NCBI RefSeq assembly: GCF_011751745.2
Contig: NZ_CP061170.1
Location: 496,001-560,000 of the forward strand
Source of the DNA: Paramicrobacterium fandaimingii
GTDB taxonomy: Bacteria > Actinomycetota > Actinomycetes > Actinomycetales > Microbacteriaceae
DNA length: 64,000 nucleotides
Reading direction: 5' to 3'
A model generated the notes under the pieces. The model saw only the letters and a list, made by a program, of their open reading frames with translations, searched no databases and was not told the origin of the DNA. Numbering within the stretch: the stretch's first letter is position 1; the number at the start of each line of letters is the position of its first letter. The position numbers and the translations under genes were made by a program. Positions 1 through 64,000 of this stretch are shown piece by piece.

Positions 1-1
1 G

Positions 2-805
2 CTGGAGCCCGACCGCATCGACGAGATGCTCGCGAACGGGGAGTTCGCTAACGATGACGGCAAGCCGTTTCCCCCGGATGCCCCCTATGCGCCGCACACT
101 TTTGTGTGGTTTCACCGCGACCTGCGCGACGAGGTTGAGGTGCCGTTCGAGATCGACGTGCTGCACTGCGATGAGCGCATCGTCGTGATCGACAAACCGC
201 ACTTTCTCTCCACGATTCCGCGGGGGCGTCACGTGACGCAGAGCGTCGTCGTCAAGGCGAGGCGGATGCTGGGGATGCCACAGCTTGTTCCGGCGCACCG
301 GCTCGATCGCGTCACCGCTGGAGTGCTGCTGCTCACCGCATCCCGCGAATGGCGCGGTGCCTACCAGACGATGTTCGACCGCCGTGAGGTCGAGAAGGAG
401 TACGAGGCGATAGGGGATGCTCCGGGCGGCCGTGAGCTGCCAGCAACGGTGCGGAGCCACATCGTCAAGATTCACGGTGAGATGCGGGCATACGAGCTGC
501 CCGACCGCGAGCCGAACGCCGAAACACGCATCGAACTTGTCGAGCAGCGCGACGGTCTTGGCCGATACCGGGCGATTCCCCACACGGGTAAGACGCACCA
601 GATTCGTCTGCACATGAACGACCTGGGGCTGCCGATCGTGAACGATCCGTTCTATCCCGAGATTGTCGATGTCTCCATCGACGACTTCTCATCTCCGCTG
701 CAGCTGTTGGCGAAGACGCTGCGCTTCATCGACCCCGTCGATGGCACACCGCGTGAGTTTCAGAGCAGGCGAACTCTCGAGGAGTGGGCAGCCGTCACTC
801 GGTGA
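2..805 (+). CDS. RluA-family pseudouridine synthase, 5' end outside window
   Basis: Pseudouridine synthase expected to isomerise uridines in rRNA or tRNA. The reading frame is open from base 2, so the start codon and part of the N-terminus lie upstream of the window; an internal ATG at 26 is unlikely to be the true start. Visible family features are the catalytic segment PAHRLDRVTAGVLLLT, which carries the conserved HRLDR catalytic Asp, and the later GKTHQIRLHM motif typical of RluA/RluD enzymes. The residues before HRLDR (VVIDKPHFLSTIPRG) match the usual 'vvnKPaGl' strand. The gene converges on the lipoprotein gene and the two stop regions overlap by 11 bp. The exact RNA target cannot be assigned from sequence. 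Confidence 0.88.
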   Translation: MEPDRIDEMLANGEFANDDGKPFPPDAPYAPHTFVWFHRDLRDEVEVPFEIDVLHCDERIVVIDKPHFLSTIPRGRHVTQSVVVKARRMLGMPQLVPAHRLDRVTAGVLLLTASREWRGAYQTMFDRREVEKEYEAIGDAPGGRELPATVRSHIVKIHGEMRAYELPDREPNAETRIELVEQRDGLGRYRAIPHTGKTHQIRLHMNDLGLPIVNDPFYPEIVDVSIDDFSSPLQLLAKTLRFIDPVDGTPREFQSRRTLEEWAAVTR

Positions 806-1301
806 AGGGGCTGGCGTTCGGCACCCACGGGGTGTCGTTGTCGTGGTCTTCGGCGTATGCGGTCGGAACAAGAATCTGCCCGGGATAGATCGTGCTGCGG
901 CAGTCGAATCCGGGCTGCACATCGAGTGTCTCGATTTGCCACCAGCGGCGGTCGAAGCGGTCGCAGATGACGCTGGCGACGTCACCAGAGACGACTTCGT
1001 AATACCAATATCCTGCGTCGTCTTGCTGTGCTTCGCCCGATGCCCCCGTGCGCGCACCCAAGTCCTGAATCTCGGCAGGGTCGAATTCGGTGGCGGCATC
1101 CTCGTCTGAATCGCCCTCATCATCGTCGGCAGGGGCAGGAACCTGTGTGGGTTCGGCGACGACAGACGGCGTCGGGCGCGGGGCGGTGGTTTCAGCATCG
1201 CCCTGTGAATCAGAATCACCTGACGAGCAGCCGGCGATGGTGAGCACGAGCCCGAGCGACAGCGCGCATGCCAGCATCCGTGATCTGCCCGAGCGTCCCA
1301 T
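795..1301 (-). CDS. Secreted lipoprotein with C-terminal LysM-like domain
   Basis: Predicted cell-surface lipoprotein. A basic n-region (MGRSGRSR) and hydrophobic stretch end in the lipobox LTIAGC, so the Cys should be lipidated after signal cleavage. The next ~60 residues are a low-complexity Ser/Thr/Pro/Asp/Glu linker typical of wall-spanning spacers. The C-terminal ~50 residues (YYEVVSGDVASVICDRF ... YPGQILVP) look like a single LysM unit, a peptidoglycan-binding fold, with two Cys that could form a disulphide. The start at 1301 gives the shortest basic n-region; a GTG at 1331 is possible, and no clear Shine-Dalgarno decides it. No enzymatic domain is present, so a wall-binding or anchoring role is inference. 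Confidence 0.75.
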   Translation of the reverse strand: MGRSGRSRMLACALSLGLVLTIAGCSSGDSDSQGDAETTAPRPTPSVVAEPTQVPAPADDDEGDSDEDAATEFDPAEIQDLGARTGASGEAQQDDAGYWYYEVVSGDVASVICDRFDRRWWQIETLDVQPGFDCRSTIYPGQILVPTAYAEDHDNDTPWVPNASPFTE

Positions 1302-1394
1302 GCGGGGGACTCTACCAGCCGATCGTGGCACAGCTCACGCGTGAAACTCAGGCAGTATTGTTGCGTTAATCGCCACGGATTTTCGGAGGTGTGT

Positions 1395-2135
1395 GTGAGC
1401 GACTCAAACAACGTGACGTGGATCATCGGTGCCAGCTCGGGCGTGGGTGCCTCGAGCGCTGTCACACTCGCAGCATCCGGTCGCACGCTCGCGCTCAGCG
1501 GGCGTCGCGTCGATGCTCTCGACGAGGTGCGGTCGCGGGTAGAGCAGCAGGGCGGCTCGGCGCTTGTCGTTCCCATGGATGCTGCAGACGACGCATCGAC
1601 GCGCGACGCACTCGACCGTATCGCCGCGGACGCCGGTACGGTGAGCGAGGTGGTGTTCTGCGCGGGGCTCAATGTGCCGAAGCGCAATTGGGATCTGCTC
1701 GAGATCTCTGAGTTTCAGGCTGTCGTGGAGACGAATCTCACTTCCGTCGCGCGCGGCATTGCTGCGGTGCTGCCTGGCATGCGGACGAACGGTGGCGGAC
1801 GAGTTGTCGTCATCTCGTCGTGGGCTGGCTGGTCGTTCGGACGTGGTGCGGGCGTTGCGTATTCGGCGAGCAAGACCGGCCTTGCATTGCTGACCGAATC
1901 GCTCAATGACCAAGAGAGTGCCAATGGCATCAGCGCGACAGTCATCTGTCCTGGTGATATCGACACGGAGTTCGTTGACAAGAGGCCCACGGTTCCGGAT
2001 GCTGAGGCACGCAGCCGCATGCTCAGCCCAGACGACGTGGCACGTACTGTTGCGTTCGTGCTCGACTCGCCCGCCGAGGTCTGTGTCAATGAGCTGGTGA
2101 TTTCGCCCGTTCGCAGTCATTCCTATGGAAAATAG
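1395..2135 (+). CDS. Short-chain dehydrogenase/reductase (SDR) family oxidoreductase
   Basis: Classical SDR of 246 residues, the usual family length. The N-terminal Rossmann motif GASSGVG follows the first strand. NVPKRN replaces the usual NNAG region. The catalytic Ser lies in VVISSWAGW, followed by YSASK with the catalytic Tyr and Lys. The start is chosen as GTG 1395 because GGAGG at 1385-1389 sits 5 nt upstream; the ATG at 1341 would add residues of no family character. It is monocistronic between a divergent lipoprotein gene and the convergent HNH gene. Substrate is unknown; the class reduces or oxidises alcohols, sugars or ketones with NAD(P). Confidence 0.85.
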   Translation: MSDSNNVTWIIGASSGVGASSAVTLAASGRTLALSGRRVDALDEVRSRVEQQGGSALVVPMDAADDASTRDALDRIAADAGTVSEVVFCAGLNVPKRNWDLLEISEFQAVVETNLTSVARGIAAVLPGMRTNGGGRVVVISSWAGWSFGRGAGVAYSASKTGLALLTESLNDQESANGISATVICPGDIDTEFVDKRPTVPDAEARSRMLSPDDVARTVAFVLDSPAEVCVNELVISPVRSHSYGK

Positions 2136-2282
2136 CAGGCAATTTTGACGGCTTACCGGAACTGTCGGTTCAACTGTGGCGTGACTCATGGTTTCTGCAT
2201 GCGGATGGCTTGAGAGAGCACACGTCGTAGCGCTTCGAGCTGTGTGACTCGTGCGTTGGGTGTGTCGGGGCCGCCGCGTACG

Positions 2283-3746
2283 TCAGGTGCGCGGCCCGGT
2301 ATCTCGATGATCGTCTGGAGGGTCACTGTTGTCGTCTTCGTTGTCTGTGATGCGGCGTCGCCGTCCTAGATACCGTCGGTTCACATACCAGCCTGGTGGG
2401 GTCAGTCTGGGGTGGCCGTTTTTGTCGCGGGAGAGGGACCATTCGCCGCGTTCCAGCAATCTGTGGTGATACCAGCAGACGATCAGGCCATTTGCAACAT
2501 CTGTTCGGCCGCCGTTTTCCCATCTTTGCACGTGATGCGCTTCACACAGCCACGCCGGAATGTCACAGTCGGCAGCCGCGCAGGTGTTCCCATCACGAGC
2601 AATCAACGCCAAACGTTGCTTCGCGGTGAACAACCGTTGCGCGTGCCCGAAGTTCAACACGTCGCCGTGTTCGTCAATGTGCACCTGGCGGGTGTCGCCA
2701 TCGCACTGCATCTGTGTCACAAACGACATCGGCAACGGTGCTGGTGTTCCCGGTGACCAGGCAGCACCGGTACCGGCGTCGAGGTCCTCGTTCTTCACGG
2801 TGACCATCACCGTGGGACCGCGGCCGTGGAGTTTCGGTGTGGACGTCATCTTCCCCACACCGGCGATCATCGCGGTGAACGCGTCTGCGCGTTCCTGCGG
2901 CTTCGACCGGGGTTCCGATTCCTGGCCGTGCGCGGAGAGTTCCTCGGTGTGCATGAACGTTGGTGAGGTTCTCTTCGACATGCACGCGTCAAACACGGGT
3001 GTCACCTGCGCTGCCTGTTCCGGTGAGAGCACACCGGTGATCTTCATTGACCCGTCGTCTTGGTGTTTGAAGACCAGTTTTCGTGCCTCGTGGAGTTCTT
3101 CTGCTGTGGGTTCGACACCGTCAGGGTCCAGAGCGACACGGAACACGCGGGCCTGCTGCCGCACAGCATCCGCCGTGAACGGCACTTCACCGAACGCACC
3201 CGTCGCATTACCGATCAGAGTCTTCTCGGCCCAGTCGATCTGCTCCGGCGCCACCCGGGGCAGGACAGGTGCCAACGTCGACGTGATCGACTCGGCAACA
3301 TCCAGACCAATCGTGCCCTCCGACAACGCCTGCGCCGTCTGAGCAAACACGGGCTCGAGAGGTAGCCCGATGTCTGAGACTCGCGGTGTTGTGTGTTTCG
3401 CGACAGTCGCGAACCGATACGCGGTGGAGTTCTTCGCCCCCGTGATCACCTCAAACAATGCTGTGGGGCTCTTCGCCCCGTGACGGGCAGCGAGACCATC
3501 AAAACCGGCATCCGTGTCAGAACGGCGGGCAATATCTCCGACGTTGCCGACTTGCTGGCCTTCGATAATGCGGGTGATGTTGCTGAGAAGCCCCGTATAG
3601 GTCAACAGGGTATCGGCAGTGAGCGCTGCTGGGTCGATCGAGGCCAGCTCTGCAGCACCGGCCAGAGTCTTCTCCGCGGCACGCACAGCAACAGCATCCG
3701 GACCCTCATTGGGTTCGAAACCAGGTGCCGCGACTGCTTCGTGCAT
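2283..3746 (-). CDS. DUF222 / 13E12-type protein with C-terminal HNH endonuclease domain
   Basis: A 487-residue member of the DUF222-HNH family that occurs in many copies in actinobacterial genomes. The first ~340 residues are the helical DUF222 region. The HNH module occupies roughly residues 385-430, with CAAADCD, then CEAHHVQRW with the catalytic His pair, then the N of GRTDVANGL and CWYHHRLL. All core HNH residues are present, so nuclease activity is possible, but the family's function is not established. ATG 3746 is chosen over an upstream 3884 start because the extra 46 residues are basic and uninformative. The C-terminus is an acidic disordered tail. No flanking repeats suggest mobility. 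Confidence 0.85.
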   Translation of the reverse strand: MHEAVAAPGFEPNEGPDAVAVRAAEKTLAGAAELASIDPAALTADTLLTYTGLLSNITRIIEGQQVGNVGDIARRSDTDAGFDGLAARHGAKSPTALFEVITGAKNSTAYRFATVAKHTTPRVSDIGLPLEPVFAQTAQALSEGTIGLDVAESITSTLAPVLPRVAPEQIDWAEKTLIGNATGAFGEVPFTADAVRQQARVFRVALDPDGVEPTAEELHEARKLVFKHQDDGSMKITGVLSPEQAAQVTPVFDACMSKRTSPTFMHTEELSAHGQESEPRSKPQERADAFTAMIAGVGKMTSTPKLHGRGPTVMVTVKNEDLDAGTGAAWSPGTPAPLPMSFVTQMQCDGDTRQVHIDEHGDVLNFGHAQRLFTAKQRLALIARDGNTCAAADCDIPAWLCEAHHVQRWENGGRTDVANGLIVCWYHHRLLERGEWSLSRDKNGHPRLTPPGWYVNRRYLGRRRRITDNEDDNSDPPDDHRDTGPRT

Positions 3747-3920
3747 GACCAAAGTATCGCAGGACCCACCGACACGCCCACCGACAGAACACCCGGTCAC
3801 ACACCCATTGTGGATAACTCGACAAAGTTTCTGCCTGTGGACGAAGAAGCGAGCAGACAGGTCTTCGACAGGGGCCAGAGCCAAAGGGCTGGCCAGCGCG
3901 CGAAGGAGTTGCGAGCGTTG

Positions 3921-4742
3921 TTAGTCTCGCAACGAGTCGCGAGGAGAGCGGCTCTCAAGAAGGTGCTCTACCTCTGCGAGGGTCGCGAACATGATGTCGT
4001 TCACGGCCTTCTGCGCAGCATCCGGATTCTTGCTCGCCAGCGCCTCGGCCAGTTCGACGTGGCGCCCAGCCGACGCTGAATCGAGGCTCTGCGCCGTGGA
4101 GTACGAACGCGAGGCATTGCTGCCGCGAATGTGCAGCGCCGTCGAGACGGTGTCGGCAAACTGGCCGATCACCGCATTGCCTGTGCCCTCAAGCATGAGC
4201 CGGTGGAGGGTTGCATCGGCGGCGAAGAATGTGTGCGGATCGCGGTCTTTGTACGCGCGTTGCATCGCATAGCCAGCCTCGACAACGGCTGCGCGGGCCT
4301 CATCGCTCATGCGCAGCGCGGCGAAATGCGCTGCGGCATGCTCGATGCCGAGTCGCAGCTCAAGCAGCTCGTACATCTGCTGCAGGTACTCGGGACCTTC
4401 GCCGCGCCACTGCACGACGTGGGGGTTCAGCAGGTCCCACTGGTCGCGCGGCTGCACGCGTGTTCCGCGCTGAGGTCGAGATTCGACGAGCCCCATGGAG
4501 CTGAGTGTGCGGATGCCCTCGCGCACGACGGAGCGCGAGATGTCGAGCTGTTCGCACACCTGCTCTGCGTAGATGATCGACCCGATCGGGAGCTCACCCG
4601 TGACGATCTGCTGCCCGATGACGTCGACGACGCGGTCGTAGAGCCCGTGGCCGCGTCGTGCGTTGAAGCGCGTGCGAGGCGGGGGCAACGGTGGCACATC
4701 TGATCGCCACCTGATGGCGCCGCGTTCGTCATCTGTGGTCAT
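3921..4742 (-). CDS. GntR-family transcriptional regulator, FadR/FCD subfamily
   Basis: Ligand-responsive repressor of 273 residues. The winged helix lies at about residues 35-100 (YDRVVDVIGQQIVTGELPIG ... SRSVVREGIRTLSSMGLV ... RPQRGTRV), with the classic recognition helix of GntR proteins. The C-terminal ~130 residues are the all-helical FCD effector domain, with conserved Asp/His positions (FFAADATLHRLML) that usually bind a metal and an organic acid. It lies 32 nt downstream of the SDR gene in the same direction, so the two form an operon read away from the ABC transporter operon. Inference: it represses both units through the AT-rich palindromes at 5611-5640, with a sugar acid or polyol derivative as inducer. 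Confidence 0.9.
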   Translation of the reverse strand: MTTDDERGAIRWRSDVPPLPPPRTRFNARRGHGLYDRVVDVIGQQIVTGELPIGSIIYAEQVCEQLDISRSVVREGIRTLSSMGLVESRPQRGTRVQPRDQWDLLNPHVVQWRGEGPEYLQQMYELLELRLGIEHAAAHFAALRMSDEARAAVVEAGYAMQRAYKDRDPHTFFAADATLHRLMLEGTGNAVIGQFADTVSTALHIRGSNASRSYSTAQSLDSASAGRHVELAEALASKNPDAAQKAVNDIMFATLAEVEHLLESRSPRDSLRD

Positions 4743-4774
4743 GCGCCGTCTCCCTCCTCCGCTGTCTTCACGTC

Positions 4775-5560
4775 TCAGTCTGTGTGGTATGCCTCTGATG
4801 GAATCTGCGTAGCGAGTTTGCCGCCGCTCACATCGATGAGCGACCCGGTAATGTATGACGCCTGGTCAGAGGCGAGAAAGCAAATCAGGTTCGCGATGTC
4901 GTCCGTACTGCCCCAGCGTCGCAGCGTCAGGGTGTCGAGAAGTTCGCTCTGCTTGTCGTCGGGGAGCTCGGCGAAGTGATTCATCTGTGTGGGGATCATT
5001 CCTGGCGCATATGCGTTCACGGTGATATTCCACGGCCCCAGCTCACCCGCGAGACCTCGAGTGAAGTGGGCGACCGCCGCCTTCGACGTGGCGTAGGCGA
5101 CGCTGCGAACGCGCGGCGAGATCGCGGCAAATGATGCCGCATTGATGATGCGGCCTGCGCGTTGCTTCTTCATGTACGGTGCCACGGCCTTGCACATGAG
5201 GAACGTGCCTTTCACATTCACATCCTGAATGACGTCCCAGGTGCTCTCGTCGAGCTCATCGATGGGCGCATCGCCGACAACGCCCGCGTTGTTGACAAGA
5301 ATGTCGATGCGACCGAGCGCCGTGTGTGCGTCGGCAAGCAGCTCGGCAATGCGGCCGGCGTCGCGCACGTCGCACGTGTATCCGAGTGAAAGCGGATCGA
5401 TGGCTGCGAGCTCGTTGGTGACGTTTGCGATGTCATCGCTGTTGACGTCGCAGGCGACAACGTGCACGCCTTCGCGAGCGAGGGAAAGTGCGATATCCCG
5501 GCCTATTCCGCGGCCAGCCCCGGTGATGACGGCGACCTTGTCGCCCAGATCTATGTGCAT
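4775..5560 (-). CDS. SDR-family oxidoreductase, likely polyol or sugar-acid dehydrogenase
   Basis: Classical 261-residue SDR. TGAGRGIG at about residues 14-21 binds the nucleotide; the Asp ending strand 2 (VVACDVNSDD) favours NAD over NADP. NNAG is at about residues 90-93, the catalytic Ser lies in NAASFAAIS, and the Tyr/Lys in YATSK. The gene is read divergently from the sugar ABC transporter-alcohol dehydrogenase operon and co-transcribed with the GntR regulator behind it. This arrangement (two dehydrogenases, one importer, one GntR) suggests sequential oxidation of an imported polyol or sugar. The specific substrate cannot be read from sequence. Confidence 0.87.
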   Translation of the reverse strand: MHIDLGDKVAVITGAGRGIGRDIALSLAREGVHVVACDVNSDDIANVTNELAAIDPLSLGYTCDVRDAGRIAELLADAHTALGRIDILVNNAGVVGDAPIDELDESTWDVIQDVNVKGTFLMCKAVAPYMKKQRAGRIINAASFAAISPRVRSVAYATSKAAVAHFTRGLAGELGPWNITVNAYAPGMIPTQMNHFAELPDDKQSELLDTLTLRRWGSTDDIANLICFLASDQASYITGSLIDVSGGKLATQIPSEAYHTD

Positions 5561-5610
5561 GTCGGCTCCATTGCCCCGTGACGCCCTGCGGTCACGTTTT
5601 GATCACGTCA

Positions 5611-5640
5611 TTGATACGTAATACTTATTGTATATACCCT
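5611..5640. promoter_or_regulatory. Divergent control region with AT-rich palindromes, candidate GntR operator
   Basis: A sharp AT-rich island in the 138-bp gap between the divergent SDR and ABC transporter genes. It holds ATAC-N5-GTAT (5621-5624 and 5630-5633) overlapping a perfect 8-bp palindrome GTATATAC (5630-5637), plus a further GATAC at 5613-5617. FadR-type GntR proteins bind short AT-rich inverted repeats of this kind. The position between both units and the adjacent GntR gene make this the best operator candidate. Direct binding is inference. Confidence 0.55.
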
Positions 5641-5698
5641 AGAGACTGACGACGCATCAGTGTCTGCCACAGTGCAAGGAAGCACAGGAGGTCAAGCA

Positions 5699-6997
5699 AT
5701 GAAGTTTGGATCGGCAAAGCGAGTCGTGGCCCTAGCCGCGGCAGCGCTGCTCAGCGCAGGCGTACTCACCGCCTGCAGCAGTGGCGGTGGTGGAGACGAC
5801 GGAGGATCGAAGACCCTCAACGTCACCCTCGCCAATCACGTCTGGACTGACGTGATCACGAAGAAGATCTCGGAGTTCGAGAAGGAATCGGGCCTCAAAG
5901 TTGTCGTCAATCAGCTGAGTGAAGATCAGCTCGTCGACAACTACAAGGTGAAGCTCAACGCAGGGTCAAGTGACGTCGACGTCATGATGTACCGACCGCT
6001 GCAGGTAGGAAAGCTCTTCGGTCAGAGCGGCTACTTCGCCGACATCACCGACAAGGTGAATGACGCGGGGGACTGGAACTGGGATGACTTCCAGTCCGGG
6101 CCCGTTGGCTTGACCACGTACGAGGACAAGGTCGTCGGAGTTCCGATGATCACCGAGAACGAGATGGTCTACTACCGCAAGGATCTTCTGGAGAAGTCGG
6201 GCCTTGAGGTTCCGACGACGATGGACGAGCTGATGAATGCGGCAAAGACCATCAAGGAAGACAACGATGGTGTCGCGGGAATCGTCATGCGCAGTCAGGC
6301 CTCGGCCGCTGTCACGCAGTTCTCTGGATTCCTCTACAGCTTCGGCGGTACGTGGGAAGACGACGACGGCAACTCGACAATCGGCAGCGATGAGGCGAAG
6401 GAAGCCTACGCGTACTACGGCAAGCTGCTGCACGACTATGGCCCCGACCAGATCAGCACAGACATGAGCTGGCCTGAGGCTGCGGCGATCTTCGCGCAGG
6501 GCAACGCCGGGTTCTGGATCGACGCATCGAGTCTCTACGAGAACGTGGTGAGCCCCGACAAGTCGAAGATCGGTGACCAGGTTGGGTTCACACCGTTCCC
6601 TGAGGGGCCTGCAGGGTCAAAGCCGTACAACGTGGCGGCGTGGGCCCTCGGCATCAACGCGGCATCGCAGAATCAGGACAACGCGTGGAAGTTCATCAAG
6701 TGGGCGACGAGCCCCGAGATGACGCTGGCGATTCAGCAGGAAGGCGTTCCGAGCGCCCGCACCTCGGTGTGGGAGAACCCGGAAGGCACCTCCAGCTTCC
6801 CCGAGGAGCTTGCGAAGGCCATCAACGTCAACGGTAAGAACGGCGTCGGAAACGACAGGCCGCTCGTTGTCGGCGTTGCCGAGGCACGCGAGATCGTCGG
6901 CGCCCCGATCGTCGAGGCGATCACCGGTGGCGACTCGGATGCCGCGGCCGACGCTGCGAACAAGAAGTTCCAGGAACTCCTGGATTCCGAGAAGTAG
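5699..6997 (+). CDS. Carbohydrate ABC transporter substrate-binding lipoprotein (family 1)
   Basis: Extracellular sugar-binding lipoprotein of 432 residues. A short signal ends in the lipobox LTACSSGG and a Gly/Ser/Asp linker follows. The remainder is an SBP_bac_1-type fold like the maltose and polyol binders. The start ATG 5699 has AGGAGG at 5686-5691, 7 nt upstream, which rules out the in-frame ATG at 5660. It is the first gene of a four-gene operon (binding protein, two permeases, zinc dehydrogenase), and its stop is followed by a strong hairpin at 7016-7052 that probably raises its expression over the permeases. No ATPase gene is in the operon, so a shared MsmX-type ATPase is presumed. 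Confidence 0.92.
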   Translation: MKFGSAKRVVALAAAALLSAGVLTACSSGGGGDDGGSKTLNVTLANHVWTDVITKKISEFEKESGLKVVVNQLSEDQLVDNYKVKLNAGSSDVDVMMYRPLQVGKLFGQSGYFADITDKVNDAGDWNWDDFQSGPVGLTTYEDKVVGVPMITENEMVYYRKDLLEKSGLEVPTTMDELMNAAKTIKEDNDGVAGIVMRSQASAAVTQFSGFLYSFGGTWEDDDGNSTIGSDEAKEAYAYYGKLLHDYGPDQISTDMSWPEAAAIFAQGNAGFWIDASSLYENVVSPDKSKIGDQVGFTPFPEGPAGSKPYNVAAWALGINAASQNQDNAWKFIKWATSPEMTLAIQQEGVPSARTSVWENPEGTSSFPEELAKAINVNGKNGVGNDRPLVVGVAEAREIVGAPIVEAITGGDSDAAADAANKKFQELLDSEK

Positions 6998-7015
6998 TTG
7001 ACACTGAAGTAGGCG

Positions 7016-7052
7016 GCGGATGCTGGTGCTCACTCCGAGTGCCAGCATCCGC
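7016..7052 (+). terminator. Intercistronic hairpin after the binding-protein gene
   Basis: Perfect 11-bp inverted repeat GCGGATGCTGG (7016-7026) and CCAGCATCCGC (7042-7052) with a 15-nt loop that itself contains CACT/AGTG. It has no T-tract. It lies between the binding-protein stop and the first permease, where such stems usually act as partial terminators or 3' stabilisers giving excess binding protein. Confidence 0.7.
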
Positions 7053-7084
7053 TCTCCCCTCGCCGATATGAACGAGTGAGACGA

Positions 7085-8008
7085 ATGACAACGACGTCGC
7101 TGAACCAGCTTTCGGGCAAAGAACGGTTCTCACGGTGGGTGAACGCCCGTCGCAAATGGATCTTCGCCGCCCCCGCCATGATCTTCACCGCCATCCTGAT
7201 CGGTTTTCCGATCGGGTGGACTCTGTACTTGAGCGTCACGGATGCCAAGGGATCCGTGCGTTCTCCCGCCGATTTCATCGGGTTCGAGAATTACCTCGAC
7301 GTGCTGACAGACGTCGATCGCTTCTGGCCCGCCGCATTGCGCACGGGCGTCTTCACGTTCGGTGCACTCGCGGTAGAGCTCATCGCGGGAATGTGCATTG
7401 CGCTTCTGCTGTGGCGCCCGTTCAAGGCGCAGAAGTGGGTTCGCGTAGCGATTCTTTTGCCCTTTGTCGCAACTCCCGTCGCCATCGCGATGATGTGGCG
7501 ACTGATCTTCGACCCGAACATCGGCTTTGCAAACAGGCTTCTGGGCTGGGTGGGCATACCCCCGCAACCGTGGTTCTCTGAACCGGCGACGACGCTGCCG
7601 ACGCTGATGTTCGTCGACATCTGGGAGTTCACCCCGATGATCGCGATCATTCTGCTCGCCGGGCTGACGTCGCTGTCTGACGAGCCAGACGAAGCGGCGC
7701 GCATCGACGGAGCAAACGCCTGGCAGCGCTTTTGGTTCGTGACACTTCCGCTGCTTCGGCCGGTTGTGCTCGTTGCCGTTTTGCTGCGCTCGATCGACGC
7801 GCTCAAGACATTCGACCTGCTCTATGTCGTGAAGGGTCAGGGCGGTGGGTCATTCCACGAGGCCGAGACGCTCAACATCTACGTGTATGGACTGAGCTTC
7901 AAATACAACGACTTCGGAACAGCATCCGCCGTTCTGATCATCTTCTTCTTGATGATTCTGTTCGTGATGTGGTTACTGACGTTCCGGCGTAAGGGGGCAA
8001 AGCTGTGA
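7085..8008 (+). CDS. Carbohydrate ABC transporter permease (MalF/UgpA type)
   Basis: Integral membrane subunit of about 307 residues with six hydrophobic segments. The cytoplasmic EAA loop is at EPDEAARIDGANAWQRFWFVTLP, where the conserved EAA...G contacts the ATPase. The start is either GTG 7076 or ATG 7085; neither has a strong ribosome site, and the ATG is preferred. The stop overlaps the next permease start by 4 nt (GTGA), showing translational coupling. It works with the binding protein upstream and the MalG-type permease downstream to import a sugar or polyol. Confidence 0.9.
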   Translation: MTTTSLNQLSGKERFSRWVNARRKWIFAAPAMIFTAILIGFPIGWTLYLSVTDAKGSVRSPADFIGFENYLDVLTDVDRFWPAALRTGVFTFGALAVELIAGMCIALLLWRPFKAQKWVRVAILLPFVATPVAIAMMWRLIFDPNIGFANRLLGWVGIPPQPWFSEPATTLPTLMFVDIWEFTPMIAIILLAGLTSLSDEPDEAARIDGANAWQRFWFVTLPLLRPVVLVAVLLRSIDALKTFDLLYVVKGQGGGSFHEAETLNIYVYGLSFKYNDFGTASAVLIIFFLMILFVMWLLTFRRKGAKL

Positions 8009-8880
8009 GCACAACGATGACACAGAAGAATTCTGGGCAGGCGGTTCCCGTGAGGCACAAGCGACCCGCGCGGCGGAGAGCCTACAGCGCCTTCCGCGGC
8101 ACGATGATCGTGCTCGTCGTTCTTGCATTTCTGGTTCCGCTTGCCTGGATGGTGATGGCGTCGTTCAAGACGAACGTCGACATTCACGACACCTCGAAGT
8201 CGTTTATCTTCACGCCGATTCTCGATAACTATTCGCACGTTCTCGGAAACGACAATTACCTCGGGTTCGTCTGGAACAGCTTTTGGGTGGCGTTCTGCTC
8301 AACGGGCATTTCGTTGCTGATCGGGGTGCCAGCGGCATACTCGATGAGCCGCTTCAACATGCAGAAGTCGGCGCTGCTCGTGCTGCTTGCGCGCATCATT
8401 CCGGGCGTCAGCCTGCTGGTGCCGTGGTATTACGTGTTCGCCAACCTCGGCTGGGTCGGCGGTTACGGCGTGCTGATCGTCTCGCACATGTTCATTCTCA
8501 TTCCGATCAGCGTGTACATCATGATGTCGTTCTTCGACTCAATGCCGATCGAACTCGAGGAGGCATCGCTCGTCGATGGGCTGACGCCGATCGGCGCGTT
8601 CTTGCGCATTCTGCTGCCGTTGTCCGTTCCGGGCATCGCGACAGCCGGCATCCTGTCGTTCATCTTCTCGTGGAACAACTTCATGTTCGCGCTCGTGCTC
8701 TCAGGGGCCAACACGAAGACGCTGCCCGTCGCCGTGTTCGACTTCGTGTCGTACGCGAGCATCGACTGGGGCGCGATCATGGCGGCGGCGTGCATCATGA
8801 CGCTGCCGATCATCGTGATCGCGCTGTTTGCCCAGAAGTACATCGTGTCTGGCCTCACGGCCGGCGCGACAAAGGGGTAA
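8005..8880 (+). CDS. Carbohydrate ABC transporter permease (MalG type)
   Basis: Second membrane subunit, 291 residues and six predicted transmembrane helices, starting at GTG 8005 inside the stop of the previous gene. The EAA loop is visible as PIELEEASLVDGLTPIGAFLRILLP, the MalG-class pattern EEAAxxDG. It heterodimerises with the upstream permease. The zinc dehydrogenase starts 5 nt after the stop, so transport and first oxidation are genetically coupled. Confidence 0.9.
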   Translation: MSTTMTQKNSGQAVPVRHKRPARRRAYSAFRGTMIVLVVLAFLVPLAWMVMASFKTNVDIHDTSKSFIFTPILDNYSHVLGNDNYLGFVWNSFWVAFCSTGISLLIGVPAAYSMSRFNMQKSALLVLLARIIPGVSLLVPWYYVFANLGWVGGYGVLIVSHMFILIPISVYIMMSFFDSMPIELEEASLVDGLTPIGAFLRILLPLSVPGIATAGILSFIFSWNNFMFALVLSGANTKTLPVAVFDFVSYASIDWGAIMAAACIMTLPIIVIALFAQKYIVSGLTAGATKG

Positions 8881-8884
8881 CCGG

Positions 8885-9904
8885 ATGCTGTCGCGAATGC
8901 GCGCCGTCATGAAGCAGTCGCCAGGCGAAGCCGGCGTCAGCCTCGGCGAGGTCGACGTTCCGGCGCCCGAGCCGGGGTTCGCACGACTGCGGGTTGTCGC
9001 GACGGGAGTCTGCGGCACCGACATCCATATTGCGCGCGATGAGTACGGCTCCGAGGCGCCCGTGATCATGGGCCATGAGATTCTCGGCGATGTGGATGCC
9101 GTCGGAGACGACGCCGATGCGCACTGGGTGTCGCGACGCGTTGCGACGGAGACGTACTACAGTACCTGCGGGCGCTGCGATTGGTGCCGTGACGGTGCCG
9201 TCAATCTGTGCCCGAGCCGTCGATCGATCGGTTCGTTCGAGAACGGCGGCTTCGCACCGTACGTTGTCGTGCCGATCGGCAATCTTCATGCCCTGCCGAG
9301 CGACCAGGGTCCGGATGCCGGAATCGGCGCCGTTCTCTCTGAGCCGCTCGCCTGCGTCGCGCAGTGCCTTTGCGATCCGCCGGTTGTGAACCCGGGTGAC
9401 GAGGTGCTCGTGATCGGACCGGGCGCGATGGGGCAGCTGAGCGCTCAGGTCGCCCGTGCGCAAGGCGGCAGCGTGACTCTTGCGGGGTTGCCGAAAGACG
9501 CGGATCGGCTGCGGGTCGCCCGCAATCTTGGCTTCAGCACGACAACGGAGACTCCGGATGCCGAGAGCTTCGACGTTGTGCTCGAGGCATCCGGAAGTGC
9601 TCCGGGCGCAGCCCTTGCGCTCAGCGCGGCGAAGCGTGCCGGGCGTTACGTTCAGGTTGGAATCTTCGGTCGCGACGTGACGGTGCCCCTCGATTCCGTG
9701 CTGTACAAGGAGCTGACGGTGACAAGCGGTTTCGCGTCGACGCCCACGTCATGGCGCCGCGCGATGGCGCTCATGGAGCAGGAGCTTGTGACGCTCGACC
9801 CGCTTGTGACCGAAAGCGTGCCCATCGCCGAGTGGGAGCGTGCGTTTGAGAACATTCGCACCGGGCGCGGCATCAAGACGGTCATCGTTCCGCACGGCGA
9901 CTGA
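8885..9904 (+). CDS. Zinc-dependent alcohol/polyol dehydrogenase (MDR family)
   Basis: Medium-chain dehydrogenase of about 339 residues, similar in layout to sorbitol, threonine or L-idonate dehydrogenases. The catalytic zinc ligands are visible in GVCGTDIH and in the GHE of IMGHEILGDV. The structural zinc lobe has four Cys in CGRCDWCRDGAVNLC. The nucleotide-binding turn is VIGPGAMG. ATG 8885 follows the permease stop by 5 nt; an internal ATG at 8897 is a possible alternative. It is the last gene of the transporter operon. Inference: it oxidises the imported polyol or aldonate in partnership with the divergent SDR. Its end overlaps the convergent MFS gene by 23 bp. Confidence 0.88.
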   Translation: MLSRMRAVMKQSPGEAGVSLGEVDVPAPEPGFARLRVVATGVCGTDIHIARDEYGSEAPVIMGHEILGDVDAVGDDADAHWVSRRVATETYYSTCGRCDWCRDGAVNLCPSRRSIGSFENGGFAPYVVVPIGNLHALPSDQGPDAGIGAVLSEPLACVAQCLCDPPVVNPGDEVLVIGPGAMGQLSAQVARAQGGSVTLAGLPKDADRLRVARNLGFSTTTETPDAESFDVVLEASGSAPGAALALSAAKRAGRYVQVGIFGRDVTVPLDSVLYKELTVTSGFASTPTSWRRAMALMEQELVTLDPLVTESVPIAEWERAFENIRTGRGIKTVIVPHGD

Positions 9905-11309
9905 CAGCGAAGCCTGCGGCAATCGCGCCGGCAAGCGCAAACACCGCGGCCCCGATGAACAGCCAGGAGAAGCCCGAAGTGAGTGCCTCTGGTGTGGCGA
10001 CGCCAGCATCCGTGAGCGCCGACGTCCGCGTTGCAGCGAGCGTCGAGAGAACGGCGAGTCCGAGCGCCCCGCCGATCTGCTGGCTCGTGTTGACGAGCCC
10101 GCCCGCGAGGCCGGCTTCACCTCCCTGTACGCCTTCCACAGCGAGTTGTGTTGTCGTGACGAAGGCGCCGCCGATGCCGATGCCGATCAGAATGGTCGGG
10201 CCGAGAATCTGCGTCAGGAACGCAGCATCCACTGGCGCGAACGCGAGCCAGATGAGTCCTGCGGCAAGCACGACGAGGAAGCCGATGAGTGCCGACTTCT
10301 CGCCGACGCGCGCGATGACGACGGGAGTGACTCCCGCGAACACGACAAGCGCAGCGGCCAGTGGGAGCTGTGTCAGCCCAGCGGTGAGTGCGCTATAGCC
10401 GAGCACCTGCTGCATGTAAATCGAGAGGGCGAAGAACAGCGCGATCATCGCGGCGCCGACAAACAGCATCACGATGTTGCCGACCGTCAGACTCCGATTG
10501 CGGAAGACCGAGAGTGGAATCAGCGGCTGGGTCGTGCGTCGCTCGATCATCACGAGCGCGATGGCGAGAATGATGGCTGCCGCGGCAAGTGTGAGGGGTA
10601 GAGGATGCACGAATCCGACCTGCTCAGCGGCGCTCAATGCGCCGACGGCGGCGACGAGCGCTCCAGTGACGGCGGCTGCGCCGGGCACGTCGAGGCGCTT
10701 CGTCTGCGCGGCCTCGTCGGGGGTGATCAGCATCGGGACTGCCACGATGATGGCGAGGCCGAACGGCACGTTCACGAAGAACACGGCCTGCCAGCCGAGT
10801 GCCGCGGTGAGTACGCCGCCGAGCAATACGCCTGCAGCCGAGCCGATGCCGGCGACTCCGCCCCACACGCCGAGCGCGCGGCCGCGTTCACCGGGCTGTG
10901 TAAACAAGTGTGTGAGCAGGGCGAGAGCGGCGGGAGCCAGCATCGCCGCCGATGCACCTTGCAGTACGCGTGCCGCGATCAGCATTCCGCCCGAGAGCGA
11001 CAGACCGGCGAACGCCGAGGCAAGCACGAACCCGACGATTCCGAGAACGAAGATGCGGCGGTGCCCATAACGGTCGGCGAGGCGCCCGCCGAGCAGCAGG
11101 AGTCCGCCGAAAGGCAGCACATACGCGGTGATGACCCACGCCAGCGCCGCGGTATCCATGTGCATGGTGTCGCCGATGACGGGGAGGGCGATGTTGACGA
11201 TCGAGGCGTCGAGCACGACGAGAAACTGCGCCAACGCGAGGAATCCCAGCGCGACCCAGCGCCGGGAGCTTCGAACGGTCGTCGGTTCGACGACCTCGGT
11301 TGCAGACAT
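9882..11309 (-). CDS. MFS multidrug efflux transporter, DHA2 (EmrB/QacA) family
   Basis: Proton-driven drug exporter of 475 residues with about 14 hydrophobic segments. Motif A-like GGRLADRYGHRR follows the second helix, and motif C-like residues appear in the fifth (ARVLQGASAAMLAPAALALL). ATG 11309 is preceded by GAAAGGA. The 5' neighbours in the same direction are two tiny membrane-protein genes and, beyond them, a TetR regulator. A hairpin at 11361-11397 lies between the tiny genes and this one, so expression is probably by partial read-through from the TetR-controlled promoter at about 11690. Substrate is unknown. Confidence 0.9.
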   Translation of the reverse strand: MSATEVVEPTTVRSSRRWVALGFLALAQFLVVLDASIVNIALPVIGDTMHMDTAALAWVITAYVLPFGGLLLLGGRLADRYGHRRIFVLGIVGFVLASAFAGLSLSGGMLIAARVLQGASAAMLAPAALALLTHLFTQPGERGRALGVWGGVAGIGSAAGVLLGGVLTAALGWQAVFFVNVPFGLAIIVAVPMLITPDEAAQTKRLDVPGAAAVTGALVAAVGALSAAEQVGFVHPLPLTLAAAAIILAIALVMIERRTTQPLIPLSVFRNRSLTVGNIVMLFVGAAMIALFFALSIYMQQVLGYSALTAGLTQLPLAAALVVFAGVTPVVIARVGEKSALIGFLVVLAAGLIWLAFAPVDAAFLTQILGPTILIGIGIGGAFVTTTQLAVEGVQGGEAGLAGGLVNTSQQIGGALGLAVLSTLAATRTSALTDAGVATPEALTSGFSWLFIGAAVFALAGAIAAGFAVSRRAER

Positions 11310-11360
11310 GGTTGGTGTCCTTTCGGATCGAGGTGAGCGGTGCTCACAAATATCGGTGAT

Positions 11361-11397
11361 GTGCGTCGCCGGGGTTGGACGCACCCCGACGACGCAC
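11361..11397 (-). terminator. Strong hairpin between the small-protein gene and the MFS gene
   Basis: 15-nt arms GTGCGTCGCCGGGGT (11361-11375) and ACCCCGACGACGCAC (11383-11397) pair with one mismatch around a 7-nt loop. There is no clear T-tract. It lies just after the stop of the 45-residue membrane protein, so it probably attenuates transcription into the efflux gene. Confidence 0.65.
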
Positions 11398-11402
11398 GGG
11401 AT

Positions 11403-11540
11403 CTAGTTCCAGAGACCGAGCATCAGGATGATGCCGAGAGTCGTGGCGCCGAAGACGATCCACCAGGCGGTCTTCTCGCCGGTCCAGCGGAACCGAGCGT
11501 TGTGAGCAGCCGCGCTGGTGGATTCGGTGTTGGATGTCAT
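11403..11540 (-). CDS. Small single-span membrane protein, 45 residues
   Basis: Tiny ORF missing from ordinary length cut-offs. It encodes 45 residues: a polar, Ala-rich N-terminus followed by one hydrophobic helix (TAWWIVFGATTLGIILMLGLW) and a short tail. The start ATG is preceded by AAAGGAG at good spacing, which strongly argues for translation. It lies between the 27-residue ORF and the DHA2 efflux gene in the same direction, under the TetR-type operator at 11674-11689. No family is recognised. A role as a small partner or modulator of the pump, or as a stress-membrane peptide, is only inference. Confidence 0.62.
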   Translation of the reverse strand: MTSNTESTSAAAHNARFRWTGEKTAWWIVFGATTLGIILMLGLWN

Positions 11541-11570
11541 TGCGTTCTCCTTTTTGATGGGCGACGGGTA

Positions 11571-11654
11571 TTACTGCCATTGCGTGAACATCGCGACAGC
11601 GATGAGCGCGAGTGGGATCAGGGCGATCCAGCGCATGGTGATCTCGTTGGTCAT
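11571..11654 (-). CDS. Very small hydrophobic protein, 27 residues
   Basis: ORF of 27 codons: MTNEITM, then a hydrophobic helix (RWIALIPLALIAVAMF) and TQWQ. The Shine-Dalgarno AAAAGGAGGAG directly before the ATG is one of the strongest in the window. It is the first gene after the TetR-type operator at 11674-11689, 30 nt before the 45-residue membrane protein. Together they look like a two-peptide membrane unit leading into the efflux pump gene. No homologous family is recognised. Confidence 0.58.
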   Translation of the reverse strand: MTNEITMRWIALIPLALIAVAMFTQWQ

Positions 11655-11673
11655 GTCTCCTCCTTTTCAAATA

Positions 11674-11689
11674 GAGTGTTCAGTCACTC
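11674..11689 (-). promoter_or_regulatory. TetR-type operator, site 2 (efflux side)
   Basis: Inverted repeat GAGTG-N6-CACTC; read on the minus strand it is GAGTGACTGAACACTC. It differs by one base from the site directly upstream of the tetR gene. It lies 20 nt upstream of the 27-residue ORF, where a bound repressor would block the small-ORF/efflux operon. Confidence 0.7.
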
Positions 11690-11739
11690 ACTCTTGTGGG
11701 CAACAAAATGCGACGACGTCGACGGTGACGGCGTGCGGG

Positions 11740-12303
11740 TCAGTTCGGGTGGCGGATTCCGTGGGAGAGGATTTCTGCCCAGGGCGCCTTCTGCTCGTCG
11801 ATGCGAGCCGCGACGAGCAGGTGGCACAGCTGGCCGTACGCCACGAAGTTCTGCACCGCGTCATCGCTGCCGCGAGAACGGCTCTTGGCGAATGTGGTGA
11901 TGCTCTTGAGTCCAGCGCGGAGAGCGTCGCCGACCTCGGGGATGTCGGCGACCGACTGCGCGTGTGCCTGCAGCATGAGAAGGCGACGGTCGGCAATGAG
12001 TTCGGCGTAGGCCCCACCCATAGCGTCCAAGATCGGCTGGGGCTTCTGCTCGGGGGCGCCGTCCGCCCCGTGCTCAAGGGCACCGAGAATTTCAGTGAAG
12101 CAGGCCTCGAGGGCGGCGACGAAGAGGCTCTCCTTGCTCGGGAAGAGCTTGAAGACGTAGGCGGGCGAAATCTTCGCGGTGCGAGCGACGCGTGCGACCG
12201 TCGTGCCGTGGAATCCGCCACGGGAGAATTCCGTGAGTGCGGCTTCCGCGACGAGGGGGCGTCGGCTTTCGGCCGTCGAGAGAGTCGAGCTGCGTGTGGA
12301 CAT
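11740..12303 (-). CDS. TetR/AcrR-family transcriptional regulator
   Basis: Repressor of 187 residues. The N-terminal helix-turn-helix is clear: ALTEFSRGGFHGTTVARVART, then SPAYVFKLFPSKESLFVAAL. The C-terminal ligand domain is divergent, as usual. ATG 12303 has no Shine-Dalgarno, because the operator at 12306-12321 occupies that space; a leaderless message is likely. The same 16-bp site recurs before the small membrane ORFs and efflux gene downstream, so the protein is inferred to repress itself and the pump unit. Confidence 0.88.
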   Translation of the reverse strand: MSTRSSTLSTAESRRPLVAEAALTEFSRGGFHGTTVARVARTAKISPAYVFKLFPSKESLFVAALEACFTEILGALEHGADGAPEQKPQPILDAMGGAYAELIADRRLLMLQAHAQSVADIPEVGDALRAGLKSITTFAKSRSRGSDDAVQNFVAYGQLCHLLVAARIDEQKAPWAEILSHGIRHPN

Positions 12304-12305
12304 AT

Positions 12306-12321
12306 GAGTGACTGTACACTC
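12306..12321 (+). promoter_or_regulatory. TetR-type operator, site 1 (autoregulatory)
   Basis: GAGTGACTGTACACTC, an inverted repeat GAGTG-N6-CACTC. The wider 20 bp 12306-12325 is palindromic at 18 of 20 positions. It ends 3 nt before the tetR start codon, so binding would block both initiation regions. It matches the site at 11674-11689 in 15 of 16 positions. Confidence 0.72.
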
Positions 12322-12433
12322 ACTCTTCAGGTAAGCGCAACTCTGCGCCGGAAGGACCTGCCGCCGTTTGCCCGTGACGCGGCTGGATGCGGGGTGCGAG
12401 GCAGTGCACGGGGCGCTGCCTCGCAGCATCCGG

Positions 12434-12709
12434 TCATCGGAATCCGCCGAAGTACACGAGCGCGCGAGCATGCGCTGCTTCGCGCTGCACGCGATCGAGC
12501 TCGTTCTGGCGCGCCGTGTGCAGGTCGGTTTCGAACCGCGGGCGACGCAGCCGCGCGACGAGTCGGCTGAGCCACGACGTGCGACGTTGCCGTCGCGTGC
12601 GTTGCGGCGGATGATCATGGGTCGGGGGTCGAGTGCTCGGCGGATGCGAGGATTCGACCGGTGTGACGGTTTCTTCCGTCTGAACGGTGGACTGTGCTGA
12701 TGTATTCAC
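12434..12709 (-). CDS. Hypothetical small basic protein, 91 residues
   Basis: No family recognised. Starting at GTG 12709, it has a Thr/Ser/Pro-rich N-terminal half, an Arg-rich middle (RTRRQRRTSWLSRLVARLRR) and a C-terminal helix with heptad character (ARQNELDRVQREAAHARALV) ending in YFGGFR. Third codon positions are strongly G/C in the C-terminal half, which supports coding. The Shine-Dalgarno is weak. It lies upstream of the tetR gene in the same direction, separated from it by 130 nt. A membrane- or nucleic-acid-associated role would be guesswork. Confidence 0.5.
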   Translation of the reverse strand: MNTSAQSTVQTEETVTPVESSHPPSTRPPTHDHPPQRTRRQRRTSWLSRLVARLRRPRFETDLHTARQNELDRVQREAAHARALVYFGGFR

Positions 12710-12938
12710 TGTGATTCTTTCGGTGGTGTTCGAACTCGTGCGGGCGCGCTGAAGATCCCCGGCGCATGGGCGTCAGGGCGCGACGAACGTCGCGAGGGGT
12801 GAGCCGGTCAGAAGGCCCGCACGAAGAGGTGCCCGACCGGCGTGAACGTGACCTGTGCCCGCGTGGGCAGACAGGATAGACGGCGCCTTAAGCGGCGCTC
12901 AGAACAGGACGTTCAGAGAAGGGGGAGGCCCCTAGCGA
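12710..12938. other. Non-coding stretch with small hairpins
   Basis: No supportable ORF. Two short inverted repeats are visible: TGCCC/GGGCA around 12856-12870, and GCGCC-TTAAGC-GGCGC at 12883-12898. They could form the 3' end of the 29-residue ORF transcript read from the right. Nothing else was seen. Confidence 0.4.
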
Positions 12939-13028
12939 TTATGCGTTCCTGCAAGAGGCATGGCGCATGAGATCGCCGAGGACATAGCCTGCTGCACCCT
13001 GTTCACTCTGGGCAATTGCGATAATCAT
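12939..13028 (-). CDS. Putative 29-residue ORF with strong ribosome site
   Basis: Short ORF beginning MIIAIAQSEQGAAGYVLGDL and ending CRNA, preceded by GAGAGGAGGCGACA directly before the ATG, an excellent Shine-Dalgarno. It is divergent from the GMC oxidoreductase gene. It could be a genuine micro-protein, a leader peptide or the 5' remnant of a decayed gene. The text resembles the first strand and helix of a nucleotide-binding fold, but it is too short to assign. The remaining 166 nt to the GMC gene hold an A/T-rich patch (13106-13140) likely to include promoters. Confidence 0.4.
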   Translation of the reverse strand: MIIAIAQSEQGAAGYVLGDLMRHASCRNA

Positions 13029-13203
13029 TGTCGCCTCCTCTCTGCTTGTCGTTACGTCAGATGAACGACAGCTTTACAGAATATGGGTATGTTCTCTCCA
13101 AGCGCAAGAGTTTTTGAGAAAAAAGTTGAGAAAGTATCAGAGCGGCTTCGCTCGGAGTCGTCGGGAGTTGACGACAGCGGATCGTGAGTGTTAGGTGGCA
13201 AAC

Positions 13204-15366
13204 GTGACAGAGCAGCAGAGCGCCGACGTCATCGTCATCGGGAGCGGATTCGGCGGTGCGGTCGCGGCAGCGCGCCTTGCTCAGGCAGGATTCTCCGTCG
13301 TGGTACTCGAACGCGGTCGCCGGTGGAAGCCGGGCAGCTTCCCGCGTCGCCCCCGCATCGACGACGGCTGGCTGTGGGGCGTGGATCGCGGTCTCTACAG
13401 CATCCGTTGGCTCGGGCGCATGCTGACGGTGCAGGCTGCCGGGTGGGGCGGTGGGTCGCTCGCGTACGCCAACGTGTTTGCACGTCCGTTCGATCGCGCC
13501 TTCGACGAGCGTTGGCCAGCGCGACTGCGGCGCCGACAGCTTGACCCCTACTACGATCTCGCGGCCCACATGCTGGGAGTCTCGCCCGTCGGGACAGACC
13601 CGACGACCGGGCGCGTGCCGCCGCGAGCTGAGCTGATCGAACGTCACATGCGCGACGGCAACCGTGGTGACGCGACAATACGGCCGAACCTCGCCGTGAC
13701 GTTCGGCGATCCGCAAGCATGGCGGCCCAACAAGCACGGGGTGATGCAACGCGGGTGCACGTTCGTTGGCGAATGCGTGATCGGCTGCAACCACGGTGCC
13801 AAGAACAGTCTCGATCTCACCTACCTTGCTGTCGCGGAGAGCGAGGGGGCAACGGCCGTCACAGATGCCGAAGTGACGCGCATCGAGCCGCGCGACGGCG
13901 AGTACGTGGTGACGACGAGCACGCCGACCAACAAAACATCCCCTCCCCGCGAATGGCGAGCCCCCCGCGTCGTTCTCGCAGCCGGAGCCGTCGCGACGAC
14001 TGAGCTGCTTCTGCGGTCACGCGACGTGCACGGCACGCTTCCTCGATTGTCGTCCCACCTGGGCGCTGGGTTCTCGGGGAACGGGGACTTTCTGACACTG
14101 GCCGAGCTGAAGGCGCCCGACGGAGATATGACGACCGGGCCGACGATCACGACGAGCACGATCATCGATGTGCCCGAAGGCAGAGGCACCGTCTGGTTTC
14201 AGGTGCAGGACGGCGCGTTTCCGCGTGCTGTTCACGATCTTCTCGATGCCGTGATGCCGGCCGCGAGGGCGCGCGAGTGGTGGAGGCGACGGAGGGCGGC
14301 GCCCGACCGGGGGCGCATCTTCACAGTTCTGGCCATGGGACACGACTCCGCGAACGGCACTCTGCGTCTCAATCGCTGGGGAAGCGTGACGCTCGATTGG
14401 CGCAACCGGTGGCAGTCTCGCCTCTACCGCTCCCAGCGCCGGGTCGGTCCGTTCCTCGAGCGCGTGCTGCGGGCACGGCTGTACAACCCATTCACGTGGT
14501 CTGTCCTTCGGCGGACCACGACGGTGCATCCGCTCGGCGGTATCAGGGCGGGGGAGCATCCCGATACTGATGTCGTCGACGAGGCGGGGGAGGTTCACGG
14601 CTACCCTGGCCTCTATGTCATGGACGGATCGGTGCTGCCGACGTCGACGGGAGTGAACCCGTCGGCGACGATTCTCGCTGTGGCCGAGCGATCGGTAGAG
14701 ACCCTCATTCGGAGTTCGGGGAAGCCCGAGTGGAGCGCTCCTGAGTGGGGCGAGGTCACGCCCGCTGCGGTTCCAGAGGATCACGCTGCACTTTTTGCCG
14801 CAGACCTTCGCACATCGACGCGCGGAGGAGGCGTTCACTTCGCCGAGAGGATGCTGACGACGCGGTCGTCGCGCCCTCGCGTCACCCTGAAGCTGAACGT
14901 CGAGGCACCGAGCATCGACGGCTTTCTGGCAGACCCGACGCACACGCTCCGGGTGACGGGCACCGTCGACGCCGAAAATATCGCGACGGACGTCTCCGTG
15001 TGGGGCACTCTGTCGCTGTTTCCCGACGGTCGGGACGAAGCCATGATCTACGAGCTTGAGTTCACCGACGCTAGCGGCGATGCGCGAACGCTGATCGGGA
15101 CGAAGTCTGTGTCGTCGCGCACGCCGCTCGGGCTGCTGGGCGGGCTGACGAGGTTGCGCACAAACATTGGGTCAGCGACAGCGGGAGATACGAACGACGT
15201 GCGCGACGCCGAGCTGTTCATGGGAACTCGAGATCTTGTCGGCCTTCTGGCGTCGATGAGGGGCCATGGTTTCACGCGTGCACGCCGGCTGCGTACTGTC
15301 GCTCGGTTCGCCCTGTTCTTTGCGCGCTCCGCGATCACTCGGCCTCCGGTGCGCGTGCGCGATTAG
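13204..15366 (+). CDS. GMC oxidoreductase (cholesterol-oxidase-like) with C-terminal beta domain
   Basis: FAD enzyme of about 720 residues that oxidises an alcohol, probably a sterol or hydrophobic substrate. VIVIGSGFGGAVAA near the N-terminus binds FAD. GWGGGSLAYANV and CTFVGECVIGCNHGAKN are typical of the cholesterol oxidase/GMC subgroup. The C-terminal GMC motif is TTVHPLGG ... YVMDGSVLPTSTGVNPSATI. Residues after about 535 form an extra ~190-residue region (TLKLNVEAPSI...LRVTGTVD...LSLFPDG) resembling the beta domain found in multidomain members. GTG 13204 is preferred because AGGTGG lies 5 nt upstream; GTG 13195 is the alternative. Its stop overlaps the convergent 2-hydroxyacid dehydrogenase by 4 bp. 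Confidence 0.87.
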   Translation: MTEQQSADVIVIGSGFGGAVAAARLAQAGFSVVVLERGRRWKPGSFPRRPRIDDGWLWGVDRGLYSIRWLGRMLTVQAAGWGGGSLAYANVFARPFDRAFDERWPARLRRRQLDPYYDLAAHMLGVSPVGTDPTTGRVPPRAELIERHMRDGNRGDATIRPNLAVTFGDPQAWRPNKHGVMQRGCTFVGECVIGCNHGAKNSLDLTYLAVAESEGATAVTDAEVTRIEPRDGEYVVTTSTPTNKTSPPREWRAPRVVLAAGAVATTELLLRSRDVHGTLPRLSSHLGAGFSGNGDFLTLAELKAPDGDMTTGPTITTSTIIDVPEGRGTVWFQVQDGAFPRAVHDLLDAVMPAARAREWWRRRRAAPDRGRIFTVLAMGHDSANGTLRLNRWGSVTLDWRNRWQSRLYRSQRRVGPFLERVLRARLYNPFTWSVLRRTTTVHPLGGIRAGEHPDTDVVDEAGEVHGYPGLYVMDGSVLPTSTGVNPSATILAVAERSVETLIRSSGKPEWSAPEWGEVTPAAVPEDHAALFAADLRTSTRGGGVHFAERMLTTRSSRPRVTLKLNVEAPSIDGFLADPTHTLRVTGTVDAENIATDVSVWGTLSLFPDGRDEAMIYELEFTDASGDARTLIGTKSVSSRTPLGLLGGLTRLRTNIGSATAGDTNDVRDAELFMGTRDLVGLLASMRGHGFTRARRLRTVARFALFFARSAITRPPVRVRD

Positions 15367-16295
15367 CGGGGCTCGGGCGCAATGACCACGTTCTCGAACG
15401 CTTCGTCTGCCAGCGCGTGATCGATCTGCCTGCGCAGCAGCTTCGCCATACGGGGGAGCATCGCCGTTGAGGCGCCGCCGACGTGCGGCGAGATGAGCAC
15501 GCTGTCGAGAGAGAACAGCTCGTGGCCGTCGGGCAGCGGTTCCGGCTCGGTCACGTCAAGGCCGAAGCGGAGGCGCCCCGTGCGTGCCTCGGCGAGCATC
15601 GCCTCGGTGTCGACGACGGCACCGCGGGAAACGTTGACGACGAGCGCGCCGTCGGGCAGGGCCGCGAGGAACACGGCATCCACCATGTGCGTTGTCTCGT
15701 CGTTGAGCGGAACCGAGAGAATGACGATCTCGGTGTCAGCAAGCAGCTGCGGCAACTCGTCGAAACCATGGATGCGGCCAGTGTCACCGTCGCGAGCGGT
15801 GCGCGCGACACGGGTGACCGAGGCCTCGAAGCCGTCGAGGCGCCGCTCAAGGGCAGCGCCGATTCCGCCGTACCCAACAATCAGCACGCGTCGGTCTGCG
15901 AGGCTGGCGTAGCGGGCGGGAGCCCAGACGCCCTTCGTCGACGCACGGACGAAGTCGGGGATGCCGCGCTGAGACGCGAGGACCAGCGCCATCGCGAGCT
16001 CGGCCGTCGACGCCTCATGAACGGATGCCGCGTTGGCGAATGTGCGGTCGGCGGGCAGATAGCTGCGCACGCCGTCGTACCCGATGGACTGGCTCTGCAC
16101 CAGCTGCGTCGTCACCGACTCGAGGTGTGCGAGTGGCTGAGGGCCGCCCATGTACGGGCCGACGGCGATGTCGATGTGCTCGACCGGCGCGGGCCCCTCC
16201 ATGTCCCAGCGGATCATCTCGACGCCTGCCGGCACCTCGCCGACCATCTTTCGCAGAGCATTACCGGGCGTGCTGACGACGAGGCGCTGAGTCAT
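15363..16295 (-). CDS. D-isomer-specific 2-hydroxyacid dehydrogenase
   Basis: NAD(P)-dependent enzyme of 310 residues interconverting a 2-keto acid and a D-2-hydroxy acid. The Rossmann motif is GYGGIGAALE. The catalytic Arg lies in VNVSRGAVVD, the Glu in DVTEPEPLPD and the His in LISPHVGG, so the active site is complete. The N-terminal substrate domain is short, as in the GhrA/hydroxypyruvate-reductase-like group. It is monocistronic or loosely linked to the DUF1801 gene 31 nt upstream. The physiological acid cannot be inferred. Confidence 0.9.
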   Translation of the reverse strand: MTQRLVVSTPGNALRKMVGEVPAGVEMIRWDMEGPAPVEHIDIAVGPYMGGPQPLAHLESVTTQLVQSQSIGYDGVRSYLPADRTFANAASVHEASTAELAMALVLASQRGIPDFVRASTKGVWAPARYASLADRRVLIVGYGGIGAALERRLDGFEASVTRVARTARDGDTGRIHGFDELPQLLADTEIVILSVPLNDETTHMVDAVFLAALPDGALVVNVSRGAVVDTEAMLAEARTGRLRFGLDVTEPEPLPDGHELFSLDSVLISPHVGGASTAMLPRMAKLLRRQIDHALADEAFENVVIAPEPR

Positions 16296-16326
16296 GGGTC
16301 GAGCCTACCGTTGCAGTGCCCGCGCC

Positions 16327-16776
16327 TCAGGACATTGCCTTCCTGACGAGCTCGGCGATGGCTCTCTCGGCCCCGACGGTGAGCTCAGTGACCGCGTACG
16401 AGGTCGACCAGAGGCCGCTGGGGTCGTCAAGGTTCGCTTCAGGAGCGAACCCGAACGTTGAGTAGCGTTGTTTGTCAGTGTTTCCACTGCGGAAGAAGCA
16501 AACAACTTTGCCGTTTCTCGCGTAGGCGGGTTGCCCATACCAAAGCTTGGGCGAGAGCTCCGGTGCCGTCTCAGTGACAATCGAGTGGATGCGCTCTGCC
16601 ACCGCACGATCGGTGTCTGCCATCGACTGAATCTTGTCGAGCACATCGAGCTCTTCGGCAGCCTTCTTATTTTTCTTGCTGGCGTTCGCTTCATTTTTGA
16701 GTTCTGCAGCCCGTGCCTTCATCGCTGCCCGCTCCTCGTCGGAGAAGCCGCCTGCACCTCTCTTCGACTCGCTCAT
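16327..16776 (-). CDS. DUF1801 (YdhG/YdeI-like) protein
   Basis: 149-residue protein. The first ~50 residues are a charged helix (EERAAMKARAAELKNEANASKK). The rest is a DUF1801 fold, recognised by ELSPKLWYGQPAYARNGKVVCFF and FGFAPEAN...LW. The family has been linked to iron-chaperone-like folds (frataxin-like) in Bacillus, but its biochemical role is not settled. The 204 nt upstream (16777-16980) hold nothing recognisable. Confidence 0.8.
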   Translation of the reverse strand: MSESKRGAGGFSDEERAAMKARAAELKNEANASKKNKKAAEELDVLDKIQSMADTDRAVAERIHSIVTETAPELSPKLWYGQPAYARNGKVVCFFRSGNTDKQRYSTFGFAPEANLDDPSGLWSTSYAVTELTVGAERAIAELVRKAMS

Positions 16777-16980
16777 CGCTTTTGCTCCCTGTCGCCGTGT
16801 CGGATTGTGTGTTCTTCACGCTAGCTGTGCGGAGGGCTCGTGACTTCTCGATTTCTGACCGGTTCCGAGTGCAGCATTATTGTCAGTCGTCGAGGCGGTG
16901 TCATCGCTCGGGGTGGAGGCGCCGCCGTCTGCGGGCTGTGCGTGACATGTCAGCGGTTGGGGCACACGGAGCTGCGCTGT

Positions 16981-17601
16981 TCAGCTGTCGTGTTCGATCA
17001 GCTCACCGGTCTCGGCGTTGATGGTCACCTCGGCATCTTCGCCGGACCCCGTGCCGATGTCGAACTGCCACAGGGGACCGCGGGGCGTTCCCTCGAGCTT
17101 CCACTCGTTGACCGCGCCGTTCTGGGCGTCGAGCGCGGTAGAGAGCGCCTCGTCCCAGGGGACAAGACCCTCGTACTCGATCACCTCTGAGCGCTTCTCG
17201 GGCATGTCGCTGGACTCAACGGCCTCGCCGCTGTTCTCGACGACGTCGCCCGTTGCGGCATCCACGACCGCCGTATGCTCATGGCTCTCCGACAGAAGCT
17301 CGACCGTGTATGCATAGCTATCGCCATGCCAGTTCAGCTCGATCTCGGTCAGCTCCCCGGGGAACCCGTCCTTCGCAATGTCGACAGCGTCGCGCCAGCT
17401 CACGGCAAACTCGGCTGTCGCGAGATCCGCGCCCTTCTGAACGCCGTTTCCGCCGTCGGCAGACCCTGCCGACTCGGTCGCGGCTGATGTTCCGTCGTCG
17501 TTCGGTGCCGAGCCCGTCGGCCCTGTGCACCCGGCAAGTGTCAGGCCCAGCGCCACCGCGGCGGCAGCTGCGACCATGGTCGGTGTTCGTTGTGCTCTCA
17601 T
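16981..17601 (-). CDS. PepSY-domain lipoprotein
   Basis: Surface lipoprotein of 206 residues. Signal peptide MRAQRTPTMVAAAAAV... ends in the lipobox LTLAGCTG, followed by a Ser/Asp/Gly linker. Two PepSY units follow, each with the 'G...e.ele...Y.v.l....' pattern ending in VVDAATGDVVE and TINAETGELIE. PepSY domains are extracytoplasmic modules thought to inhibit proteases or bind peptides. It follows rhaB by 39 nt in the same direction, so it may receive read-through from the rhamnose operon, but a functional link is not evident. Confidence 0.85.
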   Translation of the reverse strand: MRAQRTPTMVAAAAAVALGLTLAGCTGPTGSAPNDDGTSAATESAGSADGGNGVQKGADLATAEFAVSWRDAVDIAKDGFPGELTEIELNWHGDSYAYTVELLSESHEHTAVVDAATGDVVENSGEAVESSDMPEKRSEVIEYEGLVPWDEALSTALDAQNGAVNEWKLEGTPRGPLWQFDIGTGSGEDAEVTINAETGELIEHDS

Positions 17602-17640
17602 GCTGGCAACGATACGCGTGCCTGCGCTCGCTGTCAGGGG

Positions 17641-19068
17641 TCAGAACGTGCGCTGCGGGTCGAAGCGGCGAGGCGAGGTCGTGCGCGCAACCAGGTCGCG
17701 CAACGCGTCGAGACTGCCGTTTACGGCGCCGATCGCGCGGCCCTGCACCAGCACATTGCCGATCGCCGTGGCTTCAACAGGGCCAGCACGCACGGGCAGG
17801 CCGGCACGCGTCGCCGTCAGCTGGCAGAGCAGCTCGTTCTGCGAGCCGCCGCCCACAATGTGGATCGCGGTCACAGCCTTCCCCGACAGCTCGGAAGCCG
17901 TGAGCACCGCGTCGGCAAAAGCATCAGCGAGGCTCTCGACGATGCACCGCACCATTGCCGCACGGGATTGCGGAACAGCGAGCCCGCGTTCTGCCAGCCA
18001 TCCGGCGATGCGCGATGGCATATCTCCCGGAGGCAGAAACCGAGGATCGTTCGCGTCGAAGACAGGTTGCACATCGGTGACGGCGGCCGCGGCTCCAAGC
18101 AGCGCGGCAAGGTCGATCGCCTGCGCTGACTCTGCCTCCCACGCGCGCACCGATTCCGAGAGCAGCCACAACCCCATGACGTTGTGCAGAAAGCGCACGC
18201 GCCCGTCGACGCCGCCCTCGTTTGTGAAGTTCGCCTCGCGTGCGGCGTCGGAGAGCACAGGATGCTCGAGCTCAACGCCGACCAGCCCCCACGTTCCGCA
18301 GCTGATGTATGCCGCGTCGGCGTCGGCCATCGGCACAGCCACAACGGCGGAGGCCGTGTCGTGCGAGCCAACGGCGGTGAGAGGAACGCCGTCGAGACCC
18401 GTTGCGTTAGCTCCCGTTCCGGTGACGTGGCCGATGGTCTCGCCCGGGCGCACGAGGGGAGGAAGGATGCTTCGAGGCAACTGCAGCCGCTCGATGAGTT
18501 CGTCGTTCCACCCGCTTCCGTCGACACGCAACAGGCCCGTCGTCGATGCGTTCGTCACCTCGGCCGCGACGGTGCCCGTGAGCCAATACGCCAGCAGATC
18601 GGGGAGCAGCAGCGCGCGGTCGGCGAGGTGAAGGTACCCGGCCGCGCGATCGGCGGCAAGCTGGTACAGGGTGGTGAACGGCAGAAACTGCAGCCCGTTC
18701 GCGGCATAGAGTTCGGCAAACGGCGTCGACGCGTGCACGTCGGCGACGGCAGCATCCGTTCTGCCGTCCCTGTAGTGAAACGGCAGCCCGAGCAGCCGGC
18801 CGTCGCGCATCAGACCGTAGTCAACAGCCCACGCATCGATGCCGATCGAGGCAATGTCATCGGCGACGGATGCTGCGGTGCGCAGCCCCTCGGACGCCGC
18901 CCGGTACAGCTCGACGACGTTGACGTGCAGCCCATCGCGCAGCGCGACCGATCCGGTGGCGAAGCGCGCGACGGCGTCGAGCCGCAGCTCATCGGGCCCG
19001 AGGTGACCGAGCATGACGCGTCCGCTCGATGCCCCGAGATCGACAGCGGCGACAGTTGCTGTGCTCAT
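17641..19068 (-). CDS. rhaB: Rhamnulokinase
   Basis: FGGY-type kinase of 475 residues that phosphorylates L-rhamnulose to L-rhamnulose 1-phosphate in the cytosol. The N-terminal phosphate motif AVDLGASSGRVMLG is the RhaB signature. SIGIDAWAVDYGLM carries the catalytic Asp. The C-terminal GGGSQNELLCQLTA is the adenosine motif. The start ATG 19068 fits the family N-terminus; the longer frame to 19308 is rejected. It is the last metabolic gene of the rha operon, separated from the aldolase gene by a hairpin (19101-19136). Confidence 0.95.
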   Translation of the reverse strand: MSTATVAAVDLGASSGRVMLGHLGPDELRLDAVARFATGSVALRDGLHVNVVELYRAASEGLRTAASVADDIASIGIDAWAVDYGLMRDGRLLGLPFHYRDGRTDAAVADVHASTPFAELYAANGLQFLPFTTLYQLAADRAAGYLHLADRALLLPDLLAYWLTGTVAAEVTNASTTGLLRVDGSGWNDELIERLQLPRSILPPLVRPGETIGHVTGTGANATGLDGVPLTAVGSHDTASAVVAVPMADADAAYISCGTWGLVGVELEHPVLSDAAREANFTNEGGVDGRVRFLHNVMGLWLLSESVRAWEAESAQAIDLAALLGAAAAVTDVQPVFDANDPRFLPPGDMPSRIAGWLAERGLAVPQSRAAMVRCIVESLADAFADAVLTASELSGKAVTAIHIVGGGSQNELLCQLTATRAGLPVRAGPVEATAIGNVLVQGRAIGAVNGSLDALRDLVARTTSPRRFDPQRTF

Positions 19069-19100
19069 GCGACCCTGCCGCCCGAATCGTGCATGGCTAC

Positions 19101-19136
19101 GGACGTTGTGCACGGGCATACCCCGGCACAATGTCC
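19101..19136 (-). terminator. Intercistronic hairpin between aldolase/dehydrogenase and rhaB
   Basis: Arms GGACGTTGTGC (19101-19111) and GCACAATGTCC (19126-19136) pair with one wobble, with an internal GGG/CCC extension. It has no T-tract. It lies in the 94-nt gap upstream of rhaB and probably tunes relative expression. Confidence 0.5.
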
Positions 19137-19162
19137 GCAGCGGCGCACCATGGTTCGCGCGC

Positions 19163-21199
19163 TCATCGCAAGAACGCCGCCGCGACTCCCGCGTCAACGG
19201 GAATGTGCAGCCCTGTCGTGTGGTCGAGGTCGCTCGTGCACAGCACGAACACGGCGTTGGCGACGTTCTCGGGCACGACCTCGCGCTTGAGAATGGTGCG
19301 CTGTGCATAGAATTTGCCGAGGTCTTCCTCAGGGATTCCGTACGTCTTGGCGCGGTTGGCGCCCCATCCCGATGCGAAGATGCCCGAGCCGCGCACGACG
19401 CCGTCTGGGTTGATGCCGTTCACCTTGATGCCGTACTCCCCGAGCTCCGCCGCCAACAGGCGCACCTGGTGGGCCTGGTCGGCCTTCGTCGCCGAGTACG
19501 CGATGTTGTTCGGCCCGGCGAACACGGAATTCTTGCTCGAGATGTACACGATGTCGCCACCAAGCTGCTGGTCGATGAGCACGCGTGCGGCGTGCTTCGA
19601 CACAAGGAACGACCCCTTTGCCATGACGTTGTGCTGAAGGTCCCAATCTTTCTCCGTCGTCTCGAACAGCGACTTCGACAGCGACAGCCCCGCGTTGTTC
19701 ACAACGAGGTCGAGGCCGCCGAACGCGAGCACCGTCTCGTCGATAGCCGCTTTCACTGCCTGCTCGTTCGAGACGTCGGCGGCGATGCCGATCGCGACGT
19801 CTGTGTTCCCCAGCTCGGCTGCCGCCGCGCGCGCCTTCTCGATGTCGAGATCGGCGATGGCGACGCAGGCACCTTCAGCAGCGAGTCGCGTGGCGATCGC
19901 CTTGCCGATTCCGGATGCTGCGCCGGTGACGAGTGCGATGCGCGTCGCGAGCGGCTTGGGTTTCGGCATCCGCTGCAGCTTCGCCTCCTCGAGTGCCCAG
20001 TACTCAATGCGGAACTTCTCGCGCTCATCGATCGGCGCGTAGCTCGAGAGGCCCTCGGCCCCGCGCATCACGTTTATCGCGTTCACGTAGAACTCGCCGG
20101 CAACACGCGCGGTCTGCTTGTCTTTGCCGTAGCTGAACATGCCGACCCCAGGCACGAGAACAATCAGCGGGTCGGCGCCGCGCATCGCGGGGGAGTCTTC
20201 CGTCGCGTGGCGGTCGTAGTAGGCGGCGTAGTCGGCACGGTACTGCTCGTGCAGTTCAGGAAGGCGCTCGAGAATCTGCTCGACGCTTGCCGTGGCAGGC
20301 AGGTCGATCACGAGCGGCTTCACCTTCGTTCGCAGAAAGTGATCGGGGCAGCTGGTGCCGAGCTCGGCGAGTCGCGGGTGCTCGGCCGCACTCAGAAAAT
20401 CGAGAACAACGTCGGAATCGGTGAAGTGGCCGACAACGGGGCGGTCGGCGGATGCCACGGCACGCAGCGCCGGTGCGAGCGCCGCCGCTTTGGCACGCCG
20501 CTCGGCCTCGGGCAGAGCCTCGTAACCGGCAAGAGCGGTTCCAAATGGCTCTGCCTTCGAGTGCTCTGCGATGTACTGCGACGCGGTATCGATGATCCAG
20601 AGCGAATTCTTCTCTGATTCTTCTGACGTCGCACCCCAGGCGGTGATGCCGTGTCCGCCGAGGATGCACCCGACAGCATCCGGATTCTGCTCTTTGATCG
20701 TGGCGATGTCGAGGCCAAGCTGAAAGCCGGGGCGGCGCCATGGAACCCACACAACCGTGTTGCCGAAGATCTCCGCGGTCAGGCGCTCGCCGTCAGCAGC
20801 CGTCGCTATCGCGATGCCGGCATCCGGATGCAGGTGGTCGACGTGCGCTGCATCGACGAGGCCGTGCATTGCGGTGTCGATCGACGGCGCGGCTCCGCCC
20901 TTGCCGAACAGTGTGTGGTCGAACGCGGCAACCATCTCGTCTTCGCGGTCAAGCCCTGAGTACACGTTCTGCAGGGCACGCAACCGGTCAACCCGCAGCA
21001 CAGCGAGGCCCTTCTCGACAAGTGTGCCGAGGTCGCCTCCGGAGCCCTTCACCCACATGAGCTCGATATCGTCGCCCGTGACGGGGTCGGTCTCGAGTCC
21101 CTTCGCCGAGGTGTTGCCCCCGGCGAAGTTGGTGTTCTTCGGGTCGGCGCCGAGCCGATTGCTGCGTGCGATGAGCTCGGCGGCTGTGGCGTTAGTCAT
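19163..21199 (-). CDS. rhaD: Bifunctional rhamnulose-1-phosphate aldolase / lactaldehyde dehydrogenase (SDR)
   Basis: 678-residue two-domain enzyme. The N-terminal ~400 residues are a class II aldolase: FAGGNTSAK near residue 25, zinc ligands in HVDHLHPD (119-126) and GGHGITAWG (181-189). It should split L-rhamnulose 1-phosphate into DHAP and L-lactaldehyde. The C-terminal part is an SDR with TGAASGIG (425-432), NNAG (501-504), Ser in YISSKNS and YSATK (568-572), expected to oxidise lactaldehyde to lactate. This fusion is the known RhaD/RhaEW type of Rhizobium, Bacillus and actinobacteria. It lies between rhaI and rhaB, completing the pathway. Confidence 0.94.
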   Translation of the reverse strand: MTNATAAELIARSNRLGADPKNTNFAGGNTSAKGLETDPVTGDDIELMWVKGSGGDLGTLVEKGLAVLRVDRLRALQNVYSGLDREDEMVAAFDHTLFGKGGAAPSIDTAMHGLVDAAHVDHLHPDAGIAIATAADGERLTAEIFGNTVVWVPWRRPGFQLGLDIATIKEQNPDAVGCILGGHGITAWGATSEESEKNSLWIIDTASQYIAEHSKAEPFGTALAGYEALPEAERRAKAAALAPALRAVASADRPVVGHFTDSDVVLDFLSAAEHPRLAELGTSCPDHFLRTKVKPLVIDLPATASVEQILERLPELHEQYRADYAAYYDRHATEDSPAMRGADPLIVLVPGVGMFSYGKDKQTARVAGEFYVNAINVMRGAEGLSSYAPIDEREKFRIEYWALEEAKLQRMPKPKPLATRIALVTGAASGIGKAIATRLAAEGACVAIADLDIEKARAAAAELGNTDVAIGIAADVSNEQAVKAAIDETVLAFGGLDLVVNNAGLSLSKSLFETTEKDWDLQHNVMAKGSFLVSKHAARVLIDQQLGGDIVYISSKNSVFAGPNNIAYSATKADQAHQVRLLAAELGEYGIKVNGINPDGVVRGSGIFASGWGANRAKTYGIPEEDLGKFYAQRTILKREVVPENVANAVFVLCTSDLDHTTGLHIPVDAGVAAAFLR

Positions 21200-21261
21200 T
21201 TTCTCTCCAGAGAAGTCGATGATGTCGAAGGCGCAGTTGGGCGGTCAGGCTCGCCGGCCGT

Positions 21262-22428
21262 TCAGGCACCCCAGCCGGATTGGGTTCCGCCGACGCGGTC
21301 TGTCGCGATTTTCTCCTGATAGCCGGATGCCGCATAGGCGGCCATGGGGTCGGCAGGGAGTCCTCGTGACTCGCGCCAGTCAGCGAGATCGCCGCGCACA
21401 TCCGTGTAGAACGCGTCCATGACGATGCCGTTCGCCCCGAGCACGTCGTGCTCGCTCTGCGCGATGTCAAGAGCATCCCGGTCGAGCATGAGCGCCCGCG
21501 CCGTCATCTCCTGCACATTGAGCACCGAGCGAATCTGGCCGGGAATCTTGTCTTCGACGTTGTGGCACTGGTCGAGCATGAACGCCACGTCGGGGTTGGC
21601 ATAGCCGCCCCCGCGCACGACCTCCATGAGAATGCGGAACAGCTGGAACGGATCGGCCGCCCCGACGATGAGGTCGTCGTCGGCGTAGAAGCGTGAGTTG
21701 AAGTCGAATGAACCGAGCTTTCCGAGGCGAAGCAGCTGCGCGACGATGAACTCGATGTTGGTTCCGGGAGCGTGGTGGCCGGTGTCGAGGCACACTTTGG
21801 CTTTGTCGCCGAGCGCGCTCACCTGGGCATAGGAGGTTCCCCAGTCGGGAACATCTGTGTGGTAGAACGCCGGCTCGAAGAACTTGTACTCCAGAACCAT
21901 GCGCTGGTCGTCGCCGAGACGCCCGTAGATCGTCTGAAGGGACTCGTGCAGCCAGTCCTGTCGCGAACGGATGTCAGCCTGCCCCGGGTAGTTTGTGCCG
22001 TCGGCGAGCCAGATCTTGAGGTCGCGCGAGCCGGTCGCATCCATGACGTCGATGCACCGGAAGTGGTGGTCGATCGCCTTCTGCCGCACGGCGGGGTCAG
22101 AGTGCGTGAGCGAACCGAACTTGTAGATGTCGTCTTGGAAGGTGTTTGAATTCACCGTGCCGAGCTCGACACCGTGCTCGGCGGCGTAGCGGCGAAGCGC
22201 AGCGAAATCGTCAACCTGATCCCACGGGATGTGCAGGGCAACGGCGGGAGCAAGACCGGTGAAGCGGTGCACTGTCGCAGCATCCGCAATCTTCTCTTCA
22301 ACGGTGCGGGGCGTGCCCGGCGTGCCGAACACCTTGAACCGGGTGCCGGAGTTGCCGAACGCCCACGACGGTAGTTCGATGGCCTGCTTGGCGAGCTCCG
22401 GGGCAATCGCATCGAAACGATCTGACAT
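21262..22428 (-). CDS. rhaI: L-rhamnose isomerase
   Basis: Sugar isomerase of 388 residues converting L-rhamnose to L-rhamnulose, of the actinobacterial/Rhizobium RhaI type (xylose-isomerase-like TIM barrel). Metal-binding acidic and His residues are visible in LEYKFFEPAFYHTDV, CLDTGHHAPGTN and FDFNSRFYADDDL. HIPWDQVDDF lies in the first strand region. It follows the transporter binding-protein gene, separated by an 86-nt gap that is mostly a perfect hairpin. No L-rhamnose mutarotase gene is present in the operon. Confidence 0.95.
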   Translation of the reverse strand: MSDRFDAIAPELAKQAIELPSWAFGNSGTRFKVFGTPGTPRTVEEKIADAATVHRFTGLAPAVALHIPWDQVDDFAALRRYAAEHGVELGTVNSNTFQDDIYKFGSLTHSDPAVRQKAIDHHFRCIDVMDATGSRDLKIWLADGTNYPGQADIRSRQDWLHESLQTIYGRLGDDQRMVLEYKFFEPAFYHTDVPDWGTSYAQVSALGDKAKVCLDTGHHAPGTNIEFIVAQLLRLGKLGSFDFNSRFYADDDLIVGAADPFQLFRILMEVVRGGGYANPDVAFMLDQCHNVEDKIPGQIRSVLNVQEMTARALMLDRDALDIAQSEHDVLGANGIVMDAFYTDVRGDLADWRESRGLPADPMAAYAASGYQEKIATDRVGGTQSGWGA

Positions 22429-22461
22429 TGGTTCTGCTCCTTGTGTGACGTAAGTATGGGG

Positions 22462-22506
22462 GATGCGCCGGCGGCCGTGACCTGTTGTGCGGGCCGCCGG
22501 CGCATC
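22462..22506 (-). terminator. Perfect 15-bp intercistronic hairpin between rhaS and rhaI
   Basis: Arms GATGCGCCGGCGGCC (22462-22476) and GGCCGCCGGCGCATC (22492-22506) are perfectly complementary around a 15-nt loop. It starts 8 nt after the binding-protein stop in the minus direction. With no T-tract it is more likely a processing or stabilising stem, or partial terminator, than a full stop, since rhaI must be transcribed beyond it. Confidence 0.75.
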
Positions 22507-22514
22507 GGTGACGA

Positions 22515-23570
22515 CTAGAAGTCGAAGTCGTCGATGTTGTCTGCGGTGAACACAAACGGATCGCCGAGCGTGACGATGCCATCGGCACCGACTTCGTACG
22601 ACGTCTGATCGGTGCTGAGGCCCTCCACTTCGAAGGTGTCGCCTTCTTCACCGGTGATGTCGCCGTCGATCATCGCCTTTGCCGCGAAGGCGGCGAGGAT
22701 GCCGAGGTCTTCGGGGTTCCACAGGGCGAACGAGGTGACTGTGCCGTTTTCGACGTACTCACGCATGTCATTCGGAGTGCCGAGACCGGTCAAAGCCACT
22801 TCACCCTTGAAGTCCGACGTCGACAGGTAGCGCGCGGCTGCCGCGATGCCGACAGTCGTCGGCGAGATGATGCCCTTCAGGTCGGGGTACGTCGACAGCA
22901 GCGCCTCCGTCTTGTCGAACGATGTCTGGTCGTCGTCGTTGCCGTACACAGTGTCGACGAGTTCGATGTCAGGGTACTCGGAGTCGAGGTACGTCTTCAT
23001 CTCCTCGATCCAGGCATTCTGGTTTGTCGCGTTGGCGGCGGCAGACAGAATCGCGATCTGGCCCTCGCCGTCGATCTGCTCGGCGATCAGGTCGACCTGC
23101 TTCTTCGCGATCAGTTCGGCGTTTGATGCCGAGACGTAGAGATCACGGCACTCGGGGTCGACGTCGGAGTCGAACGTGACGACGGCGACGCCAGCATCCC
23201 GTGCCTCGCCGAGAGCGTCGCAGAGTGCGTTTGGGTCGTTTGCCGAGAGCACGATCGCGTCGACGCTCTGCTGCGTGAGCGTGTTGATGTACGTCACCTG
23301 GCCGTCGGCCGTCGCCTCCGTCGGGCCGACCTCCTTGTAGGTACCGCCGAAGCCCTCGACGGCAGACTGACCCGCGGCATCCGATGCTTCAAAGTAGGGG
23401 TTGCCGAGGCTCTTGGGCAGAAACGCGATGTCGTAGGAGTCGCCTCCGCCGTCACCACCGCCCTCGGATCCTCCATCGCTGGCGGAGCAGGCTGTTGCGG
23501 TAAGTGTCACTCCGAGGGCAAGCGCGATCAGCGCCATGCCCGATCGGGAGCGTTTGCTGAACAACGTCAT
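22515..23570 (-). CDS. rhaS: L-rhamnose ABC transporter substrate-binding lipoprotein
   Basis: Periplasmic-type binding protein (Peripla_BP_4) of 351 residues, lipidated at LTATACSASDGG. The fold-typical text includes IAFLPKSLGNPYFEASD at the first strand, AIVLSANDPNAL, and GIISPTTVGIAAAARYL. The pattern matches the rhamnose-binding RhaS group rather than ribose-binding RbsB. It belongs to the rha operon, after the two permeases. The name rhaS here follows Rhizobium usage and is not the AraC regulator of E. coli. Confidence 0.9.
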   Translation of the reverse strand: MTLFSKRSRSGMALIALALGVTLTATACSASDGGSEGGGDGGGDSYDIAFLPKSLGNPYFEASDAAGQSAVEGFGGTYKEVGPTEATADGQVTYINTLTQQSVDAIVLSANDPNALCDALGEARDAGVAVVTFDSDVDPECRDLYVSASNAELIAKKQVDLIAEQIDGEGQIAILSAAANATNQNAWIEEMKTYLDSEYPDIELVDTVYGNDDDQTSFDKTEALLSTYPDLKGIISPTTVGIAAAARYLSTSDFKGEVALTGLGTPNDMREYVENGTVTSFALWNPEDLGILAAFAAKAMIDGDITGEEGDTFEVEGLSTDQTSYEVGADGIVTLGDPFVFTADNIDDFDF

Positions 23571-23614
23571 TGTTCGTCCTTCTTTCTTGGTGGGGTGCAG
23601 GGAATGGTTCAGGG

Positions 23615-24658
23615 TCAGGATGCTGCCGCGGCAACGCGTCTTCGCTCGGCGAACCGGGAGACGGCCGAGATGATCGAGGGCACGATCACCGACACGACGA
23701 GCAAGAGCCCTGTCGCGACGTTGATGACGTCTGACGAGACGTCGGCGAGGCGCAGCGCGCTGCGCAGGGCCCCGATGACGAGCACCCCGGCAATGACTCC
23801 GATGAGCGAGCCGCGGCCGCCGAAGATCGAGACGCCTCCGACCAGCACCGCGGCAACGACCACGAGTTCGAGCCCCATGGCGTTGTCGCCACGCGCCGAG
23901 TCGTAGCGCAGCGTCCAGAACGCTCCAGCGAGGGCGGAGACCGTGCCGCTCGCGACGAAGAACCAGAACTTCAGGCGACCGGCGTCGATTCCAGAGAACG
24001 CCGACGCCTCCTTGTTGAGCCCGATGGCATAGGTGCTTCGCCCGATCCCTGTAGCGTGCAGGATCACGACAGCGATGATCGCGAGAACAATGAAGATGAT
24101 GAGAATGCCGGGGATCGCCGTTCCCTGTCCGAAGAGCCGTTCCTTGACGAGGTCGCCGAATACGTCGGGAAAACCAGTGACGGCTGTGGTTCCGAGAATT
24201 CCCACGGCGATGCCGCGATAGAGCGCGAGCGAGCCGATCGTGACCGCAAGTGAGGGAAGTCCAACAGTCGTCACGAGGAAGCCATTCAGCGCGCCGCCGA
24301 TCACGCCGACGATTAGAGCCACGACGATCGCTGCCGGAACCGGAACCCCGGCCTGGAAGAGGGCGCCGATCGTCACGCTCGACAGTCCGACCATGCTCGC
24401 GACCGACAGGTCGATCTCGCCTGTGATGATCACGAAGGTCATGGGAAGTGCGATGAGCAGAACGGGGAAGACGTCGAGGATCAGAAAGTACAGCGTGTTC
24501 GGAGTCGTGAAGTTGTCAACGCTCACTGAGGCGACGATCCACACGATCACGAGCAGAGCGATGATCGCCGCTGACCGGCCGAACAGCAATGTGCGAAGTC
24601 GCGCTGCAGTAGGCGGAGCCGTGGGCAGCGACGTTGTCTTCTCGAGCGTGCGCGTCAT
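23615..24658 (-). CDS. rhaQ: L-rhamnose ABC transporter permease
   Basis: BPD_transp_2 permease of 347 residues with about ten hydrophobic helices. The typical motif GEIDLSVASMVGLSS in the N-terminal half and GGVSIFGGRGSLIGVIAGVLVIGALR in the C-terminal half identify the ribose/rhamnose class. Its start overlaps the end of the preceding permease gene by 4 nt. It forms the membrane channel with the other permease. Confidence 0.92.
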   Translation of the reverse strand: MTRTLEKTTSLPTAPPTAARLRTLLFGRSAAIIALLVIVWIVASVSVDNFTTPNTLYFLILDVFPVLLIALPMTFVIITGEIDLSVASMVGLSSVTIGALFQAGVPVPAAIVVALIVGVIGGALNGFLVTTVGLPSLAVTIGSLALYRGIAVGILGTTAVTGFPDVFGDLVKERLFGQGTAIPGILIIFIVLAIIAVVILHATGIGRSTYAIGLNKEASAFSGIDAGRLKFWFFVASGTVSALAGAFWTLRYDSARGDNAMGLELVVVAAVLVGGVSIFGGRGSLIGVIAGVLVIGALRSALRLADVSSDVINVATGLLLVVSVIVPSIISAVSRFAERRRVAAAAS

Positions 24659-25671
24659 GAGCTGACTCCTTCACGTTCGGCACCGGCGGATTGTCGCTCT
24701 CGAAAGACCGCGCGCTGCGTGCGCAGCGAGAGAACGCGGTCGAGCACGATGGCGCCGATGATGAGCGCGCCCACGACGGCCTGCTGCCAGAAGTCCTGAA
24801 TGCCGACGGTGGGCAGTGCGCGATTGATCGTCGACAGCAGCACGGCTCCGAGTGCGGCGCCGAGCACGGTTCCGCTCCCGCCGAAGATCGCGACACCGCC
24901 GATGACTGCAGCGGCAACAGAGTCGAGCTCCATTCCGGAGCCCGCCGTCGCGCTCACAGTCGCATACCGTGCGGCGTACATCACGCCGGCGATGCCGGAG
25001 AGCGTTCCCGAGATCACGAATGTTCCGAAGATACGGCGTGCGACGGGAAGACCGTAGAGCTCCGCGGCATCCGGATTCGACCCGATCGCGTAGAGATCGC
25101 GCCCGGAACGCATATAGCCGAGGTAGTAGGCGAGCACGGCGAAGGCAATGAGGGCGATGACAGTGAGCCATGGGATGCCGAAGAGCGACCCCGTGCCGAT
25201 GGCTGTGAAGTCCGACGGCAGGTCTGACGCGTTGATGCGCGTTGACCCCGCCCAGGCAATGTCGATGCCGCGATAGATGTAGAGCGTTCCCAGTGTGATC
25301 ACGAGAGCCGGAACCTTGGCGACGCTGACGAGCAGACCATTGATGACGCCAAGTCCCGTGCCGAGAAGCACACCGAGCAGAATCACCAGGATCGTCGGCG
25401 CGTCCGGCCAATCAGTGAACATGCGCCCAGTGGCATATGCCGAGAGACCAAGGACCGCGCTGACCGAGAGGTCGATGTTCCTGGTGATGACGACGACGGC
25501 CTGAGCGATGGCGAGCAGAACGAGAATCGACGGCGTGAGCAACAGGTTGCGAAAGCCGTCTGAGCCGAATGCGAAGTTGGAGTTGAAGAGCGTGGCGATC
25601 ACGATCACGACGATCACCGCGAGAGCGACGCTGGTTTCGCGCCGCTTGACGAGGGCAGTCAGGCTGTTCAT
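24655..25671 (-). CDS. rhaP: L-rhamnose ABC transporter permease
   Basis: Paralogous BPD_transp_2 permease of 338 residues, about ten helices, with [18 protein letters not shown] and [23 protein letters not shown], the same two motifs as its partner. It overlaps the ATPase gene upstream by 4 nt and the second permease downstream by 4 nt, so ATPase and both permeases are translationally coupled. Confidence 0.92.
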
Positions 25672-27182
25672 GCGGCGTCCTCCGTTCGCGTCGCTGCGGT
25701 CATGACGGTTTCAGACGTGGCATCAGCCCGGCTGAGTTCGGCAGTGAGGCGCCCCTCGCGCACAACGAGAACGCGGTCGCTCATGCCGAGCACCTCGGGA
25801 AGCTCTGACGAGATCATGAGAATCGCCATGCCCTGCTGGGCAAGCTCATCGAGCAGACGGTGCACCTCTGCCTTCGTGCCGATGTCGATTCCGCGCGTCG
25901 GTTCATCGACGATGAGCAGTCTCGGATTCGTTTCGAGCCACTTGGCGAGAACCACCTTCTGCTGGTTTCCGCCGGACATCGTGCGGGCTTCGCTGTCGAG
26001 GTCTCCGGCCTTGACGCGGAGCTTGGCCGCGCCTTCTTCTGCCTTCGCGTACTCCCGGCCGCTCGACATGAGGCCCCACCGCGCGAGTGCGCGTCGGATC
26101 ACAAGTGTCATGTTGCGCGCGACGGACATGTCGACGATCAGCCCTTGCTGGCGGCGGTCCTCGGGTACGAGGCCGATTCCCGCTTTGATCGCCTTGCGCG
26201 GATTTCCGCGCGCGAGCACGCTGCCGTCCACGCGGATGACGCCTTCGGTGTAGCTGTCGATTCCAAAGATCGCACGGGCAATCTCGCTTCGGCCCGCGCC
26301 GACGAGTCCCGCGAGACCGACGATCTCGCGTTCGCGAACCGTGAAGTTCACGTCTGAGAAGACTCCGGGCGAGGTCAACCCCTCGACCGAGAGCACGATG
26401 TCTCCTGGCCCTGTTCCCTCCGTTTTGGGAAACAGCGTGTCGACGTCTCTGCCGACCATGAGGGTGACGATCTCTGCCGGACTGACCGCGTCGATGCTGT
26501 GCGTAGACACGTATGCCCCGTCGCGCATCACGGTCACGGTGTCGCAGAGGTCGAAGATCTCATCGAACCGGTGCGAGATGAAGACGAGCCCGCGGCCTTC
26601 GTCGCGAAGGGCGCGGGCGATCGTGAAGAGGCGCGTGACCTCGACCCCGCTCAGTGCAGCGGTGGGCTCGTCCATCACGAGCACGCGCGCATCAAGAGAG
26701 ATGGCCTTGGCAATCTCGAGAACCTGCTGGTCGGCGATCGAGAGACCTAGCGCGATGCGAGTCGGGTCGATTGAGACGCCGAGACGGTCAAACAGCTTCG
26801 CAGTCTCGCTGTTCATTGTGCGTCTGTCGATCTTTCCCACTGCCGCCACCGGATGGCGGCCCATGAAGACGTTCTCCGCGACGGTGAGGTCGGGGAAGAG
26901 CGTCGGCTCCTGGTAGATGACGGCAACCCCGGCGTTCTTCGCTTCGGCTGTCGACCCGAAGTCGACGTCTTCTCCGGCGAGCGTGACGGCACCTGAGTCA
27001 CGGCGGTGCACACCGGCGACCACCTTGACGAGCGTCGACTTGCCCGCACCGTTCTCGCCGACGACCGCGTGGATTGACCCGGGGTAAAGCGTCAGGCTGC
27101 CTGAGTCGAGGGCAACGACCGACCCGAAGGTCTTTCGCACGTCGCGCAACTCGAGTATCGGCGGGACATCAGGGATCGGCAT
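25668..27182 (-). CDS. rhaT: L-rhamnose ABC transporter ATP-binding protein (tandem ATPase)
   Basis: 504-residue protein with two fused ABC domains, as in RbsA/XylG/RhaT. Domain 1 has an intact Walker A (GENGAGKST), signature-like LGLSIADQQ and Walker [11 protein letters not shown]. Domain 2 has the characteristic degenerate Walker A (GLVGAGRSE), the signature MSGGNQQK and Walker [11 protein letters not shown]. It is the first gene of the rha operon, and a 12-bp LacI-type palindrome lies 26 nt upstream of its ATG. It energises rhamnose import. Confidence 0.94.
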
Positions 27183-27207
27183 TGATCGGGCTCCGAGGGG
27201 TCGGGGA

Positions 27208-27219
27208 TGAATCGTTTCA
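27208..27219. promoter_or_regulatory. LacI-type operator TGAATCGTTTCA before the rha operon
   Basis: Palindrome with central CG (reverse complement TGAAACGATTCA). It lies 26 nt upstream of rhaT and is identical to the site in front of the esterase gene at 43970-43981. LacI-family proteins bind 12-16 bp palindromes with a central CG step, so this is a strong operator candidate. Confidence 0.75.
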
Positions 27220-27285
27220 CGGGTAAACTCAGACTAGGGTCATCCCTGCAAATCTGTCAACAGAAGGCAGCGCGCGTTATCGAAC

Positions 27286-27297
27286 TGAGACGATTCA
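27286..27297. promoter_or_regulatory. LacI-type operator TGAGACGATTCA before the lacI gene
   Basis: One base different from TGAAACGATTCA, the reverse complement of the site near rhaT. It lies 44 nt upstream of the LacI-family gene and 66 nt from the other operator, so one regulator could control both divergent promoters and itself. Confidence 0.65.
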
Positions 27298-27340
27298 TTT
27301 CGCAGTGTATGCTGACGTGCAGTCGCCCACGGGAGGGAAA

Positions 27341-28348
27341 ATGTCAGTCAGCGTTCGTGACGTCGCCGATCGCGCCCAGGTGTCGGTCGGCACGGTATCG
27401 AATGTGCTCAATCGGCCAGAGCGTGTTTCGCCGACCACCGTCGAGCGCGTCACAGCGGCGATCGCCGATCTTGGTTTTGTGCGCAACGATGCAGCTCGCC
27501 AGCTGCGAGCCGGTCGCAGCCGAAGCATCGCTTTGTCCGTGCTTGACATCGGCAACCCCTTCTTCACGGACATTGCTCGGGGCGCCGAAGATCGGGCTCG
27601 CGAAGCGGGGCTCTCTGTACTGCTCGCCAACAGCGACGAGGATTCGGGCCGCGAATCGGAGCACCTCGACCTGTTCGCAGAGCAGCGCGTCTTCGGCATC
27701 CTGCTCACACCCGTCGGCGCGCGACCCGAGAGGCTCGAGTCACTGCGTCGGCAGGGAACCCCAACGGTGCTCGTCGACAGGCAGACCGACAGTTCCGACT
27801 TCTCATCTGTCGCAGTTGACGACGTCGCAGGCGGGTACATGGCAGTGAAGCATCTGCTCGACATCGGCCGCCGACGCATCGTGTTCGTCGGAGGTCCTGC
27901 TCGGATTCGGCAGGTTGCCGACAGGCTCGAGGGTGCGCAGAAGGCGGTCGCCGAGGTGGGCGATGCCACGCTCGACGTGGTTCTGCAGGAGTCTCTGTCG
28001 GTGCTGCAGGGGCGGGCAGCGGGCGAGAGACTGAGTGCGCGACCGGCATCGAATCGACCGGATGCTGTGTTCGCAGCGAATGATCTGCTGGCGATGGGTC
28101 TGCTTCAGGCGTTCGCGATGCTGGGAAGCATCCGGGTTCCTGATGACGTCGCGCTGATCGGGTACGACGACATCGACTTCACCAGGGCGTCGGTTGTGCC
28201 GTTGTCATCTGTTCGTCAGCCCAGTCACGAGATCGGGCACACGGCGGTTGATCTGCTGCTGAGGGAGAACGCGGAAGGCCCGTCGTTCACGCACGAGCAG
28301 ATCGTGTTTCAGCCCGAGCTCGTCGTGCGGGAATCGACCGGCAATTAG
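27341..28348 (+). CDS. LacI-family regulator of the rhamnose operon
   Basis: 335-residue repressor. The N-terminal LacI helix-turn-helix VRDVADRAQVSVGTVSNVLNRPERVSP is complete, including the hinge helix region (NDAARQLRAGRS). The remainder is a periplasmic-binding-type effector domain (IALSVLDIGNPFFTDIARG ... DAVFAANDLLAMGLLQAF ... LIGYDDIDF). ATG 27341 is preceded by GGGAGGG at 27331-27337. It is divergent from the rha operon and flanked by two matching palindromes. Inference: it senses L-rhamnose or a rhamnose phosphate. Its recognition region (GTVSNVLN) is the same as in the second LacI at 29495, so the two may share sites. Confidence 0.92.
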   Translation: MSVSVRDVADRAQVSVGTVSNVLNRPERVSPTTVERVTAAIADLGFVRNDAARQLRAGRSRSIALSVLDIGNPFFTDIARGAEDRAREAGLSVLLANSDEDSGRESEHLDLFAEQRVFGILLTPVGARPERLESLRRQGTPTVLVDRQTDSSDFSSVAVDDVAGGYMAVKHLLDIGRRRIVFVGGPARIRQVADRLEGAQKAVAEVGDATLDVVLQESLSVLQGRAAGERLSARPASNRPDAVFAANDLLAMGLLQAFAMLGSIRVPDDVALIGYDDIDFTRASVVPLSSVRQPSHEIGHTAVDLLLRENAEGPSFTHEQIVFQPELVVRESTGN

Positions 28349-28761
28349 TCGAATGTCGGCTCGGCATCGGTATCGGGAAGTGCCTGCTGCAGTCGACGGA
28401 TGAGATCTGGGAGATCTCGTGTGGCGCTGATCCAGAAGGACTCATCGTCCATCTGTGAATACCCACCATGAGCGACAATATTGCGTACAGCAACGAGCGA
28501 TCGCTGCTCTGTCTTCGTCAATACCCCGTGGAGAAAACTGTTCTCCTGGCGCTCCAGGACAGTGGTCAAACGAACGATGGCCATCGAAGCCGCGTCGTAT
28601 GACGGCGATCCATCGATGAAGTCGGTGCGGCGAGTTCCGATCACCTGCGAGTGCAGACGCATATCGATTCGTTTGAGCTCGGCACGGAGGTTGGCTCGAT
28701 CTGTTTCTCGCCGGCCCTGGGAGGTGATGCGGGGACGCGGTTTGAACGGCTCGTCAGTCAC
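28345..28761 (-). CDS. hepT: HEPN-domain toxin (DUF86/HepT-like)
   Basis: 138-residue helical protein. The HEPN RNase motif appears as R93-N-I-V-A-H98-G-G-Y101, a variant of RX4-6HXY with one extra Gly before the Tyr. FWISATRDLPDLIRRL after it matches the HepT C-terminal helix. Its start overlaps the end of the MNT gene by 4 nt (ATGA), the classic antitoxin-toxin arrangement. In characterised pairs the HEPN toxin cleaves RNA and is silenced by AMP transfer to the motif Tyr. The ~40-residue basic N-terminus is longer than usual. Its end overlaps the convergent lacI stop by 4 bp. Confidence 0.8.
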   Translation of the reverse strand: MTDEPFKPRPRITSQGRRETDRANLRAELKRIDMRLHSQVIGTRRTDFIDGSPSYDAASMAIVRLTTVLERQENSFLHGVLTKTEQRSLVAVRNIVAHGGYSQMDDESFWISATRDLPDLIRRLQQALPDTDAEPTFD

Positions 28762-29234
28762 AGCGGAACCGACTGATCGGCGGCCGATTTACCGTGTGAG
28801 CTTCGACTCGCTGATGCCTTTTCGTGCACATCGGCCGGGAATCCCGTGAGTTCTTCGACGTCGGCAGCATAGGCGCCAAGGCTGAAGAGCGACAGAGGGT
28901 GTTCGGCATCGACAAGTATGTCGATATCGCTGTCGAAATGGTCTTCACCCCTCACGAGGGAGCCGAAGAGACTCACCGACGTGAACCCCCGGTTGCTTGC
29001 GGCCGTTCGGAGCGCGTCTGCGTTCAAGGCGACGGCGACAGAGGGGCGAAAATCTGCTGCGGAGAGGATGCGCTCGAGCATCATGGGTGATGGACGCCGT
29101 TTGCCCGATTCCATTTCTGCAAGGTTCGGCTGGCTGATCGTCGCACGCAGAGCCAGTTCCTTCTGGCTCAGATTCGCATCGAGACGTGCGGCTTTTATGA
29201 GTTGAGCTGCACGCACAGGATCGAACCGTGTCAT
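28758..29234 (-). CDS. mntA: MNT-type nucleotidyltransferase antitoxin with N-terminal XRE helix-turn-helix
   Basis: 158-residue two-domain protein. Residues 10-62 are an XRE helix-turn-helix (AARLDANLSQKELALRATIS QPNLAEMESGKR, split here for length). Residues about 80-155 are a minimal nucleotidyltransferase with the active motif GS(91-92)-X10-D103-I-D105 (GSLVRGEDHF then DSDIDILVD). MntA proteins inactivate HEPN toxins by AMPylation; the fused DNA-binding domain should add autoregulation. The message is probably leaderless: a -10 box GATAAT lies 6 nt upstream of the ATG. Confidence 0.85.
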   Translation of the reverse strand: MTRFDPVRAAQLIKAARLDANLSQKELALRATISQPNLAEMESGKRRPSPMMLERILSAADFRPSVAVALNADALRTAASNRGFTSVSLFGSLVRGEDHFDSDIDILVDAEHPLSLFSLGAYAADVEELTGFPADVHEKASASRSSHGKSAADQSVPL

Positions 29235-29240
29235 ACATAA

Positions 29241-29269
29241 ATTATCTCATCAATGGGATACCAGGGCAA
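29241..29269 (-). promoter_or_regulatory. Promoter of the MNT-HEPN operon, leaderless
   Basis: On the minus strand, TTGCCC (29264-29269) and GATAAT (29241-29246) are separated by exactly 17 bp. The ATG of the antitoxin begins 6 nt after the -10 box, so the transcript should start at or next to the start codon. The rest of the gap to 29494 has no ORF. Confidence 0.6.
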
Positions 29270-29494
29270 CGATATGACGGATTCCTCTCAGAAGGACTGA
29301 TACCTGCTGGTGATTTTGTATCCCCAGAGTACGGGCGCGAATGGCAGCATCCGGAATGTCGTGAGGACTGACTAGCGCGGACCGAGTGGTGGTTGATGCA
29401 CGGGGATCTGGCCGGTTGGCCGGGATGGTGCCGGTTCATACCGCGCTCATATCTATGATGGTTTGAGCGCGCTGCGCGAGAAGGAGAGGGCACC

Positions 29495-30499
29495 GTGGCC
29501 AGTCCGGTCGGAATTCGAGAAGTGGCTGAACGAGCCAAGGTGTCCATCGGGACAGTCTCTAACGTTCTCAACAAGCCCGATCTTGTCTCTGCTAAGACGC
29601 TCGAGCGTGTGCTTGCCACGATGGACGAACTCGGCTTCGTGCGAAATGATCTGGCTCGGCAACTCAAGATGGGTGGCGGAACGACTCTCGGGATGATCGT
29701 TCTTAACGTGGCGAACCCGTTCTTCGGTGACCTGGCCCACGCGTGCGAGAGCGCTGCAGAGGCCCACGGCCACACGGTGATCTTCGGAAGCAGCGACCAG
29801 CTCGTTGGCCGCGAGGACCGCTATATCGAACTGTTCGAGGAACAGCGCGTCCGCGGCATGATCATTGCCCCCCTCGATGGGCCGACCGAGCGGATTGAAC
29901 GGCTTATTCGCCGCGGCATGCCTGTCGTTCTCTTCGATATTCACGCGGGCGAAGGCGACTTCTGTTCTGTGGCGATGGACGGTGCAGAGGGCGGGTACCT
30001 GGCCACCCGTCACCTCCTCGAGTCAGGACGTCGAAAAATCGCGTTCCTCGGTGGTCCACTTCATCAGGTGGAGGATCGCTGGACTGGTGCGCTCAGGGCG
30101 GTCGACGAGGTAGATGGAGCAGTTCTCACCCACATCGACACCGTCGACCAGACGATCGCTGACGGGAGGGCGATCGGTGATCAGCTGGCGGCAATGGCTC
30201 CTGAGTCTCGACCGGACGCGGTGTTCGGCGCAAACGACCTGCTCGCGCTCGGTCTCATGCAATCACTCGTCATTGCAGACGGGCTCAAGGTGCCGCGCGA
30301 TATTGCCATCGTGGGCTACGACGATATCGACTATGCGGCATCGGCAATTGTTCCCTTGACGACGGTGCGCCAGCCGAAAGAGTCACTGGCACACGAGGCG
30401 GTTCGGCTGGTGCTCGACCATGCGGCAGCTGGCACGTCGCACGTTCACGAGCACTCTCTGCTGCCACCTGAGCTCGTAGTCAGAGCGAGTACAGTCTAG
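29495..30499 (+). CDS. LacI-family regulator, probably of the rhamnoside genes
   Basis: 334-residue LacI protein. HTH IREVAERAKVSIGTVSNVLNKPDLVS and hinge LARQLKMGGG; effector domain with LGMIVLNVANPFFGDLA, DAVFGANDLLALGLMQ and IVGYDDIDYA. GTG 29495 has AAGGAGAGGG upstream. It resembles the rha-operon LacI closely, including the recognition helix. It stands directly before the convergent GH78 gene. Inference: it binds TGAAAGGTTTCA sites at 33862 and 42929 and responds to a rhamnose-containing sugar. Confidence 0.9.
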   Translation: MASPVGIREVAERAKVSIGTVSNVLNKPDLVSAKTLERVLATMDELGFVRNDLARQLKMGGGTTLGMIVLNVANPFFGDLAHACESAAEAHGHTVIFGSSDQLVGREDRYIELFEEQRVRGMIIAPLDGPTERIERLIRRGMPVVLFDIHAGEGDFCSVAMDGAEGGYLATRHLLESGRRKIAFLGGPLHQVEDRWTGALRAVDEVDGAVLTHIDTVDQTIADGRAIGDQLAAMAPESRPDAVFGANDLLALGLMQSLVIADGLKVPRDIAIVGYDDIDYAASAIVPLTTVRQPKESLAHEAVRLVLDHAAAGTSHVHEHSLLPPELVVRASTV

Positions 30500-30527
30500 G
30501 GATCATTCGCACGGGCCAGCTGCCGAG

Positions 30528-33500
30528 TCACCAGGTTGAACGAACCGCGCTGAAGCCCGTCTCTCCGAGCTGGAAAGCGAGCGGAACATCGTCTTCGGCG
30601 GCAGACGAGTATGCGGTTTCTGGCTGCTCCCGCACTCGCACACCAACCTCCACCGATGTGATCGAGGTGAACGCGGCAAGGCGGGTTACGTCGACGCTCA
30701 CGCGGTTCCACCCGGCCGGCCAGATGGTGCCGACTCCCCGAGCGATGCTTCCGTCGGCGCCGGTGACGATGATGAACGACTCCAGGGCACGTGTGGGATT
30801 ATCGAGACAGAGGTCGAGCATCGCATACACAAACCTCGCGTCTCGTCGATCTGTGCCGAGACCGGAGACAGGGAATCGGGCAGACAGCTGTGTGCCTGCT
30901 CCGAGGACGGCAGCTGGTGTGCGGTGAGTGCCTTGCACGAGCACGACAGGACCTTCTGGCTGCTCGTGCGGGACGGGCATGCACTGCAGCCCGGAGGGCA
31001 GGATGACGATGGGCAGCGCATCAACCGCGGTAACAGAATCGACAGCGAGAGCATTCGACAGCCAGTCGCGCTCGCCGATAACGTCCGGCGACGGAGCCGG
31101 TCTGTACGGAGCCTGCCACGACGGATCGTCCGGCAGCGACGTGTGCTGCGATTTCCTCTCCACTGTGAATCGCCGAGTGTACGTACCCGCCTTGAGAATT
31201 TCTTCGCGGTTTCCAGCGAGTCGCAGCACGGCTTCAGAAGAGACCGGAACGGTGAGCTCGATAACCCCGGCGCTTCCATCGAGCCAGTAGTGCACGTCAA
31301 TCGTCCCGCGCACAGTGTGAGTCGTGAGCGACAACGTGTCGATGCCCGTCACGAATTGAGGCTCGACGGTGAAGCGCGACCATGCAGCTCTGGTCGGGCG
31401 CACACCCGCAAGCCATTGCCACGCCCAACCCGCGACCGGTCCTCCGAGACCGACATGATCGAGGGACCCGGTTCCGGTATTGGCTGGGTCGATCCACCAG
31501 CACTCCCAGAATGTGCCCGGCCCGTGATCGATCATTGCTCCGATGCCTGGCTCGGCCGGTTGGTGAAGTGCATCGAAAATCGACTGTGAATGGCCAGCCC
31601 GAGCGAGAGCGCGCACCGTCGTTCGCGTCGCGGCAAAGCCTGAGCTGAGGCGATGTCCTCGTGCGTAGACGTCCTCGGCGATACGATCGGCTGCGCGGTG
31701 CGCGGCGGGTCCCGAAAGCGTGGCGGACTCGACTGCTACCGCGTTCGCTGCCTGCGTGCCGTTTCCGAAGACATCACGCCCAGCATCGTAAAACGCGGCG
31801 TATGCCGATCGACGCAGCTCATCTGCCTGTTCCCGCCTGGTTGCTGCGGCATCCAAATCTCCAGTCTCCTCTTCGAGCATGGCGAGTGACTCGAGGCAAT
31901 CGATCACGGCGCCAGTGTGGTGAATTGGCGGTGGCGTTTGAGTGAGCGCGAGCCAGTCTGAACCGTAGCTGATCGGTGCGCCGTCAATGGTGCCCTCGTC
32001 GCCCCGCAGCATCCACAGATAATCTGCCCAGTCCCGCAGAGCCGGAAGAGTCTCGCGCACCACCCGCTCATCGCCGTAATGCAGCCAATGGCCCAGGAGT
32101 ACTCGCTGGAGCGCGCCACCCCAGACGGGATCTGGGCTGATCCGCGGCCGTCGGATGTCGGGAGAGATTGCCGGTATGCTGCCGTCGGCTTGCTGGCTCG
32201 TGCGCAGATCTGCGAGCCACTTTGCGAAGAATGCCTGCATGTCGAACGCCGAGAATGCGAACTCGGCAGCAGAAGCCGTATCGCCAGTCCAGCCCGATTG
32301 CTCGCGAGTCGGGCAGTCTTCAGGAATTCCATGGAGGTTATTGAGCAGGGTTCGCTGTGCAACGTGCGAAAGCGCGGCGACGTGTGAGTCATCTGTCGTG
32401 AGCTCGCTGACGCTCTGCAGATCAGAGTGCAGACTCCATGCTTCAACGCTGAGGCGGGCGTCGGAGGGAATGCCAAAAATCTCGACGTAGCGGAAGCCGT
32501 GATAGGCGAACCACGGCTCACAGACAGCGTGCGACGTCGGTCCGGTGACGTACTCGATAACCTGCCGCGGGCGTCCGTTGTCGAACGGCATCGTGAGGTT
32601 CGTCGTATCGAGTCGGCCGCTCGCGTCGACGTGTTCGCCGTGAACCACTCTCACCACGGTGCCGACGGGCAGCGGAGACAAGAGAGTGAGGCGCGTGCGA
32701 CCGGCGATATTCGTTCCGACGTCGTAGACGCGACTCGTGGCTGTGCGGGTGAGTTCTGTCACGGCGTGTGGCGAGACACGATGCACGGCCGGGGACGGGT
32801 CAGGGGCGACGATGGCCGGTGGAGTGGCGAATGATGCCCGTGCTGTGCTCGCTTCAAGGACGTTCAGAGCATCCGAATAGTCGAAATCGGTCGCACCTTC
32901 ACTCCATTCATGCCGCTCGAGGTAGAACGGCTCATCATGTGTGATCTCGCTGGCGGCAGCAGTCATCCCAGGGCCGGTGCCAGCGCGGACGATGGTTCCA
33001 TCGGCTGCGTGCACGACAAGCTCCGCCAGTAATCGTGGATCTTCACCAGAGCGTGCCCATTCGCCTAACCCGAGTGCGAAGTCGATTGAGTTCTCTCCGG
33101 CGACAACGAGGTCGGTCACGTCATAGCTTCGGTACAGCGCTCGACTCAGATCGGTGCGAGAAGGGTCAGCGGCGTCTGCATTCACGGCAGTTCCGTTGAT
33201 GGAAGCCCGAACGAGTCCCTGGGCGGTGAGGTGGAGTCGCGCGCGCTCGGTCACTCCATCGAGGCGCAAGGTTCGTCGCAGCACAGTGAGCGCGGGATGA
33301 GACACCCAGCTCGCACTCCAGTCATCGAGGCTCCACGGGCCCGTTTCGAATCGCGATGGTTCTGCCCAGCCCGACCACGTGCCAGCCTCGTTTCGCACTT
33401 GGACTGTCCATGCGTACAGGCCGCCGGCGTCGAGCTCGGTGTCGAGTTCGATAAAAGGGTCATTGGACTCGACGGCACCGCTGTCGAAGATGTGAGCGGA

Positions 33501-33728
33501 ATCGTCGGGTCGCGGATCGATCGGTCCCACGCTTGCGCGCACCCTGAACGCGGTCTGCAGTTGACCATTGTGCTCAAGGGGAATCACCCACGAAAGCCGC
33601 GGTCTGCGCTCGGACGCGAGCGCAACGAACCGATCTTCCGATCTGCGAGACGATGTCTCGCAGGAAGCTCGCGCATCGTCAGTGCGACGTCCGTCTACTC
33701 TCAGCGATGTTGGTATCGGACTGGTCAC
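30528..33728 (-). CDS. Alpha-L-rhamnosidase, GH78
   Basis: Intracellular glycosidase of about 1066 residues that removes terminal alpha-L-rhamnose. Order: N-terminal fibronectin-like and jelly-roll domains (LSWVIP...; RLHLTAQGLVRASINGTAVN), a (alpha/alpha)6 catalytic barrel, then a C-terminal beta domain and an extra ~200-residue C-terminal region. The catalytic segment EDCPTREQSGWTGD (residues ~470-483) carries the conserved acids, but has TREQSG where most members have QRDERLG. No signal peptide. GTG 33728 is chosen since GAAGGGG lies 5 nt upstream; ATG 33794 would add 22 residues with no clear ribosome site. It is divergent from the ABC transporter operon across a TGAAAGGTTTCA operator. 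Confidence 0.9.
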   Translation of the reverse strand: MTSPIPTSLRVDGRRTDDARASCETSSRRSEDRFVALASERRPRLSWVIPLEHNGQLQTAFRVRASVGPIDPRPDDSAHIFDSGAVESNDPFIELDTELDAGGLYAWTVQVRNEAGTWSGWAEPSRFETGPWSLDDWSASWVSHPALTVLRRTLRLDGVTERARLHLTAQGLVRASINGTAVNADAADPSRTDLSRALYRSYDVTDLVVAGENSIDFALGLGEWARSGEDPRLLAELVVHAADGTIVRAGTGPGMTAAASEITHDEPFYLERHEWSEGATDFDYSDALNVLEASTARASFATPPAIVAPDPSPAVHRVSPHAVTELTRTATSRVYDVGTNIAGRTRLTLLSPLPVGTVVRVVHGEHVDASGRLDTTNLTMPFDNGRPRQVIEYVTGPTSHAVCEPWFAYHGFRYVEIFGIPSDARLSVEAWSLHSDLQSVSELTTDDSHVAALSHVAQRTLLNNLHGIPEDCPTREQSGWTGDTASAAEFAFSAFDMQAFFAKWLADLRTSQQADGSIPAISPDIRRPRISPDPVWGGALQRVLLGHWLHYGDERVVRETLPALRDWADYLWMLRGDEGTIDGAPISYGSDWLALTQTPPPIHHTGAVIDCLESLAMLEEETGDLDAAATRREQADELRRSAYAAFYDAGRDVFGNGTQAANAVAVESATLSGPAAHRAADRIAEDVYARGHRLSSGFAATRTTVRALARAGHSQSIFDALHQPAEPGIGAMIDHGPGTFWECWWIDPANTGTGSLDHVGLGGPVAGWAWQWLAGVRPTRAAWSRFTVEPQFVTGIDTLSLTTHTVRGTIDVHYWLDGSAGVIELTVPVSSEAVLRLAGNREEILKAGTYTRRFTVERKSQHTSLPDDPSWQAPYRPAPSPDVIGERDWLSNALAVDSVTAVDALPIVILPSGLQCMPVPHEQPEGPVVLVQGTHRTPAAVLGAGTQLSARFPVSGLGTDRRDARFVYAMLDLCLDNPTRALESFIIVTGADGSIARGVGTIWPAGWNRVSVDVTRLAAFTSITSVEVGVRVREQPETAYSSAAEDDVPLAFQLGETGFSAVRSTW

Positions 33729-33829
33729 ATTGGCCCCTTCGCCGCTCGTCACGAACGTGACTTTCTGAGAATTCTCGCCGCCGCGAATGAACATTTCATC
33801 ACGGTAACCGAACGAACCTCAACTTCAAC

Positions 33830-33858
33830 TTGACAAGTTTCTGCAACTCGCACATCAT
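33830..33858 (+). promoter_or_regulatory. Candidate promoter of the rhamnoside transporter operon
   Basis: Perfect -35 TTGACA (33830-33835), 17-bp spacer, and a weak -10 CATCAT (33853-33858). The LacI-type operator 33862-33873 starts 4 bp after the -10 box, a position where bound repressor would block initiation. Confidence 0.5.
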
Positions 33859-33861
33859 AGC

Positions 33862-33873
33862 TGAAAGGTTTCA
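33862..33873. promoter_or_regulatory. LacI-type operator TGAAAGGTTTCA in the rhamnosidase/transporter divergent promoter
   Basis: Palindromic except for the central GG step. An identical 12-mer lies before the exported enzyme (42929-42940), and related sites flank rhaT and the esterase. It is 91 nt upstream of the binding-protein gene. Confidence 0.75.
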
Positions 33874-33963
33874 ATTTTGAGTATTTGCACCGATGATGCT
33901 GTCGGAACATGCGCTCGCACCGAAACAGTCCTGCTTTGAACAATCACGTTAGGAAAGCTGACA

Positions 33964-35310
33964 ATGACGTCACACACAGCGAGAAATTCGCGCCGTGCGA
34001 TTGCTGCTCTTGCCGCAGCGATCATGATCCCAGCGCTTGCCGCGTGCGGAGGAAGCTCCGCGTCCGGGAGCGGAGGGGCCGGCGAAGTCAAGGGAAGTTC
34101 CATCGTCCTCACGACAATCACCGGACTCGAGCCGCAGTTTCAGAAGTACGCAGACGCGTACATGGAGGCATTCCCCGACCGCAAGGTAGAGGTTCGCAGC
34201 ACCACGGACGACGCTGCCGAGTACGCGCAACAGCTCGCAACCGCGCGATTAAGTGGTGAACTGCCCGATGTCTTCTTCAACGTGGACTTTCTCGCAGACA
34301 CGCTCGCCGAAAACAAGGTCACTCTCGACTTAGCGCAAGGCTTGAAGGAGGGAAAGCTCGGTGACCTCGACGCTGACTCGTTCCTTCCGCAATTCGTCGG
34401 ACAGTATCGCCCCCTCGCCGATCCGGACACGATCACTGGACTTCCCGTGAGCGCTGACTCGGTCGGGTTGTTTTACAACAAGTCCCTTTTTGATGAACTC
34501 GGAGTATCTGAGTATCCGCAAGCCGACTGGACGTGGGACGACATGTATCGCGTCGCGGAGGAGATCCAGGACAAGAGCGGCGACACCGTGACGGGGCTTG
34601 GCGCACCGCTCGGCGACGGATCTGATCTCATCGTGTTCGGCCCGGTCATCAAAGCCTTTGGTGGCACGGTCTTCGACCCGGAGACCGGGAAGTCTGGAAT
34701 CGGTCAGCCAGAAGCTCTCAAGGCGTGGGAGCTGCTCCTTGACGCATACGGAACGGCGTCCGGGCCGTACACCACAACGACAGACGATCCCTCGCTCAAG
34801 TTTGAATCGGGAAACGTGGCAATGGCGATCGCATCGCGCGGAGCAGTGCCCGGACTCCAGACGACGCTCGTCGACGATGACTGGGACGTTCAGACGATGC
34901 CGACGATCAACGGCAAATCGACAGCGGGCGGCGGTTCGTACGGGCTCTCGATTGCGCAGACCAGCGAGAACCAGGATGCCGCATGGGCATTCTTGAGTTG
35001 GTTCTACGACACCGATACCGGAATGAAGGTCGCGCAGGACGTCGGTGGAGTCATCCCTCCCACCGACAACGGCATCGACAACGGCACCTGGAAGGACGGC
35101 GCTGCGCCGCCCGAGCACATCGAGATCTTCGGTGACTCTGCCCGTGAAGCCGTGCTCATCGATCAGATGCCTGGCTCCTCTTCGACCACACTTAAGGAAG
35201 CGACGAAGAAGGCAACCCAAGAAGTGGTGCTGAACGGTATGTCGATAGAAGAGGCATTCGGTGCGGCAGAGAAGACCGTCAACGAGGCAATTGAGAAGGA
35301 AAGCAAGTAG
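33964..35310 (+). CDS. ABC transporter substrate-binding lipoprotein for rhamnose-containing sugars
   Basis: SBP_bac_1 lipoprotein of 448 residues. The signal ends in LAACGGSSASG, with lipidation at Cys. Typical binder text follows, such as LPDVFFNVDFLADTLAENK and GLPVSADSVGLFYNKSLFDELGV. The ATG has AGGAAAG upstream. It heads an operon with two permeases and a GH78 rhamnosidase, so the ligand is inferred to be a rhamnosylated oligosaccharide or glycoside. The ATPase is not in the operon and is presumably shared. Confidence 0.9.
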   Translation: MTSHTARNSRRAIAALAAAIMIPALAACGGSSASGSGGAGEVKGSSIVLTTITGLEPQFQKYADAYMEAFPDRKVEVRSTTDDAAEYAQQLATARLSGELPDVFFNVDFLADTLAENKVTLDLAQGLKEGKLGDLDADSFLPQFVGQYRPLADPDTITGLPVSADSVGLFYNKSLFDELGVSEYPQADWTWDDMYRVAEEIQDKSGDTVTGLGAPLGDGSDLIVFGPVIKAFGGTVFDPETGKSGIGQPEALKAWELLLDAYGTASGPYTTTTDDPSLKFESGNVAMAIASRGAVPGLQTTLVDDDWDVQTMPTINGKSTAGGGSYGLSIAQTSENQDAAWAFLSWFYDTDTGMKVAQDVGGVIPPTDNGIDNGTWKDGAAPPEHIEIFGDSAREAVLIDQMPGSSSTTLKEATKKATQEVVLNGMSIEEAFGAAEKTVNEAIEKESK

Positions 35311-35317
35311 CGGGCAA

Positions 35318-35346
35318 CCGGGTGGGACGATGCTCGTTCCACCCGG
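35318..35346 (+). terminator. Intercistronic hairpin after the binding-protein gene
   Basis: 13-bp stem, CCGGGTGGGACGA (35318-35330) with TCGTTCCACCCGG (35334-35346), one wobble pair and a 3-nt loop. It starts 8 nt after the binding-protein stop and likely sets the ratio of binding protein to permease. Confidence 0.72.
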
Positions 35347-35369
35347 ACTCCTGATCATCGGAGATCGTA

Positions 35370-36329
35370 TTGGCAACTACAGTTCTTGACACACAGGCGA
35401 TACAAGCCCGCACGAGCAGCAAACGCCGCGTACCGGACAAGCCGAATCGTCGCCGTCGTGACAAACGTGTTGACGCGCTCACGGCAGCGGCATTTCTTGC
35501 GCCAGGGATGCTTGCATTCGCTGTCTTCGTGATCGTGCCTGCACTCGGCGGACTCGTTCTGAGCTTCTTTCAATGGGACCTGTTCGGAGTGCCGACATGG
35601 GTTGGACTCGACAATCTCGTCCGGCTGTTCGGCGATCCGCAGATGTGGCAAGCACTGTGGGTAACCATCCTGTTCGTGGTGCTCGGCGTCATACCGACGA
35701 TCATGATCGGATTTGTCCTCGCGGTGCTCATCAATACGAAGCTGCCTGGCATCGGGGCCATCCGAGTCTTCTATTTCGCGCCGATGATTGCGTCGGCAGC
35801 CGTCGCCTCGCTCATCTGGGCAAACCTGTACAGCTCTCGGGGGCTGGTGAACCAGGCACTCAGCTGGGTTGGAATTCAAGGGCCGAATTGGCTCTCTGAC
35901 CTGACGTGGGCGCGTCCGGCACTCGTCATCATGATGATCTGGAGTGCTCTGCCTATCGTCATCATCCTCTACCTTGCTGGCCTGCAACGGGTGTCTGACG
36001 ACATCTACGCCGCTGCTTCACTTGACGGGGCCGGCAAATGGCGGCAGCTCTGGTCGATGACATGGCCGAATGTATGGGGAACCACCCTGCTCATCGCAGT
36101 GCTTCAGACTGTGGGTTTCGTGAGCGGATCATTCGAGATCGCACTCATCATGACGGATGGCGGCCCGCTTGGCACAACGCAATCAATCGCGCTCTATTCC
36201 TACAAGGTTGCCTTCTTCGAACGGGACATCGGCTATGCCAGCGCGCTGTCGCTTTTCCAACTCGTCATCATGATCGCCATCGTGATTCTTGTGCGCTCAA
36301 TCGTGCGCTTTCGGAAGGAGCGTGTCTGA
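35370..36329 (+). CDS. ABC transporter permease (MalF/UgpA type), rhamnoside operon
   Basis: 319-residue membrane subunit beginning at TTG 35370, with GGAG 7 nt upstream. A basic ~30-residue N-terminus (SSKRRVPDKPNRRRRDKR) precedes six transmembrane helices. The EAA-type loop (DDIYAAASLDGAGKWRQLWSMTWP) contacts the ATPase. Its stop TGA overlaps the next start ATG by 1 nt. Confidence 0.9.
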   Translation: MATTVLDTQAIQARTSSKRRVPDKPNRRRRDKRVDALTAAAFLAPGMLAFAVFVIVPALGGLVLSFFQWDLFGVPTWVGLDNLVRLFGDPQMWQALWVTILFVVLGVIPTIMIGFVLAVLINTKLPGIGAIRVFYFAPMIASAAVASLIWANLYSSRGLVNQALSWVGIQGPNWLSDLTWARPALVIMMIWSALPIVIILYLAGLQRVSDDIYAAASLDGAGKWRQLWSMTWPNVWGTTLLIAVLQTVGFVSGSFEIALIMTDGGPLGTTQSIALYSYKVAFFERDIGYASALSLFQLVIMIAIVILVRSIVRFRKERV

Positions 36330-37156
36330 TGCGTACCTCACGCACAAGCAAGATCGTCCGCTACGTTGCGGTACTTCTCGGCGGACTTGTCATGGCGACG
36401 CCATTGCTCTTCATGGTTTCGGGCTCGCTCAAGTCTGCAGCCGAAGTCAATGCCTTCCCGCCGGTGCTGGTGCCAGAGACGCCAATCTGGCAGAACTTCG
36501 TTGACGCGTGGAATTTCTTGACGCCGCAGGTGATAGGAAACACCTTCATATTCAGCCTTGGCGTCGTTGGCCTGCAACTGCTGCTGTCGTTGCCGGCTGC
36601 TTTCGCCCTCGCAAAGATTCCGTTCAAATGGTCTGCCGCGATACTTGCGACGCTTGTCGTGCCCATGCTCATTCCGGGCAACCTCACGCTCATCCCTCTC
36701 TTCATCGTGACGTTTGAGTTGGGGTGGCTCAATACATTTGCCGGGCTCATCATCCCGATGGCTGCCCAATGCGCGTTCTCGATACTTCTCTTCAGACAGT
36801 TCTTCGCGACGTTGCCGTCTGGGCTCATTGAAGCGGCGCGCATCGACGGCGCCAGTTGGTGGAGAGTGCTGACATCCATTGCGCTGCCGCTGGCTAAGCC
36901 CGCTCTCGCAACGTTCTGTTCGATCAGCTTCCTCACCGCCTGGAATATGTACATCTGGCCCCAGGTCATTGCACCAAACCCCGCGAACAAAGTGATCAAC
37001 GTGGCCCTTGCGCCGCTCGCCGGCGGCGAGAACTCTGTCATATCACCGGCTATCGGGCTCGCCGGTGCGGTCATCGCCATGCTTCCCGTCCTCATCGTGT
37101 TCATCGTGTTCCAGAAGTGGTACCTGAAGGGCGTCGCCGGAACGGGGCTTGAGTGA
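36329..37156 (+). CDS. ABC transporter permease (MalG type), rhamnoside operon
   Basis: 275-residue permease starting at ATG 36329, with GGAAGGAG at 36312-36320. It shows six hydrophobic segments and the loop LIEAARIDGASWWRVLTSIALP, the EAA motif of the MalG class. A longer in-frame ORF from 36038 overlaps the previous permease and is rejected. Its end overlaps the rhamnosidase start by 1-4 nt. Confidence 0.9.
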   Translation: MRTSRTSKIVRYVAVLLGGLVMATPLLFMVSGSLKSAAEVNAFPPVLVPETPIWQNFVDAWNFLTPQVIGNTFIFSLGVVGLQLLLSLPAAFALAKIPFKWSAAILATLVVPMLIPGNLTLIPLFIVTFELGWLNTFAGLIIPMAAQCAFSILLFRQFFATLPSGLIEAARIDGASWWRVLTSIALPLAKPALATFCSISFLTAWNMYIWPQVIAPNPANKVINVALAPLAGGENSVISPAIGLAGAVIAMLPVLIVFIVFQKWYLKGVAGTGLE

Positions 37157-39771
37157 TGCCTCCGTCCGGCGAGTCGCCTCTTACAGAAGCGAGTCCTCGA
37201 CCGTCGGGTTCCCCTCGCGCGCACGTCACACGTCCGCGTGCTGAGTACCTTGATGACGCATTCGGTATCGGCACGGCATCGCCCCGGCTGTCATGGCGCA
37301 TTGAATCGGCGTCTGCCGGGTGGCGATCTGATCGATACTGGCTGGGTCTCGAAAGGGACGATGGTGCGACGGAGACTGTGGTCGTCGACTCTGACGAGCA
37401 ACTCTACGTTCCCTGGCCGTTCGCCCCGTTGGCGTCGCGCGAGCGGGTTCGTGTGAGGGTTCGAGTGGGAAGCGGAAACACGTGGACCGATGAGAGTGAG
37501 CCCCTCGAGATCGAGGCTGGACTGCTCGAACAAGACGATTGGGTGAAACAGCTCATCAGTCCGTCGACGATCGGGAGACTTGACGACGGTGCTCCGCTGC
37601 TGTTCGGGAGCGCCGATCTCGACGCAGAGCCGATTTCGGCTCGGCTCTACCTCACGGCACACGGCATTGTCGAGTTCACGATCAACGGCAATCGAGTCGG
37701 CGACGATGTGTTCGCCCCTGGATGGACAGCCTATGAGAAGCGTCTGCGCTATCGGAGCTACGACGTCACGCCGCTTGTGCGCAGAGGAACCAACGAGCTG
37801 CGTGCTCTCATCGGAAATGGCTGGTATCGCGGCCAACTCGTATGGCCTGGCAATCGATCGAGTTACGGAGATCGCCTTGGCGCCCTCGCACAGCTCGAGG
37901 TGAACTATGCGGATGGTTCGCGAGAAATCTTCGGAACGGATGCTTCATGGGGTGCCGTGCCCAGCAGCATCCTGTTCGATGATTTCTATGACGGGCAACG
38001 TCGCGACCTGAGGATCACAGATTCTCCCGAAGGTAAGCGCGTGGATTCTGTCGATGTGCTTGACGGGGATTTCGCCCGCCTCATTGCGCCGTCCGGGCCG
38101 CCCGTGCGCATTACGGAGACGCTTGCGGCTGTGCAGCTTCTGACGACGCCGTCCGGCAAGACAATCGTTGATTTTGGGCAGAACCTCGTGGGGTGGGTGC
38201 GCCTTCGTGTGCATGGCGAGGCGGGTGCTGAAGTGACGATTCGCCACGCAGAGGTTCTCGAGCACGGAGAGCTCGGTGTTCGCCCACTCCGCAGTGCCCT
38301 TGCGACCTGCACCTACACGCTCTCTGGCCAGCCAGAAGAGATTCTGCAACCGACATTTACCTTCAATGGATTTCGATACGCAGAGATTTCGGGCGTCCCC
38401 GAGCTGGCGCTCACTGACGTTGAAGCACTCGTGCTCGGGACAGATCTTCAGCGCACTGGGTGGTTCGAGTCGTCTGACCCGCGGGTCAATCGTCTCCACG
38501 AGAACGTCGTGTGGAGCACACGCGGCAACTTTCTCGATGTGCCAACCGACTGCCCTCAGCGCGACGAGCGACTCGGATGGACGGGGGACCTTCAGGTCTT
38601 CGCCCCGACAGCGACGTTCTTATTCGACACAGCGGGCTTCCTCTCGGGTTGGCTTGGCGACCTCGCGGCGGAGCAGAAGCCGGACGGCGGGGTTCCGTAC
38701 GTGATCCCCGATGTTCTCCGCGAGCCCAATCCTGCGGCCGCTGCCTGGAGTGACGCGGCAACGATCGTTCCCGAGGCCGTGCACCATGCATATGGCGACG
38801 TGGGTGTGCTTCGGCAGCAGTACCCATCCATGAAGGCGTGGGTTGAGAAGGTCCGCAGCATTGTGGGTCCCGCTCTGCTGTGGCGCACGGGTGCCCAGTT
38901 CGGCGATTGGCTTGATCCGACGGCGCCGCCAGACGACGCTTCACGCGCTCAAGCAGACCCGGCTGTCGTCGCTACGGCCTATTTCGCGCGGTCTGTGGGG
39001 ATTCTCGCGCGCACCGCTGAAACACTCGGCCTTCGCGTGGAAGCTGCGGATTACGCGCAGCTCGAGAAACAGGTGCGCGCCGCATTTATTTCGGCGTACG
39101 TCAGCGAAGACGGGCGCGTCCACAGCGATTGCCAGACTGTCTACGCGCTCAGCATCGTCGGTGATCTCTTCGCCAGCGAACGGCAGCGCGCCGGCGCGGG
39201 CGATCGCCTCGCCGAGCTCGTGACCGCAGCGGGTTTTCGTGTCAGCACGGGTTTCGTGGGAACCCCTGTCATTCTTGACGCGCTTTCTACTGCGGGATAC
39301 CCAGAGTTGGCATATCGGATGCTGCTCGAGGAGTCCTGTCCGTCGTGGCTGTACGCCGTTTCAATGGGGGCAACGACGATTTGGGAGCGTTGGGACTCGA
39401 TGCTGTCCGATGGATCGATCAATCCCGGCTCGATGACCTCGTTCAACCACTATGCGTATGGGGCCGTTGCCGACTGGCTGCATCGATGTGTCGCCGGCCT
39501 GTCGCCGAGTTCGCCTGGTTATAGGACTGTGGACGTTCGGCCGCTTGTCACCGGTGATCTGTCGAGCGCGTCGGCTCGTCATCTCTCACCGTATGGGGAG
39601 ATCGCGGTGGAGTGGCGGCTCGAAAATGGCCAGGTGGACCTCACGTTGACCATTCCCTACGGTGTGACCGCCGATGTATGGATGCCGGGCGCTTCTGTCG
39701 CTGAGACAGTGCGCAACGGCAGCCACCGATTCAGGTCTGAGCTGCAGCCGCTGCAGTACGCGCCCGAGTAG
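37153..39771 (+). CDS. Alpha-L-rhamnosidase, GH78 (second copy)
   Basis: 872-residue cytosolic GH78 enzyme translationally coupled to the importer (GTG 37153 or ATG 37156). It has the canonical layout: N-terminal domain, Bac_rhamnosid_N jelly roll (ARLYLTAHGIVEFTINGNRVGDD), concanavalin-like domain (FGQNLVGWVRLRV), the (alpha/alpha)6 barrel, and a C-terminal beta domain. The catalytic segment DVPTDCPQRDERLGWTGD at residues 462-479 is complete and standard, unlike the divergent copy at 30528. No signal peptide, so it acts on imported rhamnosides. A perfect hairpin terminator follows. Confidence 0.94.
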   Translation: MMPPSGESPLTEASPRPSGSPRAHVTRPRAEYLDDAFGIGTASPRLSWRIESASAGWRSDRYWLGLERDDGATETVVVDSDEQLYVPWPFAPLASRERVRVRVRVGSGNTWTDESEPLEIEAGLLEQDDWVKQLISPSTIGRLDDGAPLLFGSADLDAEPISARLYLTAHGIVEFTINGNRVGDDVFAPGWTAYEKRLRYRSYDVTPLVRRGTNELRALIGNGWYRGQLVWPGNRSSYGDRLGALAQLEVNYADGSREIFGTDASWGAVPSSILFDDFYDGQRRDLRITDSPEGKRVDSVDVLDGDFARLIAPSGPPVRITETLAAVQLLTTPSGKTIVDFGQNLVGWVRLRVHGEAGAEVTIRHAEVLEHGELGVRPLRSALATCTYTLSGQPEEILQPTFTFNGFRYAEISGVPELALTDVEALVLGTDLQRTGWFESSDPRVNRLHENVVWSTRGNFLDVPTDCPQRDERLGWTGDLQVFAPTATFLFDTAGFLSGWLGDLAAEQKPDGGVPYVIPDVLREPNPAAAAWSDAATIVPEAVHHAYGDVGVLRQQYPSMKAWVEKVRSIVGPALLWRTGAQFGDWLDPTAPPDDASRAQADPAVVATAYFARSVGILARTAETLGLRVEAADYAQLEKQVRAAFISAYVSEDGRVHSDCQTVYALSIVGDLFASERQRAGAGDRLAELVTAAGFRVSTGFVGTPVILDALSTAGYPELAYRMLLEESCPSWLYAVSMGATTIWERWDSMLSDGSINPGSMTSFNHYAYGAVADWLHRCVAGLSPSSPGYRTVDVRPLVTGDLSSASARHLSPYGEIAVEWRLENGQVDLTLTIPYGVTADVWMPGASVAETVRNGSHRFRSELQPLQYAPE

Positions 39772-39780
39772 CAGTCGAAT

Positions 39781-39812
39781 GTGTGGCGGGACTCGAACGA
39801 GTCCCGCCACAC
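39781..39812. terminator. Bidirectional terminator between convergent genes
   Basis: Perfect 14-bp stem GTGTGGCGGGACTC / GAGTCCCGCCACAC with the 4-nt loop GAAC. It sits midway in the 61-bp gap between the rhamnosidase and the exported enzyme, which converge here, so it can end both transcripts. Confidence 0.88.
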
Positions 39813-39832
39813 AACTCTGCAACTCACGTGAG

Positions 39833-42832
39833 CTAGAGAGAACTGGCCGCCAACCGCACTGATTTGCCCGTGGTGTACGTTTCCTCGAATGACACGCCAT
39901 TACCAGTTACCGTCACCGTGTTGTGAGTTGCGACGATGTTCAGCTGCTTTCCACGCCAGCGGAGCTGCTTCACTCCGGCATCCGTCAGGCCCGACGGCAG
40001 GTTCGGTGTGATCACGAGTGAATCTGGCTCTGCCTCGACACCGACGAACGCATAGAGGAAGCTTGCCGGTACAAGCCCGCTCTCGGGGAAGGGCACGTCT
40101 GTTCCTACAGACGACCCTGCTGTGGCACCGTCAACAGTCGACTCACCGCGGAACAGGGGAGCACCGCCGCACAGATGATCGGGTTCGCTCCAGCGATCGA
40201 GAATCGCGGTCATACGCGCCCACGCGTCATCGGCCGACTGATACCTGGCGCGTGCCATCACATCGAACCCCGACGTGTACAGAATCGCTCCGCCATCTTG
40301 CACTTCATCTCCCCAGGGCGTGGTGAGGTGGGTGAGGAAGAACCAGTAGCTGTTTCGCCTGGTTGTTGATCTCGGAGCGAACACCCACTTCGAATAGATG
40401 TCTGCTGGGCCCTCGACGTGATCATCGAGCGCCACGATGAATCGGGTCGAGGCGTTGGCATCGGGTGCCCCATCCGCGTAGGCAATGGCGCCATCCACGG
40501 GCGTTGCAGACGACCACCAGGCAAGCGAACCCGTCACGTCGGAGACCTCAAGGTAATAGACGCCCGGTTCCTGTGAATCAACGTCGATATGCGCGACGCG
40601 TCCATCGGACCAGTCGCTGAACTGCTGATCGGCGACTTTGGTCGCAGATTCCCCTGGCAGGCCCTTGTGGAGCGTCATTGTGAACGTCGCACCACGATTG
40701 CCGAATGTGGGGAATCGGGCAGCGACGCTCGTGAAGGCAGCGTCAGCGGTGAAACTCTGACCAAGGGAATGACCAGGGTCGATCATGGGAGCGAGTCCGC
40801 CGCTCTCGATGAGCACGACGGGCTCCTGAAGCTCGGTATGGCCGTTGTCGAGCCAGTCGAAGATGCGAGTGGCCATGTCGTTCGTCGGCAGCCCGAAGGA
40901 TGCTGCTTCGAGATTGACATACGTCGAGCCGTAATCGTGCACAACACCGTCCACGTCGATGGTCTGCACATATCGACCGTCGGCGTCATTCCAGAACGTG
41001 GTGTTGTACTTCTTCTTGACGAGCTTTCGCAGGCCGCGAAGTCGAGCAGCTCGTCCTCTGCGACCGGCGTGCTCCTCTAATTGGGCAACAGCTTCGAGGG
41101 CGCCGTAGAAATAGGCATTGAGGTAAGCATCCTTGTATCCGAACGACGTGACATCCCAATAGTTCGAGGGCAGTGCTCCGTCTCTGCCGTCATGATCTGG
41201 CGACGTGATCGTGACCACTCCCTTCTTGCCGTCGAGTGAGTCGATGTAGAAATCAATTGCACGCCTGACCCGCGGCATCATCGTCGACAGAAAGTCGGAG
41301 TCTCCCGTCCATGAGTAGTAGCGCCACGCACCGAGCACGTACAGCGCATTCGATGTGAAGTGTCGCGCATCGAAGAGTTCCGGATCAGGGAATGGCCATC
41401 CCTGCGAGTCAGGCCATGACCAGACGTACCCGTCTTCGTCGAGCGATGTACCCAGCAGCGAATCGGCTTGAGCACCAGCACCCGCCGTGCCCGTCCAGTC
41501 GAGAATGCGTCCTTCCCAATCGGCCCAGGCCATCGCGTGCCCGTCGAATCGATAGCTGAGTGCACGTTCCCAGTAGAACGTCGACAGTTGCGCGGCTCTC
41601 GTGCTGTCCGACGCCGTGAACACAGGGAAGATCTCGGGCAGGGCGTCTGAATGTGCCTTGATGTCGACAGCGATGGTGCGGGAGATAGCCTGCCCAGGCT
41701 CAGCACTGCCCGAATTGAGTGCAAGCGCCATCGCCTTCGCGGTCATAGTTCCGTCGATCACAGGCGAATCTCCGGTGAACCGCAGATCATACGGGCCGCT
41801 GCCCGTGGCAGTCACAGAACCTTCTCCCGAAACCGGTGTCGTCCACGCATCGCGACGCTTCAGCTGCTCTGACGGCATGTAATCACCCGCGTCCCCGTAG
41901 AAGCGGCTGAACCGGATGCCGTCTGCATCGGCGATTGAGTAGCCATCTTTGACCCATGATGTGTTGAGGGTCAGCCCTGGATCCGGTCGGGCATCCGTCT
42001 GCCACTCGATATCGTACGTCGACGTCACGGCGCTTCCATCGAGTTCCAGGTCCCACGTTGCGATTCCGTCAACGTTGAAGCCGACGACATCGAGCGTCAT
42101 GGTGCGATCTGCCTGCACCTGCCGATCGTCGTATGCTGCGCCGCCGAGGTCGACTGTCGTCTCTCCGAGTTTGCTCCACCAACCTGGAGTACCCGTGCTG
42201 TCAGAAAGCTCCATATAGTAGGTGCCGGCAGGTTGGGCGGGAACGTCGAGGTATGCCCATCCATTGTCTTGAACCGGATTGATCTCGCGGCGGGTGATTT
42301 CTGTGAGTGCGGTGTCTGGCGTTCCAGAGTAGAGCGTCATCGTGACCGTCGAGTTCTGGCTGCTCCAGGTGGGAAGCTGTGCCCCGACCTTTGAGAAACG
42401 GTACATCGATGCCGTGAATGACTGTCCGAGTGTGTGCCCAGTGCTGAGAGGCACGGGAGAGCCCACTTGATCTTGCTTGACCGTCGACGCAGATGGCAGT
42501 TGGATGCCGGTGATGCTGAGTTTCGTGTCCGTCGCGGTGTAGCTCACATCGGCGTTGAACCTGGAATCGAAGAAGTCCGTGGCTCCGACAAACACCGACT
42601 TAAACGTTGAGCGCTCAAACTTGCCTGCATCGCTCGGGTCACACGCGAACTGGGTGAGCTTGCCGTGGGCACCGGAGAGGCTGACGTATCCGTTCGTCAA
42701 CTGATACGTTTCAGATGCAGCGGCGGGTTGCTGCGGGCGGGCGAGCCCGCTCGCGGCGAGGAGAATGCCGCCGCCAGCTCCCTGGAGAAACGTCCTCCGA
42801 TTTGTTCGGAAGCGCATAATGCCGTTACCCAT
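39833..42832 (-). CDS. Tat-exported six-hairpin glycosidase-like enzyme with duplicated beta module
   Basis: 999-residue exported protein. The twin-arginine signal TNRRTFLQGAGGGILLAASG is at residues ~10-30 from the ATG 42832, which has GGAG upstream. An N-terminal beta region follows; the central part is an (alpha/alpha)6-barrel-like region (DSTRAAQLSTFYWERALSYR, DARHFTSNALYVLGAWRYYS, NSYWFFLTHLTTPWGDE) and a beta C-terminus (LVITPNLPSG). A ~90-residue module starting GHxLGQSFTA and ending WW occurs twice, at residues ~131-223 and ~686-776; the second copy is inserted inside the barrel. The exact enzyme family is not recognised; a rhamnoglycan-acting hydrolase or lyase is inferred from the operator it shares with rhamnosidase genes. 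Confidence 0.75.
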   Translation of the reverse strand: MGNGIMRFRTNRRTFLQGAGGGILLAASGLARPQQPAAASETYQLTNGYVSLSGAHGKLTQFACDPSDAGKFERSTFKSVFVGATDFFDSRFNADVSYTATDTKLSITGIQLPSASTVKQDQVGSPVPLSTGHTLGQSFTASMYRFSKVGAQLPTWSSQNSTVTMTLYSGTPDTALTEITRREINPVQDNGWAYLDVPAQPAGTYYMELSDSTGTPGWWSKLGETTVDLGGAAYDDRQVQADRTMTLDVVGFNVDGIATWDLELDGSAVTSTYDIEWQTDARPDPGLTLNTSWVKDGYSIADADGIRFSRFYGDAGDYMPSEQLKRRDAWTTPVSGEGSVTATGSGPYDLRFTGDSPVIDGTMTAKAMALALNSGSAEPGQAISRTIAVDIKAHSDALPEIFPVFTASDSTRAAQLSTFYWERALSYRFDGHAMAWADWEGRILDWTGTAGAGAQADSLLGTSLDEDGYVWSWPDSQGWPFPDPELFDARHFTSNALYVLGAWRYYSWTGDSDFLSTMMPRVRRAIDFYIDSLDGKKGVVTITSPDHDGRDGALPSNYWDVTSFGYKDAYLNAYFYGALEAVAQLEEHAGRRGRAARLRGLRKLVKKKYNTTFWNDADGRYVQTIDVDGVVHDYGSTYVNLEAASFGLPTNDMATRIFDWLDNGHTELQEPVVLIESGGLAPMIDPGHSLGQSFTADAAFTSVAARFPTFGNRGATFTMTLHKGLPGESATKVADQQFSDWSDGRVAHIDVDSQEPGVYYLEVSDVTGSLAWWSSATPVDGAIAYADGAPDANASTRFIVALDDHVEGPADIYSKWVFAPRSTTRRNSYWFFLTHLTTPWGDEVQDGGAILYTSGFDVMARARYQSADDAWARMTAILDRWSEPDHLCGGAPLFRGESTVDGATAGSSVGTDVPFPESGLVPASFLYAFVGVEAEPDSLVITPNLPSGLTDAGVKQLRWRGKQLNIVATHNTVTVTGNGVSFEETYTTGKSVRLAASSL
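40505..40777 (-). repeat. Internal protein repeat, copy B (inserted in barrel)
   Basis: Encodes GHSLGQSFTADAAFTSVAAR through SDVTGSLAWW. It aligns along its length with copy A: GQSFTA, TFTMTLHKG versus TVTMTLYSG, HIDVDSQEPGVYYLEVSD versus YLDVPAQPAGTYYMELSD. It is a divergent duplication at the protein level, not a recent DNA repeat. Confidence 0.8.
42164..42442 (-). repeat. Internal protein repeat, copy A (N-terminal)
   Basis: Encodes GHTLGQSFTASMYRFSKVGA through SDSTGTPGWW. It is the first of two homologous ~90-residue beta modules in the exported enzyme, and probably a carbohydrate-binding or jelly-roll unit. Confidence 0.8.
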
Positions 42833-42928
42833 GTGAACTCCGTTGTTCGAGTCGTTGTGTGGAGCACCGTCCCGGAGCTCCACTATTCACCGGTTCAGAG
42901 GCATCCGTGGACGCCTGCGAATTAGTAT

Positions 42929-42940
42929 TGAAAGGTTTCA
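42929..42940. promoter_or_regulatory. LacI-type operator TGAAAGGTTTCA before the exported enzyme
   Basis: Identical to the operator at 33862-33873. It lies 97 nt upstream of the exported-enzyme ATG, within the only AT-richer part of the gap. A 7-bp inverted repeat TTGACAG/CTGTCAA at 42948-42973 lies next to it. Confidence 0.75.
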
Positions 42941-43015
42941 GAGAACTTTGACAGAAGGCAGACAGACTGTCAAGCATCCTCCGTGGTTTCGCTGTCTTTC
43001 TTGTCAGTGACAGCC

Positions 43016-43960
43016 TCACACTCTTGACGGCTCGGCAGGTGAGTAGTTCGCTAACCACTCGGCGATTCGTGTGATGCTTCTTTGGGCCTGTGGGCTGTGC
43101 GGCTGATCAAGATGGCCGTGCAGGGTCTCCGGCTCAAAAGTGAGATGCACAGACACGCCAGCATCCATCGCCTGTCTGGCGAATTCTTCGCCCGACAGAC
43201 GATGCTCGTCGTACTCAGAATTGAGGATGAAGATCGGCGCCATGTCGTTGAGGCGTGCATTACCCGCAAAGGCATACGGGTCACCACGCGGCTGATCGGG
43301 TCCGAGGTAGTTGGCAACGATCTGAGTGACCAAGCTCTGCGGAAAACGCGCCTCGGAGGGAACCAGGGTGAGGACCTTCTGCAACTCGGCGGACCCCTCC
43401 GGAAGAACTTCGTGCACGAGCGGGTAGACAAGTACGGCCGACGCGGGACGAGGCCCTTGGCCGTCTCGAAGTCTGACGGCAACCCCTGCCGCCAGGTTCG
43501 CGCCCGCACTCGCGCCGCCGATGTGCATGGCACCCAAGTCGATTCCGAGTTCATCGACTGCCCAGACCCACGCGTCAAGGAGATCGATCGACGGCACGGG
43601 AAAATGCACGCCGAACAACGCCTTGGTGTACTCGACAGACAGCACAGTGAACCCGCGTGCTGCGAGGGCGAGGGCAACCCAGTTGCTCTCGGGCATATTG
43701 AGGTTTCCTCCGACAAAACTTCCGCCGTGCGCCCATACGAGAGCACCGCGCGGGGTGCCCGCCGGTGTATAAAGGCGGGCGGGAAGATCGCCGCTGTGCG
43801 CGGGAATGAGCTGGGACGTTACCGTCACATGCTTGAGATCCGGATACTGTTCAACGAGCGAGGCGATGTCGACATCGGTACGTGGATCAGGGTCGGACGT
43901 GCCACTTTCCAATTTGCGGATAGTTTCGGCGAACGAATTGGCGGCGTCGACGTCGTCCAT
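43016..43960 (-). CDS. Alpha/beta hydrolase, HSL-type esterase
   Basis: 314-residue cytosolic esterase of the hormone-sensitive-lipase family. The oxyanion motif HGGSFVGGN, the nucleophile elbow GGASAGAN, the Asp in LNSEYDEHR and the His in ETLHGHLDQ form a complete triad. No signal peptide. A TGAATCGTTTCA operator ends 10 nt upstream of the ATG and abuts the AAGGAG ribosome site, so the gene belongs to the rhamnose regulon. Inference: it removes acyl (acetyl or phenolic) groups from imported rhamnosides. Confidence 0.88.
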   Translation of the reverse strand: MDDVDAANSFAETIRKLESGTSDPDPRTDVDIASLVEQYPDLKHVTVTSQLIPAHSGDLPARLYTPAGTPRGALVWAHGGSFVGGNLNMPESNWVALALAARGFTVLSVEYTKALFGVHFPVPSIDLLDAWVWAVDELGIDLGAMHIGGASAGANLAAGVAVRLRDGQGPRPASAVLVYPLVHEVLPEGSAELQKVLTLVPSEARFPQSLVTQIVANYLGPDQPRGDPYAFAGNARLNDMAPIFILNSEYDEHRLSGEEFARQAMDAGVSVHLTFEPETLHGHLDQPHSPQAQRSITRIAEWLANYSPAEPSRV

Positions 43961-43969
43961 GCCACTCCT

Positions 43970-43981
43970 TGAATCGTTTCA
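43970..43981. promoter_or_regulatory. LacI-type operator TGAATCGTTTCA before the esterase
   Basis: Identical to the site upstream of rhaT (27208-27219). In the minus direction it is immediately followed by AAGGAG and the ATG, so bound repressor would cover the translation start region. Confidence 0.75.
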
Positions 43982-44138
43982 GGATCGTATTTCTCGAGCC
44001 TACGGTGCACCTTTGCAGTCGTCAACGACAGCGGGTGGTGATTGGCGGGTCAGTGCATGCGGCCAATACAGGTCCATCGCGCTCACCGACAAGCGCTAAC
44101 GCGACGGAATCGCGCGAGAGCGTTTGGCGCGGACTCGT
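43982..44138. other. Intergenic stretch without recognisable gene
   Basis: Part of the 315-bp gap between the divergent esterase and the pectin-acetylesterase-like gene. No ORF with coding character was seen. The esterase promoter is presumably here. Confidence 0.4.
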
Positions 44139-44207
44139 TTGCGCGCCGATGGTCGCGACCGATAAATTAATGCTACAGTCAGTGTAATGAGTAAGTGAGT
44201 GTAGTAA
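44139..44207 (+). promoter_or_regulatory. Promoter and candidate TetR operator of the acetylesterase-tetR operon
   Basis: Possible -35 TTGCGC (44139-44144), 18-bp spacer, -10 TAAATT (44163-44168). Just downstream is the 13-bp inverted repeat TACA-GTCAG-TGTA (44174-44186) and a direct repeat AGTGTARTRA at 44181 and 44198. The placement suits the TetR regulator encoded by the second gene of the operon. Binding is inferred. Confidence 0.5.
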
Positions 44208-44275
44208 TGTGAGGTTTCCGTTCGCCCCGATCGCCAGGGTCGAGTCGACGGGGCGACGGGAGGAGCAGTTCGGTT

Positions 44276-45556
44276 ATGAAGGTTGTCACGTGGGTGGGCG
44301 CAGGACTCGTCTGCGCATTCGTGGTGTGGAGCGCGGTGAGCGCTCCACTCGTGGTCCTCGCGCTCCTTGGCGTGCTCGCGCTCCTTGGCGTCGCGTTCGT
44401 GCTGTACGTCTTCAGACGCCCCTCGTCGGCGACCGCACTGAGCGAGATCGCCGACCGCAAGTGGCACAACGTCCACTTGGGGGATGGCACGGTCAGCGGA
44501 GACGGATCCCCGTACGCGATCTACGTGAGGCGGGGTGAATCGCCGAACCTGATCATCCACTTCTCGGGCGGCGGGGCCTGCTGGGACGGTGAGACGGCGT
44601 CGCGTCCCATCACCCCGCTGCGCGTCCTGCGCGGCTACACCCGAGATCTGAGAGCGTTCTACTTCGCCTCTCTCACCCGGCTCTTCCCCGCCGGTCTCAC
44701 TGGGCTGGCGAACCGCCGTGACAAGAAGAACGCGTTCCGCGACTGGACGTTCGTCTTCGTTCCCTACAGCACGGGAGATCTGCACGTCGGCGACACCGTC
44801 AATGACTACACCCGCGACGGTCGCACCTATACGGTCCACCACAACGGAAGGGCCAACGTCTCGGCGGCACTGGAGTGGGTGTTCGCCAACGTTCCCCGTC
44901 CGACCAAGGTCATGGTCTCGGGCGAGAGCTCCGGGGCCTGGGCATCGGTCTTCTACGCCCCGGTCGTCGCCGACCACTACCCCGACAAGCCGGTCTTCTG
45001 TCTCTCCGACGGGGCGGGGATCGTCTCCCGCCGTTGGCCGGAGTTGTTCGAGCGCGTCTGGAATGCCGGCGGTCCCGAGGTTATCGGGTTCCGCGTCGGC
45101 ACAGACGTCTACAGCGACGCCATCTCTCGCCGCGTCGACCCCACACCAGAGAACCTCGTGTACCTGCACAGCAACACGCTCTACGACGACACGCTCACTC
45201 GGTTCTCCGCTGCCCTCAATGGCACACCCACCGATACCGACCAGTTCATCGACGGCTGGGCCCATCAGACCAGGGAATCGATGAGGCAGCTGAGCGAATC
45301 CGCGTACGACTACCGATACTTCCTGAGCGACTGGAGCCACAACACGAGACGCCACACAACCGCTCACACGGTGACCACCAACGACTTGTTCCACAAATGC
45401 CGGGCCGGTGGAATGACCTATTCCCGATGGCTCGCGCGGAATGTCATCGACGACGAAGCCGTCTCGGTGGGCGAGGAACACCTTGCGGAACCATGCTCTC
45501 GCTCAGAGAACGCGGAGTCCGCACTCCTGGGAGGCCTGACGAACCGTCATGACTGA
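44276..45556 (+). CDS. Membrane-anchored pectin-acetylesterase-family hydrolase
   Basis: 426-residue protein. The N-terminal ~45 residues form one or two hydrophobic segments ending in VLYVFRRP, so the catalytic part is membrane-anchored. IIHFSGGGACWDGETA and the nucleophile elbow VSGESSGAWA are characteristic of the pectinacetylesterase/Notum family, with DWTFVFVPYSTGDLHVGD as the conserved strand. GGGAGGAG lies upstream of ATG 44276. It overlaps the tetR gene by 8 nt. Deacetylation of a polysaccharide is likely, but actinobacterial members may act on other esters. Confidence 0.82.
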   Translation: MKVVTWVGAGLVCAFVVWSAVSAPLVVLALLGVLALLGVAFVLYVFRRPSSATALSEIADRKWHNVHLGDGTVSGDGSPYAIYVRRGESPNLIIHFSGGGACWDGETASRPITPLRVLRGYTRDLRAFYFASLTRLFPAGLTGLANRRDKKNAFRDWTFVFVPYSTGDLHVGDTVNDYTRDGRTYTVHHNGRANVSAALEWVFANVPRPTKVMVSGESSGAWASVFYAPVVADHYPDKPVFCLSDGAGIVSRRWPELFERVWNAGGPEVIGFRVGTDVYSDAISRRVDPTPENLVYLHSNTLYDDTLTRFSAALNGTPTDTDQFIDGWAHQTRESMRQLSESAYDYRYFLSDWSHNTRRHTTAHTVTTNDLFHKCRAGGMTYSRWLARNVIDDEAVSVGEEHLAEPCSRSENAESALLGGLTNRHD

Positions 45557-46148
45557 AGCATCTCCACAGGGCCGACGCGAGCGGAAGAAGAACGCGACTC
45601 GAACGAAAATCCTGGACGCGGCGACGGCTCTGTTTCTCGAGCGCGGCTTCGACGCCGTCACCGTCAGCGAGATCGCCAATGCTGCGGACGTCACGTCGAA
45701 AACCGTGTTCGCGCATTTCGCGCAGAAGGAGGCCCTCCTCTTCGGCGACGAGGCTCAGCAGCATGCACGCCTTGTCGCAGCAGTGCGCAACCGTGAGCAG
45801 ACAACGCCGATCTCGGCCGCGCTGCGGGCTCACTACCTGAAAGAGATCGCTGAGATGAACACAGGGCCGGGCCGGCGCCTTCTCGCCGTCATGGAGCAGG
45901 CCCCGACCGTTGTCGAGTACGCCGAGCGAATGTGGGTCCGTCACGAGGACGCCCTCATCGCGGAGATCACCCGCCAATTTAGACTGGATGTCGCGACAGA
46001 CGCGATCCGCCTCTACGTCCGCTTCGCGCTCCAGATCCAGCTCCTCGCACGCCGCTCCCCGGACCCGGGAGCGACGATCGACGCGGGATTTGGCCTCCTC
46101 GACGAAGGATGGCGACGCTACTGCAGCACGATCGACTCGCTTCTGTGA
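45549..46148 (+). CDS. TetR/AcrR-family transcriptional regulator
   Basis: 199-residue repressor. The HTH is clear: NATRTKILDAATALFLERGF, then AVTVSEIANAADVTSKTVFAHFAQKEALLFGDE. The C-terminal helical domain is of the MftR/TetR_C type. The start lies inside the end of the acetylesterase gene, so the pair is translationally coupled and the regulator probably controls its own operon through the repeats at 44174-44207. Confidence 0.9.
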   Translation: MTEASPQGRRERKKNATRTKILDAATALFLERGFDAVTVSEIANAADVTSKTVFAHFAQKEALLFGDEAQQHARLVAAVRNREQTTPISAALRAHYLKEIAEMNTGPGRRLLAVMEQAPTVVEYAERMWVRHEDALIAEITRQFRLDVATDAIRLYVRFALQIQLLARRSPDPGATIDAGFGLLDEGWRRYCSTIDSLL

Positions 46149-46191
46149 CCTCACCTGCGTGAGCACCAACGGGACGGTGTTCTGCGTGCAC

Positions 46192-47250
46192 TCACAGCTG
46201 CGCCATCGTGAACGCTGCCTCGAGCCGCCGGGCGAGTGGCCCCCACGTGAGCACGCGAACCCCGGCGCGCCTGAACGGCTGGGCGAACGCGGGAATCGGC
46301 GTTCCGACGCTCATGTTGAACGCGGCCTGCGCCATCGCCTTTCTCGCGGTTCCCTTCCGCTCGCGCTCCCAGGAATCGAGCGCGGCGGTGTCGCCGTCGA
46401 GAGCACTGATCAGGCACGGGACGAGAGCGGCAGCATCCAGGATTCCCAAGTTCATTCCCTGGCCTCCGATGGGGCTGATTTCGTGGGCGGCATCGCCGAG
46501 AAGCACGATGCGCCCCTGCACCCATCGATCGGCGAGGTGCTGCGCGGCGATGAATGAGCTCGTTTGCTCAGCAGTAGAGGGCGGGAGCCTGACGCCCGTG
46601 CGCTCGCCGACCAGTTGTGCCAGATCGGTGCCGATCGCCGCTCGCGCGACCCACCGACGTCGTGACGAGGGAAGCGGAAACGACTCGACGACGCCGCGTT
46701 GCGCAAACCACAGCACAGCCGCGTCGCCGAGCTCTGAGTCATCGCCGACATCGGCCATGAGGTAGCGGCCTCTGCCAGCGTGGCGCCGCCAGGCGGCATC
46801 CGATTCACCCCGGATGCTGCTGTCGACGCCATCTGCGGCGATCACGATGCGCGCACCGACGGCACCGCCGGGAACGTGCACGCGGGCAGAGCGCGCGCCG
46901 TTCTCCACGCCGGTGACCGGAGTTGCGCGGCGGAGATGTCGAACGTGCGCGTCGAGCTCCGTTTGCAGGAGATGCTGCGGCTGCATGAGCACGGGAGGAG
47001 CGAAACGCATTGCGCCGAGCACACGATCATGATCCCGTGCTTCGCCTCGCGCTATCGGCCGTGCCCCGGGAAGTTCGAGACCGAGCTGACGCAGAACGGC
47101 GACGGCGGGCGGGTGGATTCCGACGGCGCGGGGACGCTGTGAGATCGCGTCGCGTCGCTCGTACACGGCCGTCTCCAGGCCGCGGCGCTGCAGGAGGGCG
47201 GCGACAAGCGTTCCGATCGGGCCAGCGCCCACGACGGCAACGTCAGGCAC
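46192..47250 (-). CDS. FAD-dependent monooxygenase of the type III PKS operon
   Basis: 352-residue class A flavin monooxygenase. GAGPIG at residues 8-13 binds FAD-ADP, RPRAVGIHPPAV is the substrate-side helix, IAADGVDSSIRG is the DG motif, and LLGDAAHEISPIGGQGMNLGI is the GD/FAD-ribityl motif. It overlaps the methyltransferase gene by 8 nt and is the last gene of the PKS operon. Inference: it hydroxylates the aromatic ring of the polyketide, as SrsC does in the Streptomyces phenolic-lipid pathway. Confidence 0.86.
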   Translation of the reverse strand: MPDVAVVGAGPIGTLVAALLQRRGLETAVYERRDAISQRPRAVGIHPPAVAVLRQLGLELPGARPIARGEARDHDRVLGAMRFAPPVLMQPQHLLQTELDAHVRHLRRATPVTGVENGARSARVHVPGGAVGARIVIAADGVDSSIRGESDAAWRRHAGRGRYLMADVGDDSELGDAAVLWFAQRGVVESFPLPSSRRRWVARAAIGTDLAQLVGERTGVRLPPSTAEQTSSFIAAQHLADRWVQGRIVLLGDAAHEISPIGGQGMNLGILDAAALVPCLISALDGDTAALDSWERERKGTARKAMAQAAFNMSVGTPIPAFAQPFRRAGVRVLTWGPLARRLEAAFTMAQL

Positions 47251-47953
47251 CGAGAACCTCGCTGCGCAGAAGGACGCGGCTCGGCGATTGCGTCGTCACG
47301 TGCCAGGGCACGGGAACGACGACCCGCAGCTCCGACGCCGTGTAGCTGCGACGAATCGACAGCAGACCGTCTTCGCGAATCAAATTGCCCGCGGTGAACG
47401 GCAGAGCGAGCACGCTGAACGCCGCATACGCGAAGAGGGAGCGCTCGATGTCGCTGTGCACGACAAGACCGCCGTGCGCGCAGCATCCGGCTGTCTCGTC
47501 AAGAAATGTCGGCAGGTCGTCGATGTGGTGCAGCACATGGTTCGAGACGACAACGTCGAACTTCTCGCCGAGCTCGCCGGCCCGCACGCGCAGAAACCGA
47601 GCGTGAGAGCCGCTGCGTGTTGCGGCGGCCGTGGCCTCATCGATGGCGATAGCATCCGGATCGACCCCCGTCACCTCGATGCGCAGTCCATCGCGTGCCG
47701 CCCAGCGCTCGAGCGCTCGGGTGACGTCGCCCGCGCCGCACCCAACGTCGAGCACTCGAGGCACGTGCCCCCGAGCCCGTGCCGCCCGAAGTCGAGGGCG
47801 CACGTGCGCGACATATGTGCGGCGCCACCCGGCGACGAGTCTGTTCACGACCTCGAAGCGCTGATAGGTGCGGCGCAGAAGCGCCGGATCGCAGTCGGGG
47901 TCGTCCATTCGCTCCGTCAGAGAGTCGTCGCGTTGGCGCAGGCCTGCCATCAT
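47243..47953 (-). CDS. SAM-dependent methyltransferase of the type III PKS operon
   Basis: 236-residue class I methyltransferase. Motif I is VLDVGCGAGDVTRAL, the acidic residue after strand 2 is in VTGVDPDAI, and FDVVVSNHVLHHIDD is motif IV. Its start overlaps the PKS stop by 4 nt. Probably it O- or C-methylates the phenolic product; the acceptor position cannot be read from sequence. Confidence 0.87.
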   Translation of the reverse strand: MMAGLRQRDDSLTERMDDPDCDPALLRRTYQRFEVVNRLVAGWRRTYVAHVRPRLRAARARGHVPRVLDVGCGAGDVTRALERWAARDGLRIEVTGVDPDAIAIDEATAAATRSGSHARFLRVRAGELGEKFDVVVSNHVLHHIDDLPTFLDETAGCCAHGGLVVHSDIERSLFAYAAFSVLALPFTAGNLIREDGLLSIRRSYTASELRVVVPVPWHVTTQSPSRVLLRSEVLGA

Positions 47954-49026
47954 TCCACCGTCAGCAGTGCAGATTCGACGGTGAGCCCCGGCCCGAAGGC
48001 GAGCGCGCAGACGCTGTCGCCTGTCTGCGCATCGGCGAGGATGCGTTCGAGTACGAACAGAACTGTTGCGCTCGACATGTTGCCGAACTCGCGCAGAACA
48101 GACCGCGATGCTGCGAGCTGCTCAGGCGCAAGGTCGAGCGCTGTCTCGACGCGGTCGACGATGCTGCGCCCGCCCGGGTGCAGTGCCCAGTGCGTGATGT
48201 CGCGCGGTGTCGTGTCGCCGATGAGGCCGTCGAGTGCGCCCGTGATGTGCTCGCCGATAATGTGCGGAACGTAGCTCGAGAGCACCATGAGAAAGCCCTC
48301 GTCGCCGATCGTCCAGGCCATCGCCTCTTCCCCCGTCGGCGTCACACGAGTGTCGAACGAGTCGAGGCTCGCCAAGCCGGCGCCCGTGTGTACGACGGCG
48401 GCGCCGGCCCCGTCGGCGAAGAGCGATGACGCGATGATCTGGTCGGGGTCGCTCGACGATCGCACGTGCAGTGTGCACAGCTCGACGCTCACGACGAGCA
48501 CGACAGCATCAGGATCGGCGGCGCACAGCTGCTGGGCGAGGCGAAGCGCGGGCATTGACGCGTAGCATCCCATGAATCCGAGGTTGTAGCGCTGCACGTT
48601 GGGGCGCAGCCCGAGCTCCCGTGCGATCAGAAAGTCGGGGCCCGGCGCGAAGAACCCCGTGCACGAGACGGTGATGATGTGGGTGACCGTGTCTGTGTCG
48701 ATATCTGCCGTCGCCTTTCGGGCGGCGTCGACGTACAGCTTCCCCGCCGCTTCTGTGAACAGATCGTTGCGCGCTTTGGTGCCGGGTGAGAGCAGCAAGC
48801 CAGATCGACTGTCGTAAAATTCCGGATGCTCGACGTCGACGCTTCGGTCGAACTCGACGATTGCCGAGCGCCGTGTCTCAATGCCTGACTGGTCGAAGCT
48901 CGTCGAGATGAGTCGCTGGGCGAGCCTGCTGAGCTCCGGCTGCGAGGCGAAGACGTCGCGAACCTCGTTCTGATGCAACACGGTGTCGGGGGTGACGGTG
49001 GCCAGTGACGCGATCGAGATGGACAT
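47950..49026 (-). CDS. Type III polyketide synthase (chalcone/stilbene synthase family)
   Basis: 358-residue homodimeric ketosynthase that extends an acyl-CoA with malonyl-CoA units and cyclises the chain. The catalytic triad is intact: Cys154 in NLGFMGCYASMPA, His283 in HWALHPGGRS and Asn316 in EFGNMSSATV. The C-terminal ALAFGPGLTVE loop matches the family GFGPG loop. It heads a tightly overlapping operon with a methyltransferase and a flavin monooxygenase, the same gene set as the Streptomyces srsABC alkylresorcinol/alkylquinone cluster. The starter unit (fatty acyl or other) is not predictable. Confidence 0.92.
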   Translation of the reverse strand: MSISIASLATVTPDTVLHQNEVRDVFASQPELSRLAQRLISTSFDQSGIETRRSAIVEFDRSVDVEHPEFYDSRSGLLLSPGTKARNDLFTEAAGKLYVDAARKATADIDTDTVTHIITVSCTGFFAPGPDFLIARELGLRPNVQRYNLGFMGCYASMPALRLAQQLCAADPDAVVLVVSVELCTLHVRSSSDPDQIIASSLFADGAGAAVVHTGAGLASLDSFDTRVTPTGEEAMAWTIGDEGFLMVLSSYVPHIIGEHITGALDGLIGDTTPRDITHWALHPGGRSIVDRVETALDLAPEQLAASRSVLREFGNMSSATVLFVLERILADAQTGDSVCALAFGPGLTVESALLTVE

Positions 49027-49100
49027 AGTCGATGGTACGCAGCGGCGATCCGCCCTGGCTAGCGCTGAGGTCTCGGCGAGAGCCAGATCACAGCGTGCGC

Positions 49101-50699
49101 TCAGGGGCGATCGGCCTGTTCATCGTCGTCATCGAGGTACTTCACGCGAATCTGCCCTGTGAGTGTCTCGGGCTCGATGAGCGGCACCGCTTGCGGGGCC
49201 GACGCCGGTAGCGCGATGGACGCCGTCTCGAGGAACGTCTCTTCGGCAGAGGCGGCGGGGATCTCCGTGGTGTCGGCGCGCTCGCCGACAGCATCCGGAG
49301 TCGTGTCTTTCGCGCTGGCCCCGAAAGGCTTCCCGTGAACGTCGAGGTACTCGGCTGCGCCGCCGTCGCCGTGCACAACCTGAATGGGCGTGGTCAGGCC
49401 CATGCGCCCGAGGTTCGTTGTGGCGGCGCCGGGCATCGGCTTTCCAAAGTGGGTGACGACGAGCCTCCAGCGGGACGCCGGGTCGCGGTGCAGCCGCAGC
49501 TCGCGCGAGACGATCAGCCAGCCCAGTCCAACGGCGCACGCGGCGAAACCGGCAAGCGCACCGACCCCGAGGGTCCATCGCGCGCCGAACGCGTTGGCGA
49601 TCCAGCCGACGATGGGCGCCCCGACCGGCGTTGATCCCATGAGAATCGCCGCATACAGCGCCATCACGCGCCCCCGGATGATCGGGGCGGACGTTGTTTG
49701 AACGTAGCTGTTCGCCGTTGTCAGCAGCGTCACCGTCGAGAAACCGACGAGAATCATCGAGATCGCGAACGATACGTAGGTGGGCATGACGCCCGAGACC
49801 GTGGATGCCGCGCCGAACAGTCCCGCGGCCGTGATCACGATGCGCATCTGTGGTCTGGCGCGCCGTGCCGCGAGCAGCGCACCGGTGAGGGAGCCGATCG
49901 CCAGAATCGACGACAGCGCTCCATACTCGCTTGCGCCCCTGCCGAACTCGACGGCCATCGTCGAGGCGACGATGGGGAAGTTCATGCCGAACGCGCCCAT
50001 GATGAAGACGATCACGAAGATCACCGTGAGGTCGGGCCGCGCCTTCACATAGAGAAAGCCCTCGACGATGTTCTTGATCGGGCTTCCCGTTGCGCGCGGG
50101 CTTGGGTACAGGTCCTTCACCCGCAGGCTGATGAGCACGGTGAGTACGGCGAGAAATGACACTGCATTGATCATGAACACCCAGCCCGAGCCGACGAGGG
50201 CGATCAGAATGCCCGCGACCGCCGGGCCAATGAGCCGAGCCGTGTTGAACGACGCCGAGTTGAGAGAGACAGCATTCGCCATGTTGTCTTGACCGACGAG
50301 ATCGGAGACGAACACCTGTCTCGCCGGGGTGTCGATGGCATTCACAACGCCGAGGGTGAACGCGAAGATGAACACGTGCCAGAGCTCGGCAACGCCGGTG
50401 AGCAGCAGGATGCCGAGTCCCGCCGCGAGCAGCATGAGCCCTGACTGCGTGCACATCAAGATCTTGCGTCGGTCGAAGTGGTCGGCGATATATCCCGAAA
50501 TGGGAACCATCAGCAGCTGCGGCCCGAACTGCAGCGCCATCGTCGTTCCCACCGCGAGGGCATTGTTGTCTGTCAGATCGACGAGCACGACCCAATCCTG
50601 CGTCGTCGCCTGCATCCACGCGCCGATATTCGACACGAGGGCACCGATGAACCAGATGCGGTAGTTGAAGCCCGACAACGAGCGGAACATGTTCTTCAC
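49101..50699 (-). CDS. MFS transporter (DHA3/enterobactin-exporter type)
   Basis: 532-residue protein with about 12 transmembrane helices in the first ~420 residues, starting NYRIWFIGALVSNIGAWMQ as in the MFS_3 family. Motif A is GYIADHFDRRK. The last ~110 residues are an acidic, Ala/Pro/Glu-rich cytoplasmic tail, unusual in length for the family. The start overlaps the MarR stop by 4 nt, so pump and regulator are co-expressed. The exported compound is unknown; export of the neighbouring polyketide product is possible but unproven. Confidence 0.88.
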   Translation of the reverse strand: MKNMFRSLSGFNYRIWFIGALVSNIGAWMQATTQDWVVLVDLTDNNALAVGTTMALQFGPQLLMVPISGYIADHFDRRKILMCTQSGLMLLAAGLGILLLTGVAELWHVFIFAFTLGVVNAIDTPARQVFVSDLVGQDNMANAVSLNSASFNTARLIGPAVAGILIALVGSGWVFMINAVSFLAVLTVLISLRVKDLYPSPRATGSPIKNIVEGFLYVKARPDLTVIFVIVFIMGAFGMNFPIVASTMAVEFGRGASEYGALSSILAIGSLTGALLAARRARPQMRIVITAAGLFGAASTVSGVMPTYVSFAISMILVGFSTVTLLTTANSYVQTTSAPIIRGRVMALYAAILMGSTPVGAPIVGWIANAFGARWTLGVGALAGFAACAVGLGWLIVSRELRLHRDPASRWRLVVTHFGKPMPGAATTNLGRMGLTTPIQVVHGDGGAAEYLDVHGKPFGASAKDTTPDAVGERADTTEIPAASAEETFLETASIALPASAPQAVPLIEPETLTGQIRVKYLDDDDEQADRP

Positions 50700-51121
50700 T
50701 GGGTGGCGAGGCTCCTCATCAGGTCGCTTGCGGCCGCGAGTGTGGCGCGATCGTCGGGGCTGAGTGTGCGCAATTGCTGATGCAGCCAGCGATCCCGTTT
50801 CTTCACTGTCTTCATGACGGTTTCGTGGCCGGAATCCGTCAGAGTGACGATCACCTTGCGCTTATCGTGCTCGTCAGCGACGCGCTCGATATAGCCCCAC
50901 TCCTGCAGAGAGTTGACCGTACGATTCATCGAGGGCGCAGAGACGCCCTCCCGTTCGGCAAGGGCGGTCAGGGTCTCCTTGCCGTGTTTATGAAGCCCGG
51001 CCAGCACCGAGAAGTGGGCATCGCTGAGCTCGCCGTCTGCCTTTTCAGCTCGCAGTCTGCGAGCCAGTCGAAACGTCGCGATGCGCAGCTCTGTGCTCTG
51101 TTCGCCAATAGTCCTTGCCAC
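50696..51121 (-). CDS. MarR-family transcriptional regulator
   Basis: 141-residue winged-helix protein. The DNA-binding core is LSDAHFSVLAGLHKHGKETL, TALAEREGVSAPSMNRTVNSL, and the wing RVADEHDKRKVIVTLT. It should repress its own operon with the MFS pump through palindromes directly upstream (51123-51154), releasing when a phenolic or antimicrobial ligand binds. Confidence 0.92.
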   Translation of the reverse strand: MARTIGEQSTELRIATFRLARRLRAEKADGELSDAHFSVLAGLHKHGKETLTALAEREGVSAPSMNRTVNSLQEWGYIERVADEHDKRKVIVTLTDSGHETVMKTVKKRDRWLHQQLRTLSPDDRATLAAASDLMRSLATQ

Positions 51122-51122
51122 G

Positions 51123-51154
51123 GCTAATTAGCTTAGCTTATTAGCCTCGCTAAG
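51123..51154. promoter_or_regulatory. Nested palindromes upstream of marR, candidate MarR operators
   Basis: GCTAATTAGC (51123-51132) is a perfect 10-bp palindrome. TTAGC-CTC-GCTAA (51141-51153) is a perfect inverted repeat, and CTTAGC (51132-51137) also pairs with GCTAAG (51149-51154). They begin 2 nt upstream of the marR start in an AT-rich gap, the usual place for MarR autoregulation. Confidence 0.7.
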
Positions 51155-51254
51155 TAAATCAATCCGTATGTTTTCGTGACGAGGCATTGTGATGCGTGAC
51201 CGCCATGTGTACGGTGTGAACATGAGCGACGATGCAACGGAGTGAGGAGTGCTC

Positions 51255-51950
51255 ATGGCGACATTCGTTCTGATTCCCGGCGCTGGTGGGGCGGGGGAGG
51301 TCTACTGGCGAGAGGTCGCGGCGGAGCTGATCGCGCGCGGTCACACCGCAATCCCGGTTGAGATCGCGGGGGACGACCCCGCGCTGGGTCTTCCCGAGTA
51401 CGCGGCGATCACAGACGAGGCGATCGGTGCGCACAGCGATGTCGTCGTCGTGGCGCAATCGCTTGGCGGGTTCACCGCTCCCATGATCACCAAGCGTGAT
51501 GCTCTTTCGCGGATCGTCCTGCTCAACGCGATGATTCCTCTCCCGGGCGAAACTCCTGGCCAGTGGTGGGGTGCCACAGGTTGGGAATCGGCGCGTCATG
51601 CTGCCAACGCCCGTGCGGGTCGGTCCGACGACCTCGACACGGACGAGGTATTTCTTCACGATGTCCCTGACAGTGTGAAAGCTGCGATGGCAGAATCCGG
51701 CCGCGAACCCGCCGCGACTCCGTTCGAACAGCCGTGCGCGTTCGCCGAGTGGCCCAACGTGCCTGTGCACGTGTTGGTCGGTGCAGATGACCGGCTCTTC
51801 CCTGCTGATTTTCAAGTGCGGGTTGCCCGTGAACGGCTCGGAATCGCCGCTGACGTGATGCCCGGCGGTCACCTCGCAGCGAAGAGCAGACCCATCGACG
51901 TGGCCGAACGGCTCATCCGATATGTCGAAACCGGTGGCATGGCAAGGTGA
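51255..51950 (+). CDS. Alpha/beta hydrolase (salicylate-esterase-like fold)
   Basis: 231-residue hydrolase. FVLIPGAGGAGEVYW is the oxyanion strand, VVVAQSLGGFTAPM the nucleophile elbow with Ser, and PGGHLAAKSRP the region of the catalytic His. ATG 51255 has GAGGAG 5 nt upstream; GTG 51249 is less likely. It is divergent from the marR-MFS operon and could share its control region. Substrate unknown. Confidence 0.82.
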   Translation: MATFVLIPGAGGAGEVYWREVAAELIARGHTAIPVEIAGDDPALGLPEYAAITDEAIGAHSDVVVVAQSLGGFTAPMITKRDALSRIVLLNAMIPLPGETPGQWWGATGWESARHAANARAGRSDDLDTDEVFLHDVPDSVKAAMAESGREPAATPFEQPCAFAEWPNVPVHVLVGADDRLFPADFQVRVARERLGIAADVMPGGHLAAKSRPIDVAERLIRYVETGGMAR

Positions 51951-52146
51951 CACGGGGCCGGTGGGGTTCGGATGCAGTCAGCGGACATCGCGGCGGTTGT
52001 CCTCGACGAACGTGTGCTGCACGGCTGGGACCTTGCTCGCGCCACTGACCGGAACGTCGTCGCTTGACACCCTGCTCGGTCTCGCCGGACGAAATCCTGC
52101 CTGGCATTGAGCGCGTCCTCCCGCGTGACCTGGGTACGCTGGGGCT

Positions 52147-53025
52147 ATGCGGCCAGCACATACTGCGGAACCGGACGTCACGCGAACGCTCGTCGATGAC
52201 GAGAACGTTCGCATCACGTACTACGAGTGGACGGCGGCGAAGCCGCGTGGAATCGTGCATATCGCGCACGGAGCGGGGGAGCATGCCCGTCGGTACGCTC
52301 CGCTTGCCGCGGACCTCGTTGCCGCGGGGTACACGGTCTTTGCTGACGATCATCGCGGACACGGGCAGACGGGCCGTGATTATCTCGGGCTCTCGCACCT
52401 GGGCCCACGGGGCATGAAGGGCGCAATCACCTCGCTTCTGCGTGTGGCCGAAACGGTGCGCGAGCAGCATCCGGATCTGCCGCTTTTTGGAATCGGGCAC
52501 AGCTGGGGTGCCCTGTTGATGCAAAAGGTGATCGCTCGATCAGGGGTGTATGACGGCGTGGTTCTGAGCGGAACCGCGCTTGCCGTCCCCGGTGTGCTGA
52601 ATGCCGGGGACCTCAACAAGCCGTGGCGCGGCGCCGGATCGACGGGGCTCGAGTGGCTCAGTCGCGATGCGAACGTGGGCGCCGCCTTCGACGCCGACGT
52701 GCTGTGTTTCGACATTGCCGAGAAGCCGGTGTGGAATCTCACCCAGGCGCTGTCGTTTTTGGGCAGGCCGTCGCCGCGGATGCCCCGGGACATCCCCGTG
52801 CTCATCATGGTCGGCTCCGACGACACGGTCGGCGGCGAGAGAGGCGCCACGATGCTCGCTGAGTCGTACAGTGCGCGGGCAGGTCTGAGCGATGTCGACC
52901 TGCAGATCTTCCCCGACGCACGGCACGAGGTGTACAACGAGACGAACCGCGACGAGGTCGTCGCCCGGCTCACTCGCTGGCTCGATGAGCACGCGTCACG
53001 CGCCCAGATCGGCGAAGCGAGGTAA
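52147..53025 (+). CDS. Monoacylglycerol-lipase-like alpha/beta hydrolase
   Basis: 292-residue Hydrolase_4 enzyme. HIAHGAGEHARRY is the oxyanion motif, GIGHSWGALL the nucleophile elbow (Ser), IMVGSDDTVGG carries the Asp and PDARHEVYNE the His. This complete triad matches lysophospholipase/monoglyceride lipases. The NRDE gene starts 5 nt after its stop, so the two are probably co-transcribed. The 196-nt gap before it contains nothing recognisable. Confidence 0.87.
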   Translation: MRPAHTAEPDVTRTLVDDENVRITYYEWTAAKPRGIVHIAHGAGEHARRYAPLAADLVAAGYTVFADDHRGHGQTGRDYLGLSHLGPRGMKGAITSLLRVAETVREQHPDLPLFGIGHSWGALLMQKVIARSGVYDGVVLSGTALAVPGVLNAGDLNKPWRGAGSTGLEWLSRDANVGAAFDADVLCFDIAEKPVWNLTQALSFLGRPSPRMPRDIPVLIMVGSDDTVGGERGATMLAESYSARAGLSDVDLQIFPDARHEVYNETNRDEVVARLTRWLDEHASRAQIGEAR

Positions 53026-53030
53026 CGCGC

Positions 53031-53771
53031 ATGTGCACGGTCATCATTCAGGTACCCGCGTCGTCCGATGGGATCGTTCGCCTGCTTGCCGTGCGCGATG
53101 AAGACCCGGGGCGGCCGTGGCGGCCGCTTGGCGCCTGGTGGCCGCACGACTATCCGGATGCCGTCGGTGTTCTCGACGTGCGGGCGGGCGGCGCGTGGCT
53201 CGGCGCCGACCCTGTGCGCGGGCGACTCGCGGTTATGCTCAATCGTCCCGACTCGCTCGACGTTGACCCCCGCACGTTGGAGTCGCGCGGCGGTCTCGTG
53301 CTCGAGAGCGTTGCCGGTCGGTCTCCACGGCAGCCGCGCACCGCTGGATTCAACCTCGTCGAGGTGCACGGTGCGACCGTGACCGTGACGACGTGGGACG
53401 GCGACAGCATCGGCATCGAGGAGCTCGTGCCCGGCACACACATGATCGAGCACCACGATGTTGACGATCCGGGCTCAGCGCGCATCACGCGGTGGCTGCC
53501 CGAGTTTCAGGATGCCGCGCCGCGCGGTGGAGCTGTGCACGACGCATGGTGGGCAGACTGGGCCGTCATTCTTGAGCGCAGCGGGGTGCTGTCGCCTGGC
53601 GACGACGCCGCGATCATCCGCGATAATCGAGCCCACGGCTACCCGACGCTCTCGCTTCTCGCTTGCGTCGCGAGCGTCTCGACCGACGCGGCCGACGTGC
53701 GCTTCGCGCCGCTTCAGACACCGGGGGAGTGGAACGCACTCGACTTCGTTCCGCCGGTGCAGCCCGAGTAG
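53031..53771 (+). CDS. NRDE-family protein (TANGO2 homologue)
   Basis: 246-residue protein beginning MCT, with Cys2 exposed after Met removal as in N-terminal-nucleophile folds. The family motif NRDE appears as VRDEDPGRPWRP, followed by AWWPHDYPDAVGVLDVRAGGAWLG, and LAVMLNR later. TANGO2/NRDE proteins have been linked to haem trafficking and lipid metabolism in eukaryotes; bacterial roles are not settled. It is likely in one transcript with the lipase-like gene. Confidence 0.82.
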   Translation: MCTVIIQVPASSDGIVRLLAVRDEDPGRPWRPLGAWWPHDYPDAVGVLDVRAGGAWLGADPVRGRLAVMLNRPDSLDVDPRTLESRGGLVLESVAGRSPRQPRTAGFNLVEVHGATVTVTTWDGDSIGIEELVPGTHMIEHHDVDDPGSARITRWLPEFQDAAPRGGAVHDAWWADWAVILERSGVLSPGDDAAIIRDNRAHGYPTLSLLACVASVSTDAADVRFAPLQTPGEWNALDFVPPVQPE

Positions 53772-53817
53772 CGCCAGTGAGCATGGCGCACCTCGATGCG
53801 CCATGCACCACCGCAAC

Positions 53818-55821
53818 TCAGCTCACGCTGTCGGCGCGCAGATCGAGCCAGCGAACCTGCTGCTCTGTGAGGGAGATGTCGAGCCCGGCCATCGACGTTC
53901 GCGTCTCTTCGATGGACCGCGGCCCGAAGAGCGGAAACGTCGGGAATGACTGCGCGAGCACGTAGGCGAGCGCCACGGCGGTTGGCGCAACACCCAACTC
54001 GGCGCTGAGCGAGCGCGCACGGGCGAGTCGCTCGAAGTTGGCGTCGTCGTAGTAGCAGCGCACCAGCTCAGCATCCGATGTGTCGTCGCGGTCTGCACGA
54101 GCGAAGAAGCCGCGAGCCTGCGATGACCACGGAAGCAGTGCGATTTCTGTGCGTTCAAGCCACTCGCGATCCTCCGGTTCTGTCACGTGCTCGCAGCCCG
54201 CCCAGGGAACATCGAGTGCGTGGGCAAGGCCGAAGTGGTCGCTCAACGCGGAGAATGCGCGCTTGCCATTCGCCTTCGCATACGCCTGCGCCTCTTCGAA
54301 CCGGGCAATGCTCCAGTTCGAACCGCCAAAGGCCCGGATGCGGCCGGCACGCGCTTCCTCGTCGAGAACGTCAACGAACTCGCCAACCGGAATCGCTGTG
54401 TTGTCGCGGTGCATGAGATACAGGTCGAGGTGGTCGGTTTGCAGCCGATCGAGGGTCTCTCCGAGCTGGCGCACGATCGACTCGGGATCGCAGTGCGGGG
54501 TGTGTGCGCCTTTTCCAATGACGACAACGTCGTCGCGGATGCCGCGATTCGCCACCCACTGACCGAGCAGGCGCTCCATCAGACCGCCGCCATAGATGTA
54601 CGCCGTGTCGAAGGCATTTCCTCCGCGTTCGACGAAGTCGTCAAACATCGCCGAGGCATGCGCGAGAGTCTGCTGGTTGTCACAGCCGAGCACCAGTCGC
54701 GAGACGGGCTTCTCGATTCCTGCAATTGTGCCGTAGGGCATCGACGAGTCGTCGCGGCGGGTGAGTGGCCGATAACGTGCCGTGGGAACGTTCGCGGTGG
54801 CCGCCTCGAATGGGTATTCAAGCCCAATCGCCGCACGCCAGCGATCGAGAGCGCGCGCGTTTCCGAGGCTGTCCGCCCAGCTCATGCGTGGGCTCTGCCC
54901 AGCGTCGGCGAATTCCGCGAGCGCGTCCGCCTGACGCGCATAGGAGAACGCGGGCTCGAAATCGATGCGCTGCGGAGATTCGCCTACGCGCTCGACGTCG
55001 ATGGAAGACGGAGCGTCGACGCTCGGAAGCCAGGGGGAGCGCACAGTGATGCGCCCTGCCGAACCATAGACGACGAGACTGCTTGGCTCATGCAGACCGA
55101 TGCCGCACGTGACATGCGCGGTGATGCCCGAGGCGAATTCGAGCGAGGCGCTTGCCCACTCGTCGACTCCCGTGTGTCCGATCGTTCCCTTCGCGGTGAG
55201 CTCAGTTGGGTCGGCAAACGGCGCCCCCGTTGCGGCTCCAGCAACGAGCCGGGCGGCAGAGAGGGGGTAACCGCCGACGTCGAGGATGCCGCCACCGGCG
55301 AGGTTCGGGTTCTTGAGCCGACTGTCATCTGGCAGATCTGCCGCGAACGAGAACGCGGAATCGACGTGCTGCACGTCTCCAACCGCGCCGTCGGCAATCA
55401 GTTGAACAAGGCGATCGACCTGCGGGTGGAAGCGATACATGAAGCCTTCGGCAAGGTAGACCCCTGCGCGGCGTGCCGCCTCAACGAGCGTCATCACTCC
55501 TGCATGGTTCACAGCGAGCGGCTTCTCGCAGATGACGTGCTTGCCCGCTTCGACGGCCTGAATCGCGAGGCGAACGTGCTCGGTGTGCACCGTTGCGATG
55601 TAGACGGCATCAACAGTGGGGTCGGCGTAGAGCTCGGCATACGACCCGTAGGCTCGAATCGGGGCCTCGCCAGTCTCGAACTCGGCAGCGAACTCTTCTG
55701 CACGGCCGATCGTTCGACTGGCGACAGCGGTGAGCGTGCCTGTGCAACTGTTCGTCAGCTGTTCGGCGAAGCGGTGGGCGATGTTTCCCGGCCCGATGAT
55801 TCCCCAGCGTACGTGATCCAT
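53818..55821 (-). CDS. Fusion of Gfo/Idh/MocA oxidoreductase and aldo/keto reductase
   Basis: 667-residue single ORF joining two redox enzymes. Residues 1-~335 are Gfo/Idh/MocA: GIIGPGNIA (8-15) for NAD(P), EKPLAVN (99-105) with the catalytic Lys, and GGGILDVGGYPLSAARL. A ~30-residue linker leads to an aldo/keto reductase (~363-660) with the tetrad Asp405 and Tyr410 (FDTAYIY), Lys437 (VIGKGAH) and His471 (YLMHRD). Both active sites look intact. ATG 55821 is chosen because the Rossmann strand follows directly. It is divergent from a LacI gene across the palindrome 55841-55856, suggesting catabolism of a sugar or cyclitol in two redox steps. Confidence 0.88.
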   Translation of the reverse strand: MDHVRWGIIGPGNIAHRFAEQLTNSCTGTLTAVASRTIGRAEEFAAEFETGEAPIRAYGSYAELYADPTVDAVYIATVHTEHVRLAIQAVEAGKHVICEKPLAVNHAGVMTLVEAARRAGVYLAEGFMYRFHPQVDRLVQLIADGAVGDVQHVDSAFSFAADLPDDSRLKNPNLAGGGILDVGGYPLSAARLVAGAATGAPFADPTELTAKGTIGHTGVDEWASASLEFASGITAHVTCGIGLHEPSSLVVYGSAGRITVRSPWLPSVDAPSSIDVERVGESPQRIDFEPAFSYARQADALAEFADAGQSPRMSWADSLGNARALDRWRAAIGLEYPFEAATANVPTARYRPLTRRDDSSMPYGTIAGIEKPVSRLVLGCDNQQTLAHASAMFDDFVERGGNAFDTAYIYGGGLMERLLGQWVANRGIRDDVVVIGKGAHTPHCDPESIVRQLGETLDRLQTDHLDLYLMHRDNTAIPVGEFVDVLDEEARAGRIRAFGGSNWSIARFEEAQAYAKANGKRAFSALSDHFGLAHALDVPWAGCEHVTEPEDREWLERTEIALLPWSSQARGFFARADRDDTSDAELVRCYYDDANFERLARARSLSAELGVAPTAVALAYVLAQSFPTFPLFGPRSIEETRTSMAGLDISLTEQQVRWLDLRADSVS

Positions 55822-55840
55822 CTTCTTGTCTCCCAGATTG

Positions 55841-55856
55841 CCGTGAACGTTCACGG
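55841..55856. promoter_or_regulatory. Perfect 16-bp palindrome CCGTGAACGTTCACGG, LacI operator
   Basis: Fully self-complementary with a central CG, the typical form of a LacI-family operator. It lies 20 nt upstream of the fusion gene and 77 nt upstream of the divergent lacI gene. Confidence 0.85.
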
Positions 55857-55932
55857 AGCGAGTGTAGCAGGGTCGAGAAGTGAGTACCATGCAGTCAGAG
55901 GCGAGCGCCTTTCGGCGAGAAACGAGATCACA

Positions 55933-56922
55933 GTGAGCGCGACGAAAGCGGTGACGATCAATGACGTTGCGCGTGCCGCGGGAGTCTCCAGACAGACCGT
56001 CACGCGTGCGCTCAACAACATGCCCGAGGTGAGCGCCGCCACTCGAGAGCGCGTCGTCGCTGCCGCCGGTGCACTCAATTACCGCCCGAATCGCGCGGCA
56101 CAGGGCCTTGTTCGAGGCCGAGAGACAACCGTCGGGCTCGTCGTCAGCGATCTGCGAAATCCGTATTACCCCGAACTTGCGTCCGAGCTCACGCGCAAGG
56201 CGGGCCTGCGGGGGTGGAGCGTCGTGCTGTGCGATCTCGGCAGTGATGTCGACGTCGCCCGTCGGCGCCTCGATGCGGTGGCGGGACGCGTTGACGCCAT
56301 GGTGGGGCACTTGTTGGCGGCAGGGGAGTGGCGGGGAGCGCTCGCCAACACTCCGACGGTCGTCCTCGATGGCCCCCTCGACTCCGAAAAGCATGCGGTG
56401 ATCGCAATCGATTACGAACCGGGCATTCGTGCGGCCGTCGATCATCTGAGAGCGACTGGACACTCACACATCGCCATGGTGGATGCAGGCCGTACCCCAT
56501 CGATTCGGCGGCAGATCTATCGTCGCCTACTCCGTGAGTATGGCCTTCACTGGTCGCCCGATTCCGAGCTCGTCGCGCCCGACACGAACGACGGGGGAGT
56601 GCGTGCTGCCGCCCGCCTGCGGGAGCAGGACCCCGAGGCCGATGCGGTACTTGCCTTTAACGACGTATTGGCCGTCGGGATGCTGAAGGGTTTCGCGCGT
56701 GCACATGTCAGCGTCCCTGGCGACATTGCCGTCGTCGGCATCGATGGCCTCGATATCGGAACCCTCGTGACGCCTGAGCTCACGAGCATCGCCATCGACA
56801 CGGCGAAACTCGCTGACACGGCAATCGAACTTGTCGCTGCGCTCCTCGACGGGGTCGCACCCCCAGACGAGCGACTGCATCGCATCGTGACGCACACCCT
56901 CACGGTCCGAGAGTCGGCGTGA
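55933..56922 (+). CDS. LacI-family regulator of the oxidoreductase fusion gene
   Basis: 329-residue repressor. HTH TINDVARAAGVSRQTVTRALNNMPEVS, hinge RPNRAAQGLVRGR; effector domain with VGLVVSDLRNPYYPELASEL, DAVLAFNDVLAVGMLKGF and VVGIDGLDIG. GTG 55933 fits the HTH start; the ribosome site is weak. A far longer open frame to the left is an antisense artefact. It probably represses the divergent fusion gene through the 16-bp palindrome. Confidence 0.9.
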   Translation: MSATKAVTINDVARAAGVSRQTVTRALNNMPEVSAATRERVVAAAGALNYRPNRAAQGLVRGRETTVGLVVSDLRNPYYPELASELTRKAGLRGWSVVLCDLGSDVDVARRRLDAVAGRVDAMVGHLLAAGEWRGALANTPTVVLDGPLDSEKHAVIAIDYEPGIRAAVDHLRATGHSHIAMVDAGRTPSIRRQIYRRLLREYGLHWSPDSELVAPDTNDGGVRAAARLREQDPEADAVLAFNDVLAVGMLKGFARAHVSVPGDIAVVGIDGLDIGTLVTPELTSIAIDTAKLADTAIELVAALLDGVAPPDERLHRIVTHTLTVRESA

Positions 56923-57136
56923 CCTCAGAGTGCACACCGTCGAGTGAAGCGTGCGCAAGGCCGGGAAGATCGGCATCACGAATCGGCCGCAGAAGCAGCC
57001 GGGACGTCGAGATCTCGAGCCCGAATAATGGCCAAATATCGTTCAGCTCCGTGCAGTGACACGACAACCTAGCGGACGTCCCAGCGCTCCTGTGTGACGT
57101 CCCAGATGGACGAGAGTCGGCGCGAACGATGTGGCG

Positions 57137-57754
57137 CTACGACGCGTTGGCGACAGGAACATTGAAGCTCAGCAGCGACGCCTTGTCGCTCTCGAACGAC
57201 AGAGTCGTGAGTGCACAGTTGCCGACCTCGGGGAACACGTCGCGATAGAGGTTCGGGTCAATGGAGATGAGGGTGCACAGGATGAGGCGCATCAGAGTGC
57301 CGTGGCCCACGACGAGCGCCGTTCCGCCGTCTGCATCGCGAATGACGCGCGCCAGCACCTTGAGGGCGCGCGCAACAGCGATGGCACCAGGCTCGCCAGA
57401 GGGCATGGGGGACCGTGCCGGTGCCGCAATGAATGCGGCAGCAGCATCCGGATATTTCTCGGAGAGCTCGTCGATCGTGAGGCCTTCACCCTTGCCGAAG
57501 TCGACCTCGGCGAGATCGGGCTCCGTCCAGTGCGCGAGACCCGTTGCCTGAGCGACGGCGTCTGCCGTGAGCCACGCGCGGGACAACGCAGACGAGACGA
57601 GCACGTCAGGTCGGTTGCGGGACGCCCACCCGGCAAGCTCTTCGGCCTGCTGCACCCCCCGTTCGGTCAGTGCGATGTCGCTCGAGCCGGCGTACCGGTG
57701 GTCGCCGTGCCAGACGGTCTCGCCGTGTCTGACCATAATCAATGTCGTGCCCAT
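57137..57754 (-). CDS. Histidine-phosphatase-family protein (phosphoglycerate-mutase-like)
   Basis: 205-residue phosphohydrolase. The phosphohistidine motif is LIMVRHGETVWHGDHRYAG, the second His lies in LVVGHGTLMR and the acid-base Glu in EPDLAEVDFGKGEG. AGGAA lies upstream of ATG 57754. It is divergent from the lipoate ligase gene with a 52-bp gap. Substrate not predictable. The 214 nt on its other side (56923-57136) hold nothing recognisable. Confidence 0.9.
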   Translation of the reverse strand: MGTTLIMVRHGETVWHGDHRYAGSSDIALTERGVQQAEELAGWASRNRPDVLVSSALSRAWLTADAVAQATGLAHWTEPDLAEVDFGKGEGLTIDELSEKYPDAAAAFIAAPARSPMPSGEPGAIAVARALKVLARVIRDADGGTALVVGHGTLMRLILCTLISIDPNLYRDVFPEVGNCALTTLSFESDKASLLSFNVPVANAS

Positions 57755-57806
57755 GTTCCTATTGTGCCGCCCCTGAGCATCGGCGCAACGGCGATAGGCT
57801 GACACC

Positions 57807-58856
57807 ATGCACGGTGAATACAAGGTTCCAGGCGGAAAGCTCGTTGTCGTCGACCTTGAGGTTGACGACGGCATCATCACGGAATTCGCTCTCGCCGGGG
57901 ACTTCTTTCTCGAACCAGACGACGCCCTCGGCGCCATCGACCAGGCGGTGATCGGCATGCCCGCCGCAAGCGACACGGCAGCATTCGCCGCGGCGGTGCG
58001 CGGTGCGCTGCCCGACGACGCCTCGCTTCTGGGCTTCACTCCGGAGTCGGTGGGGGTTGCCACGCGGCGCGCGCTGTCGCAGGCGGCAAACTGGCGAGAC
58101 TTCGAATGGCAGATCATCCACTCCGAAGCGGTGCCCCCGCGTCTGCATCTCGCCCTCGACGAAGTGCTCACGAGCGAGGTCGGCGCCGGCCGGCGCGGGC
58201 CGACGCTGCGCATTTGGGAATGGAACGAGTCTGCCGTGGTCATTGGCAGCTTCCAATCGGTGAAGAACGAAGTCGACATGGATGCTGCGGCCAAGAACGG
58301 CTTCGACGTCGTACGCCGCGTATCTGGCGGCGGTGCAATGCTCATGAAAAAGGGCGAGGTTGTGACGTACTCGCTCTATGTTCCAGCCGAGCTGGTGCAG
58401 GGCATGTCGTTTGCCGACTCGTACGCCTACCTCGATGAATGGGTGATCGAAGCGCTGCGCTCGATCGGCATCGCCGCCGAGTACAAGCCGCTCAACGACA
58501 TCACGAGCCCCGGAGGCAAAATCGGCGGGGCAGCGCAGAAGCGCCTTGGCAACGGGGGAGTGCTGCATCACGTCACCATGAGCTACGACATGGACGGCGA
58601 GATGATGACGACGGTGCTGCGCATCGGCCGCGAGAAGATGAGCGACAAGGGCACGACCTCTGCGGCCAAGCGCGTCGACCCGCTGCGCAGCCAAACAGGG
58701 CTCAGCCGTGCAGAGATCATCGAGCGCATGAAAGAGACGTTCATTGCGCAGACGGGGGCGACCGCGGGAGAGGTCACGTCAGAGGAGTACGCCGAAGCCG
58801 AAAAGCTCGTCGAGACGAAGTTTTCGACCGAGGCATGGCTGAATCGGGTGCCGTAG
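57807..58856 (+). CDS. lplA: Lipoate-protein ligase A with N-terminal accessory domain
   Basis: 349-residue enzyme that attaches lipoate to E2 or GcvH subunits via lipoyl-AMP. The first ~95 residues (GEYKVPGGKLVVVDLEVDDG ... AIDQAVIG) are the small accessory domain that in E. coli LplA is C-terminal and in archaea is a separate LplB; here it is N-terminal. The catalytic BPL/LPL fold follows, with RRVSGGGAMLMKKGEVVTYS (lipoate loop) and NDITSPGGKIGGAAQKR carrying the catalytic Lys. It overlaps the methyltransferase gene by up to 22 nt. Confidence 0.9.
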   Translation: MHGEYKVPGGKLVVVDLEVDDGIITEFALAGDFFLEPDDALGAIDQAVIGMPAASDTAAFAAAVRGALPDDASLLGFTPESVGVATRRALSQAANWRDFEWQIIHSEAVPPRLHLALDEVLTSEVGAGRRGPTLRIWEWNESAVVIGSFQSVKNEVDMDAAAKNGFDVVRRVSGGGAMLMKKGEVVTYSLYVPAELVQGMSFADSYAYLDEWVIEALRSIGIAAEYKPLNDITSPGGKIGGAAQKRLGNGGVLHHVTMSYDMDGEMMTTVLRIGREKMSDKGTTSAAKRVDPLRSQTGLSRAEIIERMKETFIAQTGATAGEVTSEEYAEAEKLVETKFSTEAWLNRVP

Positions 58857-59758
58857 TGGCGCACGACGCTGCCGACGCGGGCGCTGCGGCGACAGCATCC
58901 GGTGATTCTGTTCCGCCCGACGAGCGGCGTCTGCCCTCCTCGAGCGTCATTCTCGAGGGTGACAACCTGCAGATTCTGCCCCAATTTCCGGATGCCGCGT
59001 TCACGCTGATCTACATCGACCCGCCGTTCAACACCGGCCGTGAGCAGCGCCACACGCAGACCACACATGTGCGCGCCGCCGAGGGGACCGCCGGCACCGT
59101 CACGGGCTTCAAAGGGCAGACATACGAGCGCATTCGCGGCCAGCTTCATCGTTACGACGACGCGTTCGACGACTACTGGGCGTTTCTCGAGCCACGACTG
59201 CTCGAGGCGTGGCGGCTGCTCGCCGACGACGGCACGTTGTACCTGCACCTCGACTATCGCGAAGCTCACTACGCGAAGGTGCTGTGCGACGCGATCTTCG
59301 GGCGCGAGTGCTTTCTCAACGAGATCATCTGGGCGTACGACTACGGGGCCAAATCGAAGACGCGCTGGCCGACGAAGCACGACACGATCCTCGTGTACGT
59401 GAAGAACCCGCGGCGCTACCTGTTCGATTCGGCCGCCATCGACCGGGAACCGTACATGGCTCCGGGCCTTGTGACACCCGAAAAGGCGGCTCTCGGAAAG
59501 CTGCCCACCGATGTGTGGTGGCACACGATCGTGTCGCCGAATGGCAAGGAGAAGACCGGGTATCCGACGCAGAAACCTATGGGAGTGCTGCGGCGCATTG
59601 TGCAGGCGTCGAGCCGCGAGGGCGATTGGGTGCTCGACTTCTTCGCGGGCAGCGGCACGACGGGCGCCGTTGCTCGGTCGCTTGGGCGAAACTACGTGCT
59701 GATCGACGAGAACCCCGAGGCTGTCGCGATTATGCACGACAGGCTCCGCCACCAGTGA
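58856..59758 (+). CDS. Orphan beta-class site-specific DNA methyltransferase
   Basis: About 300-residue N6-adenine or N4-cytosine methyltransferase. Motif IV (LIYIDPPFNTG) precedes motif I (VLDFFAGSGTTGAVA), the order of the beta class; QKPMGVLRRIVQASS is motif X. Start is GTG 58856, overlapping the lplA stop by 1 nt, or ATG 58835; the data do not decide. No restriction enzyme or specificity subunit is nearby, so it is an orphan methyltransferase, possibly with an epigenetic or cell-cycle role. The target sequence is unknown. Confidence 0.88.
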   Translation: MAHDAADAGAAATASGDSVPPDERRLPSSSVILEGDNLQILPQFPDAAFTLIYIDPPFNTGREQRHTQTTHVRAAEGTAGTVTGFKGQTYERIRGQLHRYDDAFDDYWAFLEPRLLEAWRLLADDGTLYLHLDYREAHYAKVLCDAIFGRECFLNEIIWAYDYGAKSKTRWPTKHDTILVYVKNPRRYLFDSAAIDREPYMAPGLVTPEKAALGKLPTDVWWHTIVSPNGKEKTGYPTQKPMGVLRRIVQASSREGDWVLDFFAGSGTTGAVARSLGRNYVLIDENPEAVAIMHDRLRHQ

Positions 59759-59864
59759 GCGGCGCCTGAGCGGCATCACGATTCATCTGTCGAAGATGTC
59801 GGTTATCTGGCACGAAAGGCGCCAACTTCGTCACATGAAAATCAGGTGACTGGTGGACGCGTTG

Positions 59865-61088
59865 TCAGCGCAGGGGATCGAACGGCGCGATCGCGGGGTC
59901 GGTTCTGCCCGTGACAATGCGCTCGGCGAGCAGCTTGCCCGTCGCCGGGCCGAGTACGATGCCCCACATGCCGTGGCCGCCGGCGACGTACACGTTCGGC
60001 GCTCGCGTCTGCCCGACAAGCGGAAGCCCGTCTGGCGTGACCGGGCGTGAGCCGACCCACTCGTCGTGCCGATTGTCGAGATCGACGCCCGTCATAAACG
60101 GTCGCACCTGGTTGACGATCGCTTGAACGCGGCGCGACTGGAACGGCTCATCTGGGCCGACGAACTCCATCGTGCCCGCGATGCGCAGCCGCCCCTCCAA
60201 GGGCGTGCAAGCAACGCGCTGAAGGGGCAGGTAGATCGGATGCTCGGCAGGCTCGTCTGTGTCAACGGTGAACGAGTAGCCTCTGCCCGCCTGCACGCGC
60301 ACGTTGACGCCGAGCGGCTGAGCCAGCTGCGGCATCCACGCGCCGGTGGCAATGACAACGGAGTCTGCCGTGAGCGTCTCGCCCGTCGCGAACGTCACGG
60401 TGGGCATCGAGACGCTTCCCACGTCGGCCACCGGGTCGTGCAGGCGCATCTGCGCGCCGCGTGCCTCCACGGCTACGGCGAGGGCGTGCACGAAGTGGCT
60501 GGGCTCGATGAAGCGCTGGCCGTCCATGCGGTAGGCGGCGCCGATCTGCGTCGAGAGCTGCGGCGCCAGTTCGCGCGGGTCGTCGAGGCGTTCGACGTGA
60601 ACGCTCTGCCCGTGGCGAATCACGCCAGCGACGTCACGCATGAAGCCGCGCGCCTGCGTGTCGTCGCCGAACCCGACGACGAAGGGCCCCTCACGGGTCC
60701 ACGATTCGACGCCGCCGTCGGTCAGCTCATCGAAGCTCTCGAGCGCACGCTTGTCGATCGGGGTCAGCGCGGCCATCGCGCGATCCCACGCGCGCGGGGT
60801 TCCATGTGCGGCAAAGCGCGCGAGAAACGACCAGAGATTCAGATCGACGCGAATGGGCACGTGCAACGCGGCATCCGGGTCGACAAGGGCCTGCGGACCG
60901 TAGGTCCAGACGCTCGGATCGGCCAACGGAATCGTCTTTGCCGGAGCGAGCCACCCGGCGTTGCCCCACGACGAGCCCGCGGCGACGCCGTCACGATCGA
61001 CGACCGTCACGTCGACCCCGTGCTCCTGCAGGTGCCAGGCGGTTGCGAGCCCCACCATTCCTGCGCCAATGACAATCGATCGCGTCAC
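59865..61088 (-). CDS. FAD-dependent D-amino acid dehydrogenase-like oxidoreductase
   Basis: 407-residue DAO-fold flavoenzyme of the DadA type. SIVIGAGMVGLATAWHLQEHG is the FAD motif and SSWGNAGWLAPA the conserved second segment. The C-terminus has GSRPVTPDGLPLVGQT and YVAGGHGMWGIVLGPATGKL. GTG 61088 has GAAGGGG upstream. It oxidises a D-amino acid or imino acid, feeding electrons to the respiratory chain. It lies downstream of sufS-sufU in the same direction, with a 103-nt gap. Confidence 0.88.
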   Translation of the reverse strand: MTRSIVIGAGMVGLATAWHLQEHGVDVTVVDRDGVAAGSSWGNAGWLAPAKTIPLADPSVWTYGPQALVDPDAALHVPIRVDLNLWSFLARFAAHGTPRAWDRAMAALTPIDKRALESFDELTDGGVESWTREGPFVVGFGDDTQARGFMRDVAGVIRHGQSVHVERLDDPRELAPQLSTQIGAAYRMDGQRFIEPSHFVHALAVAVEARGAQMRLHDPVADVGSVSMPTVTFATGETLTADSVVIATGAWMPQLAQPLGVNVRVQAGRGYSFTVDTDEPAEHPIYLPLQRVACTPLEGRLRIAGTMEFVGPDEPFQSRRVQAIVNQVRPFMTGVDLDNRHDEWVGSRPVTPDGLPLVGQTRAPNVYVAGGHGMWGIVLGPATGKLLAERIVTGRTDPAIAPFDPLR

Positions 61089-61191
61089 GGAGACCCCTTC
61101 TTTCTCACGTCGTCGTGGCCAGTATCGGAAACCTGCGGCGCTATTGCAAGGTGCTGTCTGTCGCCCCTGCTCGCGTTCGCCAACCAGGCGG

Positions 61192-61632
61192 CTACGGCAA
61201 CTGCGCGAGCGAATCTTCCAGCGCGACCCAGGCGAGCATGGCGCACTTGACCCGGGCGATATAGCGCGAGACGCCCTCGAGCACGGCGGCGTCGCCCAGC
61301 GGCTCATCGTTGTCGACGCCAGAGCCTCGCGACCGCATCAGCTCGCGAAACAGCGCAATGCGCGCGGGTGCGTCGGCAAGCGGCATCCCGCTCGCCAGAT
61401 CGCTGAGCAACGACGCCGATGCCATCGAGATGGAGCAGCCCGCGCCTTCCCACGTGACGGCGTCGATCATCGTGCCATCGTCGCTGAGGTGCACCTGCAG
61501 CGTGAGCTCATCGCCGCACGTCGGATTGAGCTGGTGCGAGGATGCTGCGGCCGCATCGCGCAGCCCGAAGCCGTGCTTCTCGCGCGAGTGGTCGAGAATG
61601 ACCTGCTGGTAGAGGCTTTCGAGATCGCTCAT
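61192..61632 (-). CDS. sufU: Fe-S cluster assembly sulfur-relay protein SufU
   Basis: 146-residue zinc-bound sulfurtransferase that accepts persulfide from SufS. The three Cys and one Asp are visible: NPTCGDELTLQV, WEGAGCSISMASA and YIARVKCAMLAW. ATG 61632 overlaps the sufS stop by 4 nt. The longer ORF to 61998 is a frame shadow of sufS. The rest of the Suf machinery (SufBCD) is not in this window. Confidence 0.93.
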   Translation of the reverse strand: MSDLESLYQQVILDHSREKHGFGLRDAAAASSHQLNPTCGDELTLQVHLSDDGTMIDAVTWEGAGCSISMASASLLSDLASGMPLADAPARIALFRELMRSRGSGVDNDEPLGDAAVLEGVSRYIARVKCAMLAWVALEDSLAQLP

Positions 61633-62921
61633 GCTGTGGCTCCGAAGAACGAGCGAACCCCGGTGAGCGCATCGAGGAACGCGTCGACGTCTGCCGTCGT
61701 GTTGTACAGGTAGGTGCTGGCGCGCGTGGATGCTGTCATGCCGAACCGGCGGTGCAGCGGTTGCGCGCAATGGTGGCCCACGCGCACGGCGATGCCGCGG
61801 TCGTCGAGAAACTGCCCGGCGTCGTGGGCGTGCACGCCGTCGAGGTCGAAGGCAGCGAGGCCTGCGCGGGCGGCGACATCCGTCGGCCCCAGAAGCCGCA
61901 CGCCGTCGATGCGCTGAAGGCCATCGACCAAGCGCGCCCCCAGCTCGCGCTCGTGCGCGGCAATGCGATCGAGACCCACGATGCCGAGATAATCGCATGC
62001 CGCGGCAAGGGCGATCGCCTGCGAGATGCGCTGCGTTCCGGCTTCGAAGCGCTGCGGAGCAGGCAGGTACTCTGCCGATTCGAGTGTCACCGTCGTGATC
62101 ATCGACCCGCCCGTCAGAAACGGGGGAAGCGCGTTCAGCAGTTCGCGGCGACCGTAGAGTACGCCGATTCCCGTTGGCGCGAGCATCTTGTGGCCGGAGA
62201 ACACGGCGAAATCAACGTCGAGCGCGCGAAAATCGACGGACATGTGCGGAACGGACTGGCACGCGTCTAGCACGACGAGAGCGTCTGCATCGTGCGCGAG
62301 TGCCGTCAGCTCGGCGACCGGTGCGACGGCGGCTGTCACGTTCGACACGTGCGCGAACGCAACGATGCGCGTGCGCTCGCCGATGATCTCGGCCGCGGCG
62401 TCGAGCCGCAGCACCCCCTGCTCATCGACCGGAATGGCGCGCACGACGGCGCCTGTGCGCGCCGCCAGCTCCTGCCACGGAATGAGGTTTGCATGGTGCT
62501 CCGCTTCGGTGACGACGATCTCGTCTCCCGGTTCGAGACGGAACCCCGCGGATGCCGCGCCGCCGCGCCCTGCCGTCGCATTGCCGATTGCGTAGGCTAT
62601 GAGGTTCACGGCCTCCGTCGCGTTCGACGTCCACACGATCTCGTCTGCATCCGCCCCCACGAAGGCCGCCACGCGTTCGCGTGCCTGCTCGAAGAGCTCC
62701 GTCGCCTCGGCGGCGAGAGTGTGGGCGCCGCGGTGCACGGCTGCCGTGTAGTTCTCGACGAACGAGCGTTCGGCGTCGAGAACATTCGTCGGTTTGAGGC
62801 TCGTTGCTCCCGAGTCGAGGTAGACGAGGGGTTTGCCATTCACCTGCGTGCTGAGTTCGGGGAAGTCTGATCGGATGCGGTTAACGGCTGCGTCGTCAAG
62901 AGGCAGAGTCTGAACAGTCAC
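61629..62921 (-). CDS. sufS: Cysteine desulfurase SufS
   Basis: 430-residue PLP enzyme (class II SufS/CsdA) that releases sulfur from cysteine as an enzyme persulfide. The PLP Lys is in FAVFSGHKMLAPTGIGVLYG, the cofactor Asp/His region in VTEAEHHANLIPWQ and VVLDACQSVPHM, and the active-site Cys in VGHHCAQPLHRR. It is coupled to sufU, its usual partner in Gram-positives. Confidence 0.95.
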   Translation of the reverse strand: MTVQTLPLDDAAVNRIRSDFPELSTQVNGKPLVYLDSGATSLKPTNVLDAERSFVENYTAAVHRGAHTLAAEATELFEQARERVAAFVGADADEIVWTSNATEAVNLIAYAIGNATAGRGGAASAGFRLEPGDEIVVTEAEHHANLIPWQELAARTGAVVRAIPVDEQGVLRLDAAAEIIGERTRIVAFAHVSNVTAAVAPVAELTALAHDADALVVLDACQSVPHMSVDFRALDVDFAVFSGHKMLAPTGIGVLYGRRELLNALPPFLTGGSMITTVTLESAEYLPAPQRFEAGTQRISQAIALAAACDYLGIVGLDRIAAHERELGARLVDGLQRIDGVRLLGPTDVAARAGLAAFDLDGVHAHDAGQFLDDRGIAVRVGHHCAQPLHRRFGMTASTRASTYLYNTTADVDAFLDALTGVRSFFGATA

Positions 62922-62999
62922 AGCTCCATTGTCTCGCGCGACACGTGCCTCGTGGGCGGTGTTACCGTCTCAGCATCCGATGGCTCAATGTGCGGCGGT

Positions 63000-64000
63000 T
63001 CAGGCGCGCGGCGCCGTTGACTCGCGCACGACGAGCTCGAGCGGCATCATCGTGGCGTTTGGCACCGTCTCGTCTCCGTCGATCAGCCGCAGCAGGATGC
63101 CGGCCATGGCGTCGCCCATCTGCTCCGGTGACTGGTCGACGGTGGTCAGCGGCGGGGATGCTGTCGCCGCATACCTGTCGTTGTCGAAGCCGACGACCGA
63201 GATGTCGTCTGGCACGCGCAGCCCGGCGCTGCGCAGTGCCGAGTACGCGCCGACAGCCATCTGGTCGTTTGCGGCGAAGACCGCGTCGATGCGCTCGGAG
63301 TTGTGCAGCAGCGAGCGCATGGCTGTGGCGCCGTCGGCCGGTGAGAAGTCGCCATAGGTGACGAGTGAGTCGTCGAGCCCTGCGTTCGCGATCGCTGCCC
63401 GCCAGCCGTCGAGCCGGTCATGGCCACCGGGCATATCGGTGCGCCCAGCGATCGTTGCGATGCGGGTGTGCCCCAGGTCGATCAGATGCTGGGTCGCCAT
63501 GCGCGCTCCATCGACGTTGTCGACGTCGACGTAGAACCCCTCGATCGCCTCGGGGATGAGCGGCCGCCCCGCGAAGACCATGGGAACCGTCGCACCCAGC
63601 TGCGTGTACGAATGGTCGCTCACGTGGTGCGACACGATGAGAGCGCCGTCGACGTTTCCACCGCGCAGGTAGCGCCGTGTCTTCGCCGAGGAGGTCTCTG
63701 TCTCCATCAGCAGGCTGAGCGTGTATTCGGTGTCGGCGAGGTGCAAGGCGACGCCTTGCACAATCGACGAGAAGAAGGGGTCATCGAACACCTTCGACGC
63801 GGTCTCGGGAACGATCACCGCGATGGCCTGCGTCTTCTTGCTCGCGAGGGACCGGGCGACGCGATTGGGCACATAGCCGAGCTCGTCGATTGCGGCGGTG
63901 ACGAGCGCCACGACCTCGTCAGTCACCTTCGGTGAGTTGTTGACGACGCGCGACACCGTCGCCCGAGAGACGCCGGCGCGTGCGGCGACGGCCTCGAGGG
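63000..64000 (-). CDS. LacI-family regulator, N-terminus beyond window
   Basis: Repressor whose frame remains open to the right window edge. The visible HTH part is LEAVAARAGVSRATVSRVVN followed by NSPKVTDEV, so only a few residues are missing. The effector domain shows IAVIVPETASKVFDDPFFSS, DAVFAANDQMAVGAYSAL and VVGFDNDRYA. The regulated genes probably lie outside the window. Confidence 0.9.
   Translation of the reverse strand, partial: LEAVAARAGVSRATVSRVVNNSPKVTDEVVALVTAAIDELGYVPNRVARSLASKKTQAIAVIVPETASKVFDDPFFSSIVQGVALHLADTEYTLSLLMETETSSAKTRRYLRGGNVDGALIVSHHVSDHSYTQLGATVPMVFAGRPLIPEAIEGFYVDVDNVDGARMATQHLIDLGHTRIATIAGRTDMPGGHDRLDGWRAAIANAGLDDSLVTYGDFSPADGATAMRSLLHNSERIDAVFAANDQMAVGAYSALRSAGLRVPDDISVVGFDNDRYAATASPPLTTVDQSPEQMGDAMAGILLRLIDGDETVPNATMMPLELVVRESTAPRA

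Follow-up and report, generated by a model that had tools for sequence, protein, structure and literature searches.

The window, a stretch of 64,000 nucleotides of Paramicrobacterium fandaimingii, carries a well-supported LacI-governed rhamnose/rhamnoside regulon, and we consider it probable that two repressors share it, LacI-1 acting on CG-centred sites and LacI-2 mainly on GG-centred sites. LacI-1 (RhaR) would repress the rhamnose import/catabolic operon and its own gene via the CG sites at 27208 and 27286; the esterase site at 43970 is assigned to it by sub-type and may be a further target. LacI-2 would be a paralogue brought in on a horizontally acquired island for rhamnoside degradation; via the GG sites at 33862 and 42929 it would mainly repress the genes of the importer and the GH78 enzymes and that of the Tat-exported glycosidase. 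Since the −10 element immediately precedes the operators, the repressors are expected to block transcription start until rhamnose or a rhamnoside ligand releases each of them. From the sites, genes, positions, conservation and co-occurrence described below, we infer binding, ligand, repression and the extent to which each repressor reads the other sub-type.

Genes and candidate operators of the cluster

The genes for the plant sugar rhamnose, those for rhamnosides and the candidate operators are collected in Table 1. LacI-1 is divergent from rhaT, which fits the RhaR regulon pattern of a regulator in the rha locus and a shared motif before rha genes, and its true start is likely ATG 27341. A match to it (E ≤ 1e-60) was present in 115 of 199 family genomes, and LacI-1 appears to be the ancestral RhaR-type repressor. 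LacI-2 lies on a stretch of about 17.9 kb that is absent from two genomes of the same genus; matches of at least 58% identity were found in six of the 199 family genomes (own genome included), and the same six carry the Tat enzyme. In the tree, the LacI-2 rows form one clade with a support of 100/100, and the Kribbella rows are nearest to LacI-2. Both LacI proteins exceed the cut-offs for PF00356 and PF13377 and share 48–49% identity, and the near-identical recognition helices of the original prediction differ by one residue. When the LacI of a relative was used as query, 21 LacI-type hits were obtained, among which LacI-1 was 46%, LacI-2 42% and the next 32% identical. A third paralogue, LacI-3, adjoins TGAAACGTATCA sites in relatives; in the own genome the best matches to LacI-3 are LacI-1 and LacI-2. 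The importer, whose gene order is kept beside LacI-2 relatives, would take up a rhamnoside. The Tat enzyme, with a twin-arginine motif recognized by eye, matches PDB 3cih (putative alpha-rhamnosidase) with E = 1.1e-4.

Table 1. Genes, promoter and candidate operators in the window
Feature	Position	Strand	Evidence or context
FGGY sugar kinase (rhaB-like) and class II aldolase/dehydrogenase fusion (RhaEW-like)	17641..21199	−	Pfam: FGGY_N/C in the kinase; Aldolase_II and adh_short within a single protein
rhaI, L-rhamnose isomerase	21262..22428	−	TIGR02635, 633.6 bits (cut-off 531.35)
rhaSQPT-type rhamnose ABC importer	22515..27182	−	TIGR02637 RhaS above cut-off; ABC_tran; two permeases assigned from position and sequence only
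CG-type candidate operator TGAATCGTTTCA	27208..27219		25 nt before rhaT start
CG-type candidate operator TGAGACGATTCA	27286..27297		upstream of lacI-1
LacI-1 (RhaR type)	27305..28348	+	Pfam LacI and Peripla_BP_3
LacI-2	29495..30499	+	Pfam
GH78 alpha-L-rhamnosidase a (GH78a)	30528..33794	−	Bac_rhamnosid6H, 178.7 bits
Promoter-like TTGACA-17-CATCAT	33830..33858	+	before importer operon
GG-type candidate operator TGAAAGGTTTCA	33862..33873		between divergent GH78a and importer genes
ABC importer (binding protein, two permeases)	33964..37156	+	SBP_bac_1
GH78 alpha-L-rhamnosidase b	37153..39771	+	Bac_rhamnosid6H, 407.1 bits
Tat-exported (alpha/alpha)6-type glycosidase	39833..42883	−	weak Pfam matches: MGH1-like, GH116, GH78 barrels
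Sixth match TGATACGTTTCA	42702..42713		inside Tat-enzyme gene; absent from the original prediction
GG-type candidate operator, TGAAACCTTTCA on gene strand	42929..42940		Tat-enzyme promoter
Abhydrolase_3 esterase	43016..43960	−	PF07859, 110.1 bits
CG-type candidate operator TGAATCGTTTCA	43970..43981		9 nt before esterase start, at its ribosome-binding site

All five 12-mers predicted at 27208, 27286, 33862, 42929 and 43970 were recovered by direct match. They had been described as 12-bp palindromes; their symmetry is imperfect, extending over 10 of 12 positions in TGAATCGTTTCA and TGAAAGGTTTCA and 8 of 12 in TGAGACGATTCA. The central CG that even palindromic operators of LacI/GalR regulators usually, though not universally, have is present at 27208, 27286 and 43970, and GG stands in its place at 33862 and 42929.

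By eye, the 27208 operator lies behind TTGACA (27260–27255) and TAGTCT (27236–27231) on the minus strand, and the 42929 operator 4 nt behind CAAAGT (42950–42945), with TTGACA at 42973–42968. The 33862 operator starts 3 nt behind the −10 (CATCAT) of the importer promoter; sequences of this promoter type occur three times in the region, where shuffles lead one to expect 3.7, and the match therefore proves nothing by itself; the promoter is kept in the importer promoter alignment. The 27208 site is kept in genomes G085 and G148, in both of which the TGAGACGATTCA 12-mer is identical, 77–78 bp from the rhaT operator; in the window this 12-mer ends 43 nt before the likely LacI-1 ATG.

With up to two mismatches, TGAAAGGTTTCA matched the window 11 times where 1.51 matches were expected, a count that none of 100 shuffles reached; TGAATCGTTTCA also matched 11 times, with 3.62 expected and two of 100 shuffles reaching that count. 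A genome-wide scan was run with TGAAWSSWTTCA; in the 3.62-Mb genome its perfect matches occur at four places, all four inside this cluster, which marks the five sites as non-random. Allowing one mismatch gave 39 places, whereas the reversed control gave 11. Outside the window there are 33 near-matches; each of the 29 that were read falls within at least one open frame of at least 100 codons, a crude test in that the sites at 27208, 27286 and 43970 likewise lie inside such a frame, while those at 33862 and 42929 lie outside.

Operator centres across relatives

The assignment of two sub-types to two regulators, put forward as inference in the original prediction, is in line with a good part of the comparative data, which lend it support short of proof. 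RhaR-type loci carry CG centres: the sites upstream of Ala52 LacIs comprise 87 CG, two GG (L143, L249) and one TG, in a count for which the pattern misread three or more of the Ala rows (L257, L026, L031 among them), and CG is the centre of 27 of 31 sites in the loci L046–L075. Importer promoters beside close LacI-2 (at least 66% identity) are GG/GC in all ten cases, the window included, nine being TGAAAGGTTTCA (GG) and one TGAAAGCTTTCA (GC), and a TTGACA promoter precedes the operator in each; this count of LacI-2 loci omits L127–L131 (29–53% identity) as well as L117, L118 and L121, where the stretch covered contained no importer binding protein. TGAAAGGTTTCA occurs at rhamnoside promoters in four of six family genomes with LacI-2 versus one of 193 without it (Fisher p = 1.2e-6), a p-value that overstates independence because importer promoters are homologous. 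The GG/GC pattern TGAAAGSTTTCA was found at 26 places among 19 genomes, 14 of them positive, with one match for the reversed control. All 25 places inspected adjoin genes of the rhamnose/rhamnoside system, 22 upstream of one and three (L193, L202, L204) at the LacI-2 3′ end, not before a queried gene.

Other loci speak against a strict split. Where LacI-2 identity is 58–59%, the importer site is the CG type TGAAACGTATCA in all four loci with a site (L085, L120, L122, L123); no site of such pattern was found at the importers of L186 (58%) and L126 (53%), and in L187 (47%) the CG-centred sites are different ones. The promoters of the Tat enzyme vary, also next to close relatives of LacI-2, with GG, CC or GC in G000, G091, Glaciibacter (L206), Occultella (L208) and K. 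catacumbae (L210), CG in G191, G057 (L077:12511), Agromyces (L183) and Promicromonospora (L148), both types in G008, and no site seen in G009. Further exceptions are a GG/CC site at Kribbella rhaT, adjoining a RhaR-like gene, and a GG/CC-type site before a GH78 gene in G101, a genome 85% complete in which no LacI-2 was found. The mixed Tat promoters next to close LacI-2 relatives and the CG importer site of a fourth distant locus, L085, make cross-talk somewhat more likely and the split somewhat less so.

Alternative explanations and hinge residues

In full cross-talk, which we regard as unlikely, both repressors would read both sub-types and the cluster would stay closed until each of them had been released, by redundant or AND logic. 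The common arms TGAAA/TTTCA, recognition helices one residue apart, CG sites upstream of LacI-2 genes and the alternation of CG with CC/GG at Tat-enzyme promoters of relatives would all suit it, as would AraQ and MalR1 of Bifidobacterium, two LacI regulators with common sites (PMC6882875). Against it stand the importer promoters of the close LacI-2 loci, all ten of which retain GG or GC exactly, and the additional CG site TGAAACGTATCA that six of the nine relatives have in the importer intergenic region, towards GH78a.

We give less weight still to a single repressor, with LacI-1 reading every site, GG being tolerated and LacI-2 having another target or a fine-tuning role. The 87 CG centres among 90 Ala52-associated sites argue against it, and so does the distribution of GG/GC places, which keep to rhamnoside genes of LacI-2 genomes and, at the importer promoter, are retained by representatives of the Microbacteriaceae, Kribbellaceae, Ruaniaceae and Promicromonosporaceae. 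In its favour are the sites of G101 and Kribbella rhaT and the co-regulation of rhamnose and rhamnose-oligosaccharide genes by RhaR in Actinomycetales (PMC3870299).

Lower again in our estimate is a GG site that is a hybrid, with a TGAAAC half as in RhaR CG sites and a TGAAAG half as in GC sites of LacI-2 loci, which LacI-1, LacI-2 or a heterodimer of the two could read; 12 bp would then let importer and secreted enzyme respond to two sugar signals together, and hinge residue 52 (Ala for the RhaR type and Leu for LacI-2) would set the centre preference. The hinges read RNDAARQLRAG in LacI-1 and RNDLARQLKMG in LacI-2. A general rule that residue 52 sets the centre was demoted to only suggestive, as the sites upstream of Leu52 LacIs (8 CG, 3 CC, 1 AG) and Ser52 LacIs (3 GG, 3 CG) are mixed. 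Lys57 was rejected as determinant, since the LacI-2 proteins of Glaciibacter and M. murale have Arg57 with GG importer sites.

Chance or generic elements as the source of the sites are hardly credible, being contradicted by the genome-wide exclusivity of perfect TGAAWSSWTTCA, the shuffles and the conservation, and finding a foothold only in the 42702 match. The latter was not kept in three aligned homologues and is probably fortuitous, and a lacO2-like role for it was rejected.

Relation to known regulons

The proposed two-repressor arrangement was compared with known systems. According to PMC3870299, one LacI-family regulator, RhaR, serves rhamnose and rhamnose-oligosaccharide genes in Actinomycetales. 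The cluster resembles that regulon in its LacI regulator in the rha locus, its palindromic operators and its import, catabolic and oligosaccharide targets, a likeness judged on regulator and gene context; it differs in that a second LacI paralogue and a second operator sub-type accompany the rhamnoside genes. Chloroflexus also has separate regulators, RhaR (DeoR family) for rhamnose and RhmR (LacI family) for rhamnose oligosaccharides (PMC3870299), but from two families instead of LacI paralogues with near-identical recognition helices. AraQ and MalR1 of Bifidobacterium breve likewise form a pair of LacI-type regulators within a single actinobacterium, and their operators overlap; they use common sites (the printed ones CG-centred) in central metabolism (PMC6882875), whereas two sub-types can be distinguished here. 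Beyond PMC3870299 and the Bifidobacterium pair, literature listings that covered only a minority of subscription papers showed no paralogue split in Actinobacteria.

A non-CG centre, as in the GG sites of the window, is rare: the centre is CG for 1173 of the 1251 LacI-family regulators whose palindromes are even, a different pair for 49 and degenerate for 29 (PMC4052901). In EbgR-like regulators, loss of CG is tied to loss of the hinge leucine, and the operators have a single central base (PMC2329647); LacI-2, in contrast, retains the leucine, so that this link does not account for its GG centre, and the centre of its sites consists of two bases.

The cluster offers a natural example, recurring across several families of actinobacteria, of a sugar regulon that was apparently imported together with a repressor of its own and a slightly different operator, alongside a sister repressor already in residence. 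Whether LacI paralogues are insulated or cross-talk thereby becomes directly testable, as does the determinant of the operator centre where the hinge leucine is retained.

Gene content and island

LacI-1, the RhaR-type repressor, faces the rhamnose pathway, and past it follow a nucleotidyltransferase-HTH/HepT-like pair, the paralogue LacI-2, the predicted alpha-L-rhamnosidase GH78a, an ABC importer, a second rhamnosidase (GH78b), a Tat-type glycosidase (Tat enzyme), an esterase, and a pectinacetylesterase-like protein. Within 199 Microbacteriaceae genomes, the Tat enzyme, for which no NCBIfam match was obtained, was detected in six, and these six are also the ones with LacI-2. When the own genome was searched with LacI-3, a third paralogue from a relative, 21 LacI-type matches were obtained at E<=1e-20, headed by LacI-1 (46% identical) and LacI-2 (42%), the next being 32% identical. 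Judged by these matches, LacI-1 and LacI-2 are the two obvious candidate regulators, with more distant LacIs as further possible ones.

Features of the rhamnose/rhamnoside cluster (positions in the window)
Feature	Position	Remark
Rhamnose pathway: isomerase (TIGR02635), RhaS (TIGR02637), ABC parts, kinase, aldolase/dehydrogenase fusion	17641-27182	profile matches
CG-centred predicted operator	27208	perfect TGAAWSSWTTCA
CG-centred predicted operator	27286	
LacI-1	27305-28348 (+)	
Nucleotidyltransferase with HTH and HepT-like protein, toxin-antitoxin-like pair	28345-29234	left edge of island; HepT-like protein below Pfam cut-off
LacI-2	29495-30499 (+)	
GG-centred predicted operator (importer)	33862	perfect TGAAWSSWTTCA
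ABC importer (putatively for rhamnosides)	33964-37156	
Tat-exported glycosidase	39833-42883	weak matches to GH78/GH116 barrels; closest solved chain 3cih, E=1.1e-4
GG-centred predicted operator (Tat enzyme)	42929	perfect TGAAWSSWTTCA
CG-centred predicted operator	43970	perfect TGAAWSSWTTCA
FAD oxidoreductase, methyltransferase, type III polyketide synthase	46192-49026	just right of island junction

In the same-genus genomes G148 (locus L091) and G001 (L089), DNA similarity breaks off where LacI-1 ends and is found again from 46290 and 46192 on, respectively, and therefore about 17.9 kb (28339-46190) are absent from both. For G001, the rha side is different as well. Similarity to G085 (L090) likewise stops at LacI-1, the far side being without alignment within the stretch compared. 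The G+C content is 0.606 in the rhamnoside cluster vs 0.644 in the rha core. The segment 28339-46190 is a rhamnoside-degradation island. In the tree, LacI-2 of the window was grouped with two Kribbella rows (fork 87/69, not starred); a starred five-row group (100/99) comprised these three, Glaciibacter and Microbacterium murale, and was contained in a LacI-2 clade of 17 rows (100/100). LacI-2 was likely transferred together with its targets. In G009 (L087:10506-17571; as L125 named Pseudolysinimonas kribbensis), the matches to LacI-2, the binding protein and GH78b are split into several pieces, perhaps due to sequencing errors.

Predicted operators in the genome and at importer promoters

All five 12-mers of the original prediction were found at their positions. 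A whole-genome scan supported them: the four perfect matches of TGAAWSSWTTCA in the 3.62-Mb genome all lie within the cluster and, with one mismatch, 39 places (6 inside the window) were obtained vs 11 for the reversed pattern; of the 33 near-matches outside the window, 29 were read, and by a crude test all 29 can fall in an open frame. A sixth match, at 42702 within the Tat-enzyme gene, had been overlooked; it was not kept in any of three aligned homologues. No TGAAA-type operator was found upstream of lacI-2; an inverted repeat, CGCGCTCA/TGAGCGCG, is located there at about 29441-29470.

In the close LacI-2 set (at least 66% identity: the window, L111-L116, L119, L124 and L125; n=10), the importer promoter carries TGAAAGGTTTCA in nine cases and TGAAAGCTTTCA in the tenth (L111), with both in L113. 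In the alignment of these promoters, TTGACA is followed by a -10 such as CATCAT, and the operator comes immediately after it, most non-coding DNA around them having diverged. A sigma-70-like promoter scan of the region gave 3 sites vs 3.7 in shuffles, and the promoter call therefore rests on conservation, not on the scan. On the GH78a side of the importer/GH78a intergenic region, the CG site TGAAACGTATCA occurs in six of the nine relatives in this set. Tandem operators 14 bp apart were seen in Kribbella (L111:14343-14368, GC centres; GC plus GG in L113) and Subtercola (L117:12555-12580; L118:12853-12878; TGAAACGTATCA twice), an arrangement which suggests overlapping or cooperative occupancy.

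Distribution of CG- and GG/GC-centred sites

The site search used TGA...TCA words, allowing at most two mismatches in the TGAAA arms and any centre. Among the 31 sites in 30 loci brought in by LacI-1 (L046-L075), 27 are CG-centred. The search was extended to at most about 460 nt before 161 different LacIs with an xGx-class helix from the loci compared, 100 of them from among the matches listed; 128 carry Ala52 (E. coli LacI numbering), and 79 of these are preceded by at least one site, with CG in 87 of the 90 sites. G085 and G148 retain the window's rha sites at an unchanged spacing of 77-78 bp. The esterase, despite its location on the island, has a CG site; its homologue lies between rhaI and rhaEW in several relatives, a placing that would fit RhaR control.

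TGAAAGSTTTCA, sought in 19 genomes picked for holding LacI-2 relatives, occurred at 26 distinct places in 14 of them (reversed control: one match). The 26th place is in G585; the other 25 were inspected, and 25/25 adjoin a gene of the rhamnose/rhamnoside system: 22 are upstream of importer, Tat enzyme, GH78a/LacI-2, esterase or rhaT, and three just behind the LacI-2 3′ end (L193, L202, L204). Across the 199 family genomes, TGAAAGGTTTCA was detected at 17 places in 15 genomes. Six precede importer, Tat-enzyme or GH78 genes (G000, the own genome, twice; G057, G009, G091, G101); for the other 11, a cluster-protein match within 1.5 kb was found in L105 only, a 36% ABC ATPase. By genome, TGAAAGGTTTCA stands at rhamnoside promoters in 4/6 with LacI-2 vs 1/193 without (Fisher p=1.2e-6, a value treating related cases as independent, because importer promoters are orthologous).

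The proposal of two sub-types read by two regulators agrees with CG at RhaR-type loci and GG/GC at close LacI-2 importers, but not with distant importers, Tat-enzyme promoters, Kribbella rhaT and G101. Where LacI-2 is 58-59% identical and the importer has a site, that site is TGAAACGTATCA (4/4 loci: L085, L120, L122, L123), and L187 (47%) has other CG-centred sites; at the importers of L186 (58%) and L126 (53%), no site of the TGAAA pattern was found. Tat-enzyme promoters have a non-CG centre in G000, G091, Glaciibacter, Occultella and K. catacumbae; those of G191, G057, Agromyces and Promicromonospora have CG, and that of G008 has both types; neither type was seen at that of G009. Several LacI-2 genes have CG sites upstream. 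Both Kribbella genomes have a GG/CC site at rhaT, beside a RhaR-like gene with the hinge RNESARQLRAG, and G101 has one before a GH78 gene, LacI-2 not being detected in this 85% complete genome.

Proposed mechanism and relation to known systems

The importer GG operator begins 3 nt behind the -10 hexamer of its promoter; read by eye, the Tat-enzyme GG operator begins 4 nt and the rhaT operator 11 nt behind their own -10 hexamers. A repressor bound there would be expected to block transcription start. The recognition helices of LacI-1 and LacI-2 differ in one residue, and discrimination, if real, should therefore come from the centre and the hinge (RNDAARQLRAG vs RNDLARQLKMG). PMC2329647 connects the loss of the central CG from the sites of EbgR-like proteins, whose centre is a single base, with the loss of their hinge leucine. 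Unlike the proteins described there, LacI-2 still has the leucine, and its sites have two central bases; we therefore infer that, if LacI-2 reads GG, other residues (for instance 52 or 58) must be involved.

A CG centre is given for 1173 of 1251 TFs with even palindromes in PMC4052901. According to PMC3870299, the LacI-type RhaR of Actinomycetales co-regulates rhamnose and rhamnose-oligosaccharide genes, and Chloroflexus has separate regulators for the two. Among the literature entries listed, none described two LacIs dividing rhamnose control in Actinobacteria by sub-types of the operator centre.
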